Source of the DNA: a virus
Virus record (IMG/VR): IMGVR_UViG_3300043446_002748
Coordinates: 1-26,991 of that record
Reading direction: 5' to 3' (one strand)
DNA length: 26,991 nt
A program made the position numbers and the translations under genes. This document shows, piece after piece, positions 1 to 26,991 of the stretch. Numbering within the stretch: position 1 is the stretch's first letter; every line of letters starts with the position of its first letter. Under the pieces are notes generated by a model, which saw nothing but the letters and a program-made list of their open reading frames with translations, did no database searches and had not been told where the DNA came from.

Positions 1-1
1 A

Positions 2-142
2 AAGAACAAAGCACAAAAGTATCTCACAGAATACCGAGACAAGTATCTTCATCTTCGTAAAGAAGTTCGTAATCTTGTAAAAGAACAAAACCTTACTATC
101 ACTCCTGATTTTGCTAAACTGATTGGACTGAAGGACACTTGA
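2..142 (+). CDS. 3' end of a gene, unknown function (5' end outside window)
   Basis: An open frame runs from the window edge to a TGA at 140-142, giving 46 residues that are lysine- and leucine-rich and probably helical. No domain can be recognised from this tail. Its last codons overlap the dyad of the first dyad-type promoter, so transcription of this gene probably ends at the hairpin at 154-179. Confidence 0.6.
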   Translation, partial: KNKAQKYLTEYRDKYLHLRKEVRNLVKEQNLTITPDFAKLIGLKDT

Positions 143-190
143 AGAACTGGCACAGGGCATCTTCACAGGTGCCCTTTTTCGTTGTATAAT
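134..190 (+). promoter_or_regulatory. Dyad promoter P1 (drives 211 onward)
   Basis: The dyad is GACACT (134-139), N6, ACTGGC (146-151); the -10 TATAAT is at 185-190 after a 33-bp gap. There is no TTGACA-like -35. The gap holds a hairpin with a T-run (154-179). The ATG at 211 would have a leader of about 14 nt. This is the first of 15 equally built sites in the window. Confidence 0.7.
154..179 (+). terminator. Intrinsic terminator nested in P1
   Basis: AGGGCA (154-159) pairs with TGCCCT (170-175), followed by a T-run to 179. It lies right after the stop of the upstream gene and inside the spacer of promoter P1, so it can end one transcript just before the next begins. Confidence 0.7.
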
Positions 191-210
191 AACTTCATAC
201 ACAACAAACC

Positions 211-415
211 GATGACTTATCAAATCACAAAAGAAATCAACATTCATCACCAAGATGATGGGTGGTTCTATCAACTCAATACTGATGAATATGGCACGGT
301 AGAGGTTTTTTACTATGAACTTCGTGATGGTAAAGAAACTCAAGTAGGAAAATCTTTTCACATTCCTAAAGATTGTATTGAAACCTTTATCTCTGTCCTC
401 CAACAACTGAAATGA
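211..415 (+). CDS. Hypothetical protein, 67 aa
   Basis: The ATG at 211 was chosen over an upstream TTG at 182 because the latter would begin inside the -10 box of P1. The protein starts MTYQITKEIN, is acidic and aromatic-rich with a probable beta-rich N-terminal part (DGWFY, VEVFYYEL) and a C-terminal helix. It is the first gene of the P1 unit, and its TGA overlaps the next ATG (ATGA). Function not recognised. Confidence 0.75.
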
Positions 416-579
416 CTGAACAAGAAGAACTCCTCAAAGAATATCAAAAAGAAGTTGAGAAGTGTTGGAAACTTGCTCAAAAACTTGATGCCCTAAATCC
501 TGAACTTGTTGGTAATTTTACTGGAACTCCAAGTGAGAGAATTGAACAACAACTTTATGCTCTTGGTATATTGAAATGA
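412..579 (+). CDS. Hypothetical protein, 55 aa
   Basis: Begins at an ATG that overlaps the stop of the previous gene (ATGA), which suggests translational coupling. The first half is a charged helix (EQEELLKEYQKEVEKCWKLA), the second half is proline- and glycine-containing and ends in a short helix. Not recognised. Confidence 0.65.
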   Translation: MTEQEELLKEYQKEVEKCWKLAQKLDALNPELVGNFTGTPSERIEQQLYALGILK

Positions 580-580
580 A

Positions 581-841
581 ATGAAACTCTTTCAATACGA
601 TAAGAAAGTTTGGGATGATAATGATACTGACTACACTTGGCAGTTTGGTATCTTCAAAAATCGTTCATTACTTTGGGTTAATTATGAATACCCAACTCGT
701 TTAGTTCATAGTAATGGTGGATTACACATTCTACTCTCATTTTTTACTTCTTCTCATCTTCTTGGAGCAGATTTTCAACTTGGTAAGATTGGTTTCAGTT
801 TTAACTTTTTTGCTGAATACTTTGATGGGTGGAAAGAATGA
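581..841 (+). CDS. Hypothetical protein, 86 aa
   Basis: ATG at 581 lies 1 nt after the preceding stop. The protein is unusually rich in aromatic residues (several Trp, Tyr and many Phe), with a hydrophobic middle (LHILLSFF) too short and polar-flanked to call a membrane helix. The pattern is reminiscent of a compact beta protein. The stop overlaps the next ATG. Function unknown. Confidence 0.7.
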   Translation: MKLFQYDKKVWDDNDTDYTWQFGIFKNRSLLWVNYEYPTRLVHSNGGLHILLSFFTSSHLLGADFQLGKIGFSFNFFAEYFDGWKE

Positions 842-1050
842 CTGACGCAGAAAGACTACAAGCATACGATGAGGAACTCTCAAAAGTTATGCCGAAAGAT
901 TATAAAGATTGGTGGGAGAACTCAAAGGACGAATGGCCCTTGGTTGCTCGTTTGATGATTGAAGATTTAAGAGAAGAAAGAGAATGGTGTTATGAGACGA
1001 TTGATATGATGTCTAAGAAAATTGATGAACTCAAAGAGAAACTGAAATGA
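838..1050 (+). CDS. Hypothetical helical protein, 70 aa
   Basis: The ATG at 838 gives a classic ATGA overlap with the previous gene; an in-frame GTG at 829 is less likely. The C-terminal half (EDLREEREWCYETIDMMSKK and onward) has heptad-like spacing and is probably a coiled coil. Acidic N-terminal part with a WW pair. Not recognised. Confidence 0.7.
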   Translation: MTDAERLQAYDEELSKVMPKDYKDWWENSKDEWPLVARLMIEDLREEREWCYETIDMMSKKIDELKEKLK

Positions 1051-1622
1051 CTGAACGACTAAATCATAAACTTGATACAAGCAAACTCAAAACCATCAAA
1101 GATATAAAAAATGTCTTTGATACTATGGGTTTGATTGCTTCTATGGGTGAAGATAATGAACAATATGAAGTCGCAAAGGAATACTTTACTATTCCTTATG
1201 TTTCTCCTGAAATCAAAGGTTCATTTCAATTACCACGCAAGTCATTAGAAGAAATCTCACAAGAGTTTGATGAGAAGATTGATAAACATATTGAGGATGT
1301 AGAATACAAGTTCGCACAACTCAAATACTATCAAGAGCATTGTTACAATCAAAAGTTCAATAAAATTATTGAGAACTTTGAATCCGCAAAAAAATATGGT
1401 AGTTTTCCAGTAAGACTTACAGTAGGCAATTTAAATTGTTCTAACCTTATTGCGACTGATAGTAATATTACTCCCAGTTTTGAGATTAGGTGTGGAACTG
1501 ATAATGCAGGGTATTATACTATTGGTGCTGGTATTGTGAAATATTATATGAATAAGAAACCAAACTGGTTGGTGAGGAATTGTGCTAAAATCTTCTTTGA
1601 CTTTACTTGGAAAGACAAATGA
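1047..1622 (+). CDS. Hypothetical protein, 191 aa
   Basis: Starts at an ATGA overlap. The N-terminal two thirds is charged and helical (lys/glu-rich segment around residues 65-125); the C-terminal third is beta-like (FPVRLTVGNLN, SFEIRCG, YYTIGAGIV) and ends in WKDK. It is one of the two longest proteins of the first unit. I recognise no catalytic motif. Confidence 0.75.
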   Translation: MTERLNHKLDTSKLKTIKDIKNVFDTMGLIASMGEDNEQYEVAKEYFTIPYVSPEIKGSFQLPRKSLEEISQEFDEKIDKHIEDVEYKFAQLKYYQEHCYNQKFNKIIENFESAKKYGSFPVRLTVGNLNCSNLIATDSNITPSFEIRCGTDNAGYYTIGAGIVKYYMNKKPNWLVRNCAKIFFDFTWKDK

Positions 1623-1804
1623 CTGAACGAGTTAAATTCGTAACGATCACCCGTACAATTGATCCGAAGACACGCATTCATTATCTTGATGCTGTTGATG
1701 AGAATGGACAACACTGGATTGCACAAATGGAAACTGGTGTAGAACGATGGATTACATACAAAGAAGTTTGGAAAAAAGACCCACAACAACCTTACGATCT
1801 ATGA
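1619..1804 (+). CDS. Hypothetical protein, 61 aa
   Basis: The ATG at 1619 overlaps the previous TGA and is preferred over an upstream GTG at 1607. Small, mostly beta-strand-like (VKFVTITRTI, IHYLDAVDENGQHWIAQME), two Trp near the C-terminus. Not recognised. Confidence 0.65.
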   Translation: MTERVKFVTITRTIDPKTRIHYLDAVDENGQHWIAQMETGVERWITYKEVWKKDPQQPYDL

Positions 1805-2025
1805 AACATCCTGCGAACGATTGGGAATGGGAAGAAACTGCCGAAGTCGCATTTCAGGAATGGTTTCACGACCTTTATGGTGGTTTTTCACTTCGTAGTG
1901 AGCACTTCTTTGGTGATTGCGAAGTTGAGGATGTGAATACTCGTAAGGACTTGATGACCAAGTGGTTGCATTCTGCCTTCTTGACGGGTTATAATACTGG
2001 GAGATGCTCTAAAACTAATGACTAA
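1801..2025 (+). CDS. Hypothetical protein, 74 aa
   Basis: Begins MKHPANDWEW at an ATGA overlap. Strongly acidic and tryptophan-rich first half, then a helix with DVNTRKDLMTKWLHSAFLTG, whose spacing resembles small phage proteins that pack as helical bundles. Function unknown. Confidence 0.65.
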   Translation: MKHPANDWEWEETAEVAFQEWFHDLYGGFSLRSEHFFGDCEVEDVNTRKDLMTKWLHSAFLTGYNTGRCSKTND

Positions 2026-2242
2026 ATCAAAACTTTGGGATATAATAAGAAATGAGTTGGGGTATAGTATTGATTGTACCGATGAAATCGTAGATGCTGT
2101 AGAAGAATGGTTGCCCAAAGAGCATTTATTAAATGAAACTTTGCATTATAAAACTGCAGTTAATGTAGAGGAGATTTTCTCTCAGCATAAAACAACAGGA
2201 TACAATGATTGTTTGGAAGAAATTAAGAGTAATTTGCGATGA
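2018..2242 (+). CDS. Hypothetical protein, 74 aa
   Basis: Starts 8 nt before the end of the previous gene. Acidic helical protein with the segment DCTDEIVDAVEEWLPKE, similar in composition to the preceding 74-residue protein and ending GYNDCLEEIKSNLR. The two neighbours share 'LTGYNTG'/'TTGYNDC' near their C-termini, so they may be diverged relatives. Confidence 0.65.
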   Translation: MTKSKLWDIIRNELGYSIDCTDEIVDAVEEWLPKEHLLNETLHYKTAVNVEEIFSQHKTTGYNDCLEEIKSNLR

Positions 2243-2823
2243 ACAATGATATGCCTTGGGTCAATCTTACCCAAAAAGAAGTAGAAGAACTCCGCAACAA
2301 AAAACACGAACTGACTGAATACGGCAAACAGAAACTGAGAGAACTTATGAATAAGGATAAGGACTTAATCTTTTATACAAATGGTAAGGAAACATCCCGT
2401 ATGCCTTGTCCAACTCTTGGAACTCTTACTACTGGAACCAAAGCACCTGAAATTAAACTTGAAATAGAAAAAACAATGGATTGCGAACCATATCCGGATG
2501 AAATGTTTGAGGAGGCAGAGCGTCGTGAAGCAGAACGCAAAGCTCTTGATGCTGTTGAAAAACTCTACAAAGAGAATGGTGAGGCTCTAAAACAACTTGC
2601 GGAAATTGAGAAGGAAGAAAGAGAAAAACTTGCCGCTGGTTTCAAACAAGATGCTGATGGTAATTGGTATCGTCCCACACTACAAGAACTCACACGAAAT
2701 GAGCGTATTGAACTTGCCGAAAAAGAGATTGCTTATATGGTAATGGGTGGGCAAGATGGGCGAGAGTATGCTAACTCTATTGCTTTTATTCTTCAAGTAT
2801 TGGATAGTTTGAGAGATGAATGA
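2239..2823 (+). CDS. Hypothetical helical protein, 194 aa
   Basis: ATGA overlap start. Nearly all helix, with a long Glu/Lys/Ala-rich stretch (about residues 95-145) that is a likely coiled coil. The short motif ADGNWYRPT near residue 140 is a recurring turn in cyanophage small proteins. No enzyme motif found. Confidence 0.7.
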   Translation: MNNDMPWVNLTQKEVEELRNKKHELTEYGKQKLRELMNKDKDLIFYTNGKETSRMPCPTLGTLTTGTKAPEIKLEIEKTMDCEPYPDEMFEEAERREAERKALDAVEKLYKENGEALKQLAEIEKEEREKLAAGFKQDADGNWYRPTLQELTRNERIELAEKEIAYMVMGGQDGREYANSIAFILQVLDSLRDE

Positions 2824-3038
2824 TGAAACTGTGTAAAGATTGTAAGTATTATCGTAAGGATTGGTTGACTCATTTATTTGGAATGGGATTTCGACACGAT
2901 ACTTGTGCCTCCCCAAACACCACACAGAATCCTGTAACTGGTAATGAGAGAAGATTTTGTGATATGTTGAGATCAAATCGTTGGAAAGAACTTGATTATT
3001 CTTGTGGTCCTGATGGTAGGTTCTGGGAGGCAAAATGA
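2820..3038 (+). CDS. Small Cys-rich, probably zinc-binding protein, 72 aa
   Basis: CxxC at residues 5-8 (CKDCKYY), then Cys29, Cys47 and Cys62, the last in a CGPDGRFW turn. Four or five spaced cysteines in a 72-residue protein suggest a structural zinc site. The start could be either of two adjacent ATGs (2820 or 2823). Similar CxxCxYY proteins occur in phage early regions; the exact role is unknown. Confidence 0.7.
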   Translation: MMKLCKDCKYYRKDWLTHLFGMGFRHDTCASPNTTQNPVTGNERRFCDMLRSNRWKELDYSCGPDGRFWEAK

Positions 3039-3205
3039 AATATCATCTTCAACAATTCTGGTTGCGAAGATTGATGTGGAGGTGGGCATATCAAACTTGG
3101 AGTGACCTTATGGATTATGATGGAACTGACCCCGAATGGGACTTTGAGGATTATCACAATATGTTTTGGGACTATTTGAACTACGGATATATTAGAGACC
3201 TATGA
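3035..3205 (+). CDS. Hypothetical Trp/Tyr-rich protein, 56 aa
   Basis: Runs from an ATGA overlap at 3035 to TGA at 3203-3205. Basic, tryptophan-rich N-terminus (FWLRRLMWRW) and an acidic tail (DPEWDFEDYHNMFWDYLNY). Such a charge split with many aromatic residues is striking but not diagnostic. Confidence 0.6.
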   Translation: MKYHLQQFWLRRLMWRWAYQTWSDLMDYDGTDPEWDFEDYHNMFWDYLNYGYIRDL

Positions 3206-3357
3206 AATCTCTGCGAGTAAATGTAACAACCAAAGTGAATATTTTGGTTGGCGATGATGATGACTTATGGGCAATCAAACAGACGGCACTTCAAGCAATT
3301 CACGATAAGATTCATTTCCTAGAAAAAGATAGTTTTTACCTTGAATACGATGACTAA
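3202..3357 (+). CDS. Hypothetical protein, 51 aa
   Basis: Starts at an ATGA overlap. Predicted strand VNVTTKVNILV followed by an acidic DDDD turn and a helix (WAIKQTALQAIHDKIHFLEK). Not recognised. Confidence 0.6.
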   Translation: MKSLRVNVTTKVNILVGDDDDLWAIKQTALQAIHDKIHFLEKDSFYLEYDD

Positions 3358-3544
3358 ACTAGTAAGTTGGGAAGAAAACCCTGACGAAATTGTACTGGAA
3401 GAGGTGGAAATGTTTCACCTGGAAAGTATGAACGAACGGAGCCTGTGGGTGGGCATTTACACACAAGACAAAAAGATCTACCACTTGAATATTCACGCAG
3501 ATGGTGATAAACTAAAATACTACTGGAGTGATGAAACGCCGTGA
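3350..3544 (+). CDS. Hypothetical protein, 64 aa
   Basis: ATG at 3350 sits 8 nt before the previous stop; an in-frame TTG at 3341 is less likely. Mostly beta-strand pattern with acidic patches (EENPDEIVLEEVEMFHL), ending YYWSDETP. Not recognised. Confidence 0.65.
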   Translation: MTKLVSWEENPDEIVLEEVEMFHLESMNERSLWVGIYTQDKKIYHLNIHADGDKLKYYWSDETP

Positions 3545-3894
3545 GATTTGAAAACCCAACAAAATGGGAACTCTTCCTTGATGGTTTCCGTAATGTTCTG
3601 TATATTCTTGACTGTTATGATGACGGTGATGAATGGGGTTATGGTGAGTTCTGGGAGAGTTTGAGTGTCGGTTGGTTCCAAGAATACATCTATCCTTATG
3701 ATGATCCTTACAATCTAACCATCAGTCCAGAACGCAGGTTGAGATTGGCACAAGAACTACCAAAGATTACTCTATCAGTAGAGGATTATGATGAACTTGT
3801 GCGACGAATCAATGAACCACAAGATCCTGCTGTGGTGGAAAGAATTAAAGAACTTATGAATCGTAAAGCACCTTGGGATGATAACAATGTCTGA
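3541..3894 (+). CDS. Hypothetical protein with antitoxin-like (DUF1778-type) tail, 117 aa
   Basis: The start is a GTG at 3541 that overlaps the previous TGA (GTGA). The first 75 residues are acidic and aromatic-rich (CYDDGDEWGYGEFWE). The C-terminal 40 residues (ITLSVEDYDELVRRINEP and PAVVERIKELMNRKAPW) resemble the toxin-binding tail seen in DUF1778/TacA antitoxins and in many small cyanophage proteins. No toxin gene is visible beside it, so an antitoxin role is only a suggestion. Confidence 0.65.
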   Translation: MRFENPTKWELFLDGFRNVLYILDCYDDGDEWGYGEFWESLSVGWFQEYIYPYDDPYNLTISPERRLRLAQELPKITLSVEDYDELVRRINEPQDPAVVERIKELMNRKAPWDDNNV

Positions 3895-4027
3895 AATTGA
3901 AAAGCAATTAGAAAAAATCGCAGAAGAACTTGGTGGAAAGTTGGAACACTACATTTGTTCTGACCTTCATACCGAACACAAAAAGTATGTAATTACCTAT
4001 GCTCAACAAAAACGACAAAGTACTTGA
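3887..4027 (+). CDS. Hypothetical protein, 46 aa
   Basis: ATG at 3887 overlaps the previous gene by 8 nt. Helical N-terminus (EIEKQLEKIAEELGGKLEHY), then CSDLHTEHKKYVITYAQQ. It overlaps the next gene by 29 nt, more than usual here, so one of the two boundaries may differ. Confidence 0.5.
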   Translation: MSEIEKQLEKIAEELGGKLEHYICSDLHTEHKKYVITYAQQKRQST

Positions 4028-4178
4028 GGTTCGCTTGTATTCTCCGCACAAGTGTGACTTTATGTGTGAACGTGAGGATGGGACACGTTATCTCTTTAGA
4101 AGACTTGACGGTGATTCTTATTGGGAACTTATTAAGACCGATACTGGTTGGGTATATGGAGAACAGATATGTCCTTAA
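3999..4178 (+). CDS. Hypothetical protein, 59 aa
   Basis: Starts MLNKNDKVLEVRLYSPHKC within the 3' end of the preceding gene and ends TAA at 4176-4178. Beta-rich pattern (CEREDGTRYLFRRLDGDSYW, LIKTDTGWVYGEQICP) with three Cys. Function unknown. Confidence 0.6.
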   Translation: MLNKNDKVLEVRLYSPHKCDFMCEREDGTRYLFRRLDGDSYWELIKTDTGWVYGEQICP

Positions 4179-4360
4179 CTGAAAAGGATAGGATATTCTA
4201 TAACGTCTGGTGCTGTGCATATCGTCGTCGATATGCTGCGAAACTCAAACAAGACTGGGAACTGTATAACCGTGAACACCAAACTTTGCTGATGTGCCTT
4301 AAAATAGCAAAGTGGACAACGTTCGATACCGAAAAATCAAAACCTTCTGGTATCAAATAA
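4169..4360 (+). CDS. Hypothetical basic protein, 63 aa
   Basis: The ATG at 4169 overlaps the previous gene's end; an upstream GTG/ATG-like start at 4148 is possible. Very basic middle (YRRRYAAKLKQD) with a CC pair, mostly helical. Last gene of the P1 unit; the strong hairpin at 4382-4408 follows. Confidence 0.65.
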   Translation: MSLTEKDRIFYNVWCCAYRRRYAAKLKQDWELYNREHQTLLMCLKIAKWTTFDTEKSKPSGIK

Positions 4361-4366
4361 CTCCGA

Positions 4367-4422
4367 ACCACTTTAGAAACTGGACCACTCCTCTTGCAGG
4401 AGTGGTCCTAATCCAGTATAAT
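4367..4422 (+). promoter_or_regulatory. Dyad promoter P2 (drives the helicase/methyltransferase/nuclease unit)
   Basis: ACCACT (4367-4372), N6, ACTGGA (4379-4384); a 32-bp gap filled by an 11-bp stem hairpin; -10 TATAAT at 4417-4422; ATG at 4443. No further dyad promoter is seen until 13975, so this may feed about 9.5 kb. Confidence 0.65.
4382..4408 (+). terminator. Strong hairpin nested in P2
   Basis: GGACCACTCCT (4382-4392) and AGGAGTGGTCC (4398-4408) form a perfect 11-bp stem with a 5-nt loop. There is no T-run behind it (TAATCC), so it may act as a terminator, an RNA-processing signal, or simply insulate the promoter. Confidence 0.65.
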
Positions 4423-4442
4423 ATGGGAAATCAATCAAATCA

Positions 4443-5837
4443 ATGAATCTCTTTCCTCATCAAATTCAGATGCTTGATGCTATTCAAGCAAATGACAAGG
4501 GTATTGTGAATAGTCCTACTGGGAGCGGAAAGACAATCACTTTTATCACCGATTGTCGTAGGTTTTTGTATCCTGGAAAAGTCATAGTTGTTGTTGCTCC
4601 ACAATTGATGCTTTCCGAACAGATTTTCAACGAGTTTGATAAGCATCTGTCAGACATTGATTTTTATTATCGTCAGGTTTCCTCTGAACCTAAAGTATTT
4701 CAACGTAATCGTAAAAATCTTAAATTTCGTATCACTCCTCCAAAGTTTGCCACAACAGTTGTAGAAGAAATTCGAGAGACTTATCGCATTGCACAGAAAT
4801 TGAAGAAACCTTTGATTTTGTTCAGTACCTACGATAGTTTGAATAGAATCGTTTCTTCAATGATTCCGATTGATGCTGTATATTATGATGAAGCACATAA
4901 TGCTACAACATCAAATGTTTTTAATTCGGTAAAATTTATGAGCAATCATTCTGTTCATAATTATTTCTTTACTGCAACTCCACGATATTCCGAATCTCGC
5001 AGTGCTGATGGTCCTGGAATGGACAATGAATCTGTTTTCGGAAAGCAGATTGTAAATATTCCATTTAGTGAACTTGTTCGTCAAGGAATTATTGTGAATC
5101 CTTTAATTCACCTGATGACAAGTGATGCTGATACAAATCATATGGATGAAGTTTCAGTATCGTTCAAAACAATTAAAGACCTTGTAAGGCACTATGAAGA
5201 AAAGCATTCGGAAACTTCTGCCCATAAGATTTTGCTTTGTATGCAAGGTACAAAAGTAATTCAAGATTTGTTGAATTCTGATTTGCAAACTTGGGCAGAA
5301 TCCAAAGGATACAAGGTGCTTTCAATTGATTCTGTAAATAATGGTTATGTCGATGGTAAAAGAAAAATCAATAAGTCTAATTTTATTAAAACTCTTAATC
5401 AACTTGGTGATGACCCCAATCAAAAAATGATTGTTCTTCACTATGCAATGTTGGGTGAGGGTATTGATGTTAAGGCATTCACTGGAGTTGTATTTTTCCG
5501 TAACACTCTTTCTTCTATCTTTGCAACACAATCTATTGGACGTGTAATTCGTTCCGCCCCAGGTAAGAAGTATGGTATTGTAACTATTGTTCAACACGAA
5601 AATAATACCTTGGAAAGTTATGAACTGATTCGTCAAATTGTTATTCAACTTTATCAGCAAGGTGTTCCAGTATCCGAAATCTTCACCGAAGTTCATGGGC
5701 GTGGAAAAGAAAATGAAATTATTGAAGATCTTGAGGATGATTTGAAGCGTCGAATTTTGGATTATCAAATTAATTTTGAACATACAAATGCTCTAAAAGA
5801 ACTTCTTGAAGCAGACATTGAAGAATTTGCTTTTTGA
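4443..5837 (+). CDS. SF2 DEAH-type helicase / DNA translocase, 464 aa
   Basis: Contains a Q-motif-like start (FPHQIQMLDAI), Walker A SPTGSGKT (24-31), motif Ia APQLMLSEQ (52-60), motif II DEAH (149-152), motif III TATP (177-180), motif V GEGID (338-342) and motif VI QSIGRVIR (363-370). This is the SF2 arrangement of restriction-enzyme translocases, UvsW-like and DEAD/DEAH helicases. All motifs for ATP hydrolysis look intact. It has no nuclease domain of its own. It is followed after 21 nt by a DNA methyltransferase and then a nuclease gene, so it is a good candidate for the motor of a multi-subunit restriction-like complex. A stand-alone recombination or remodelling helicase is the alternative. 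Confidence 0.9.
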   Translation: MNLFPHQIQMLDAIQANDKGIVNSPTGSGKTITFITDCRRFLYPGKVIVVVAPQLMLSEQIFNEFDKHLSDIDFYYRQVSSEPKVFQRNRKNLKFRITPPKFATTVVEEIRETYRIAQKLKKPLILFSTYDSLNRIVSSMIPIDAVYYDEAHNATTSNVFNSVKFMSNHSVHNYFFTATPRYSESRSADGPGMDNESVFGKQIVNIPFSELVRQGIIVNPLIHLMTSDADTNHMDEVSVSFKTIKDLVRHYEEKHSETSAHKILLCMQGTKVIQDLLNSDLQTWAESKGYKVLSIDSVNNGYVDGKRKINKSNFIKTLNQLGDDPNQKMIVLHYAMLGEGIDVKAFTGVVFFRNTLSSIFATQSIGRVIRSAPGKKYGIVTIVQHENNTLESYELIRQIVIQLYQQGVPVSEIFTEVHGRGKENEIIEDLEDDLKRRILDYQINFEHTNALKELLEADIEEFAF

Positions 5838-5858
5838 TTTTTAACACCATTAAACATT

Positions 5859-7115
5859 ATGATTACTCAACTTCCCACAATTGATTCTGTATTTGATAGG
5901 GCACGTGCTAAATTTCGTGCAGAATTTTCCAAGGGTATCAAACCTGTGGATAGTCGTCAACCAATTCCTGATGATCTTGCACGTGAAATGATTCAACAAC
6001 TTGTTGATTATGAAGTTCCTAAAGATGCACGGATTGGTGTTGTAGATGCTTTTCTAATTCTTTCCACCTATCTTAAAGAATCGGGATTCACTAATTTGAT
6101 TCTTCTTGAAAATACTCATCAGAACTTGACCGAATCTCAGCAAAAGTATTATAATAATGTAAAAAATTTGTGTGAAAAATCGGGAATTAAATATTACATT
6201 CCTCCGATGAACAACTACAATAGGTGTGATATGAAGTTTGATGTAATTATTGGAAATCCCCCCTATCAGAGTGATAACGGTGGCGGTTCTTGCCGTGGTT
6301 CAACCACAAACCCTTTGTGGTGGGAAATTACTAATGTTTCGGTTAAACTTTTGAAAGAAAATGGAATTCTGAGTTTTGTAACTCCAACTAATTTTCTTAA
6401 TGGTGGTGACCATTTTACTACTTTTACTTTGGGAAATGACCGCAAGTATGATTTAAAGTTTGTTGATTTCTCTGCTGACGATTATTTTAAAGTTGGTGTT
6501 CCTATTTGTCGTTGGGTTTTGAGGAATTCTAAAACAAAAAACAATCAGATTGAAGTCTCTGATGGAAGAACAATTAGTGCAGATAGTGCATTTAAGGTCA
6601 CCAAAGATTGTATTTTGGATGGTATTCTGAATACTCTATTTTCATATGATGGTGAAAAGTTAAAATTTAATACCAGTGATAGGTATGATTTTAAACCAGT
6701 CGAAAGTTATTTGAAAAAGCAAAATCTTCCTATTGAATGGGCAAAAGAACTTAAAGAAGTGAGAGATGACATTTATTGTTATCCTGTTAACAACAATGGC
6801 AAAATTAAATATTCACGTATAAAGTGGAAAAAAACTGGTGTTTGGAGGGTATTTTATCCTCAATTGCAAGTTCCTACTAAAATTACTGTCGATAAAGAAG
6901 CAGAAGCAACTGCAGCAACTTTCACAATGGTCTTTGATACTGAAGAAGAAGCAAATCTTACTAAAAGTTACTTGGAGTCTCCCATTTATCAATGGATTAT
7001 TGATAAAACACGTGTAAGTGGACGTGTTACAAATATTATTTCTAAATTTCCTAACGCTCCTATTGAATCGGTTCTTTCAGAATCTCAAATCGCTTACGTT
7101 CAATCTCAACTTTGA
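5859..7115 (+). CDS. Adenine-specific DNA methyltransferase, NPPY part plus C-terminal target-recognition-like region, 418 aa
   Basis: The motif DVIIGNPPYQ (NPPY at residues 133-136) is motif IV of gamma-class N6-adenine methyltransferases such as Eco57I and the methylase part of type ISP enzymes. The loop after it (GGGSCRGSTTNPLWWEI) and the following segment fit the same class. The C-terminal half, ending in SGRVTNIISKFPN, resembles a target-recognition/C-terminal region. A normal AdoMet motif I (D-P-x-x-G-x-G-x-F) is not visible in the first 130 residues; only a weak GVVDAFLIL strand is present. That missing motif is found in the separate gene at 7677. The gene lies between helicase and nuclease genes and overlaps the following unit by an in-frame TGATAATG junction. 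Confidence 0.85.
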   Translation: MITQLPTIDSVFDRARAKFRAEFSKGIKPVDSRQPIPDDLAREMIQQLVDYEVPKDARIGVVDAFLILSTYLKESGFTNLILLENTHQNLTESQQKYYNNVKNLCEKSGIKYYIPPMNNYNRCDMKFDVIIGNPPYQSDNGGGSCRGSTTNPLWWEITNVSVKLLKENGILSFVTPTNFLNGGDHFTTFTLGNDRKYDLKFVDFSADDYFKVGVPICRWVLRNSKTKNNQIEVSDGRTISADSAFKVTKDCILDGILNTLFSYDGEKLKFNTSDRYDFKPVESYLKKQNLPIEWAKELKEVRDDIYCYPVNNNGKIKYSRIKWKKTGVWRVFYPQLQVPTKITVDKEAEATAATFTMVFDTEEEANLTKSYLESPIYQWIIDKTRVSGRVTNIISKFPNAPIESVLSESQIAYVQSQL

Positions 7116-7117
7116 TA

Positions 7118-7690
7118 ATGCAACTTCAACACCCAGCGTCCTTTGATATTCCAGAACTGGATAAAATTTTGGAAGTAAATACTCTTGAAAATTTTATTAA
7201 AAATGTAGTGAAATACGGAAAAATTCAAGACCCAGATATCTATGAACCTCTTAAGTATATGGGAGATTGTTGGGAAGTATTTGCTGAATTCTTTTTTAAG
7301 TTTTTTAATGGTGACCATATCTTAACTTACACTGCAAACTATGATCCAAATTTGGGTGAGGATAGAGGTATTGATGGTCGTGGAATTTGCACATTAGATG
7401 CTAAACCTTGCGTTATCCAAAACAAATTCAAAGCAAATCCTAACACCTACCTTACAAATGATGATAATATTAGTAATATTGCTGCAGATGCAACCTTGAA
7501 TGAGAACATTGTTCCAAATGGTAAAAATATAATCATTTTTACTTCTTGTAAGGGTGTCCATCCAAACCACGCAATGTCTTCAGCACATTGTATTTCAAAA
7601 AAAGATATTGCTCGTAGAGTGAATGGGAATCTTGTATTTTGGAGTGATTTTAGAACTTTAATTCAGGAACAAAATAATGGCAAAAAATAA
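7118..7690 (+). CDS. Mrr-like PD-(D/E)XK restriction endonuclease, 190 aa
   Basis: Carries the spaced residues typical of Mrr-type nuclease domains: Glu57 in a helix, Asp86 in GEDRGIDGRG (80-89), and Gln-x-Lys at 101-103 in VIQNKFK, followed by a strand IIIFTSCKG. Mrr-like domains use D...QxK for metal-dependent cleavage and form the N-terminal domain of type ISP restriction enzymes. Here the domain is a stand-alone protein. ATG at 7118 was chosen; a TTG at 7112 is in frame. It overlaps the next methyltransferase fragment by 14 nt. A restriction role is inferred from neighbours; degradation of host DNA or anti-competitor activity are other options. Confidence 0.75.
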   Translation: MQLQHPASFDIPELDKILEVNTLENFIKNVVKYGKIQDPDIYEPLKYMGDCWEVFAEFFFKFFNGDHILTYTANYDPNLGEDRGIDGRGICTLDAKPCVIQNKFKANPNTYLTNDDNISNIAADATLNENIVPNGKNIIIFTSCKGVHPNHAMSSAHCISKKDIARRVNGNLVFWSDFRTLIQEQNNGKK

Positions 7691-8081
7691 TCATAATTTA
7701 TCTACTGGTTCTGAAATAGAAAGAAGCGATGAAAGAATCAATGAAACTGCAGAGGTTTTTACTCCTATAGAACTATGCAACAAAATGGTTCGGGAAATAC
7801 CAATTGAAATCCTTCAAAATCCAAATTCAACTTTTTTAGATAATTCTGCTGGTAGCGGAAATTTTTTAATATCTTTGTGTGATGAGTTAATTAAATATCA
7901 CCCAAAGGATCATATTTTAGATCATATGCTATATGCTGTAGAATTAATGGAAGACAATCACCAAGAGTTATGCAATCGTCTTGGAGTTTCTACAACTCAT
8001 AAGCATTATGTTTGTGCTAATGCCATCGAATATGATTACAACTTTGGAGAACCAGTTGGATTGGAAAATTTTTACAAATAA
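7677..8081 (+). CDS. Methyltransferase N-terminal half (FTP and AdoMet motifs, no NPPY), 134 aa
   Basis: Contains INETAEVFTP (motif X, FTP at 28-30), FLDNSAGSGNFL (motif I, LDNSAGSGNF at 54-63) and an acidic residue after the second strand in YAVELMEDN (Glu89), the signature order X-I-II of gamma-class N6-adenine methyltransferases. It stops at LENFYK before any motif IV. The frame ends with a normal TAA and no obvious continuation in another frame, so it looks like a true short protein rather than a fresh frameshift. It supplies the parts that the methyltransferase at 5859 lacks, so the two may assemble in trans. Confidence 0.8.
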   Translation: MAKNNHNLSTGSEIERSDERINETAEVFTPIELCNKMVREIPIEILQNPNSTFLDNSAGSGNFLISLCDELIKYHPKDHILDHMLYAVELMEDNHQELCNRLGVSTTHKHYVCANAIEYDYNFGEPVGLENFYK

Positions 8082-8099
8082 TCTTTATAGAAATTGTAT

Positions 8100-8288
8100 A
8101 TGAAAACATTTAAACAAACCTGCGATAAACCTTATGATCGCCACGATTATAAGGTTGTTTTTGAAGATGGCAAAGAGGTTATTTTTGATAACTATGAGGA
8201 TGTTCAACTCACTTGGTTTCAACGTGGTGGAAATTTTTTGAGTCATATTGAAGTATTGGACAAAAAGAAAAGCAAGGGGTTCAAATGA
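8100..8288 (+). CDS. Conserved-looking cyanophage protein, 62 aa
   Basis: ATG at 8100, 18 nt after the methyltransferase gene. Starts MKTFKQTCDKPYDRHDYKVV and contains FEDGKEVIFDNYEDVQLTWF. I recall similar proteins of about 60 residues in several cyanophages, all without known function. Stop overlaps the next ATG. Confidence 0.7.
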   Translation: MKTFKQTCDKPYDRHDYKVVFEDGKEVIFDNYEDVQLTWFQRGGNFLSHIEVLDKKKSKGFK

Positions 8289-8479
8289 TCTCAATTTTTG
8301 ATTTAATGCACGATGAGCGGCGCTATGGTTGGGTAGTGGATAGTCGCTATCAATGGATCAATATGCTCACCAAGATGCAAAAGAACAACCCAAGACGTTT
8401 CAAAGAGTTTAAATACTCGCAAGAGACCATTTATCATCACATAGATAGATTGAATCAGGAGCAAAACACCTACGACTAA
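8285..8479 (+). CDS. Hypothetical protein, 64 aa
   Basis: ATGA overlap start. Basic-acidic helical protein (DERRYGWVVDSRYQWINMLT, then KMQKNNPRRFKEFKYSQET). The stop TAA shares its last base with the next ATG. Not recognised. Confidence 0.65.
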   Translation: MISIFDLMHDERRYGWVVDSRYQWINMLTKMQKNNPRRFKEFKYSQETIYHHIDRLNQEQNTYD

Positions 8480-8955
8480 TGAGCGAAGTAACTTTTAAAA
8501 AGCATAGAGTATTCCGTGAAACTCAGTCAGTTATCTTCTATGATATTTCAGTAGAAGGTTCTAACGCATCTGACCTTGTAGTTCACGAAGGACCTGCTAT
8601 TTCTCCTCCCGATGATATTGTAGGAGCAAAACAGTTTTATATTCATTATCACCAGATTGACCACAATCGTGTTCTGTCTGGTATTCGCACATTTGAACTT
8701 GTCAATCCTGAATGGAGGTATCCTTATCACATCGTTCATCTTAATCGTTCTTCTGGTGCTCTCGTCATTCCTCAAAGAACATATCATCGTTCTTGGTCAG
8801 GAGAAGAAGGATCTATTGTAATCAATCAAGCAATTCGTGATGATGAGTTTGATGATAAAACAGAATTTATTCCCATATCAGCGGCACAGAACGAAGACCT
8901 TTATCGCATCCTAGCACACGAAAAACCTGTCATTCATACACTTGGAGAAATGTAA
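8479..8955 (+). CDS. Cupin-like protein, possible nucleotide-sugar isomerase/epimerase or carbohydrate-binding, 158 aa
   Basis: The second half reads as a beta-rich double-stranded fold with GALVIPQRTYHRSWSGEEGS and INQAIRDDEFD, a layout like the C-terminal part of cupin sugar isomerases (WxcM/FdtA group), where a His-containing turn precedes a strand and an acidic loop. Two His-containing strands (YIHYHQIDHN, YHIVHLN) support a cupin-type metal or sugar site. It lies three genes before a dTDP-glucose 4,6-dehydratase-like gene, which fits a sugar pathway. The family match is from memory and weak. Confidence 0.5.
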   Translation: MSEVTFKKHRVFRETQSVIFYDISVEGSNASDLVVHEGPAISPPDDIVGAKQFYIHYHQIDHNRVLSGIRTFELVNPEWRYPYHIVHLNRSSGALVIPQRTYHRSWSGEEGSIVINQAIRDDEFDDKTEFIPISAAQNEDLYRILAHEKPVIHTLGEM

Positions 8956-9116
8956 TGAACTTTACCCCTGAACAATATAAACTGATTTTTACTGCTGTTC
9001 GTCGTTATCAGTTTGAAAAGACCATCCTTGATAGTAAAGAGTATCACGAGTGTGGTGAGATACTTGACGAACTTTTTGATTCCGTGTATACTCAACGTGT
9101 TGAACAACCTACCTGA
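8955..9116 (+). CDS. Hypothetical protein, 53 aa
   Basis: TAATG junction with the previous gene. Begins MNFTPEQYKLIFTAVRRYQF and is all-helical with DSKEYHECGEILDELFDSVY. This type of small two-helix protein recurs in cyanophage genomes. Function unknown. Confidence 0.65.
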   Translation: MNFTPEQYKLIFTAVRRYQFEKTILDSKEYHECGEILDELFDSVYTQRVEQPT

Positions 9117-9292
9117 TGGACTACACTGAAGAATTTCCCTTTGATCAGTTTCCTTGGAAGTTGGTACATAAAGACGGAAAAGAAACTCGCAAGTGCTATT
9201 TTCAAACTGAAGAACATATGAAGAAGCACATTACACGATACAATCTTAAAAAGAAAGATTATACAATTGGATACAAATACGAAAATGACTAA
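9116..9292 (+). CDS. Hypothetical protein, 58 aa
   Basis: TGATG junction. Acidic, Phe-rich N-terminus (MDYTEEFPFDQFPW), then a basic, histidine-containing C-terminal half (EEHMKKHITRYNLKKKDYTI). Overlaps the sugar-nucleotide dehydratase gene by 8 nt. Not recognised. Confidence 0.6.
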   Translation: MDYTEEFPFDQFPWKLVHKDGKETRKCYFQTEEHMKKHITRYNLKKKDYTIGYKYEND

Positions 9293-10313
9293 ACGTGCTC
9301 TTATTACTGGTGGTGCAGGTTTTATTGCCCATCATTTGATTGGACAAATTCTTTCTAATACTGATTGGGAAATTATTACACTTGATCGTCTTGATTATAG
9401 TGGTAATCTTAATCGTCTTCACGACTTAATGCTTTCCTTTGATCCTGAGGTTCGCAAACGTGTTAAAGTTGTTCATCACGATTTAAAAGCAGAACTTAAC
9501 CCTCTTGTTCGCAGTGAAATTGGTTCCGTTGATTATATTCTCCATCTTGCTGCTGGGTCTCATGTTGACCGCAGTATCGAGTATCCTATGGAGTTTGTTC
9601 TTGATAATGTAGTTGGAACTTGTAACATTCTTGAATTTGCACGGGGACAAAAAGATAACCTAGAAAGATTCATTTATTTCAGCACAGATGAAGTATTTGG
9701 TCCTGCACCAAATGGTATCAAGTATAAAGAGAATGATCGCTACAATTCAACTAATCCATACAGTGCTACAAAAGCAGGTGGTGAAGAACTGGCAGTAGCA
9801 TATGAGAACACTTATGGTCTTCCTGTTTATGTAACACATACGATGAATGTGTTTGGCGAGCGTCAGCACCCCGAGAAATACATTCCAATGTGTATTCGTA
9901 GGATTCGTGATGGTGAAACTGTAAAGATTCATAGTGATTCTACAAGAACTATTCCTGGTTCACGTCACTACATTCACGCCGAAGACGTTGCATCTGCTGT
10001 TATTTTCTTGCTGAATTATGAGGGTAAGTTCGAACCTGCTTGGGGTAACGCTAAATGCCCTAAGTTTAACATTGTTGGTTCGGAAGAACTCAACAACTTG
10101 GAACTGGCACAAATCATTGCCAAATCCCAAGGAAGAGAATTGAGTTATGAACTCGTAGATTTTCACTCTTCACGCCCTGGTCACGACTTGCGTTATGCTC
10201 TGGATGGTGATAAAATGAAACAACTGGGATGGGTTCCCCAGAAGTCAGTTCGTGAGCGTATTTCTGAAGTGACTCAATGGACTCTTGAAAACGAACGCTG
10301 GATTACTCTATGA
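9285..10313 (+). CDS. NAD-dependent dTDP-glucose 4,6-dehydratase-like extended SDR, 342 aa
   Basis: Rossmann motif GGAGFIA (9-15), the STDEVFG segment (133-139) whose Thr-Asp-Glu triad marks NDP-sugar 4,6-dehydratases, and the catalytic YSATK (Tyr159, Lys163). Further family segments are LAAGSHVDRS, NVFGERQHPEKYIP and RPGHDLRYALD. Length is normal for RmlB-type enzymes, which turn dTDP-glucose into dTDP-4-keto-6-deoxyglucose in the cytoplasm. The ATG at 9285 places the Rossmann strand at the N-terminus; an upstream TTG at 9267 is less likely. The rest of an L-rhamnose pathway is not present, so the product may feed a host pathway, for example cell-surface sugar change. Confidence 0.88.
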   Translation: MTKRALITGGAGFIAHHLIGQILSNTDWEIITLDRLDYSGNLNRLHDLMLSFDPEVRKRVKVVHHDLKAELNPLVRSEIGSVDYILHLAAGSHVDRSIEYPMEFVLDNVVGTCNILEFARGQKDNLERFIYFSTDEVFGPAPNGIKYKENDRYNSTNPYSATKAGGEELAVAYENTYGLPVYVTHTMNVFGERQHPEKYIPMCIRRIRDGETVKIHSDSTRTIPGSRHYIHAEDVASAVIFLLNYEGKFEPAWGNAKCPKFNIVGSEELNNLELAQIIAKSQGRELSYELVDFHSSRPGHDLRYALDGDKMKQLGWVPQKSVRERISEVTQWTLENERWITL

Positions 10314-10474
10314 CAACACGCACTTATACTACAAAATCAGGAACTACTTTCGAATGGGAAGAAACTCAAGAAGTTGTAACTACTATTCAAGAACTGACCA
10401 AGTTTGCTGGCAATTATGAAGGTCCTCTTTATGCTCCTCATCCCGAATTGAAGAATGGAAAAGAAATTAATTGA
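10310..10474 (+). CDS. Hypothetical protein, 54 aa
   Basis: ATGA overlap with the dehydratase gene. Threonine-rich N-terminus (MTTRTYTTKSGTTFEWEE) and a short helix; ends LKNGKEIN. The 3' end overlaps the next gene by 20 nt. Not recognised. Confidence 0.6.
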   Translation: MTTRTYTTKSGTTFEWEETQEVVTTIQELTKFAGNYEGPLYAPHPELKNGKEIN

Positions 10475-10661
10475 TGATGCCTTCTACGTTGATGAAAGAA
10501 AGTATGGACTCTGGTATTCTACAGACAAAGACGGTAACGGACTTATCACCTCTCTCACTGAAGAGTCGTGTATTTCAGCAACCCGTTTTTATCTTAAAGG
10601 ACGGCAGGAAGGTTTCACTGAATCCAAAACTTATGAGTCGGAAGTAGGTGGAAAACTCTGA
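10455..10661 (+). CDS. Hypothetical protein, 68 aa
   Basis: Starts MEKKLIDDAFYVDERKYGLW. Beta-like N-terminal part with a DKDGNG turn and a helix (EESCISATRFYLKGRQEGF). Not recognised. Confidence 0.65.
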   Translation: MEKKLIDDAFYVDERKYGLWYSTDKDGNGLITSLTEESCISATRFYLKGRQEGFTESKTYESEVGGKL

Positions 10662-10812
10662 TTATCCATATCACGTATTAGATCCTACAACTCCTTGGTA
10701 TGAGTGGCTCTGCTACTGTGAAATCTGTCATCAATTGGATGTTCAAGGGCAACCAAACTGGAATCGTTTTATGAGATATAGAAATTATTTGAAGGAGGTT
10801 GGGGTATTATGA
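10648..10812 (+). CDS. Hypothetical CxC/CxxC protein, 54 aa
   Basis: Open frame from a GTG at 10648 inside the previous gene to a TGA at 10810-10812. Contains YPYHVLDPTTPWYEWLCYCE and a CYCEICH cluster, so a metal-binding turn is possible. The GTG start and the 14-nt overlap make the boundary uncertain. The strong AAGGAGG for the next gene lies in its 3' end. Confidence 0.55.
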   Translation: MENSDYPYHVLDPTTPWYEWLCYCEICHQLDVQGQPNWNRFMRYRNYLKEVGVL

Positions 10813-11027
10813 TTGGAACAAATTGGTTTCATAAAAAGTGGGGATTAGAAATGGATCCCATTGCAATTGATGAAGTCTATCAGAGACTTGCTGAATTGGA
10901 GCAAAGAGTTAAAGTTCTTCAAGAAGAAAATGTAGAGTTAACGAATGAACTCTATCGTATGGAGAACTCTTTGGATGCTCGCATAGATATTCTTGCCGAG
11001 CATTGTAGGATTGATTACGATGTATGA
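10809..11027 (+). CDS. Hypothetical coiled-coil protein, 72 aa
   Basis: Preceded by a strong ribosome binding site (AAGGAGG near 10792-10798), unusual here, where most genes rely on overlap. After a short aromatic N-terminus the protein has heptads (YQRLAELEQRVKVLQEEN, VELTNELYRMENSLDARIDI), a clear coiled coil. Confidence 0.75.
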   Translation: MIGTNWFHKKWGLEMDPIAIDEVYQRLAELEQRVKVLQEENVELTNELYRMENSLDARIDILAEHCRIDYDV

Positions 11028-11193
11028 ATTAGACGATTTTGAAAAAGCACTTGCACATTTTGGAACCCGAGTAGATATTATTATTGCTCTTGAAATGGGT
11101 GGGAAGATTGATGGAGTTTCTGCATATAAAGAAATTAAAGCAGAATTGAAAGAGTTGAAAAAAGCAAAAAAACAGTATGGAAAAGAACAATAA
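11020..11193 (+). CDS. Hypothetical helical protein, 57 aa
   Basis: ATG at 11020 overlaps the previous gene by 8 nt. Begins MYELDDFEKALAHFGTRVDI, contains IIALEMGGKI and ends in a lysine-rich helix (ELKELKKAKKQYGKEQ). I recall similar 55-60 residue proteins in cyanophages; function unknown. Confidence 0.7.
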   Translation: MYELDDFEKALAHFGTRVDIIIALEMGGKIDGVSAYKEIKAELKELKKAKKQYGKEQ

Positions 11194-11347
11194 CGATACT
11201 CTTAAGATATCACAGAACGAGGACGGGTCTTTCACAATGGACTGGGATCCACAAGATCCAAATTGGAAATGGTTGAATGAGTTGACTTCCAAAGAGATTC
11301 AGGTTATTATGGAACAAGCAATCAAGGATTATCTTAATGACCTCTGA
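11177..11347 (+). CDS. Hypothetical protein, 56 aa
   Basis: Starts within the 3' end of the previous gene and overlaps the next by 11 nt. Contains NEDGSFTMDWDPQDPNWKWL and a C-terminal helix (SKEIQVIMEQAIKDYLNDL). The N-E-D-G-S-F-T-hydrophobic-W-D-x-x-D-P-x-W motif recurs in small cyanophage proteins. Confidence 0.65.
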   Translation: MEKNNNDTLKISQNEDGSFTMDWDPQDPNWKWLNELTSKEIQVIMEQAIKDYLNDL

Positions 11348-12023
11348 TTTTGATTATAAAAAGTATTCACTTGAAAAACTCCAAGAGTGGGTTCACGATG
11401 CTCTAAGTTCTGGAGAGGCATCACCTCACGAAATCTATTCTACCATTCGTGAAGCGGTGCAGGAAGATTATCAATACTATAAAGATCACTCTAATCGTGC
11501 ATTGGGACTACTTGAACTTATGAGCGGTCATCGTCCCGTGAAAGATGAAAGTGTGGATGATGGTATGCTTCCTTGGGGTCATAGTGATCTTGAGTATCTA
11601 ATTGCAAACAAAGATAAATCCCTATCTTGCGACAAAGACGATAAATCTCCAGAATGTCAAAATGCTTGGAATGATTTCTGGGAAGAAACTTATTATCCAG
11701 AGGAATATTATAAAAACGTTCAACCAAGTGCTACTCAAAGAGATATTGATAAAGAAATTGAGGCAATTCGTGAATCGGGTGGATATGAATGGACACCAGA
11801 AGTAAAAAATGATAAAGCAGTAAGACATTGGGTTCTTCCTGTTGAAGAAGTCAAAGATGAAGATACTGATGAAAATATTTACTGTGTATCATTCCCTGAT
11901 GACCTTTTGGAAGCAGCAAATCTCAAAGAAGGTGATCTTGTTGAATGGGTAGATAATGAAGATGGAACTTGGATAATTCGCAAAATTACACAAACAAAAT
12001 TTCTTGGAATGGATGAGTGTTGA
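11337..12023 (+). CDS. Protein with C-terminal AbrB-like domain, 228 aa
   Basis: Residues 182-217 (VSFPDDLLEAANLKEGDLVE, then DGTWIIRKI) match the swapped-hairpin AbrB/SpoVT pattern: strand, LLxxxxLKxGD turn, strand and a second DGxxxIRK hairpin. AbrB-type domains bind DNA as dimers, often as antitoxins or transition-state regulators. The N-terminal 65 residues are helical (YSLEKLQEWVHDALSSGE); the middle is acidic and low in predicted order. A phage or host promoter regulator is possible. No toxin partner is evident next to it. Confidence 0.7.
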   Translation: MTSDFDYKKYSLEKLQEWVHDALSSGEASPHEIYSTIREAVQEDYQYYKDHSNRALGLLELMSGHRPVKDESVDDGMLPWGHSDLEYLIANKDKSLSCDKDDKSPECQNAWNDFWEETYYPEEYYKNVQPSATQRDIDKEIEAIRESGGYEWTPEVKNDKAVRHWVLPVEEVKDEDTDENIYCVSFPDDLLEAANLKEGDLVEWVDNEDGTWIIRKITQTKFLGMDEC

Positions 12024-12259
12024 TGTATACACTTCAATTTCTTGCTCCATTTGTTGCTGGACTTTGTTTTGAAAACTTTATGACAAAGCAAGGAGAACTC
12101 TGCAACTTTAGACAACCACCTGATTATGTGCTAAAATACGATAAACAAGATCCAAAAGATGGTTGTTATAAAGACGGTATCTACTATCCCCGTTGTAAAG
12201 ATTTAGAGAATCCAGATATTCTTTATTACCATAATTTATTTAAAAGTGAGGTTAAGTAA
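12023..12259 (+). CDS. Small protein with N-terminal hydrophobic segment, 78 aa
   Basis: TGATG junction. Residues 1-18 (MYTLQFLAPFVAGLCFEN) form a short hydrophobic stretch that could anchor it in the membrane or serve as an uncleaved signal. The rest is polar, with KYDKQDPKDGCYKDGIYYP and Cys residues. Not recognised. Confidence 0.65.
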   Translation: MYTLQFLAPFVAGLCFENFMTKQGELCNFRQPPDYVLKYDKQDPKDGCYKDGIYYPRCKDLENPDILYYHNLFKSEVK

Positions 12260-12489
12260 TGGCATTATCACAATCTGTTGAAGAATCACTGAAAGAAGCA
12301 GAAGGAGCACTGCGTAATGCACTAGCATACGCTGCCCGTCAAGAACGCCCAATGGTTTGTACTGTAATTGCAGATATGATTTCTCGCATTGAAACTCTAC
12401 AAACAACTGATTCTATTTTGGATAAACTGGAAAACCGTAAACCAGGTGACTCTGGTTTCTTTGGGACTATCTTTGGAAAAGATGACTGA
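12259..12489 (+). CDS. Conserved-looking cyanophage protein, 76 aa
   Basis: TAATG junction. Begins MALSQSVEESLKEAEGALRN and continues as two helices with ARQERPMVCTVIADMISRIE, then GDSGFFGTIFG. I recall relatives in several cyanomyoviruses; no function known. Confidence 0.75.
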   Translation: MALSQSVEESLKEAEGALRNALAYAARQERPMVCTVIADMISRIETLQTTDSILDKLENRKPGDSGFFGTIFGKDD

Positions 12490-12829
12490 AAAGAAAAACT
12501 CTTGGCAAGAATGGTGGGACTCTGATGCCTGCAAAGAACTTCAGAAGAAAAATGAAGAGGCAAAACAACGTGCAGTAGGAAAGTATTTTATGCTTTCCGA
12601 AGAAGACAAACTTGATATGGTCCAAGCAATCTGTTACATTATGTGCAAAGCAGAAGAACAAGGGACTAGCCATCGTGGTCTTCAAGATGCGCTTGGAATC
12701 TATCCTATTGGTTTTTGGGTTGATCATCTAATGGATGTTCATAATGCTCTTTGGTCTTATTATCACGACCAAAAGAAAGAAAAGGAACTTAGAGATGATC
12801 TAGATAATCTTGATAATTTTATTAAGTAA
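12482..12829 (+). CDS. Conserved-looking cyanophage protein, 115 aa
   Basis: ATG at 12482 overlaps the previous gene by 8 nt. Helical protein with LSEEDKLDMVQAICYIMCKA, SHRGLQDALGIYP and GFWVDHLMDVHNALWSYY. The pattern recurs in cyanophages; function unknown. Followed by an 85-nt gap without a clear promoter. Confidence 0.75.
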   Translation: MTEKKNSWQEWWDSDACKELQKKNEEAKQRAVGKYFMLSEEDKLDMVQAICYIMCKAEEQGTSHRGLQDALGIYPIGFWVDHLMDVHNALWSYYHDQKKEKELRDDLDNLDNFIK

Positions 12830-12914
12830 TGTAACGTGATCCCGAAGAAAACATTAAGTTTCTAGATAGTAATGTATTGAAATGCTAATATTGGGTCACA
12901 TCGCAAAAAACTCT

Positions 12915-13121
12915 ATGACTTTGCCAAAAACTAGTAACGAAATCCTTACGGATGAAGAATGGGACGAACTTGTAGCACTCAAAGAAGCGATCACTTATCG
13001 TCCAGCATCTGTTTCTGCTAAAAAAATGGAAAAGTTTGCTGAGTTGATGGTTCGTTCACTTGAAGGTAAGTGTGATCCACCACCTCCTAAAAACTGGAGA
13101 GGGTCTTCTTTAAGTGAGTGA
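12915..13121 (+). CDS. Hypothetical protein, 68 aa
   Basis: ATG at 12915 preferred; ATG at 12882 is in frame and would add 11 residues. Helical (LTDEEWDELVALKEAI, SAKKMEKFAELMVRSLEGK) with a PPPPKNW tail. Its TGA lies just before the bilin reductase gene. Not recognised. Confidence 0.65.
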   Translation: MTLPKTSNEILTDEEWDELVALKEAITYRPASVSAKKMEKFAELMVRSLEGKCDPPPPKNWRGSSLSE

Positions 13122-13122
13122 A

Positions 13123-13740
13123 ATGATCGATCATATTATTGCTGAATTTTTTGAATTAAATAACATAATCGTAAAATCGAATTTAAAAAAAAATCATTTA
13201 TCTTTAAAGTCTTATATCTGTGATTCTGAACGATGTCATAAGATAAGATTTTGTAAATTTGAAGTTAAATCTAAATTTTATGCAGAAAGTTTAGTCATTT
13301 ATCCAGATTTTCACTATGAAACACCAATTTTTGGTACAGAATACCTTAAAATAGGTTCTAAAAGATATTTTGGGGCAATTGATTTTCATCCAATTACAGA
13401 TAATAAAAAATACTTAAAGTTTTTGGATATATTTCCAGATAAGAAAGAAATTAAAACCAGTGTTTATGATTTAAATAAATTTTTCTCTGATAAACTCTGG
13501 GTTCGAAGAAAAACAGAAGACTTTTATGATGAATATCAAATAATGTTAAAATGTTTTCTACATCAATATAAAAAATGTTTATATTCTGAAGAAAAAAATA
13601 TTATTACATTTGAGCAACAACAAAATGAATATAATTCTTATATGAAAACCAATGATCCAGCATATGGAATTTTGAAATCATATTTTAACAAAGATTTTGC
13701 TGAAGAATATATTAATAATTTTTTATTTTCCAATAAATAA
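13123..13740 (+). CDS. Ferredoxin-dependent bilin reductase (PebS/PcyA/PcyX family), 205 aa
   Basis: The protein matches the HY2/PcyA/PebS family by eye: a YPDFHYETPIFGTEY segment (60-74), AIDFHPI (85-91), FFSDKLWVR (120-128), and the family's C-terminus NDPAYGILKSYFN...EEYINNFLFSNK. These enzymes take electrons from ferredoxin and reduce biliverdin IX-alpha to phycobilins. Asp178 in TNDP aligns with the catalytic Asp206 of phage PebS. Where PebS has Asp105 (FGMD), this protein has Glu73 (FGTE). It is shorter than PebS (about 233 aa) at the N-terminus. The gene is visibly more A+T-rich than its neighbours, suggesting separate acquisition. ATG 13123 was used; GTG 13114 is possible. The specific product (PEB or PCB) cannot be told. 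Confidence 0.85.
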   Translation: MIDHIIAEFFELNNIIVKSNLKKNHLSLKSYICDSERCHKIRFCKFEVKSKFYAESLVIYPDFHYETPIFGTEYLKIGSKRYFGAIDFHPITDNKKYLKFLDIFPDKKEIKTSVYDLNKFFSDKLWVRRKTEDFYDEYQIMLKCFLHQYKKCLYSEEKNIITFEQQQNEYNSYMKTNDPAYGILKSYFNKDFAEEYINNFLFSNK

Positions 13741-13760
13741 CCTTAACGTTTTGTATTCCA

Positions 13761-13973
13761 ATGGACAATATCGATCAACACATTCAAAAAGACGTAGAAC
13801 TTTTGAATGATCCAACAATTTCTCCACAAGCACGGAGACATACAGAAGAAGAATTGGAAGCTCTTAAAGTTTATAAAGAGCATCATCCAGAAGATTCACA
13901 CGACCCTACTCCTCTGGAACTTTATTGTGATGCCAATCCTGACGCATTAGAGTGTAGAGTTTATGACGACTGA
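13761..13973 (+). CDS. cp12: CP12-like Calvin cycle inhibitor, 70 aa
   Basis: The C-terminus LELYCDANPDALECRVYDD (Cys56, Cys65) is the hallmark of CP12, whose Cys pair helps bind GAPDH and phosphoribulokinase and shut down carbon fixation. The N-terminal Cys pair and the AWDxVEEL core of plant/cyanobacterial CP12 are absent; instead the N-terminal part reads DVELLNDPTISPQARRHTEE. Cyanophages carry such CP12 genes to steer host carbon toward the pentose phosphate pathway and nucleotide synthesis. Last gene before promoter P3. Confidence 0.9.
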   Translation: MDNIDQHIQKDVELLNDPTISPQARRHTEEELEALKVYKEHHPEDSHDPTPLELYCDANPDALECRVYDD

Positions 13974-13974
13974 G

Positions 13975-14031
13975 GACAGTTGAAAAACTGGCACACTGGG
14001 TCTCCTGGTTCGCTAGGAGACCCCTTATAAT
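13975..14031 (+). promoter_or_regulatory. Dyad promoter P3
   Basis: GACAGT (13975-13980), N6, ACTGGC (13987-13992); 33-bp gap with a 9-bp hairpin; -10 TATAAT at 14026-14031; ATG at 14058. Downstream GGTAATC is shared with P7 and P8. Confidence 0.75.
13998..14023 (+). terminator. Hairpin nested in P3
   Basis: GGGTCTCCT (13998-14006) and AGGAGACCC (14015-14023), 9-bp perfect stem, 8-nt loop, then CTTATAAT. Ends the unit whose last gene is cp12. The T-run is short. Confidence 0.65.
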
Positions 14032-14057
14032 ATGTGGGTAATCAACAAACGCCCCCA

Positions 14058-14492
14058 ATGGCAACTCGCGGACGCATCGGCATTGAACTCTCTGATGGTT
14101 CTGTGCTCTCTGCTTATCATCACTGGGATTCCTATCCCGAATGGTTGGGTCGCATTCTGAAGACGCACTACAATAGCAAAGAACTTGCTGCCGAACTGAT
14201 TGATGGTGGCGATATGAGCACTTGTTGGACTAATGAGCGTTGGACTGGAGACCGTTGGGGTTCTTATCCCAATAAGGTTGAGGAATATGGTCCCCAATAC
14301 TACTCCCAACGTGGTGAGAATTGCCCTCCTCGCCTTGATGCTGATCTGTGTGAGTATCTTCTGCCCGATAATAGCGAAGAGTTCGCATATGTCTTCCGCA
14401 GTGGTGAATGGGTTTGCTACAACATGCATCGCTTTGATGACAGCAAACTGCCTGAAGTTGTAGAGATTCCCTCTGGTGCCCTTGCTGCTTGA
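14058..14492 (+). CDS. Conserved phage protein (MATRxxI family), 144 aa
   Basis: Begins MATRGRIGIELSDGSVLSAY with HHWDSYPEWLG, the recognisable start of a protein widespread in tailed phages and sometimes bacteria, with no known function. ATG at 14058 chosen because it matches that N-terminus and sits about 20 nt after the expected start of the P3 transcript. The stop lies 2 nt before the next ATG. Confidence 0.8.
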   Translation: MATRGRIGIELSDGSVLSAYHHWDSYPEWLGRILKTHYNSKELAAELIDGGDMSTCWTNERWTGDRWGSYPNKVEEYGPQYYSQRGENCPPRLDADLCEYLLPDNSEEFAYVFRSGEWVCYNMHRFDDSKLPEVVEIPSGALAA

Positions 14493-14494
14493 TT

Positions 14495-15127
14495 ATGACT
14501 TACACTACAAATCGCCCTTTCCTTAAAAATCACAAAGTTCACGACTTTCATCAATCATTATCCAGAGAAAAAAGGATTATCGAAAGTGGTGAGCATCTTG
14601 CTGTCATTCATCAACTTAATATTGAGTTTGAAAAGATTGGTTTGAGGATTGACTTTGATAGCTTTGAAGATAATTATGGGAATGACAATCTATCTCAATT
14701 TAAAAATAAAGCAGGAGTAGATGCATCTTTTAACCTGATTTGTATTAAAACTGGAAAAATTGTCAAAGAAGGATTCACGATCGATTACAAATTCCGCGAT
14801 CCTAATGCTATTTGGGATGACTTTCTTGCGGAGGTTGTAAGTCAAGATTTTATTCGGTTTAATTCAAGAAAACCGATTGTGCAAGGTTGGGCAACTTGCA
14901 AACATAAGATTAATGATGCTATACTTTATATTCTTCCCTACCATAAAAAAGCAACTCTTGTAATGCGTGAAGAATTGAAGAAAGGATTTGAGAAAAATCG
15001 TTTTCCTCTTGATGATCACCGCCGCAAGATTGCAAAGAATAAAGGTTGGGATACTATCAGTTATACGATTGATTGGGATCGCCTAACTAAAGTATGTCCA
15101 AGCACAATTATATTCAATTATGAGTGA
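14495..15127 (+). CDS. Unknown protein, possible endonuclease partner of the next methyltransferase, 210 aa
   Basis: Mixed alpha/beta protein with strand TIDYKFRD (Asp97-x-Lys99, a possible nuclease D-x-K), VQGWATCKHKINDAILYILP and TLVMREELKKGF. The order acidic residue, D-x-K strand, then a W...K...DxILY strand is like some PD-(D/E)XK nuclease folds, but the match is loose. It overlaps the following methyltransferase gene by 8 nt, which is typical of restriction-modification pairs. Alternatively it is an unrelated phage protein. Confidence 0.55.
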   Translation: MTYTTNRPFLKNHKVHDFHQSLSREKRIIESGEHLAVIHQLNIEFEKIGLRIDFDSFEDNYGNDNLSQFKNKAGVDASFNLICIKTGKIVKEGFTIDYKFRDPNAIWDDFLAEVVSQDFIRFNSRKPIVQGWATCKHKINDAILYILPYHKKATLVMREELKKGFEKNRFPLDDHRRKIAKNKGWDTISYTIDWDRLTKVCPSTIIFNYE

Positions 15128-15794
15128 TGTAAAACTTTATAACGACGATTGTATGAATGTGCTCCCTTCTCTTGCGGATGGGAGCATTTCACTTACTCTT
15201 ACAGATATACCATACGACGAGGTAAATCGTAAGAGTGGTGGATTGAGAAATCTTGATAAAAGTCATGCGGATATTATTACTTTCCCACTTGATAATTTTA
15301 TTGATGAGGTTGTTCGTGTAACTTCTGGGAGCATTTATATCTTTTGTGGATCAGTTCAGGTCTCACATATTCGCAACCGATTGATAGAACACGGTTTATC
15401 TGTGAGGCACTGTATATGGGAGAAAACTAACCCTTCTCCTATGAATGGACAACATATCTGGCTTTCAAGTATAGAGAACTGCGTGTTTGCCAAGAAGTCT
15501 GGTGCCATATTTAATGAGCATTGTAAGTCTGCTGTGTGGCGTTGTGCAACAGAAAGATATAAAGATCATCCTACACCAAAACCTGTTAAATTAATGGCAA
15601 GATTGATTGAAGCAAGTTCAAATGTTGGTGATACTGTGTTAGATCCTTGTATGGGAAGTGGTGCGATTGGTGTTGCTGCAAAACAATGTGGTAGAAAATT
15701 TATTGGTGTTGAAATGAACTTTGACTATTTCAAATTGACAGAGGAAAGAATTAACAGTCAAACTGGCAGTATTTTATCTTTCATGGACAGTTAG
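15120..15794 (+). CDS. Beta-class DNA methyltransferase (N6-adenine or N4-cytosine), 224 aa
   Basis: Motif IV LTDIPYDE (TDIPY 28-32) comes before motif I LDPCMGSGAIGVAA (174-187), with PTPKP (151-155) between them; this permuted order marks beta-class DNA methyltransferases (DpnA/YhdJ-like). The first residue of the usual DPPY is kept and the second is Ile. It methylates adenine N6 or cytosine N4 with AdoMet. Length is normal for the phage form. The dyad of P4 begins within its last codons. Confidence 0.88.
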   Translation: MSDVKLYNDDCMNVLPSLADGSISLTLTDIPYDEVNRKSGGLRNLDKSHADIITFPLDNFIDEVVRVTSGSIYIFCGSVQVSHIRNRLIEHGLSVRHCIWEKTNPSPMNGQHIWLSSIENCVFAKKSGAIFNEHCKSAVWRCATERYKDHPTPKPVKLMARLIEASSNVGDTVLDPCMGSGAIGVAAKQCGRKFIGVEMNFDYFKLTEERINSQTGSILSFMDS

Positions 15795-15840
15795 AAGACT
15801 GGCACAAGACCCGTCAGCAAGGTTGGTTTTCTGCTATAAT
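15786..15840 (+). promoter_or_regulatory. Dyad promoter P4
   Basis: GACAGT (15786-15791), N6, ACTGGC (15798-15803); 31-bp gap; -10 TATAAT at 15835-15840; ATG at 15864. The gap has only a weak hairpin (AGACC...GGTTT with wobble pairs), unlike most sister sites. The dyad overlaps the stop of the methyltransferase gene. Confidence 0.7.
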
Positions 15841-15863
15841 ACCAAAGTATCTGAAGGATCATT

Positions 15864-15989
15864 ATGGACCTGTCTGAATTGATTGACGAACTGCGGGAAA
15901 TCGCAATGTACGAGTCTGATCCCCAAGACTGGATGGGATATTTGAGCGATGATGAACCCTGGGTGCCAGATTCAGAACTGGCATACTGA
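15864..15989 (+). CDS. Small acidic protein, 41 aa
   Basis: Single short gene between P4 and P5: MDLSELIDELREIAMYESDP, then DWMGYLSDDEPWVPDSELAY. Strongly acidic. Its last codons (GATTCAGAACTGGCA) double as the dyad of P5. Not recognised. Confidence 0.6.
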   Translation: MDLSELIDELREIAMYESDPQDWMGYLSDDEPWVPDSELAY

Positions 15990-16021
15990 CCTCTCCACAG
16001 GCACCTGTGTGCCCCTATAAT
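15965..16021 (+). promoter_or_regulatory. Dyad promoter P5
   Basis: GCCAGA (15965-15970), N6, ACTGGC (15977-15982), GCCAG and CTGGC being exact complements; 33-bp gap with hairpin GGCAC (16000-16004)/GTGCC (16009-16013); -10 TATAAT 16016-16021; ATG 16043. The dyad lies wholly inside the preceding gene. Confidence 0.7.
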
Positions 16022-16042
16022 ACCTTCATACGCAACCAAGCA

Positions 16043-16486
16043 ATGACCACCACCTTCGCTGACTACGCCGCTGCTGCTGAGGCACGGAAAGACATCGCTG
16101 CTGCTGTTCTGGGGCACACCTATGCTCTCTGTGAGGCACTGCGCCAGAACTACATTGATTACAGCATCAAGATGCACAAGCACTCTATGGATAGTAATCT
16201 TGATAACCTTGAGTATCACCAGAAGCAAATTGATAAACTGAAGCAGGGCACTTGCGATTATGATTTCTATCCTGAAACTGGTCGTAAGTATCACAAAATC
16301 ATTATGAATGCGAACGGTTCTCGCTCTGTCCACGCTTTTGTGGATAAGAAAACTGGTGAGGTTTATAAGTCTGCAAGTTGGAAAGCACCTGCGAAAGGTG
16401 TTCGCTATGATCTTCGCATCATTGAGCAGCGTGAATGGTTGCTTCAGAATGCTGACTGGGCAGGTGGTTACTTGTACGCTCGCTGA
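16043..16486 (+). CDS. Conserved phage protein, 147 aa
   Basis: ATG at 16043 follows P5 with a leader of about 15 nt. N-terminal helix rich in Ala (MTTTFADYAAAAEARKDI), C-terminal module with SVHAFVDKKTGEVYKSASW and RYDLRI. That C-terminal segment (HAFVD-x-x-TGEVYK-x-ASW) is one I remember from many tailed phages; function is unknown. Codon use is more G+C-rich than in genes before 14 kb. Confidence 0.75.
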   Translation: MTTTFADYAAAAEARKDIAAAVLGHTYALCEALRQNYIDYSIKMHKHSMDSNLDNLEYHQKQIDKLKQGTCDYDFYPETGRKYHKIIMNANGSRSVHAFVDKKTGEVYKSASWKAPAKGVRYDLRIIEQREWLLQNADWAGGYLYAR

Positions 16487-16542
16487 ACCACTTCAACAAC
16501 TGGCACAAGGGGTCGCACAGACCCCTCTGATTGCCCTATAAT
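16487..16542 (+). promoter_or_regulatory. Dyad promoter P6
   Basis: ACCACT (16487-16492), N6, ACTGGC (16499-16504); 32-bp gap with hairpin; -10 TATAAT 16537-16542; ATG at 16549. The ATG lies where the transcript should start, so the mRNA may be leaderless. Confidence 0.7.
16509..16525 (+). terminator. Hairpin nested in P6
   Basis: GGGGTC (16509-16514) and GACCCC (16520-16525), 6-bp stem and 5-nt loop, followed by TCTGATTG. Lies between the stop of the previous gene and the -10 of P6. Confidence 0.55.
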
Positions 16543-16548
16543 AACCTT

Positions 16549-16806
16549 ATGTTCAACACCACTCCTCAAATGTTTGACGCTGCTCAAGAAATTAAAGACC
16601 TGACCGTTACCAAGTCTCTGCGCCTTCTGTGCAATGGTTTCAAGAGTGAGTTTGCTACCTTTGCTTATGCCGATGAACGAATGACTGAACTTCTGCACGA
16701 ACTTGCAAGTGAGTTTGTGAATGCTAACATTCCTGTGGTTGATGAAGATAATCAGGTTGAACTTGGTATGATGCTGCTGGAATCTCTGGACATCATTGCT
16801 CGATGA
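16549..16806 (+). CDS. Hypothetical protein, 85 aa
   Basis: ATG at 16549, 6 nt after the -10 of P6 and without a Shine-Dalgarno sequence, so possibly translated from a leaderless mRNA. Helical protein (MFDAAQEIKDLTVTKSLRLL, ERMTELLHELASEFVNANI), ends in ESLDIIAR. Not recognised. Confidence 0.7.
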   Translation: MFNTTPQMFDAAQEIKDLTVTKSLRLLCNGFKSEFATFAYADERMTELLHELASEFVNANIPVVDEDNQVELGMMLLESLDIIAR

Positions 16807-16889
16807 CTTGGATACTTTTATGGATTTTACTTTCTGTTCCTGTTGCAGTAATCGTTGGAAAGTTGATTGAAACTCCCGATGACTTCTAA
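16803..16889 (+). CDS. Very small single-pass membrane protein, 28 aa
   Basis: ATGA overlap with the previous gene. MTWILLWILLSVPVAVIVGK is a clear membrane helix followed by LIETPDDF. A second overlapping frame (16879-17013, MTSKEKLLFVSSF) could fill the gap to the next gene but overlaps it by 73 nt and was not accepted. Confidence 0.6.
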   Translation: MTWILLWILLSVPVAVIVGKLIETPDDF

Positions 16890-16940
16890 AGAAAAACTGC
16901 TTTTCGTTTCATCCTTCATTTGGTTTCTTCACTGGGGTCA

Positions 16941-17417
16941 ATGTCTTACGTTCAAATTTCTGGATACGGTTATTCTAAACGCCTCTGTGAGGACGTTACC
17001 ACTTGGTTTCTGAATCGTTTTCTGCCCCGTCATAAGATTGAGGTGGAGATTCTCCATCGTGGTCTGAAACGTGAGGCAGTTTATGGTTACTGTGACTATG
17101 TGGGTGAATCACGTCGTCCCCGTGAGTTTCTGATTGAACTTAATACCTATATGGATGAGGAGTTGTATATAAAAACTCTTTTGCATGAACTGGTCCACCT
17201 GCGACAGTGGGTAGTCGGTTCACTGCAGGTCCGATACGGAAAATTGTGTTATTCTAAAGAACCTGTGGAAAAATACGACTATTGGCATCAACCACACGAA
17301 ATAGAGGCACGGGAACAGGAAGAAACCCTATACCTGGAGTACCTGTTTGAGAAGAATGGTTGTGAATCGCAGGAGGATGTGATAAAATATCTTCCAAATC
17401 GTTTGATGGTGGTATGA
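16941..17417 (+). CDS. SprT-like zinc metallopeptidase, 158 aa
   Basis: Zinc motif HELVH (82-86, in TLLHELVHLRQW) plus a downstream EIEAREQEE segment that can supply the third ligand, as in SprT/Spartan-like and related phage peptidases. ATG at 16941 gives MSYVQISGYGYS. Phage homologues are common, and their substrates are mostly unknown; a DNA-protein crosslink or host-protein role is only by analogy. The zinc-ribbon C-terminal part of SprT is missing. Confidence 0.8.
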   Translation: MSYVQISGYGYSKRLCEDVTTWFLNRFLPRHKIEVEILHRGLKREAVYGYCDYVGESRRPREFLIELNTYMDEELYIKTLLHELVHLRQWVVGSLQVRYGKLCYSKEPVEKYDYWHQPHEIEAREQEETLYLEYLFEKNGCESQEDVIKYLPNRLMVV

Positions 17418-17418
17418 G

Positions 17419-17997
17419 ATGGTTAAGAAACTGGACAGCAGCAAACTGATGTATTCTGAAGGAAATAATGATGAATGTTACACACCAAACTACGGTGTAG
17501 CACCCATTCTCAAATATATTCCTAAAGATGCAAAGGTATGGTGCCCATTTGATACCAAAGAGAGTGAATTTGTCAAGCAGATTGGAGCACAAAATTTAGT
17601 CATTTCAACACACATTTCAACGGGTCAAGACTTTCTAACATATGATCCAAACTTTGAATGGGATGTGATTGTATCTAATCCACCATTTACAAACAAACGA
17701 AAGTTCTTTGAGCGAGCACTATCATTTGGCAAACCATTTGCTCTGATTATGACCAATACTTGGTTAAATGATTCTGCACCAAAGCAACTGTTTAAGGAAA
17801 AAGATCTGCAGTTGCTGATGTTTGATAAGCGGATGAAGTTTCATAGTCCTGATGGTCGTCCAAATGATAAGATCACGTTTAGCAGTAGTTATTACTGTTG
17901 GAACTTTCTACCAAAACAAATCATAATGGAAGAACTCGCTGTGCCACCTTCCAAACTGGCACAGAGAACTAGCAGCGAGGCAGTTCTTCCCCTATAA
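17419..17997 (+). CDS. Phage DNA N6-adenine methyltransferase (NPPF type), 192 aa
   Basis: Contains ECYTPNYGV (19-27), VWCPFD, a degenerate AdoMet region, and motif IV VIVSNPPF (NPPF 87-90) followed by TNKRKFFERALSFGKPFALI. This is the short phage adenine methyltransferase type that lacks a separate recognition domain. The last 20 codons run through the dyad and hairpin of P7, and the stop TAA (17995-17997) lies inside the -10 box TATAAT. Self-protection of phage DNA is the usual role. Confidence 0.8.
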   Translation: MVKKLDSSKLMYSEGNNDECYTPNYGVAPILKYIPKDAKVWCPFDTKESEFVKQIGAQNLVISTHISTGQDFLTYDPNFEWDVIVSNPPFTNKRKFFERALSFGKPFALIMTNTWLNDSAPKQLFKEKDLQLLMFDKRMKFHSPDGRPNDKITFSSSYYCWNFLPKQIIMEELAVPPSKLAQRTSSEAVLPL

Positions 17998-17998
17998 T
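17943..17998 (+). promoter_or_regulatory. Dyad promoter P7
   Basis: GCCACC (17943-17948), N6, ACTGGC (17955-17960); 32-bp gap with hairpin AGAACT (17965-17970)/AGTTCT (17982-17987); -10 TATAAT 17993-17998; GGTAATC downstream; ATG 18023. The whole promoter is inside the methyltransferase gene. Confidence 0.7.
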
Positions 17999-18022
17999 AA
18001 GAAGGTAATCAAGGGAACCACA

Positions 18023-18184
18023 ATGGTCACCGACACTACTACAGACGCCCAACTGCGCCGCACCATTCAGAAAAAGATTGAAAATGAAATGCCTCTTCAA
18101 CTTCTGAAGCGCATTGTTTATGAGGTGCGCTGTGAAGAAATGGGCATTCGCCCTGACGGTTGGAAACTCTACCCTGAGGACTGA
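18023..18184 (+). CDS. Hypothetical protein, 53 aa
   Basis: First gene of the P7 unit, leader about 18 nt. Helical (AQLRRTIQKKIENEMPLQLL, KRIVYEVRCEEMG) with a GIRPDGWKLYPED tail. Not recognised. Confidence 0.65.
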   Translation: MVTDTTTDAQLRRTIQKKIENEMPLQLLKRIVYEVRCEEMGIRPDGWKLYPED

Positions 18185-18185
18185 A

Positions 18186-18395
18186 ATGACTGAATTCTAC
18201 GATTACGTTCTTTCTTTCTACGGTAAAGACGGCATCTATCCGATGGGTGCTACACTTGAACTGATTCAGAAAGCAACCAACGATCTGATTCAAATTCTGA
18301 ATATCAAAGGGCAAGAGTTCTGTGGTGATAGTGTTGACCGCGAATTTGTCCGTGATCTTCTGATCGATAAGTACAAACTTCAATTCCCAAACTGA
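18186..18395 (+). CDS. Conserved-looking cyanophage protein, 69 aa
   Basis: ATG one nt after the previous stop. MTEFYDYVLSFYGKDGIYPM followed by two helices (ATLELIQKATNDLIQILN, DREFVRDLLIDKY). The FYGxxGIYPMGAT stretch is familiar from other cyanophages. Function unknown. Confidence 0.75.
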   Translation: MTEFYDYVLSFYGKDGIYPMGATLELIQKATNDLIQILNIKGQEFCGDSVDREFVRDLLIDKYKLQFPN

Positions 18396-18556
18396 TGAAA
18401 AACTATCGCATTCGTGTTGAAACCTACGATGGTTGCTGCACCATCTGGTATGAAAAATCCAAAGCAAAAAAAGCACCAACTCTCATCTGTAATCGTGTTT
18501 ATTCACAACTCTGTGGATTGAACATCAAAGAAATTGATGTGAGCGTCTCTGTATGA
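18395..18556 (+). CDS. Hypothetical protein, 53 aa
   Basis: TGATG junction. Basic, with a CC pair (YDGCCTIWYEKSKAKKAP) and a beta-strand pattern at both ends (NYRIRVETYDG, IKEIDVSVSV). Not recognised. Confidence 0.6.
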   Translation: MKNYRIRVETYDGCCTIWYEKSKAKKAPTLICNRVYSQLCGLNIKEIDVSVSV

Positions 18557-18651
18557 CAATCATAATTGCTGCTGTATCCTTATTCTTCTTATTTCTTGTA
18601 ATTTCCTTTGTTGCATCGTTTTTTGATGATGATTATGACAACTCATACTAA
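18553..18651 (+). CDS. Very small single-pass membrane protein, 32 aa
   Basis: ATGA overlap. MTIIIAAVSLFFLFLVISFV is a strong membrane helix and FFDDDYDNSY an acidic tail, probably cytoplasmic or periplasmic side unresolved. It resembles the 28-residue protein at 16803 in layout: helix then short acidic end. Confidence 0.6.
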   Translation: MTIIIAAVSLFFLFLVISFVASFFDDDYDNSY

Positions 18652-18799
18652 ACCTATTTTTATCAAACAGTTTGCAAAGCGATGGTATTTGGTCTGGTCT
18701 GATACTGGACGCACGATTGCATCATTTGCATCTGAGTTTGAAGCTTACTCTGCTCGTCGTTTTATGATAGAATATAACAAAAATGGAGGAATCAAATGA
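18635..18799 (+). CDS. Hypothetical protein, 54 aa
   Basis: ATG at 18635 overlaps the membrane-protein gene by 17 nt; in-frame ATGs a few codons upstream are possible. Contains KPIFIKQFAKRWYLVWSDTG and FEAYSARRFMIEYNKNGG. The sequence GGAGG before the next gene lies in its 3' end. Confidence 0.6.
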   Translation: MTTHTKPIFIKQFAKRWYLVWSDTGRTIASFASEFEAYSARRFMIEYNKNGGIK

Positions 18800-18954
18800 G
18801 TTACTATTGGACAACCAAAATGAACGACGCAACAAATCGTCGTATTGATAAACTGATGAGCGAAGGTGTGAAAATTGACACTGCAACTCATGAAGGACGG
18901 AAGACAATTGGATACAATTATCTTGAACTTGCACTTGACGAATCTGAAGAATGA
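18796..18954 (+). CDS. Hypothetical protein, 52 aa
   Basis: ATGA overlap, preceded by GGAGGAATCA. Begins MSYYWTTKMNDATNRRIDKL, ends LELALDESEE. The stop overlaps the ATG of the secreted protein gene. Not recognised. Confidence 0.65.
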   Translation: MSYYWTTKMNDATNRRIDKLMSEGVKIDTATHEGRKTIGYNYLELALDESEE

Positions 18955-19334
18955 AAAAACTTCTATTGCTAACTGCTCTTCTGTTTGCCTCTCCTGCGTT
19001 GGCACAGACTGTACCAACGAAACCGAAAGTTTATCGCCCATTTGTATATGAAACTCCCTGTGCATTGGATGTAGGTCTGCAGACTCAATTTGATACCTGT
19101 AAGGTGGTTGAAACCCGCGAAACTGGTGGAGCACTGCGAACCCGTAACATTTACTCCAATCGGTTTGGTCTGACGATCAAGTCGTGGTTTGATAAAGAGA
19201 AAGGTTTTATGACCTGGGATAGTCATAACAAGTTTGCCTATAAATGGGAATACAAACTTGCAGGAACTGGTGAACAGGGTAATTGGTCACTGGTGATGCC
19301 AGGTTTTCTACTTCAAAATGTATCTTGGGACTGA
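18951..19334 (+). CDS. Secreted/periplasmic protein with signal peptide, 127 aa
   Basis: Begins with a Sec signal peptide, KK then a Leu-rich core and the cleavage site ALA-Q after residue 18. The mature part of about 109 residues is beta-rich with two Cys (TPCALDVG, FDTCKVVET) that could form a disulfide, and WEYKLAGTGEQGNWSLVMPG. Export by a lytic phage suggests action on the cell envelope or superinfection exclusion; the fold is not recognised. Confidence 0.75.
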   Translation: MKKLLLLTALLFASPALAQTVPTKPKVYRPFVYETPCALDVGLQTQFDTCKVVETRETGGALRTRNIYSNRFGLTIKSWFDKEKGFMTWDSHNKFAYKWEYKLAGTGEQGNWSLVMPGFLLQNVSWD

Positions 19335-19340
19335 ATTACA

Positions 19341-19544
19341 ATGATTGAAGAGACTGTACAACTGAATGTTCATGAAATTGGTGTCATTCTATCTGCATTG
19401 CAGCAGTTAGATCTCCGTGAGGAAAATCAAATTGCACGGGAATATGGAAGTGTGCCAGCACTGTATAACAAACTCTATTCGGTCTGGGAGCGAATGGACA
19501 GATCAGGAACTGTCCTACGCAACGACGTGGTGCCGTCCTTCTGA
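19341..19544 (+). CDS. Hypothetical protein, 67 aa
   Basis: MIEETVQLNVHEIGVILSAL, then helix LREENQIAREYGSVPALYNK and a C-terminal part that encodes the P8 dyad (codons 53-58). Ends directly before the -10 of P8. Not recognised. Confidence 0.65.
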   Translation: MIEETVQLNVHEIGVILSALQQLDLREENQIAREYGSVPALYNKLYSVWERMDRSGTVLRNDVVPSF

Positions 19545-19552
19545 CCTATAAT
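19497..19552 (+). promoter_or_regulatory. Dyad promoter P8
   Basis: GACAGA (19497-19502), N6, ACTGTC (19509-19514), a near-perfect GACAG/CTGTC palindrome; 32-bp gap with little hairpin potential; -10 TATAAT 19547-19552; GGTAATC downstream; ATG 19577. Entirely inside the preceding gene up to the stop. Confidence 0.7.
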
Positions 19553-19576
19553 ACAGAGGTAATCGGGAGACACCCA

Positions 19577-19837
19577 ATGCAGACCCCTCAACTGACTTCC
19601 AAGGACGGTAATATGGTGGTTGACTTCTACCCCGTCAAGACCCCCTATGGTGATATTTCGCAACAGTGGTTTCTCCGTGCAGTGACCTTTGCTCCTCACG
19701 GGCAAGTGTCGAAGAAGTTTCTGAACCGTGTGGAGATGCTGCTGGACATTCGTGAGCGTCTGGCATATGGTTACACTGAAACCCGTGATAACTCTAACCT
19801 GCCCCAACTGGGCAATCCTTTCTATGGTGCTTGCTGA
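19577..19837 (+). CDS. Hypothetical protein, 86 aa
   Basis: First gene of the P8 unit, leader about 18 nt. Beta-rich N-terminal part (NMVVDFYPVKTPYGDISQQW), then a helix (SKKFLNRVEMLLDIRERLAY) and GNPFYGAC. Not recognised. Confidence 0.65.
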   Translation: MQTPQLTSKDGNMVVDFYPVKTPYGDISQQWFLRAVTFAPHGQVSKKFLNRVEMLLDIRERLAYGYTETRDNSNLPQLGNPFYGAC

Positions 19838-20001
19838 TGGCATTTACAACTGATGAACTGGGTGCAATGTTGAATGTGTTCACGTATTACCAGGATTGGG
19901 ATGATTTATCTGAACTGATTGAATATGATGTTCACAAACTTCGGGCAAAAATAATGTCTGAAATGATGTCACAAATTTCCTACGATTTGGAGTGTGGTTG
20001 A
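19837..20001 (+). CDS. Hypothetical acidic protein, 54 aa
   Basis: TGATG junction. Helical: MAFTTDELGAMLNVFTYYQD, then LSELIEYDVHKLRAKIMSEM. Not recognised. Confidence 0.6.
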   Translation: MAFTTDELGAMLNVFTYYQDWDDLSELIEYDVHKLRAKIMSEMMSQISYDLECG

Positions 20002-20150
20002 TGAAACTCTATCTTACTGCAACAATTGCTTTTGCTTTTTTCGTGGGTTGGAATGTTTTTTTGATTCGCCGCGATTCGGAACTGTTCAAGGCATACAATG
20101 CCTGTGCTCACTACACTCATCACCCCGATTGCCCTTACGATCAAAAATGA
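20001..20150 (+). CDS. Small membrane-anchored protein with Cys tail, 49 aa
   Basis: TGATG junction. Residues 3-22 (LYLTATIAFAFFVGWNVFLI) form a membrane helix; RRDSELF follows, then ACAHYTHHPDCPYDQK with two Cys and three His, a possible metal site. Basic residues after the helix suggest the tail faces the cytoplasm. Confidence 0.65.
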   Translation: MKLYLTATIAFAFFVGWNVFLIRRDSELFKAYNACAHYTHHPDCPYDQK

Positions 20151-20329
20151 ACGACGAAGACATTACTCAATTCCTAAAAGCATTTTCTGATTTTATGAAA
20201 CACTCTGAAGAGCAAATTGATTCCTATCGAAAGTGGGAAGAAGCAAAGAATTACACTGATCTCTTTTATGAGCAAAAAGCAGCAGAATTAGAGATTACTG
20301 TAGACTATTACATTCAGGAGTTTGTATGA
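20147..20329 (+). CDS. Hypothetical helical protein, 60 aa
   Basis: ATGA overlap start. MNDEDITQFLKAFSDFMKHS and an Ala/Glu-rich helix (WEEAKNYTDLFYEQKAAELE). Stop overlaps the next ATG. Not recognised. Confidence 0.65.
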   Translation: MNDEDITQFLKAFSDFMKHSEEQIDSYRKWEEAKNYTDLFYEQKAAELEITVDYYIQEFV

Positions 20330-20496
20330 GCACGCAAAACAAATTGGTTCTGGGATTGATGCAAGTTGATAATCTTATCTCCTTACTTGAAGGAAATGAG
20401 TATCAACAGTTTCTGTATTCTCATTTGATTCCGATTCGAACTGAACTCAAGAGGCAGTTGACAAATCTTGAACATTCTTCTAAAATAACCGAGTAA
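20326..20496 (+). CDS. Hypothetical protein, 56 aa
   Basis: ATGA overlap. Two-helix pattern (NKLVLGLMQVDNLISLLEG, LIPIRTELKRQLTNLEH). Not recognised. Confidence 0.65.
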   Translation: MSTQNKLVLGLMQVDNLISLLEGNEYQQFLYSHLIPIRTELKRQLTNLEHSSKITE

Positions 20497-20509
20497 TTTA
20501 TCTCATACA

Positions 20510-20740
20510 ATGAAATATCTTTATATTGTTGATTACTGGGTGCCGTTTCCATCTTCTGAGTATGGTGGAATGATCAATCTGATTGCTGAGTCTGATACTG
20601 AAGCATTTACTTTGCTTTCAGAAGAGGAGCAATTTGATGAAAGGTATCAAGATCGCATTATGGAAAGAGTCGTCAATGCACAAAGATTTGCATTGCAGGA
20701 TGATTACGAGTCTGGTATTCTGGAGGCATTTACAACGTGA
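20510..20740 (+). CDS. Hypothetical protein, 76 aa
   Basis: Starts MKYLYIVDYWVPFPSSEYGG, with a strand-turn-helix pattern and DTEAFTLLSEEEQFDERYQ. The YWVPFPSSEYGGM start recalls small proteins in which a conserved strand precedes a D-T-E-A-F helix; function unknown. Its stop overlaps a GTG start. Confidence 0.65.
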   Translation: MKYLYIVDYWVPFPSSEYGGMINLIAESDTEAFTLLSEEEQFDERYQDRIMERVVNAQRFALQDDYESGILEAFTT

Positions 20741-20898
20741 CGCAACTCTATCGTATTGAAGAAATGTTTTCTCACGGTTGGGAATTGATTGAAGAGGATG
20801 CAAAACAACTGACGAAAGAGCAGTGTGATCAAAGACTTCAAATCTATCTTGAAAGAGGATACAATCCAAACTATCTCCGTGCAGTCCGTGACTCCTGA
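20737..20898 (+). CDS. Conserved-looking cyanophage protein, 53 aa
   Basis: GTG start overlapping the previous TGA (GTGA). MTQLYRIEEMFSHGWELIEE, KEQCDQRLQIYLERGYNPNY, LRAVRDS. The combination RIEE-x6-GWELIEED...GYNPNYLRAV is one I know from cyanomyoviruses. Function unknown. Confidence 0.7.
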   Translation: MTQLYRIEEMFSHGWELIEEDAKQLTKEQCDQRLQIYLERGYNPNYLRAVRDS

Positions 20899-21169
20899 AT
20901 TTCCCCACAAACCACCGAAAGGAATGTATTATGAGCAGACAGAGTTTAAACGCAATGTTATTGCTATCTGGATTCATTATCAGCGTCGGTTTGATTACAA
21001 TCTGGGTGATCCCGTCCGTTGTATCTGGGGATTCTACGACTCCAAAAAACGAACATTTTATTCCCCTGTCAACTCCAAAACCATTGGAAAGTCAGTGGAT
21101 ATAGAGAATACAACTCCGTATTCTGCAATGATACCAAAGCAAACTCCACTAACTGCTGCATTTGTATGA
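20888..21169 (+). CDS. Conserved-looking phage protein, 93 aa
   Basis: GTG at 20888 gives MTPEFPHKPPKGMYYEQTEF; another GTG at 20879 and an ATG at 20927 are in frame, so the start is uncertain. Contains NVIAIWIHYQRRFDYNLGDP, CIWGFYDSKKRTFYSPVNSK and TPYSAM. A recognisable cyanophage family without known function; the alternating aromatic strands suggest a beta fold. Confidence 0.7.
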   Translation: MTPEFPHKPPKGMYYEQTEFKRNVIAIWIHYQRRFDYNLGDPVRCIWGFYDSKKRTFYSPVNSKTIGKSVDIENTTPYSAMIPKQTPLTAAFV

Positions 21170-21459
21170 GTTATACACCAAAAGTCAATGATTATGTCAT
21201 TTGGACCAATGGTGTAGAAGGATGGGTGTATTTTAAGGATAAAGAATACATCACGATCGAACAGTCTGTGCGTCCAAAAGATGAAATTAATTATCTGTGT
21301 TGTTCACTTCATCGAAATGAACGAGTGCTTGTAGTTTGCTATCCTGAACAATGGAAAGAACTGACCTATGTAAGATCAAGAGATTCAAGGTATGAAGAAG
21401 AAAAAAACGTTATGGAGACTGTGGGCAAAAGCAATTGGGGAGAAGGCAACGAAAAATGA
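21166..21459 (+). CDS. Hypothetical protein, 97 aa
   Basis: ATG overlaps the previous stop. SH3-like or small beta-barrel pattern: VNDYVIWTNGVEGWVYFKDK, YITIEQSVRP, RVLVVCYPEQWKELTYV. Cys residues CC at about 46-47. It overlaps the next gene by 68 nt. Confidence 0.65.
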   Translation: MSYTPKVNDYVIWTNGVEGWVYFKDKEYITIEQSVRPKDEINYLCCSLHRNERVLVVCYPEQWKELTYVRSRDSRYEEEKNVMETVGKSNWGEGNEK

Positions 21460-21664
21460 CAGAGAATCAGATCACATTGCTGGCATACGGACTGTTATAT
21501 TCGGCACTTATCTTCTTACTAATGTTTTCATTATTGCAGGCGTCATAAGACATTGGAACGACGGACCATCAATTAATTTGTATTATTATGAAGTACCAAG
21601 TGATCTATCTCAAACCAAAGAAGAAAATGTACTCAAAACAAACAGCAACTTTTTATACGATTGA
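21392..21664 (+). CDS. Small membrane protein, 90 aa
   Basis: Basic N-terminus (MKKKKTLWRLWAKAIGEK), membrane helix at about residues 33-53 (TVIFGTYLLTNVFIIAGVI), then a polar C-terminus. The large overlaps with both neighbours (68 and 77 nt) are unusual here, so the true limits may differ. Confidence 0.55.
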   Translation: MKKKKTLWRLWAKAIGEKATKNDRESDHIAGIRTVIFGTYLLTNVFIIAGVIRHWNDGPSINLYYYEVPSDLSQTKEENVLKTNSNFLYD

Positions 21665-21737
21665 AGATGCTACTCATTGGGAGAAATATATTCAAATGCA
21701 AGGATGCAAAGAAACCGAGATTGTGCCTATATTCTAA
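21588..21737 (+). CDS. Conserved-looking phage protein, 49 aa
   Basis: MKYQVIYLKPKKKMYSKQTA, TFYTIEDATHWEKYIQMQGC, KETEIVPIF. The K-Y-Q-V-I-Y-L-K-P-K start and the A-T-F-Y-x-I-E-D-A-x-x-W-E segment recur in cyanophage small proteins. It starts inside the membrane-protein gene. Function unknown. Confidence 0.7.
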   Translation: MKYQVIYLKPKKKMYSKQTATFYTIEDATHWEKYIQMQGCKETEIVPIF

Positions 21738-21764
21738 ATATTATTATATTCTTAAAGTATAACG

Positions 21765-21950
21765 ATGAAGACGTTCTTCCAGTTTATGGAGCAGGTTTCG
21801 CTACAACAATCAAAGATTAAATCTGCAAAGGTTAAATCGAATGCTCTTGCAACACGTCAGCATAATCGTTATGCAAATCTCCAACGTCTTCATACGACGA
21901 TGCATTTAAGACAGACAGCAGAGCAAGAGAAACAAGGTATGAAGGGTTGA
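21765..21950 (+). CDS. Hypothetical basic protein, 61 aa
   Basis: MKTFFQFMEQVSLQQSKIKS, then Gln/Arg/His-rich (RQHNRYANLQRLHTTMHLRQ). The start MKTFxQFMEQ is a frequent cyanophage N-terminus. It ends 1 nt before the convergent homing endonuclease gene; no clear terminator lies between them. Confidence 0.65.
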   Translation: MKTFFQFMEQVSLQQSKIKSAKVKSNALATRQHNRYANLQRLHTTMHLRQTAEQEKQGMKG

Positions 21951-21951
21951 T

Positions 21952-22716
21952 TTAACCGAAGAACCAATAATAACCCTTCCAACTGTACTTACCCGGGTTC
22001 TTCAAACTTTTGAGAATGCTGTGTTTATCAGTACATTCAAAGGCACGAACGGCAGCATTAATACTTTCATAACGGGGACCAATAATCCCTGTTTTTTTAT
22101 CGACACCAAATACCGATCTTTTCTTTTCCTTTTCTTCTAACAACTGCCACTTGTATCCGTATGCAGTTCTACCAGTTTTGGCAGCAAGTAGAATGTTTGA
22201 ATTATTTCTCGGATTACCTGTCACTTGTTCTGCTGCGACTCTTGCATTTTCATAGTCAGTACATAAACCAGTATCTAAGTTCTTTCCTCTTATCTTAATA
22301 CCAAAGTGTTTACCATCTCCTCTATTCTGTTCATTCCATTGTATGAGGTGTGGAGATGATTTGTATGTTCTTTCTTTAGGTTTAGGTATTTCCCGCAAAA
22401 CCTGCATTGAAACCTCCGCTTTTACCGCATCGGCGCCTTCGGCAGGAATCATAACAGGATTGTATTCAGGTTTATATTTGTTTATCCATTCATTCAGTTT
22501 ACTCTCTAAACAAGTATCATCATATTCATCTAACTCTTTCATCATAAAGTTATGCACACCGTGTTCTCTGAATGCCTTATGTAAGGGTTCTGCAGACATT
22601 CTTTTGGAACGGTCTATGTGGTGTACCCATTCTTTATTCATTGCAAGTGTGGTGTTTCCGACGTATTTTTCACCCGTTTGTTTGTTAAGAATGAGATAAA
22701 TGATTCCTCTTTCCAT
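21952..22716 (-). CDS. Free-standing GIY-YIG homing endonuclease, 254 aa
   Basis: N-terminal GIY-YIG domain: GIIYLI (4-9), KYVGNT (17-22), a His/Arg-containing loop (EWVHHIDRSKRM) and the catalytic-type Glu71 in LESKLNEWI. Two IENR1/NUMOD1-like repeats follow, about residues 136-195 (ending GYKWQLLE) and 202-253 (ESINAAVRAF, then KGYYWFFG), which would bind DNA. It is the only minus-strand gene of the window and has its own TACAAT-type promoter region at 22717-22805. Such genes spread by cutting related phage genomes at the site of insertion; the interrupted locus may lie on either side. Confidence 0.85.
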   Translation of the reverse strand: MERGIIYLILNKQTGEKYVGNTTLAMNKEWVHHIDRSKRMSAEPLHKAFREHGVHNFMMKELDEYDDTCLESKLNEWINKYKPEYNPVMIPAEGADAVKAEVSMQVLREIPKPKERTYKSSPHLIQWNEQNRGDGKHFGIKIRGKNLDTGLCTDYENARVAAEQVTGNPRNNSNILLAAKTGRTAYGYKWQLLEEKEKKRSVFGVDKKTGIIGPRYESINAAVRAFECTDKHSILKSLKNPGKYSWKGYYWFFG

Positions 22717-22720
22717 AGTA

Positions 22721-22805
22721 TATTGTAAGGTGTTACACCATAATATATTGTATGGTATATATGATTTATTGTATAGTGTAACAGATTTTGTGTTGTATAG
22801 TGTAC
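22721..22805. repeat. Four 15-bp repeats TATTGTANRGTGTAA-like upstream of the homing endonuclease gene
   Basis: Copies at 22721-22735, 22746-22760, 22767-22781 and 22791-22805 (the last two share TTGTATAGTGTA). Read on the minus strand, each holds a TACAA(T/C) box, so they may be tandem -10 elements or operators for the minus-strand gene. Steps are 25, 21 and 24 bp. An 11-bp palindrome GGTGTTACACC lies at 22729-22739. Confidence 0.6.
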
Positions 22806-22856
22806 AATGAAGATTTAACCTATTGTTAACAGAAATATATTTGTGTATTTTATAAT

Positions 22857-22886
22857 ATTCTCAATAAAGTTGATATTATTGAGAAT
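22857..22886. repeat. Perfect inverted repeat ATTCTCAATAA-N8-TTATTGAGAAT, copy 1
   Basis: Arms at 22857-22867 and 22876-22886 with loop AGTTGATA. The same arms with a different loop of the same length occur at 23577-23606. The stretch 22811-23034 has no gene I accept. Confidence 0.7.
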
Positions 22887-22906
22887 CAATTGGGTTAATT
22901 GATGAG

Positions 22907-22942
22907 AATACCCAGACCTTATAAGTAATACCCAGATCTTAT
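22907..22942. repeat. Tandem direct repeat AATACCCAGA(C/T)CTTAT
   Basis: Two 16-bp copies (22907-22922 and 22927-22942) with one mismatch and a 20-bp step. No gene is evident here; the stretch runs on to GC-rich, low-complexity-free DNA up to the promoter at 23035. Role unknown. Confidence 0.6.
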
Positions 22943-23034
22943 GCAGGCTAAGCACGTTACCATAAGAACGCGCAGTTGTCAACCCCCACGGGACGCGAAA
23001 ATACTCCGAGACCCACACATAAGACTCATAATAC

Positions 23035-23063
23035 TTGACATTCTTATGAGTTCGTGCTAAAAT
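23035..23063 (+). promoter_or_regulatory. Sigma70-type promoter A
   Basis: TTGACA (23035-23040), 17-bp spacer, TAAAAT (23058-23063): close to the ideal sigma70 promoter and unlike the -35-less dyad promoters elsewhere. The first CTAGTCGAG half-palindrome starts immediately after the -10. Confidence 0.75.
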
Positions 23064-23340
23064 CTAGTCGAGATATTATGATATCTTAACATTTCTCGAC
23101 TAGACCACATATATATTGTTATGAATCTCGACGAGACCTACATCTAGACTAGATTGCATCTCGTCGAGCTTTATGCTACAATACTCATACGTTCATCAAA
23201 TCTCGACGAGCTTATGTACGACGACTACGATCTCGACTACACATACTGCAACGATTATAATCTCGACGAGGACTCATACGCAGAGTATGGTGTACTAGAT
23301 CTCGACGAGGATTATGCACGTGATTCGCATGATCTCGAAG
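23063..23340. repeat. Phased array of CTCGACGAG-type palindromes
   Basis: Exact CTCGACGAG/CTCGTCGAG at 23127, 23160, 23202, 23262 and 23301; variants CTAGTCGAG (23064), CTCGACTAG (23095), CTCGACTAC (23232), CTCGAAG (23334). The two outer variants at 23063-23073 and 23094-23104 form an 11-bp inverted repeat. Successive start-to-start steps are 31, 32, 33, 42, 30, 30, 39, 33 bp, i.e. about 3 or 4 helical turns. Likely operators for a DNA-binding protein. Confidence 0.65.
23154..23182 (+). promoter_or_regulatory. Sigma70-type promoter B with operator-like palindrome in the spacer
   Basis: TTGCAT (23154-23159), 17-bp spacer, TACAAT (23177-23182). The palindrome CTCGTCGAG (23160-23168) fills the spacer right after the -35, where a repressor would block RNA polymerase. 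Next ATG at 23214. Confidence 0.65.
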
Positions 23341-23366
23341 CACTTGCATATCGTCATTATGCATGA
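23214..23366 (+). CDS. Low-complexity Asp/Tyr/Leu protein, 50 aa (possibly not coding)
   Basis: MYDDYDLDYTYCNDYNLDED and onward is composed mainly of D, Y, L, E and A. The repeated LDED/LDEDY is what CTCGACGAG palindromes give when read in this frame, so the peptide could be a by-product of the operator array. It has a start codon after promoter B and no strong ribosome site. Coding is plausible but uncertain. Confidence 0.45.
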   Translation: MYDDYDLDYTYCNDYNLDEDSYAEYGVLDLDEDYARDSHDLEALAYRHYA

Positions 23367-23372
23367 TATAAT
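23344..23372 (+). promoter_or_regulatory. Sigma70-type promoter C
   Basis: TTGCAT (23344-23349), 17-bp spacer, TATAAT (23367-23372), followed by CTAG. Next ATG at 23399, leader about 20 nt. Its -35 lies just after the last palindrome of the array. Confidence 0.7.
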
Positions 23373-23398
23373 CTAGTACACATACACATCTAGACCTC

Positions 23399-23551
23399 AT
23401 GTTAGCACAGAAGCGTATCGTACAGGTAACACTAGACATTATGTGTTATGATGATCTAGATCTAGATACTATTGATTGGCGGGAATTATTGCAACTCGAA
23501 CCAGGGGAAGATATCCACTGTAGGGTGAAAGAATTCGATCCGTTCGATTAA
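23399..23551 (+). CDS. Hypothetical acidic protein, 50 aa
   Basis: MLAQKRIVQVTLDIMCYDDL, DLDTIDWRELLQLEPGEDIH, CRVKEFDPFD. The strand-then-acidic-loop-then IDWREL pattern resembles small cyanophage proteins of 45-60 residues. The codons for YDDLDLDT contain CTAGATCTAGATA, related to the upstream palindromes. Stop just before the P9 region. Confidence 0.65.
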   Translation: MLAQKRIVQVTLDIMCYDDLDLDTIDWRELLQLEPGEDIHCRVKEFDPFD

Positions 23552-23554
23552 TGT

Positions 23555-23677
23555 GACAGTTTGGAAATTGGCACATATTCTCAATAAGACCTTCGTTATT
23601 GAGAATGAGACCTAGTATGTGCCAATTGGAGAACTGGCACAGTAGGGGTTGATATCTGCCACGTGGTGGTTTATGTT
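23555..23677 (+). promoter_or_regulatory. Double dyad promoter P9 with long inverted repeat
   Basis: Two dyads: GACAGT-N6-ATTGGC (23555-23572) and GCCAAT-N6-ACTGGC (23621-23638). The second is followed after 33 bp by TATGTT (23672-23677), the -10. The arms AATTGGCACATA (23566-23577) and TATGTGCCAATT (23616-23627) pair and enclose the second ATTCTCAATAA hairpin. The first dyad has no -10 at the expected distance. Confidence 0.6.
23577..23606. repeat. Perfect inverted repeat ATTCTCAATAA-N8-TTATTGAGAAT, copy 2
   Basis: Arms 23577-23587 and 23596-23606, loop GACCTTCG. Same arms as at 22857-22886. Here it is nested inside a longer stem, so the RNA would form one extended hairpin. Confidence 0.7.
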
Positions 23678-23699
23678 TGATTCGTTCCTGAGATTTCCA

Positions 23700-23903
23700 A
23701 TGATTTTTCTTACTTCCACCAATCACGGTTGCGTTTATACCTTATCGCAAGAAGACGGCGACGAATTGTATTATGCTCCGATCTACGCAAATGGTAATGT
23801 TAACCTCGAAGAATTCGCTCCAGTTGATATGAGCGAAATCGATATGGACGATATGGAAGTGTATGATATTATGCGTCGTTTGAAAGTTATGAATGAGGTG
23901 TGA
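23700..23903 (+). CDS. Hypothetical acidic protein, 67 aa
   Basis: ATG at 23700, leader about 16 nt from P9. MIFLTSTNHGCVYTLSQEDG, DELYYAPIYANGNVNLEEFA, VDMSEIDMDDMEVYDIMRRL. The ELYYAP-x-x-x-x-G-x-x-x-LEEF pattern is familiar from several cyanophage proteins. Its stop TGA is part of the TGACAGT of P10. Confidence 0.7.
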   Translation: MIFLTSTNHGCVYTLSQEDGDELYYAPIYANGNVNLEEFAPVDMSEIDMDDMEVYDIMRRLKVMNEV

Positions 23904-23958
23904 CAGTCAGAGAACTGGCACAGGGGTGGTTGCGTTCGTGCTTCCACCCTGTTATGTT
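23902..23958 (+). promoter_or_regulatory. Dyad promoter P10
   Basis: GACAGT (23902-23907), N6, ACTGGC (23914-23919); 33-bp gap with hairpin GGGTGG (23924-23929)/CCACCC (23944-23949); -10 TATGTT 23953-23958; ATG 23983. Shares TATGTTTGATTCGT(A/T)CCTGAGA with P9. Confidence 0.7.
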
Positions 23959-23982
23959 TGATTCGTACCTGAGAGAACTCCA

Positions 23983-24276
23983 ATGTTCACCACCACTGTA
24001 TACTTCGGTGCAAACATTCCTGACGCAGGTGAGGTGAATGCACCAATGTTTTCTTCGTTTCTGAAAGATACCATTCAACAATATTTGAATGCTTTCACTC
24101 TCACTGAAGGTTTTGGTTGTTGGAATGGTGAATATGAAAAGGTTCGTATTCTCACTGTTATCTCTGAGGAAATGTTGGACGAAGTGTTGGAAATTGCAGA
24201 GGAGTATAAGAAACAGTTTCGTCAGGAAAGTGTCCTGGTGAATGTAGTTGAAAACCACGCCTTCTGTTTGGTGTGA
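23983..24276 (+). CDS. Conserved-looking phage protein, 97 aa
   Basis: Alpha/beta protein: MFTTTVYFGANIPDAGEVNA, LKDTIQQYLNAFTLTEGFGC, YEKVRILTVISEEMLDEVLE, ESVLVNVVENHAFCLV. The T-x-x-x-G-F-G-x-W-x-G-x-x-E segment is one I recall from cyanophages; function unknown. Its stop TGA belongs to the TGACAGT of P11. Confidence 0.7.
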   Translation: MFTTTVYFGANIPDAGEVNAPMFSSFLKDTIQQYLNAFTLTEGFGCWNGEYEKVRILTVISEEMLDEVLEIAEEYKKQFRQESVLVNVVENHAFCLV

Positions 24277-24331
24277 CAGTCTGAGAAGTGTCACACGGGG
24301 GGTTGCAATGCCCCCCAGACCCTGATACATT
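24275..24331 (+). promoter_or_regulatory. Dyad promoter P11
   Basis: GACAGT (24275-24280), N6, AGTGTC (24287-24292); 33-bp gap with GGGGGG (24297-24302)/CCCCCC (24311-24316) hairpin; -10 TACATT 24326-24331; ATG 24357. Confidence 0.65.
24297..24316 (+). terminator. G6/C6 hairpin nested in P11
   Basis: GGGGGG-TTGCAATG-CCCCCC, 6-bp all-GC stem with an 8-nt loop, no T-run after it. Very stable for its size. Confidence 0.5.
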
Positions 24332-24356
24332 ACATTCGTTCACTGAGAGACACACC

Positions 24357-24482
24357 ATGTTTGATGAACTTTGGTCTGAAATCCAAGAGACCCCTGGTGA
24401 GATTTTTGATCTCGACATTCCTGAACTTCGTGATGAAAAGTTCGATGTCAATGAGTACCTGAACGCAAACTACGATTACTAA
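24357..24482 (+). CDS. Small acidic protein, 41 aa
   Basis: MFDELWSEIQETPGEIFDLD, IPELRDEKFDVNEYLNANYD. Highly acidic. ATG at 24357 follows P11 with a leader of about 18 nt. Stop TAA overlaps the next ATG. Not recognised. Confidence 0.65.
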   Translation: MFDELWSEIQETPGEIFDLDIPELRDEKFDVNEYLNANYDY

Positions 24483-24679
24483 TGTTGTTTCAAGTCACCG
24501 CAATCGAGTTTGATTTTGATGAGGATGATGACTTTCCCGAGCATCAATTCTCTAACATTACCGATGAAACGATTGGTATGATTTGGGAAGCAGATGATGA
24601 AGATGATCTAGTTGAAGAGATCACATGTGCCACAGGTTGGTGCATCAAATCCATTGATTATCGTCACATTCTGAACTGA
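24482..24679 (+). CDS. Hypothetical acidic protein, 65 aa
   Basis: TAATG junction. MLFQVTAIEFDFDEDDDFPE, then WEADDEDDLVEEITCATGWC, IKSIDYRHILN. Alternating strand-helix pattern with a D/E-rich region, typical of small cyanophage acidic proteins; could mimic DNA but nothing proves it. Confidence 0.65.
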   Translation: MLFQVTAIEFDFDEDDDFPEHQFSNITDETIGMIWEADDEDDLVEEITCATGWCIKSIDYRHILN

Positions 24680-24683
24680 AACC

Positions 24684-24866
24684 ATGACCAACACTTTCGA
24701 TCGTGAAGCACTGGTTGAAGCATACATCGACCGTTTGCTTGACAACATGAGCACCAAAGATCTGATGCGTATTGTAGGCGATCAGATGGAAGAAAATCTC
24801 ACCAGTTATACTGATGAGGAACTGATTTCAGAGGTTGAATCATACTATCCCGACCTGCTGGAGTGA
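24684..24866 (+). CDS. Conserved-looking cyanophage protein, 60 aa
   Basis: MTNTFDREALVEAYIDRLLD, MSTKDLMRIVGDQMEENLTS, YTDEELISEVESYYPDLLE. The pattern LVE-x-YID-R, L...ENL-x-x-YT-x-EEL and YxPELL is one I know from many cyanophages; function unknown. Its stop belongs to the TGACAGT of P12. Confidence 0.75.
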   Translation: MTNTFDREALVEAYIDRLLDNMSTKDLMRIVGDQMEENLTSYTDEELISEVESYYPDLLE

Positions 24867-24921
24867 CAGTTGAACAAGTGGCACAAGGGGGGTTGCGACT
24901 CCCCTTTTTTCGTGCAATACT
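24865..24921 (+). promoter_or_regulatory. Dyad promoter P12
   Basis: GACAGT (24865-24870), N6, AGTGGC (24877-24882); 33-bp gap with a terminator-type hairpin; -10 AATACT 24916-24921; ATG 24928. The ATG is 6 nt after the -10, so the message may be leaderless. Confidence 0.6.
24886..24910 (+). terminator. Intrinsic terminator nested in P12
   Basis: AGGGG (24886-24890), loop, CCCCT (24901-24905) and a six-T run to 24910: a classical intrinsic terminator within the promoter spacer. Confidence 0.7.
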
Positions 24922-24927
24922 AACAGT

Positions 24928-25824
24928 ATGAAAAACACACACCTCGAACACCCCGAAGATACCATCCTCACGGGTGATCTTTCCTGTCTTGATTGGTTCA
25001 CTGCAAAGGGTAACCTTTCTGTGAAGATTGATGGTGCCCCTGCAATCGTGTGGGGGATTGATCCTGCCTGCGGTGAGTTCTTTGTAGGAACCAAGGCAGT
25101 CTTTAACAAGAAAAAGATTCGTATCGCCCATAATCATGAGGAGATTGATCTCTTCTATCAGGGTGAAGTTGCACGTATTCTTCACGCTTGCTTCGATTAT
25201 CTGCCTCGCCTGGAGACAATTTATCAGGGTGATTTCATCGGGTTCGGTGGATCTGATGAGTACACTCCCAACACGATCACGTATAAGTTCGGTGAGGTAG
25301 TTTCCCAGCAAATTATCATCGCTCCGCACACTTGCTATTATGCTGAGAGCGATCTTCGTGATGCTCAGGCATTCCCTGATCGTAGCATCTGGACTGATAC
25401 TGACACGGTGAAGTTCGTGCAACCGAATGCATACATTCTGTACAATCAGGAGTCCTTCGCTGATGTTCAGGAAGTGGTAGATTTTGCTCGTCAAATGTCT
25501 ACTGCCTGTGAGTTTGTTTCTGATAAGGAAGCGGCAAAGATCAAACAACAGATCAACGCCTGCATTCGTGCTGGTGAAGAAGTGAATCCTGATGACTTTG
25601 AATGTGATGCTAACCTGCTGCGTCTGTGGGCATTGGTGAAGTCGATCAAAGATGATTGTTTGTTCCTCTGCCGCAATGATGGTCCTGCTGCTTATCTCTA
25701 CGGCAACCGAATTGATGCCGAAGGTTATGTGATGACCAATGAGTTTGGTATGTTCAAACTGGTGAATCGTGAGGTCTTTTCTAACGCTAACTTCAACAAC
25801 AGTCGGTTTAACGTGGCAGCGTAG
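24928..25824 (+). CDS. Covalent nucleotidyltransferase-like protein (DNA/RNA ligase adenylation fold), 298 aa
   Basis: Motif I VKIDGAPA (Lys33 in KIDG 33-36) carries the lysine that takes the nucleotide in ATP ligases and capping enzymes. Other matches are FFVGTKAVFNKKK (51-63), YQGDFIGFG (motif III-like) and EGYVMTNEFGMFKLV (265-279; Lys277 as motif V lysine). The lengths and order fit a small ligase adenylation domain, with an insert (residues 130-240) of unknown role. In cyanophages I recall uncharacterised proteins of this kind. Nicked-end sealing, nucleic-acid end modification or protein AMPylation would all be possible. A second ligase domain (OB fold) is not visible. Confidence 0.7.
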   Translation: MKNTHLEHPEDTILTGDLSCLDWFTAKGNLSVKIDGAPAIVWGIDPACGEFFVGTKAVFNKKKIRIAHNHEEIDLFYQGEVARILHACFDYLPRLETIYQGDFIGFGGSDEYTPNTITYKFGEVVSQQIIIAPHTCYYAESDLRDAQAFPDRSIWTDTDTVKFVQPNAYILYNQESFADVQEVVDFARQMSTACEFVSDKEAAKIKQQINACIRAGEEVNPDDFECDANLLRLWALVKSIKDDCLFLCRNDGPAAYLYGNRIDAEGYVMTNEFGMFKLVNREVFSNANFNNSRFNVAA

Positions 25825-25857
25825 GAGTTAGGTATACTCAGGATCGGCTGCCCCTGT

Positions 25858-25913
25858 GCCAGTTGCGGGACTGTCCACCAACTGCCCCGATGCCCCCGAA
25901 TCGGTGCAATACT
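25858..25913 (+). promoter_or_regulatory. Dyad promoter P13 (dyad in flipped orientation)
   Basis: GCCAGT (25858-25863), N6, ACTGTC (25870-25875): the asymmetric bases are exchanged relative to other sites, as if the box were reversed. 32-bp gap with hairpin CCGAT (25887-25891)/ATCGG (25900-25904); -10 AATACT 25908-25913; ATG 25938. Confidence 0.6.
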
Positions 25914-25937
25914 AAGGCATACCAAACGAAACGACGA

Positions 25938-26117
25938 ATGACCCGCTACGACGTGATCTGCCCCTCCGCTCCCTGGGAGAACCACACTACCGATGAGGAC
26001 CGTGCCTGGGATCTGTGCTACTCCCTGTCGGAGGAGTACGGTTACGCTGAGGTCCGCTGCAACGGGGTCGTGATCGGGGAGTATGGCAACCCCGCCACCT
26101 TCCTGGGGTGGCGGTGA
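25938..26117 (+). CDS. Conserved-looking phage protein, 59 aa
   Basis: MTRYDVICPSAPWENHTTDE, DRAWDLCYSLSEEYGYAEVR, CNGVVIGEYGNPATFLGWR. First gene of the GC-rich end section. ATG at 25938 sits 24 nt after the P13 -10 box. Alternating helix (DEDRAWDLCYSLSEEYG) and two strands (AEVRCNGVVIGEYG) suggest a small alpha/beta fold. Its stop lies in the loop of the terminator at 26105. Confidence 0.7.
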   Translation: MTRYDVICPSAPWENHTTDEDRAWDLCYSLSEEYGYAEVRCNGVVIGEYGNPATFLGWR

Positions 26118-26130
26118 CGCCCCCCTTTTT
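26105..26130 (+). terminator. Intrinsic terminator
   Basis: GGGG (26105-26108), bulged T, GGCG (26110-26113), loop GTGA, CGCC (26118-26121), CCCC (26122-26125), five T. The stop codon TGA (26115-26117) forms most of the loop. Confidence 0.8.
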
Positions 26131-26254
26131 ATGCTTCTCTTTTTAATTCAAGGCTGCTCCCGTGACGACCTTTTTCGTCCTCAGGGCTACCCCGCCCCTC
26201 CTTCGCTTGTGACCTTAGTATAGAGCCTCAGCACCCCCTGACCAGCCACCCTAT
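26131..26254. other. Gene-free GC-rich stretch
   Basis: Between the terminator and P14 I find no gene. It contains a TTTTTAATTC tract and a CCTCAGGGCTACC stretch with a weak stem (GACGACCTTTTTCGTC, 26164-26179), but no clear -35/-10 pair. Confidence 0.5.
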
Positions 26255-26310
26255 GCCACTTTCTAAACTGGCAACCACACCCTAGACCTGCCCCGCTGAC
26301 CCCTTATACT
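26255..26310 (+). promoter_or_regulatory. Dyad promoter P14
   Basis: GCCACT (26255-26260), N6, ACTGGC (26267-26272); 32-bp gap without a strong hairpin; -10 TATACT 26305-26310; ATG 26333. The 36 bp from 26292 to 26327 recur exactly in P15. Confidence 0.7.
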
Positions 26311-26327
26311 GATCTCAGTTCAAACGA
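26292..26327 (+). repeat. 36-bp promoter direct repeat, copy 1
   Basis: CCCGCTGACCCCTTATACTG and onward, identical over 36 bp to 26823-26858. It covers the -10, the expected start site and the leader, but not the dyad. Confidence 0.85.
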
Positions 26328-26332
26328 ACCCA

Positions 26333-26479
26333 ATGGCACTGATCCGCTACGAAGTCCGCTACCAGGTCCCCTACAATGCCTGTGAGTGGCGGTCGCAATG
26401 GTTCGCCACCTATGATGAGGCGATGCGGATGGTAGACTTCTACCGTTCCTGCGGTTCCCCTGCTCACCTTGCTGCCTGA
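26333..26479 (+). CDS. Hypothetical basic protein, 48 aa
   Basis: MALIRYEVRYQVPYNACEWR, SQWFATYDEAMRMVDFYRSC, GSPAHLAA. Beta strand then helix with YDEA-x-x-MVDFYR, typical of small phage proteins. G+C-rich codons (cgc, gcc, ggt). Not recognised. Confidence 0.65.
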   Translation: MALIRYEVRYQVPYNACEWRSQWFATYDEAMRMVDFYRSCGSPAHLAA

Positions 26480-26483
26480 AACG

Positions 26484-26666
26484 ATGACTGAAACTCAACG
26501 CTTCGAAATGATCAACGACCTGATTCATTCAGTCAAGGTCGCAATGTACCATCATCAGCAGAGTGGCAACATCGCCGCCAGGAATGCTCTGTTTGAAGAG
26601 TGGCAGGAATGGATCGTTGACGGACCCCGCGAAGTTGAATTGATGGACTCCATCCTGCCCGCATGA
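26484..26666 (+). CDS. Hypothetical helical protein, 60 aa
   Basis: MTETQRFEMINDLIHSVKVA, MYHHQQSGNIAARNALFEEW, QEWIVDGPREVELMDSILPA. ATG at 26484 is 4 nt after the previous stop; an in-frame start at 26469 would overlap it. Not recognised. Confidence 0.65.
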   Translation: MTETQRFEMINDLIHSVKVAMYHHQQSGNIAARNALFEEWQEWIVDGPREVELMDSILPA

Positions 26667-26830
26667 TCCGCTCCCTGACCCGTTCCCGCTCCGCTGACTT
26701 CCACCGTGCTACCATGCTTCGCCTGACCGTTGGTGCCCTGCTGCTCTGGCTACTATGGGAACCGATCCGCCCCGTCCGCACTGTGACAGCTCAGGCACTG
26801 TACACTGCAGGCGACCTGATCGCCCGCTGA
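26663..26830 (+). CDS. Small membrane protein, 55 aa
   Basis: ATGA overlap. Basic N-terminus (MIRSLTRSRSADFHRATMLR), membrane helix LTVGALLLWLLWEPI (21-35), then RPVRTVTAQALYTAGDLIAR. The codons for TVTAQALYT carry the P15 dyad and its stop lies inside the 36-bp promoter repeat. Confidence 0.6.
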   Translation: MIRSLTRSRSADFHRATMLRLTVGALLLWLLWEPIRPVRTVTAQALYTAGDLIAR

Positions 26831-26841
26831 CCCCTTATACT
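26785..26841 (+). promoter_or_regulatory. Dyad promoter P15
   Basis: GACAGC (26785-26790), N6, ACTGTA (26797-26802); 33-bp gap with GGCG...CGCC stem; -10 TATACT 26836-26841; ATG 26864. The dyad is degenerate at its last base but spacing holds. Located inside the preceding gene. Confidence 0.6.
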
Positions 26842-26858
26842 GATCTCAGTTCAAACGA
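26823..26858 (+). repeat. 36-bp promoter direct repeat, copy 2
   Basis: Exact copy of 26292-26327. The start of this copy is coding sequence of the upstream gene up to its stop at 26828-26830. Confidence 0.85.
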
Positions 26859-26863
26859 CCCCC

Positions 26864-26991
26864 ATGAAAGTCCAGCAAGTCGGCAGCAACCAAACTGAGG
26901 TGACCCTGGCAGACGGGACCTGCATCCTGTTCTCCTATGATCAACCCGTCGCCGCCATCGTGCCAGGTAAGGGTTGGATGCGGACCGCCTA
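26864..26991 (+). CDS. Conserved-looking phage/cyanobacterial small protein, 3' end outside window
   Basis: MKVQQVGSNQTEVTLADGTC, ILFSYDQPVAAIVPGKGWMR. A two-strand pattern with SYxxPVAA and GKGW that I recall from small proteins of phages, some with a helical C-terminus. The gene is cut by the window edge. Function unknown. Confidence 0.75.
   Translation, partial: MKVQQVGSNQTEVTLADGTCILFSYDQPVAAIVPGKGWMRTA

Follow-up and report, generated by a model that had tools for sequence, protein, structure and literature searches.

A conserved dyad at a fixed distance from the -10 box in promoters of T4-like cyanophages, and its likeness to cyanobacterial yfr2 promoters

Background

T4-like cyanophages rank among the most abundant viruses in sunlit waters. 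In the middle promoters of T4 itself an activator site, the MotA box, takes the place of the -35 element; this box lies at about -30 and differs from the dyad palindrome considered here. A novel regulatory element of early genes, conserved in T4-like cyanophages, Syn9 included, was reportedly described by Doron et al. 2016 (ISME J 10:1437). As far as the available text of PMC5780444 goes, these phages are without T4-like middle promoters and without motA and/or asiA. Portions of PMC10976474 and PMC3037559 describe cyanophage promoters with sites for the host regulators PhoB and NtcA, the NtcA consensus being GTA-N8-TAC (PMC3037559), and place a putative Pho box at 7 of 14 up-regulated S-PM2d genes. 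Composite promoter-terminator cassettes of T4-like phages, the PeSLs, are a further described type (Arbiol 2010 and Comeau 2014, as cited in the accessible part of PMC4503421).

On the host side, the CGRE1/PMM1637 work of Lambrecht et al. 2018, as described in the accessible sections of PMC6778093, has the GntR regulator PMM1637/PlmA binding yfr2 promoters with the CGRE1 motif. The same sections state that PMM1637 mediates Yfr2 induction and is common to all cyanobacteria, and that in MED4 CGRE1 is found at yfr2 promoters and nowhere else. The word cyanophage is absent from PMC6778093. In the excerpted text of PMC7344720, PlmA is universal in cyanobacteria and restricted to them, has PII-PipX complexes as interaction partners and takes part in photosystem balance. 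Here we analyze a viral stretch of 26,991 nt (positions 1 to 26,991 of IMGVR_UViG_3300043446_002748; hereafter the window), for which an initial annotation had claimed fifteen pairs of an 18-bp dyad and a -10 box.

Results and discussion

Dyad/-10 pairs in the window

All fifteen claimed pairs are present. They are given below with a sixteenth dyad; fractions are matches to the 12 scored positions of G(A/C)CA(G/C)T-N6-ACTG(G/T)C, and matrix scores come from a matrix trained on 366 sites, all from contigs other than the window.

134..190, plus strand: dyad 134-151 (12/12), gap 33, -10 TATAAT 185-190; matrix 33.3; spacer with GGGCA/TGCCC hairpin and T run
4367..4422, plus strand: dyad 4367-4384 (10/12), -10 TATAAT 4417-4422; matrix 22.9; hairpin CCACTCCT/AGGAGTGG, TTGCAG at 17 bp; precedes a DEAD-box helicase gene, 4443-5837 (homologue behind a site in 5 phages including the window phage)
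13975..14031, plus strand: dyad 13975-13992, -10 TATAAT 14026-14031; matrix 36.1; 9-bp hairpin; precedes ORF 14034-14492 (homologue behind a site in 4 phages including the window phage)
15786..15840, plus strand: dyad 15786-15803, gap 31, -10 TATAAT 15835-15840; matrix 29.4
15965..16021, plus strand: dyad 15965-15982, -10 TATAAT 16016-16021; matrix 32.7; precedes an MTTTFADYAA-type protein, ORF 16007-16486 (homologue behind a site in 6 phages including the window phage)
16487..16542, plus strand: dyad 16487-16504, -10 TATAAT 16537-16542; matrix 34.9; hairpin GGGGTC/GACCCC
17943..17998, plus strand: dyad 17943-17960, -10 TATAAT 17993-17998; matrix 37.2, the window maximum
19497..19552, plus strand: dyad 19497-19514, -10 TATAAT 19547-19552; matrix 25.3; precedes ORF 19577-19837 (homologue in P-SSM2)
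23555..23572, no strand assigned: sixteenth dyad (11/12), best -10 3/6 at 31-34 bp; matrix 17.6 on plus, 26.2 on minus; followed by a TTCTCAATAA/TTATTGAGAA hairpin
23621..23677, plus strand: dyad 23621-23638, -10 TATGTT 23672-23677; matrix 27.3; TTGATA at 17 bp
23902..23958, plus strand: dyad 23902-23919, -10 TATGTT 23953-23958; matrix 28.1; GGGTGG/CCACCC hairpin, TTGCGT at 17 bp; precedes ORF 23983-24276 (homologue in P-HM2)
24275..24331, plus strand: dyad 24275-24292, -10 TACATT 24326-24331; matrix 28.7; GGGGGG/CCCCCC hairpin, TTGCAA at 17 bp
24865..24921, plus strand: dyad 24865-24882, -10 AATACT 24916-24921; matrix 27.1; hairpin and T run, TTGCGA at 17 bp; precedes a DUF6267 gene (PF19782), 24928-25824 (homologue behind a site in 7 phages including the window phage)
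25858..25913, plus strand: dyad 25858-25875, -10 AATACT 25908-25913; matrix 23.8
26255..26310, plus strand: dyad 26255-26272, -10 TATACT 26305-26310; matrix 32.4 on plus, 33.5 on minus
26785..26841, plus strand: dyad 26785-26802 (10/12), -10 TATACT 26836-26841; matrix 15.0, the weakest; precedes ORF 26864-26989, open at the window end

Thirteen of the fifteen named sites score 11-12/12, those at 4367 and 26785 reaching 10/12; the dyad at 23555, absent from the earlier list and with no good -10 downstream, is the fourteenth strong one. Shuffled controls do not give similar numbers: these 14 strong plus-strand dyads compare with 0.22 expected from 60 order-2 Markov sequences, against 6 versus 2.98 for 10/12 dyads. 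The matrix returned 16 plus-strand matches, namely the fifteen named sites and 23555, and none on the reversed window sequence or on two order-3 Markov sequences. Every one of its 13 minus-strand matches is one of these palindromes in reverse reading; site 23902 then scores 35.4, with a TATCAT lying in a gene, and site 26255 has a second TATACT 32 bp off on the minus strand. The -10 region of sites 26255 and 26785 closely resembles an entry, CCTATACT GAT CTCAGTTC, in the Pho-box table as it appears in the available part of PMC10976474.

Architecture of the promoter

The claimed 18-bp core holds, and the conserved element is longer, spanning 24 bp with TGT added before and ACA after: TGTG(A/C)CA(C/G)TTNNNNAA(C/G)TG(G/T)CACA. 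The GTA-N8-TAC core is absent from its logo, in keeping with the claimed difference from NtcA sites. The gap to the -10 box is nearly constant, as had been proposed: in the window and 12 isolates, counted without choosing among candidate boxes, a strong -10 lies at 31, 32 and 33 bp in 11, 52 and 30 cases, and no other gap between 10 and 60 bp has more than 6. Logos of 219 and 111 sites show TATAAT followed seven bases on by an A/G start, and a conserved leader, (A/G)TA-N2-CAA, after that predicted start; since the logo sites were selected for a 5/6 match to the -10, only the A/G start counts as independent of the selection. The start places the dyad center at about -53.5, in agreement with the roughly 53 bp first estimated. 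A dimer site at a fixed distance upstream of a sigma-70-like -10 box is well supported.

The description of these promoters as lacking a -35 element fits most sites, which are without TTG (it occurs at 16-17 bp in 13 of 79 gap-32 and 12 of 41 gap-33 sites), but is overstated. Five of the fifteen window sites (4367, 23621, 23902, 24275 and 24865) carry an upstream TTG exactly 17 bp from the -10, and site 134 has TTCACA in the same position, so that the -35 is better called weak or absent. Palindromic sites of GntR proteins are frequently repressor operators, and some dyads, such as 23555, stand without a good -10, which would suit a repressor-binding or titrating role. A constant location ahead of the -35 region, together with a strong -10 and weak -35, fits activation instead, as does the Yfr2 induction by PMM1637 reported in the accessible sections of PMC6778093, and we regard repression or titration as very improbable.

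The gap itself is often occupied by a hairpin: spacers with a minimum free energy of -9 or lower make up 30%, against 3.6% of shuffles (n=137). These hairpins probably end transcription of the preceding gene, and the unit would then combine that terminator with the promoter of the next gene. PeSLs likewise join a stem-loop and an early promoter in variable regions; unlike in PeSLs, the putative activator dyad precedes the stem-loop here, and the stem-loop lies inside the -35 spacer. The hairpin enrichment, and the shuffling said to be mediated by such cassettes in T4-like phages (cited in the available portion of PMC4503421), might suggest a role of the dyad at the RNA level or in recombination (as a 3' end, processing site or shuffling cassette), with its link to the -10 secondary. 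Yet the -10 gap is fixed whereas the hairpin varies or is missing, the same dyad precedes Cyano-1/Yfr2, and few PeSL-like features were found in S-PM2 according to that portion of PMC4503421; there is, in our judgment, little chance that this reading is correct.

Distribution among phages

The proposed motif search in related cyanophages, run on 12 T4-like isolates, yielded 163 non-redundant sites (2-29 per isolate, none empty), with nearly empty controls (no match on 13 reversed sequences, one in 26 Markov sequences). S-RIM2 also has matches, bringing the T4-like isolates scanned and positive to 13 of 13, while T4, P-SSP7, Syn5, PSS2 and Ma-LMM01 gave none, which for T4 accords with the claimed difference from MotA boxes. 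The two systems would share the design of an activator in place of the -35, and differ in position and sequence of the box. In the five largest groups, homologous genes stand behind a site in 7, 7, 6, 5 and 5 phages, and a regulon is well supported. Use of a host regulator, proposed here, is also seen in the PhoB and NtcA promoters of phages, with other sites and proteins.

With 9 non-redundant sites in Syn9 and conservation across T4-like cyanophages, the element occurs where that of Doron et al. 2016 reportedly does; judged by phage group, the two are probably identical. The novelty of the motif is therefore probably limited, and the first impression that no description existed is probably outdated, given also the host CGRE1 motif in the accessible text of PMC6778093.

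A single annotated DNA-binding candidate, an AbrB/SpoVT-type protein (window 11337-12020), was tried as the binder and is disfavored: at E 1e-5 it matches just 4 phage records of 3 phages, with no match in the site-bearing S-PM2, Syn9 and P-SSM2.

The same element at cyanobacterial Cyano-1/Yfr2 promoters

Searched for in 373 cyanobacterial genomes, the strict 22-bp form of the dyad turned up in 35, against no control matches, and is confined to genomes of 2.9 Mb or more; smaller, picocyanobacteria-sized genomes, those of likely hosts, have none, and their yfr2 element is degenerate. Rfam Cyano-1 scores above gathering directly downstream of the dyad at 4 of the 7 strict-dyad loci scanned, with dyad-to-(-10) gaps of 32-34, and is absent at 3. 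Conversely, the phage matrix scores at least 0 bits at start -66 to -56 in 19 of 30 Cyano-1 loci and 10 of 17 dissimilar representatives (the other 7 falling below 0 bits), against a mean of 0.03 for other positions or permuted matrices. At nearly the same distance, the phage-type element is present in many Cyano-1/Yfr2 promoters, the type at which CGRE1 was described. The looser pattern of dyad plus TATAAT showed no clear enrichment in cyanobacteria (19 sites in 386 genomes versus 13 control sites).

Measured from the Rfam 5' end, the element is centered at -52.5 (nine) or -51.5 (one) in ten Prochlorococcus-like loci, which come from genomes of 1.6-1.7 Mb and 27-28% GC, and at about -46.5 to -50.5 in Synechococcus-like loci, several of which also show extra half-sites in everted orientation near -33 and -24. 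The operator sequence is partly degenerate in the Prochlorococcus-like loci, where the distal half-site (TGTGACAGTT) alone is intact, whereas in phages conservation is strongest in the proximal half (AACTGGCACA). We infer from position that CGRE1 is the dyad.

Which protein binds the dyad?

The initial annotation had left open a phage-encoded or a host activator and named no protein. Sites in every T4-like cyanophage scanned would allow for a conserved phage protein, encoded or injected with the virion, that activates the host polymerase; viral contigs contain the exact core often (at least 119 stretches), bacterial and archaeal genomes about as often as chance would give (28 stretches versus about 30 expected by letter count), and for 115 query proteins of S-SRM01 and Syn9, not sorted by function, 11 or all 12 of the isolates encode a relative. 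Against this stand the recurrence of the element before Cyano-1/Yfr2 at a nearly equal distance and the lack of a GntR protein in 18 phage records searched (the window not among them), which favor a host protein; we consider a phage protein unlikely. The four cyanobacterial genomes searched have one GntR match each, with 36-47 of 48 residues identical over the helix-turn-helix stretch and TGLHRNTISKVY invariant in all four. Another host regulator acting at yfr2 could also bind the dyad, as the co-location was computed here and the protein assignment comes from papers. The report of PMM1637 on CGRE1-bearing yfr2 promoters, with CGRE1 nowhere else in MED4 (accessible sections of PMC6778093), speaks for PlmA, and such a second regulator appears a still weaker prospect than a phage protein.

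We therefore favor, with reasonable confidence, phage promoters of the sigma-70 (SigA) type in which the 24-bp operator at about -53 makes up for a -35 that is weak or missing, with host PlmA as candidate binder. Host SigA polymerase would read these promoters, most likely early ones, and the operator would most likely be bound by the GntR-family PlmA (PMM1637 in Prochlorococcus), its dimer sitting just upstream of the polymerase and helping to recruit it in the manner of the host's promoter for the yfr2 sRNA, the architecture of which the phage promoters would copy. The dyad lies about one helical turn further upstream than the usual position of class II activators. We infer three things here: PlmA binding of the phage dyad, activation by it, and the early timing of the genes.

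Conclusions

The same site stands at about the same distance before a regulatory RNA reportedly switched on by a protein restricted to cyanobacteria, and cyanophages of ocean and lake cyanobacteria therefore probably borrow this host control protein through the promoter dyad. More speculatively, T4-like cyanophages may have captured the yfr2 promoter design and multiplied it over the variable region, so that PlmA alone might open much of the incoming genome; as phage sites outnumber host sites, infection might draw PlmA off yfr2 and unsettle the host nitrogen/light response, a phage promoter-PlmA link that may not yet be in print. The finding bears on how T4-like cyanophages start transcription without MotA/AsiA, and with the host protein named, the site delimited to 24 bp and its geometry fixed, the idea can be tested. 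The matrix offers a quick marker of such promoters in uncultured cyanophage contigs. If PlmA is the binder, the take-off of the phage would be coupled to a regulator linked to PII-PipX and the photosystems (excerpted text of PMC7344720), which could tie infection to the nitrogen and light state of the host.

Dyad promoters within the window

The window probably represents part of a T4-like cyanophage genome, since its first 25,000 bases match nine annotated phage records, all from Synechococcus phages and including the freshwater phages S-SRM01, DSL-LC03 and DSL-LC02; these matches cover a few percent of each record. Genes in the window include:

5859-7115, DNA methylase-type gene, Eco57I-type
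9267-10313, GDP-mannose-dehydratase-like sugar gene (PF16363), its DNA 82% identical to S-SRM01
11337-12023, AbrB/MazE/SpoVT-related protein, with relatives so annotated in S-SRM01 and DSL-LC03 and a weaker match in DSL-LC02
15120-15794, DNA methylase-type gene, N6/N4 methylase

All 15 pairs of a palindromic dyad (18-bp core) and a -10 box proposed in the initial annotation lie exactly where it had placed them, and our analysis both confirmed and widened this observation. On the + strand, 14 dyads agree with the consensus at 11-12 of 12 positions, versus 0.22 expected under an order-2 Markov model. This class holds 13 of the 15 named sites (those at 4367 and 26785 agree at 10 of 12), and its fourteenth member is a dyad at 23555 that is without a good -10 box at the usual distance. 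Chance as the origin of the motif is excluded by the shuffles, by reversed sequence and by the other phages described below. The description of these promoters as lacking a -35 element held only in part: most sites are without TTG, but 5 of the 15 have it at 17 bp, four of these with a -10 box weaker than TATAAT.

The dyad at 26255-26272 has TATACT boxes 32 bp off on both strands, and may therefore drive two divergent promoters. A stretch running from the -10 into the leader, CCTTATACTGATCTCAGTTCAAACGA, is repeated at 26303-26328 and 26834-26859; a published Pho-box table prints an S-PM2d stretch closely resembling it (PMC10976474). An Rfam search of the window gave no match.

Geometry and distribution of the promoter class across phages

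An exact scan found GACAGTTNNNNAACTGGCACA in at least 119 IMG/VR stretches. The logo of 441 distinct sites from 126 loci reads TGTG(A/C)CA(C/G)TTNNNNAA(C/G)TG(G/T)CACA, the 18-bp core being followed by 32 or 33 bases, TATAAT, six bases and (A/G)TA-N2-CAA; in this logo, as in the count of 68 among the 127 GACAGTTNNNNAACTGGCACA occurrences in the IMG/VR matches listed that have at least five of six -10 letters at a gap (core to -10) of 30-35, tied -10 candidates were resolved in favour of gap 32. Since these counts broke ties in this manner, the spacing was taken from a count made without choosing among candidates, in which a strong -10 occurs at gaps of 31, 32 and 33 in 11, 52 and 30 cases, respectively, and at every other gap from 10 to 60 in at most 6. 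The near-constant gap thus stands, as does the placement of the dyad about 53 bp upstream of the start, its centre falling at about -53.5 when the start is placed 7 bases after the -10. Of the sites with gap 32, 13 of 79 have TTG 16-17 bp upstream of the -10, as do 12 of 41 with gap 33. At 30% of 137 sites the spacer folds with a minimum free energy (MFE) of -9 or lower; the corresponding shares are 3.6% for shuffled spacers and 1.5% for random stretches. The hairpins resemble terminators belonging to the gene upstream, and the entire unit would therefore be a terminator-promoter composite.

The initial annotation had proposed a search of related cyanophages. A motif matrix built from 366 IMG/VR sites (the phage matrix) was applied to 12 isolate genomes and the window, and recovered 179 sites after merging of palindrome readings; reversed sequences gave no matches and 26 Markov sequences gave one.

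Non-redundant phage-matrix sites per genome
S-SRM01, 29
S-CRM01, 25
S-PM2, 22
P-SSM2, 20
window, 16
P-SSM4, 15
P-HM2, 13
Syn9, 9
Bellamy, 9
DSL-LC02, 9
DSL-LC03, 5
S-TIM5, 5
S-SM2, 2

S-RIM2 has 7 + strand and 3 - strand matches, and there are none in T4, P-SSP7, Syn5, PSS2 and Ma-LMM01. In S-SRM01, 24 + strand dyads are of 11-12/12 quality, with a perfect TATAAT 32-33 bp downstream in 12 of them; 19 of the 24 lie between 32 and 90 kb, which is the small-gene region. At S-TIM5 positions 163777, 165333 and 170891 the proximal half reads TGGCCCA or TGGCCCT rather than TGGCACA, a variant that could mark a diverged regulator or a relaxed contact.

A novel regulatory element of Syn9 early genes, conserved in T4-like cyanophages, was reportedly described by Doron et al. 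in 2016. As Syn9 has 9 sites, the promoter class is probably the one they described, and the window a new member of it; the earlier statement that no description was known probably does not hold.

Genes behind the sites

The proposal of a regulon gains support from homologous genes that lie behind a site in several phages, up to seven. Of 202 directional site calls, a figure that counts each palindrome in both readings, 150 have an ORF of 55 aa or more beginning near the -10, and only these 150 entered the grouping; as this was done by BLAST, "homologous" is safer than "orthologous".

Genes with homologues behind a site in several phages
24928-25824, DUF6267 protein, 7 phages including the window
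707-744 aa protein, "peptidase" in the S-SRM01 annotation, 7 phages
16007-16486, MTTTFADYAA-type protein, 6 phages including the window
4443-5837, DEAD-box helicase, 5 phages including the window
Protein annotated as MoxR family ATPase in S-SRM01, 5 phages

The motif in cellular genomes and at Cyano-1 loci

A search for the exact core in 84,980 genomes of bacteria and archaea gave 28 stretches, approximately the number expected by letter count. Five of these loci (L139, L154, L155, L159 and L165) have five of six -10 letters at gap 32-33; L154 and L159 represent one coding sequence, while L155 and L165 are one sequence from two metagenome bins and the only ones of the 28 to show a phage-like unit with hairpin and leader. 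A broad host regulon was rejected, as the dyad with TATAAT was not clearly enriched (19 sites in 386 cyanobacterial genomes versus 13 control sites). A lax 12-base pattern proved too noisy, matching 157 of 386 cyanobacterial genomes with many control matches. A strict 22-bp dyad was found in 35 of 373 cyanobacterial genomes, all of at least 2.9 Mb, with no control matches. Directly downstream of it, four of the seven such loci scanned have an above-gathering-score match to Rfam RF01701 (Cyano-1, a synonym of Yfr2), with the -10 at gap 32-34; the other three gave no RF01701 match.

At 13 aligned loci from larger cyanobacterial genomes (L322-L334), another conserved transcript-like region lies behind the same dyad (at 1501 in most) and a -10. 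It spans about 200 nt, includes a terminator of its own and has the form AAGGAGTGATACCACTTCA ... AGTTATACGGGG ... terminator; Rfam at gathering score gave no family for 11 of these loci, with weak sub-threshold matches only. The region may encode an sRNA, either undescribed or highly diverged, that shares a regulator with the dyad promoters.

The converse search began from RF01701, which has matches in 136 of 292 cyanobacterial genomes searched; 30 Cyano-1 loci were taken, the best-scoring of these 136 genomes with one per genome, and 17 dissimilar representatives were used because the Prochlorococcus-like loci are near-identical. The phage matrix scores at least 0 bits, starting at -66 to -56, in 19 of 30 loci (10 of 17 representatives), and at least 5 bits in 16 of 30 (7 of 17); controls gave means of 0.03 for windows elsewhere and 0.00 for palindrome-preserving permuted matrices. 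With labels assigned from genome size in Mb and G+C, ten Prochlorococcus-like loci (1.6-1.7 Mb, 27-28% G+C) have TGTGACAGTTAAGATAGAGG, and their best 24-mer is centred at -52.5 in nine and at -51.5 in one. Synechococcus-like loci score weaker, with best matches mostly at about -46.5 to -50.5. In 6 of the 30 loci (L345, L350, L359, L361, L363 and L364) the best match lies elsewhere. Several Synechococcus-like Yfr2 promoters (L347, L351, L352 and L354) have extra everted half-sites, e.g. AACTGGCACAGTGACAGTT, over the core promoter at about -33 to -14 (e.g. about -33 and -24), added to or replacing the -50 site.

A candidate binding protein

Three phage-encoded binders were considered and rejected: 1) a GntR protein, with matches in 0 of 18 phage records; 2) the AbrB/SpoVT-type protein, with relatives in just 4 phage records; 3) the MarR regulator of the podovirus P-SSP7 (PMC9692554), a phage with no sites. 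A core-gene comparison for the dyad binder yielded 115 query proteins and singled out none.

On the host side, PMM1637, the Prochlorococcus PlmA, is described in one study as a GntR regulator common to all cyanobacteria that binds yfr2 promoters with the motif CGRE1 and mediates Yfr2 induction; the same study gives CGRE1 as absent outside yfr2 promoters in Prochlorococcus MED4 (PMC6778093). Another describes PlmA as present in all cyanobacteria and confined to them, and as a Yfr2 regulator (PMC7344720). Among the freely available papers searched, none contains both the words CGRE1 and cyanophage. A GntR search gave a single match in each of four cyanobacterial genomes. These four proteins are 327-329 aa long with 36-47 of 48 positions identical in the helix-turn-helix stretch, and an NCBIfam scan of two gave only GntR/MocR-type matches, below curated cut-offs.

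The initial annotation had expected a phage-encoded or host activator, an interpretation partly supported, and a host candidate can now be named. Because many yfr2 promoters resemble the phage dyad in sequence and place, PMM1637 is reported to bind yfr2 promoters, and GntR proteins are found in the four cyanobacterial genomes and in none of the 18 phage records, PlmA is the best candidate for the regulator that binds the phage dyad.

What the first reader, a model, noticed from the sequence alone, without database searches (positions are those of the whole stretch)
4443..8081. Four-gene, unfused restriction-like system: helicase, methyltransferase, Mrr-like nuclease, second methyltransferase half
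These are the same modules that form a single chain in type ISP restriction enzymes (nuclease-helicase-methyltransferase-recognition), but here on separate proteins in a different order and in a phage. All key residues are visible: SPTGSGKT and DEAH, NPPY, D86 and Q101-x-K103, and LDNSAGSGNF. The phage could use it to restrict competitor phages or degrade host DNA while its own DNA is methylated.
Basis: partly seen in the sequence, partly recalled or inferred. Interest (0 to 1): 0.8.

Follow-up and report, generated by a model that had tools for sequence, protein, structure and literature searches.

The report
Cyanophage restriction system with split methylase
A virus of marine cyanobacteria carries a conserved four-gene DNA-cutting and DNA-marking kit in which the methylating enzyme is split into two proteins, and near-identical sister viruses carry different versions of the kit, which suggests the viruses use it against foreign DNA, probably that of rival viruses.

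Summary
At 4443-8081 four contiguous ORFs encode an SF2 helicase, an NPPY adenine-methyltransferase subunit, a PD-(D/E)xK-like nuclease with D86 and Q101-x-K103, and a 134-aa protein with methyltransferase motifs X-I-II-III only. The window is a Kyanoviridae-like (T4-like cyanophage) contig. The genes are not a chance neighbourhood: all four stand together in 28 loci (27 distinct), mostly in the same order, with catalytic residues conserved. The key new point is that the methyltransferase is split. The small protein supplies the SAM-binding half and its neighbour the NPPY half plus recognition domain. Support: both hit successive parts of the same methyltransferases, P-SSM2-type partners start exactly at the NPPY motif, and Aeromonas phage PX29 has both halves in one chain. 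The region after NPPY is replaced wholesale between otherwise near-identical operons. In 24 isolates of one phage species the small gene is constant while the adjacent cassette takes five states, including Mrr-like nuclease+helicase, GIY-YIG-helicase and empty. I read it as an ATP-dependent restriction-modification-like system of phages, working like Type ISP but not a member. Activity, target and purpose are untested. How the half docks onto a partner that keeps its own pseudo-SAM lobe is unsolved.

The parts
4382..4422 (+). intergenic element: perfect 10-bp inverted repeat (4382-4391 / 4399-4408) followed by TATAAT (4417-4422), likely operon promoter region
   Evidence: read from sequence; the consensus scan does not list a + strand promoter here; hairpin-plus-TATACT intergenic repeats flank and separate the genes of the equivalent cassette in ACG-2014f; function inferred
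4443..5837 (+). SF2 helicase/translocase subunit, 464 aa, with ~50-aa C-terminal extension absent from UvsW
   Evidence: Pfam ResIII 5.9e-15; PHROG 16; PDB LlaGI/LlaBIII 4e-9/2e-8; UvsW alignment ends at residue ~413; motifs conserved in 23 homologues
4512..4535 (+). Walker A SPTGSGKT
4887..4898 (+). DEAH box
5859..7115 (+). large methyltransferase subunit (catalytic lobe + recognition region), 418 aa
   Evidence: Eco57I 7.8e-15; PHROG 3689; AlphaFold2 pLDDT 89.3; Foldseek M.BseCI 7e-13, CamA, M.TaqI
5859..6230 (+). pseudo-SAM N-lobe (res. 1-124) lacking the glycine-rich motif I; proposed docking lobe for the restriction module
   Evidence: alignment A6; fold order; lobe present in 37 of 37 loci with a helicase module, absent in 32 of 32 scorable short-partner pairs, none of which has a module; dN/dS 0.09-0.25
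6255..6266 (+). catalytic motif IV NPPY
   Evidence: NPP invariant in 28 homologues
6267..7112 (+). catalytic C-lobe and target-recognition region, exchanged wholesale between operons
   Evidence: L014/L015 99% identical before NPPY, 41% after it; mean 36.5% against 60-73% for the other parts over 213 pairs
7118..7690 (+). PD-(D/E)xK-like nuclease subunit, 190 aa (alternative start TTG 7112)
   Evidence: PHROG 7683, unknown function; AlphaFold2 pLDDT 92.9; top Foldseek hits are restriction enzymes, not significant
7373..7426 (+). catalytic signature D86 ... Q101-x-K103
   Evidence: D86, Q101 and K103 invariant in 28 sequences
7677..8081 (+). SAM-binding half-methyltransferase, 134 aa, motifs X-I-II-III
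   Evidence: PHROG 4376; 353 IMG/VR relatives; profile matches CamA 28-83, while the NPPY subunit matches CamA 157-279
7752..7766 (+). motif X region EVFTP
   Evidence: invariant in 11 homologues
7836..7865 (+). SAM-binding motif I LDNSAGSGNF
   Evidence: GxG-type motif in all 93 distinct homologues, counting L018 DNSVGSGNF, which the pattern missed

Best explanation
The four genes encode one phage-borne, ATP-dependent restriction-modification-like complex. The 134-aa protein (SAM lobe) and the catalytic/recognition lobe of the 418-aa protein together form one N6-adenine methyltransferase that marks the phage's own DNA at a target set by the exchangeable C-terminal region. The helicase and nuclease use the same recognition subunit to detect unmethylated target sites, translocate and cut DNA that lacks the mark, most likely that of competing or superinfecting phages, possibly also host DNA. 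Shown by sequence and comparison: gene linkage, motif partition, conservation, recognition-region exchange, cassette exchange. Inferred: complex formation, enzymatic activity, adenine target, cutting of unmethylated DNA, and the biological opponent. The large subunit's pseudo-SAM N-lobe is proposed to be the docking site for the helicase-nuclease module.
For: Linkage: 28 loci (27 distinct) with all four genes, order hel-mt-nuc-half in most, nuc-mt-hel-half in three, half-nuc-mt-hel in ACG-2014f. Split methyltransferase: half and large subunit hit successive stretches of the same proteins - CamA 28-83 then 157-279; PDLC03335 67-154 then 190-291 and MADS mad2 270-338 then 357-454; phrog_9133 735-799 then 809-864. 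86 of 93 distinct halves have an NPPY-type gene within 3.5 kb by the script; most of the rest lie at contig ends, and L104's partner was missed. In the scored partners either fewer than 30 residues or a degenerate or unrelated N-terminus precede NPPY; only L011's partner has an intact motif I by eye. Natural fusion PX29p083 carries NPPY lobe then SAM lobe in one chain. Specificity swap: L014 vs L015 hel 96%, N-lobe 99%, C-part 41%, nuc 99%, half 98%. Cassette swap beside a constant half with 96-99% identical flanks in ACG-2014f. N-lobe present only where a helicase module is present (37 vs 0 of 32, Fisher 4e-19, not corrected for relatedness). Helicase related to LlaGI/LlaBIII. Purifying selection.
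Against: No activity data. The large subunit models as a complete Rossmann methyltransferase including its own pseudo-SAM lobe, so how the half reaches the NPPY pocket in this form is unclear. Nuclease fold match is not significant, and its Mrr match is weak. One virus (L032-L034) has nuclease+helicase with no methyltransferase detected nearby. Nine of 24 ACG-2014f isolates keep the half with no partner at that locus. The L011 partner CC03_55 has what looks like its own motif I (YDPAMGGGQYL).
Confidence: 0.62

Rival explanations
1. Same enzyme, different purpose: it degrades or disables host DNA early in infection while phage DNA is methylated, as restriction enzymes of chloroviruses are held to do (own knowledge), rather than fighting other phages.
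For: The phage is a T4-like cyanophage, a group that recycles host nucleotides (own knowledge). Anatomy fits equally well.
Against: Coexisting near-identical isolates differ in cassette type, and 9 of 24 ACG-2014f isolates have no NPPY partner at the locus, so it is dispensable and diversifying. That suits conflict with variable opponents better than a constant host target.
Confidence: 0.15
2. Not restriction: the methyltransferase pair is a self-protection (anti-restriction) enzyme, and the helicase and nuclease are recombination/repair proteins (UvsW-like helicase, resolvase-like nuclease) that happen to be co-transcribed.
For: Helicase is 32% identical to UvsW. The nuclease has weak Foldseek hits to Hjc resolvases among restriction enzymes. 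Split pairs without nuclease/helicase are common.
Against: The phages carry a separate true UvsW (Bellamy gp83). Unrelated GIY-YIG-helicase proteins occupy the same position beside the same half. The N-lobe tracks the helicase module. Helicase hits Type ISP enzymes.
Confidence: 0.13
3. The cassette is primarily a selfish or homing-like element: its nuclease cuts empty-site phages so that the cassette spreads by repair.
For: Empty, alternative and occupied states at one site with ~70-bp intergenic repeats at the borders. GIY-YIG nucleases, common in homing elements (own knowledge), occur in sister cassettes.
Against: Homing nucleases need no methyltransferase, helicase or swapped recognition region. 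The linked MTase and exchange of only the C-part of one subunit are restriction-modification hallmarks. The promoter-like repeats occur throughout the ACG-2014f region, not only at the cassette.
Confidence: 0.06
4. The small protein is not a subunit of the NPPY protein: the large subunit is an active methyltransferase on its own and the half does something else (for example SAM sensing or regulation).
For: The large subunit folds with a complete N-lobe, D63 and E84 are nearly invariant, and halves persist without a partner at the locus in 9 isolates.
Against: P-SSM2-type partners have about 8 residues before NPPY, so they cannot bind SAM canonically alone. PX29 fuses the two lobes. The profile match of the large subunit begins only at residue 122.
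Confidence: 0.1

Closest known systems
Type ISP restriction-modification enzymes (LlaGI, LlaBIII)
   Same: Mrr-family nuclease, SF2 helicase-like ATPase, methyltransferase and recognition domain work together (PMC4666363). The phage helicase's only solved relatives at E<1e-5 are LlaGI and LlaBIII.
   Different: Type ISP is a single chain with a coupler domain. Here there are four proteins in variable order, the methyltransferase itself is split, no coupler is seen, and it is in lytic-type phages.
Type I restriction-modification (HsdR/HsdM/HsdS)
   Same: Separate subunits, exchangeable recognition region, SF2 motor plus PD-(D/E)xK nuclease.
   Different: No HsdS; recognition is in the NPPY subunit; motor and nuclease are separate proteins; HsdM is not split between motifs III and IV.
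CglI (R.CglI + H.CglI + methyltransferase)
   Same: Nuclease and helicase-like ATPase as separate proteins (PMC5737866).
   Different: No split methyltransferase is mentioned. The comparison rests on the abstract only.
M.EcoKI-like adenine methylases of jumbo phages, including circularly permuted versions (PMC7824862)
   Same: Phage gamma-family adenine methylases, some permuted, as PX29p083 appears to be.
   Different: The passages read there do not describe a split into two proteins, nor linkage to helicase/nuclease cassettes.
CamA / M.TaqI / M.BseCI adenine methyltransferases
   Same: Fold of the large subunit; motif X-I stretch of the half and motif-IV stretch of the large subunit both map on CamA.
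   Different: Those are single-chain enzymes with an intact SAM site.
Intron endonuclease of phage PhiPA3 (PMC11620839)
   Same: A phage nuclease used in competition between co-infecting phages.
   Different: A homing endonuclease, with no methylation partner.

Membership tests
Type ISP restriction-modification | single polypeptide carrying all modules | tested here: not met
   four separate ORFs in the window and in relatives
Type ISP restriction-modification | SF2 helicase-like motor related to LlaGI/LlaBIII | tested here: met
   PDB 5ffj 4e-9, 4xqk 2e-8; also UvsW-like
Type ISP restriction-modification | Mrr-family PD-(D/E)xK nuclease | tested here: inconclusive
   invariant D86/QxK; Mrr_cat matches weak; Foldseek not significant
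Type ISP restriction-modification | gamma-type N6-adenine methyltransferase with motif I and NPPY | tested here: met
   met only by two proteins together
Type ISP restriction-modification | ATP-dependent one-way translocation and cleavage between head-on sites | not testable with these tools
   needs biochemistry
Restriction-modification system in general | nuclease and methyltransferase genetically linked | tested here: met
   28 loci
Restriction-modification system in general | diversified target-recognition region against conserved subunits | tested here: met
Restriction-modification system in general | methylation protects the same site from cleavage | not testable with these tools
   needs methylome and cleavage assays
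Type I restriction-modification | separate HsdS specificity subunit with two recognition domains | tested here: not met
   no HsdS-like gene among the four; recognition region lies in the NPPY subunit
Split adenine methyltransferase (SAM lobe + NPPY lobe on two chains) | motif I and motif IV on different, co-occurring polypeptides | tested here: met
   with exceptions L009 and L010 (no partner), L011 (partner with its own motif I) and contig-edge loci
Split adenine methyltransferase (SAM lobe + NPPY lobe on two chains) | the two chains form one active enzyme | not testable with these tools

The most novel reading that the evidence does not exclude
T4-like phages own a restriction-modification superfamily built on a universal SAM-lobe subunit: one small protein is the shared cofactor half for many exchangeable catalytic/recognition partners and for at least two unrelated nuclease-motor types (PD-(D/E)xK nuclease + UvsW-like helicase; GIY-YIG-helicase), and phages of one species swap these cassettes to attack each other's unmarked genomes.
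Probability: 0.42. Interest if true: 0.87.

Novelty: new variant of a known kind. Interest (0 to 1): 0.73.

Why it matters
If right, obligately lytic-type cyanophages carry complete, specificity-switching restriction systems, which makes phage-phage restriction a directly testable selective force in the ocean: ACG-2014f isolates with 96-99% identical flanks already offer occupied, alternative and empty sites. It also supplies a natural split adenine methyltransferase whose SAM lobe is swappable between partners, with a series from orphan pair, to pair plus motor, to fused permuted enzyme. It gives testable functions to PHROGs 7683 and 4376 (labelled unknown) and to many GenBank 'hypothetical proteins'.

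Tried and rejected
Chance neighbourhood: rejected by 28 linked loci. Helicase as the phage's own UvsW: rejected, because Bellamy and S-CAM7 carry both. Fixed order or single operon type: rejected. Small protein as a decayed remnant: rejected for the family (motifs invariant, dN/dS 0.09-0.23), open for the nine isolates without a partner at the locus. Nuclease homology to solved structures by sequence: nothing meaningful; by fold only non-significant restriction-enzyme hits. Bacterial origin: only three loci among 84,980 species genomes, two of them on MAG contigs, so the half looks like a mainly phage family. Literature searches for a split phage methyltransferase or phage-encoded restriction-modification found no description of this system; the library is limited to open-licence papers. 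Consensus promoter scan was uninformative.
Full report
WHAT IS THERE. The window is a 26,991-base virus record with no further genome held. Its genes are those of a T4-like cyanophage: all database relatives of the nuclease in the phage collection are Synechococcus phages. The genes are packed (21-nt gap, then overlaps).

LINKAGE. A scan of IMG/VR with the nuclease family gave 27 loci. Profile annotation found helicase, NPPY subunit, nuclease and half together in all of them except L032-L034 and L038, and 28 complete operons when the window, Bellamy, ACG-2014f, S-CAM7 and half-derived loci are included and a duplicate of Bellamy is left out. L031 and L035 are identical, so there are 27 distinct operons, and relatedness among the rest lowers the number of independent events. 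Most have the window's order. S-CAM7, L036 and L037 have nuc-mt-hel-half; ACG-2014f has half-nuc-mt-hel. Re-arrangement with retained linkage argues for a functional unit. Exceptions: L032-L034 (one virus) keep nuclease and helicase with no NPPY gene or half detected nearby, and L038 is a distant nuclease relative without the others.

THE METHYLTRANSFERASE IS SPLIT. The 134-aa protein ends after motif III, and the large subunit's conserved match to known enzymes starts at motif IV. Profile evidence: half to CamA 28-83, large subunit to CamA 157-279 from its residue 122; the same succession in PADLOC profiles PDLC03335 and mad2 and in phrog_9133. A scan with the half gave 353 relatives, of which 80 loci were kept. 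Of 93 distinct halves analysed, 86 had an NPPY-type ORF within 3.5 kb by script, mostly directly upstream and overlapping; four of the seven without one lie within 320 bases of a contig end, one (L104) has a partner that the script's filter missed, and two (L009, L010) truly lack one. Two of the 86 (L049, L089) are also edge cases whose listed partner is a distant unrelated methylase. In 37 of the partners that one search lists, at most 29 residues precede NPPY. No partner passed the strict motif-I pattern, but by eye CC03_55 in L011 has one (YDPAMGGGQYL). Aeromonas phage PX29 carries both lobes in one chain, NPPY first and SAM lobe second (Pfam N6_Mtase match at residues 286-338, just under its cut-off). 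Klebsiella phage KpV477 has a GIY-YIG domain (1.9e-15) on the NPPY lobe and a separate half. A Curtobacterium contig has an NPPF lobe and a half side by side.

THE PSEUDO-LOBE. The large subunit here has about 124 residues before the catalytic lobe. AlphaFold2 (pLDDT 89.3) shows the strand and helix order of a Rossmann SAM lobe, but the glycine-rich loop is missing. Among scorable loci this lobe accompanies a helicase module in 37 of 38 cases, and none of the 32 short-partner pairs has a module (Fisher 4e-19, uncorrected for relatedness). The one lobe-bearing case without a scored module (L011) has neighbours CC03_53/54 that look like a split helicase; six loci with a different long N-terminus have none. 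The lobe is under purifying selection (dN/dS 0.09-0.25). I infer that it docks the motor-nuclease module. How the half then reaches the NPPY pocket is not solved and needs complex modelling.

SPECIFICITY AND CASSETTE EXCHANGE. L014 and L015 are 96-99% identical in helicase, N-lobe, nuclease and half, but 41% after NPPY. Over 213 pairs with nuclease identity of at least 60%, means are helicase 65.7, N-lobe 60.4, C-part 36.5, nuclease 72.8, half 72.3. In 24 ACG-2014f isolates (RefSeq duplicates removed) the half is constant while the adjacent cassette is: 13 nuclease-mt-helicase, 2 GIY-YIG-like helicase plus NPPY, 5 a 178-aa protein plus a 125-aa protein, 1 the 125-aa gene only, 3 empty. Flanks of four isolates compared directly are 96-99% identical, and ~70-bp intergenic repeats border the cassette. 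S-CAM7 isolates show the same: flanking gene 99% and half 94% identical, different cassette.

NUCLEASE AND HELICASE. The nuclease model is confident (pLDDT 92.9), and its first nine Foldseek hits are restriction endonucleases (HindIII, FokI, BstEII, EcoO109I, BamHI), but the best E is 0.083. Pfam Mrr domains appear weakly in a few homologues. The family assignment rests on the invariant D86/Q101/K103 signature and fold, and is likely rather than proven. The helicase is UvsW-like (PHROG 16), but its solved relatives at E<1e-5 are the Type ISP enzymes.

READING. The parsimonious mechanism is an ATP-dependent restriction-modification-like complex with a two-chain methyltransferase. It works like a dismantled Type ISP enzyme, but fails that family's single-chain criterion. 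The opponent (rival phage, host DNA, other) is inferred from the pattern of exchange and dispensability; nothing here measures it.

Noticed in passing
window 13114-13740: Ferredoxin-dependent bilin reductase (Pfam Fe_bilin_red, 7.6e-25), a phage auxiliary metabolic gene.
   Followed up: no
window 15120-15794 and 17419-17997: Two further methyltransferase genes: a complete N6_N4_Mtase (3.8e-27) and a short NPPF protein with weak EcoRI-methylase/Eco57I matches; it is unknown whether the latter uses the same half.
   Followed up: partly
window 16920-17417: Possible SprT-like metallopeptidase (weak, below Pfam cut-off).
   Followed up: no
window 129, 23616, 23897, 24270, 24860: Dispersed ~37-bp repeat containing AACTGGCACA, similar to the intergenic promoter-like repeats that border cassettes in ACG-2014f (L003).
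   Followed up: partly
L010 6486-7022: 178-aa protein beside the half in five ACG-2014f isolates reads like a PD-(D/E)xK nuclease (HDRLIDGILTEIKFG), with no NPPY partner at the locus.
   Followed up: no
L061 4679-8014 and L007 2196-5420: Single proteins of 1074-1111 aa with helicase and NPPY lobe (a GIY-YIG-like start by eye, no Pfam hit), each followed by a separate half: nearly a one-chain restriction enzyme that lacks its SAM lobe.
   Followed up: partly
L074, L088, L091 (204-aa ORF between NPPY gene and half): Partners with ~265 residues before NPPY have no helicase module, but in three loci a ~204-aa protein, possibly a 2OG-Fe(II) oxygenase-like one, sits between the two lobes.
   Followed up: no
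window 9267-10313: Nucleotide-sugar epimerase/dehydratase gene next to the cluster.
   Followed up: no
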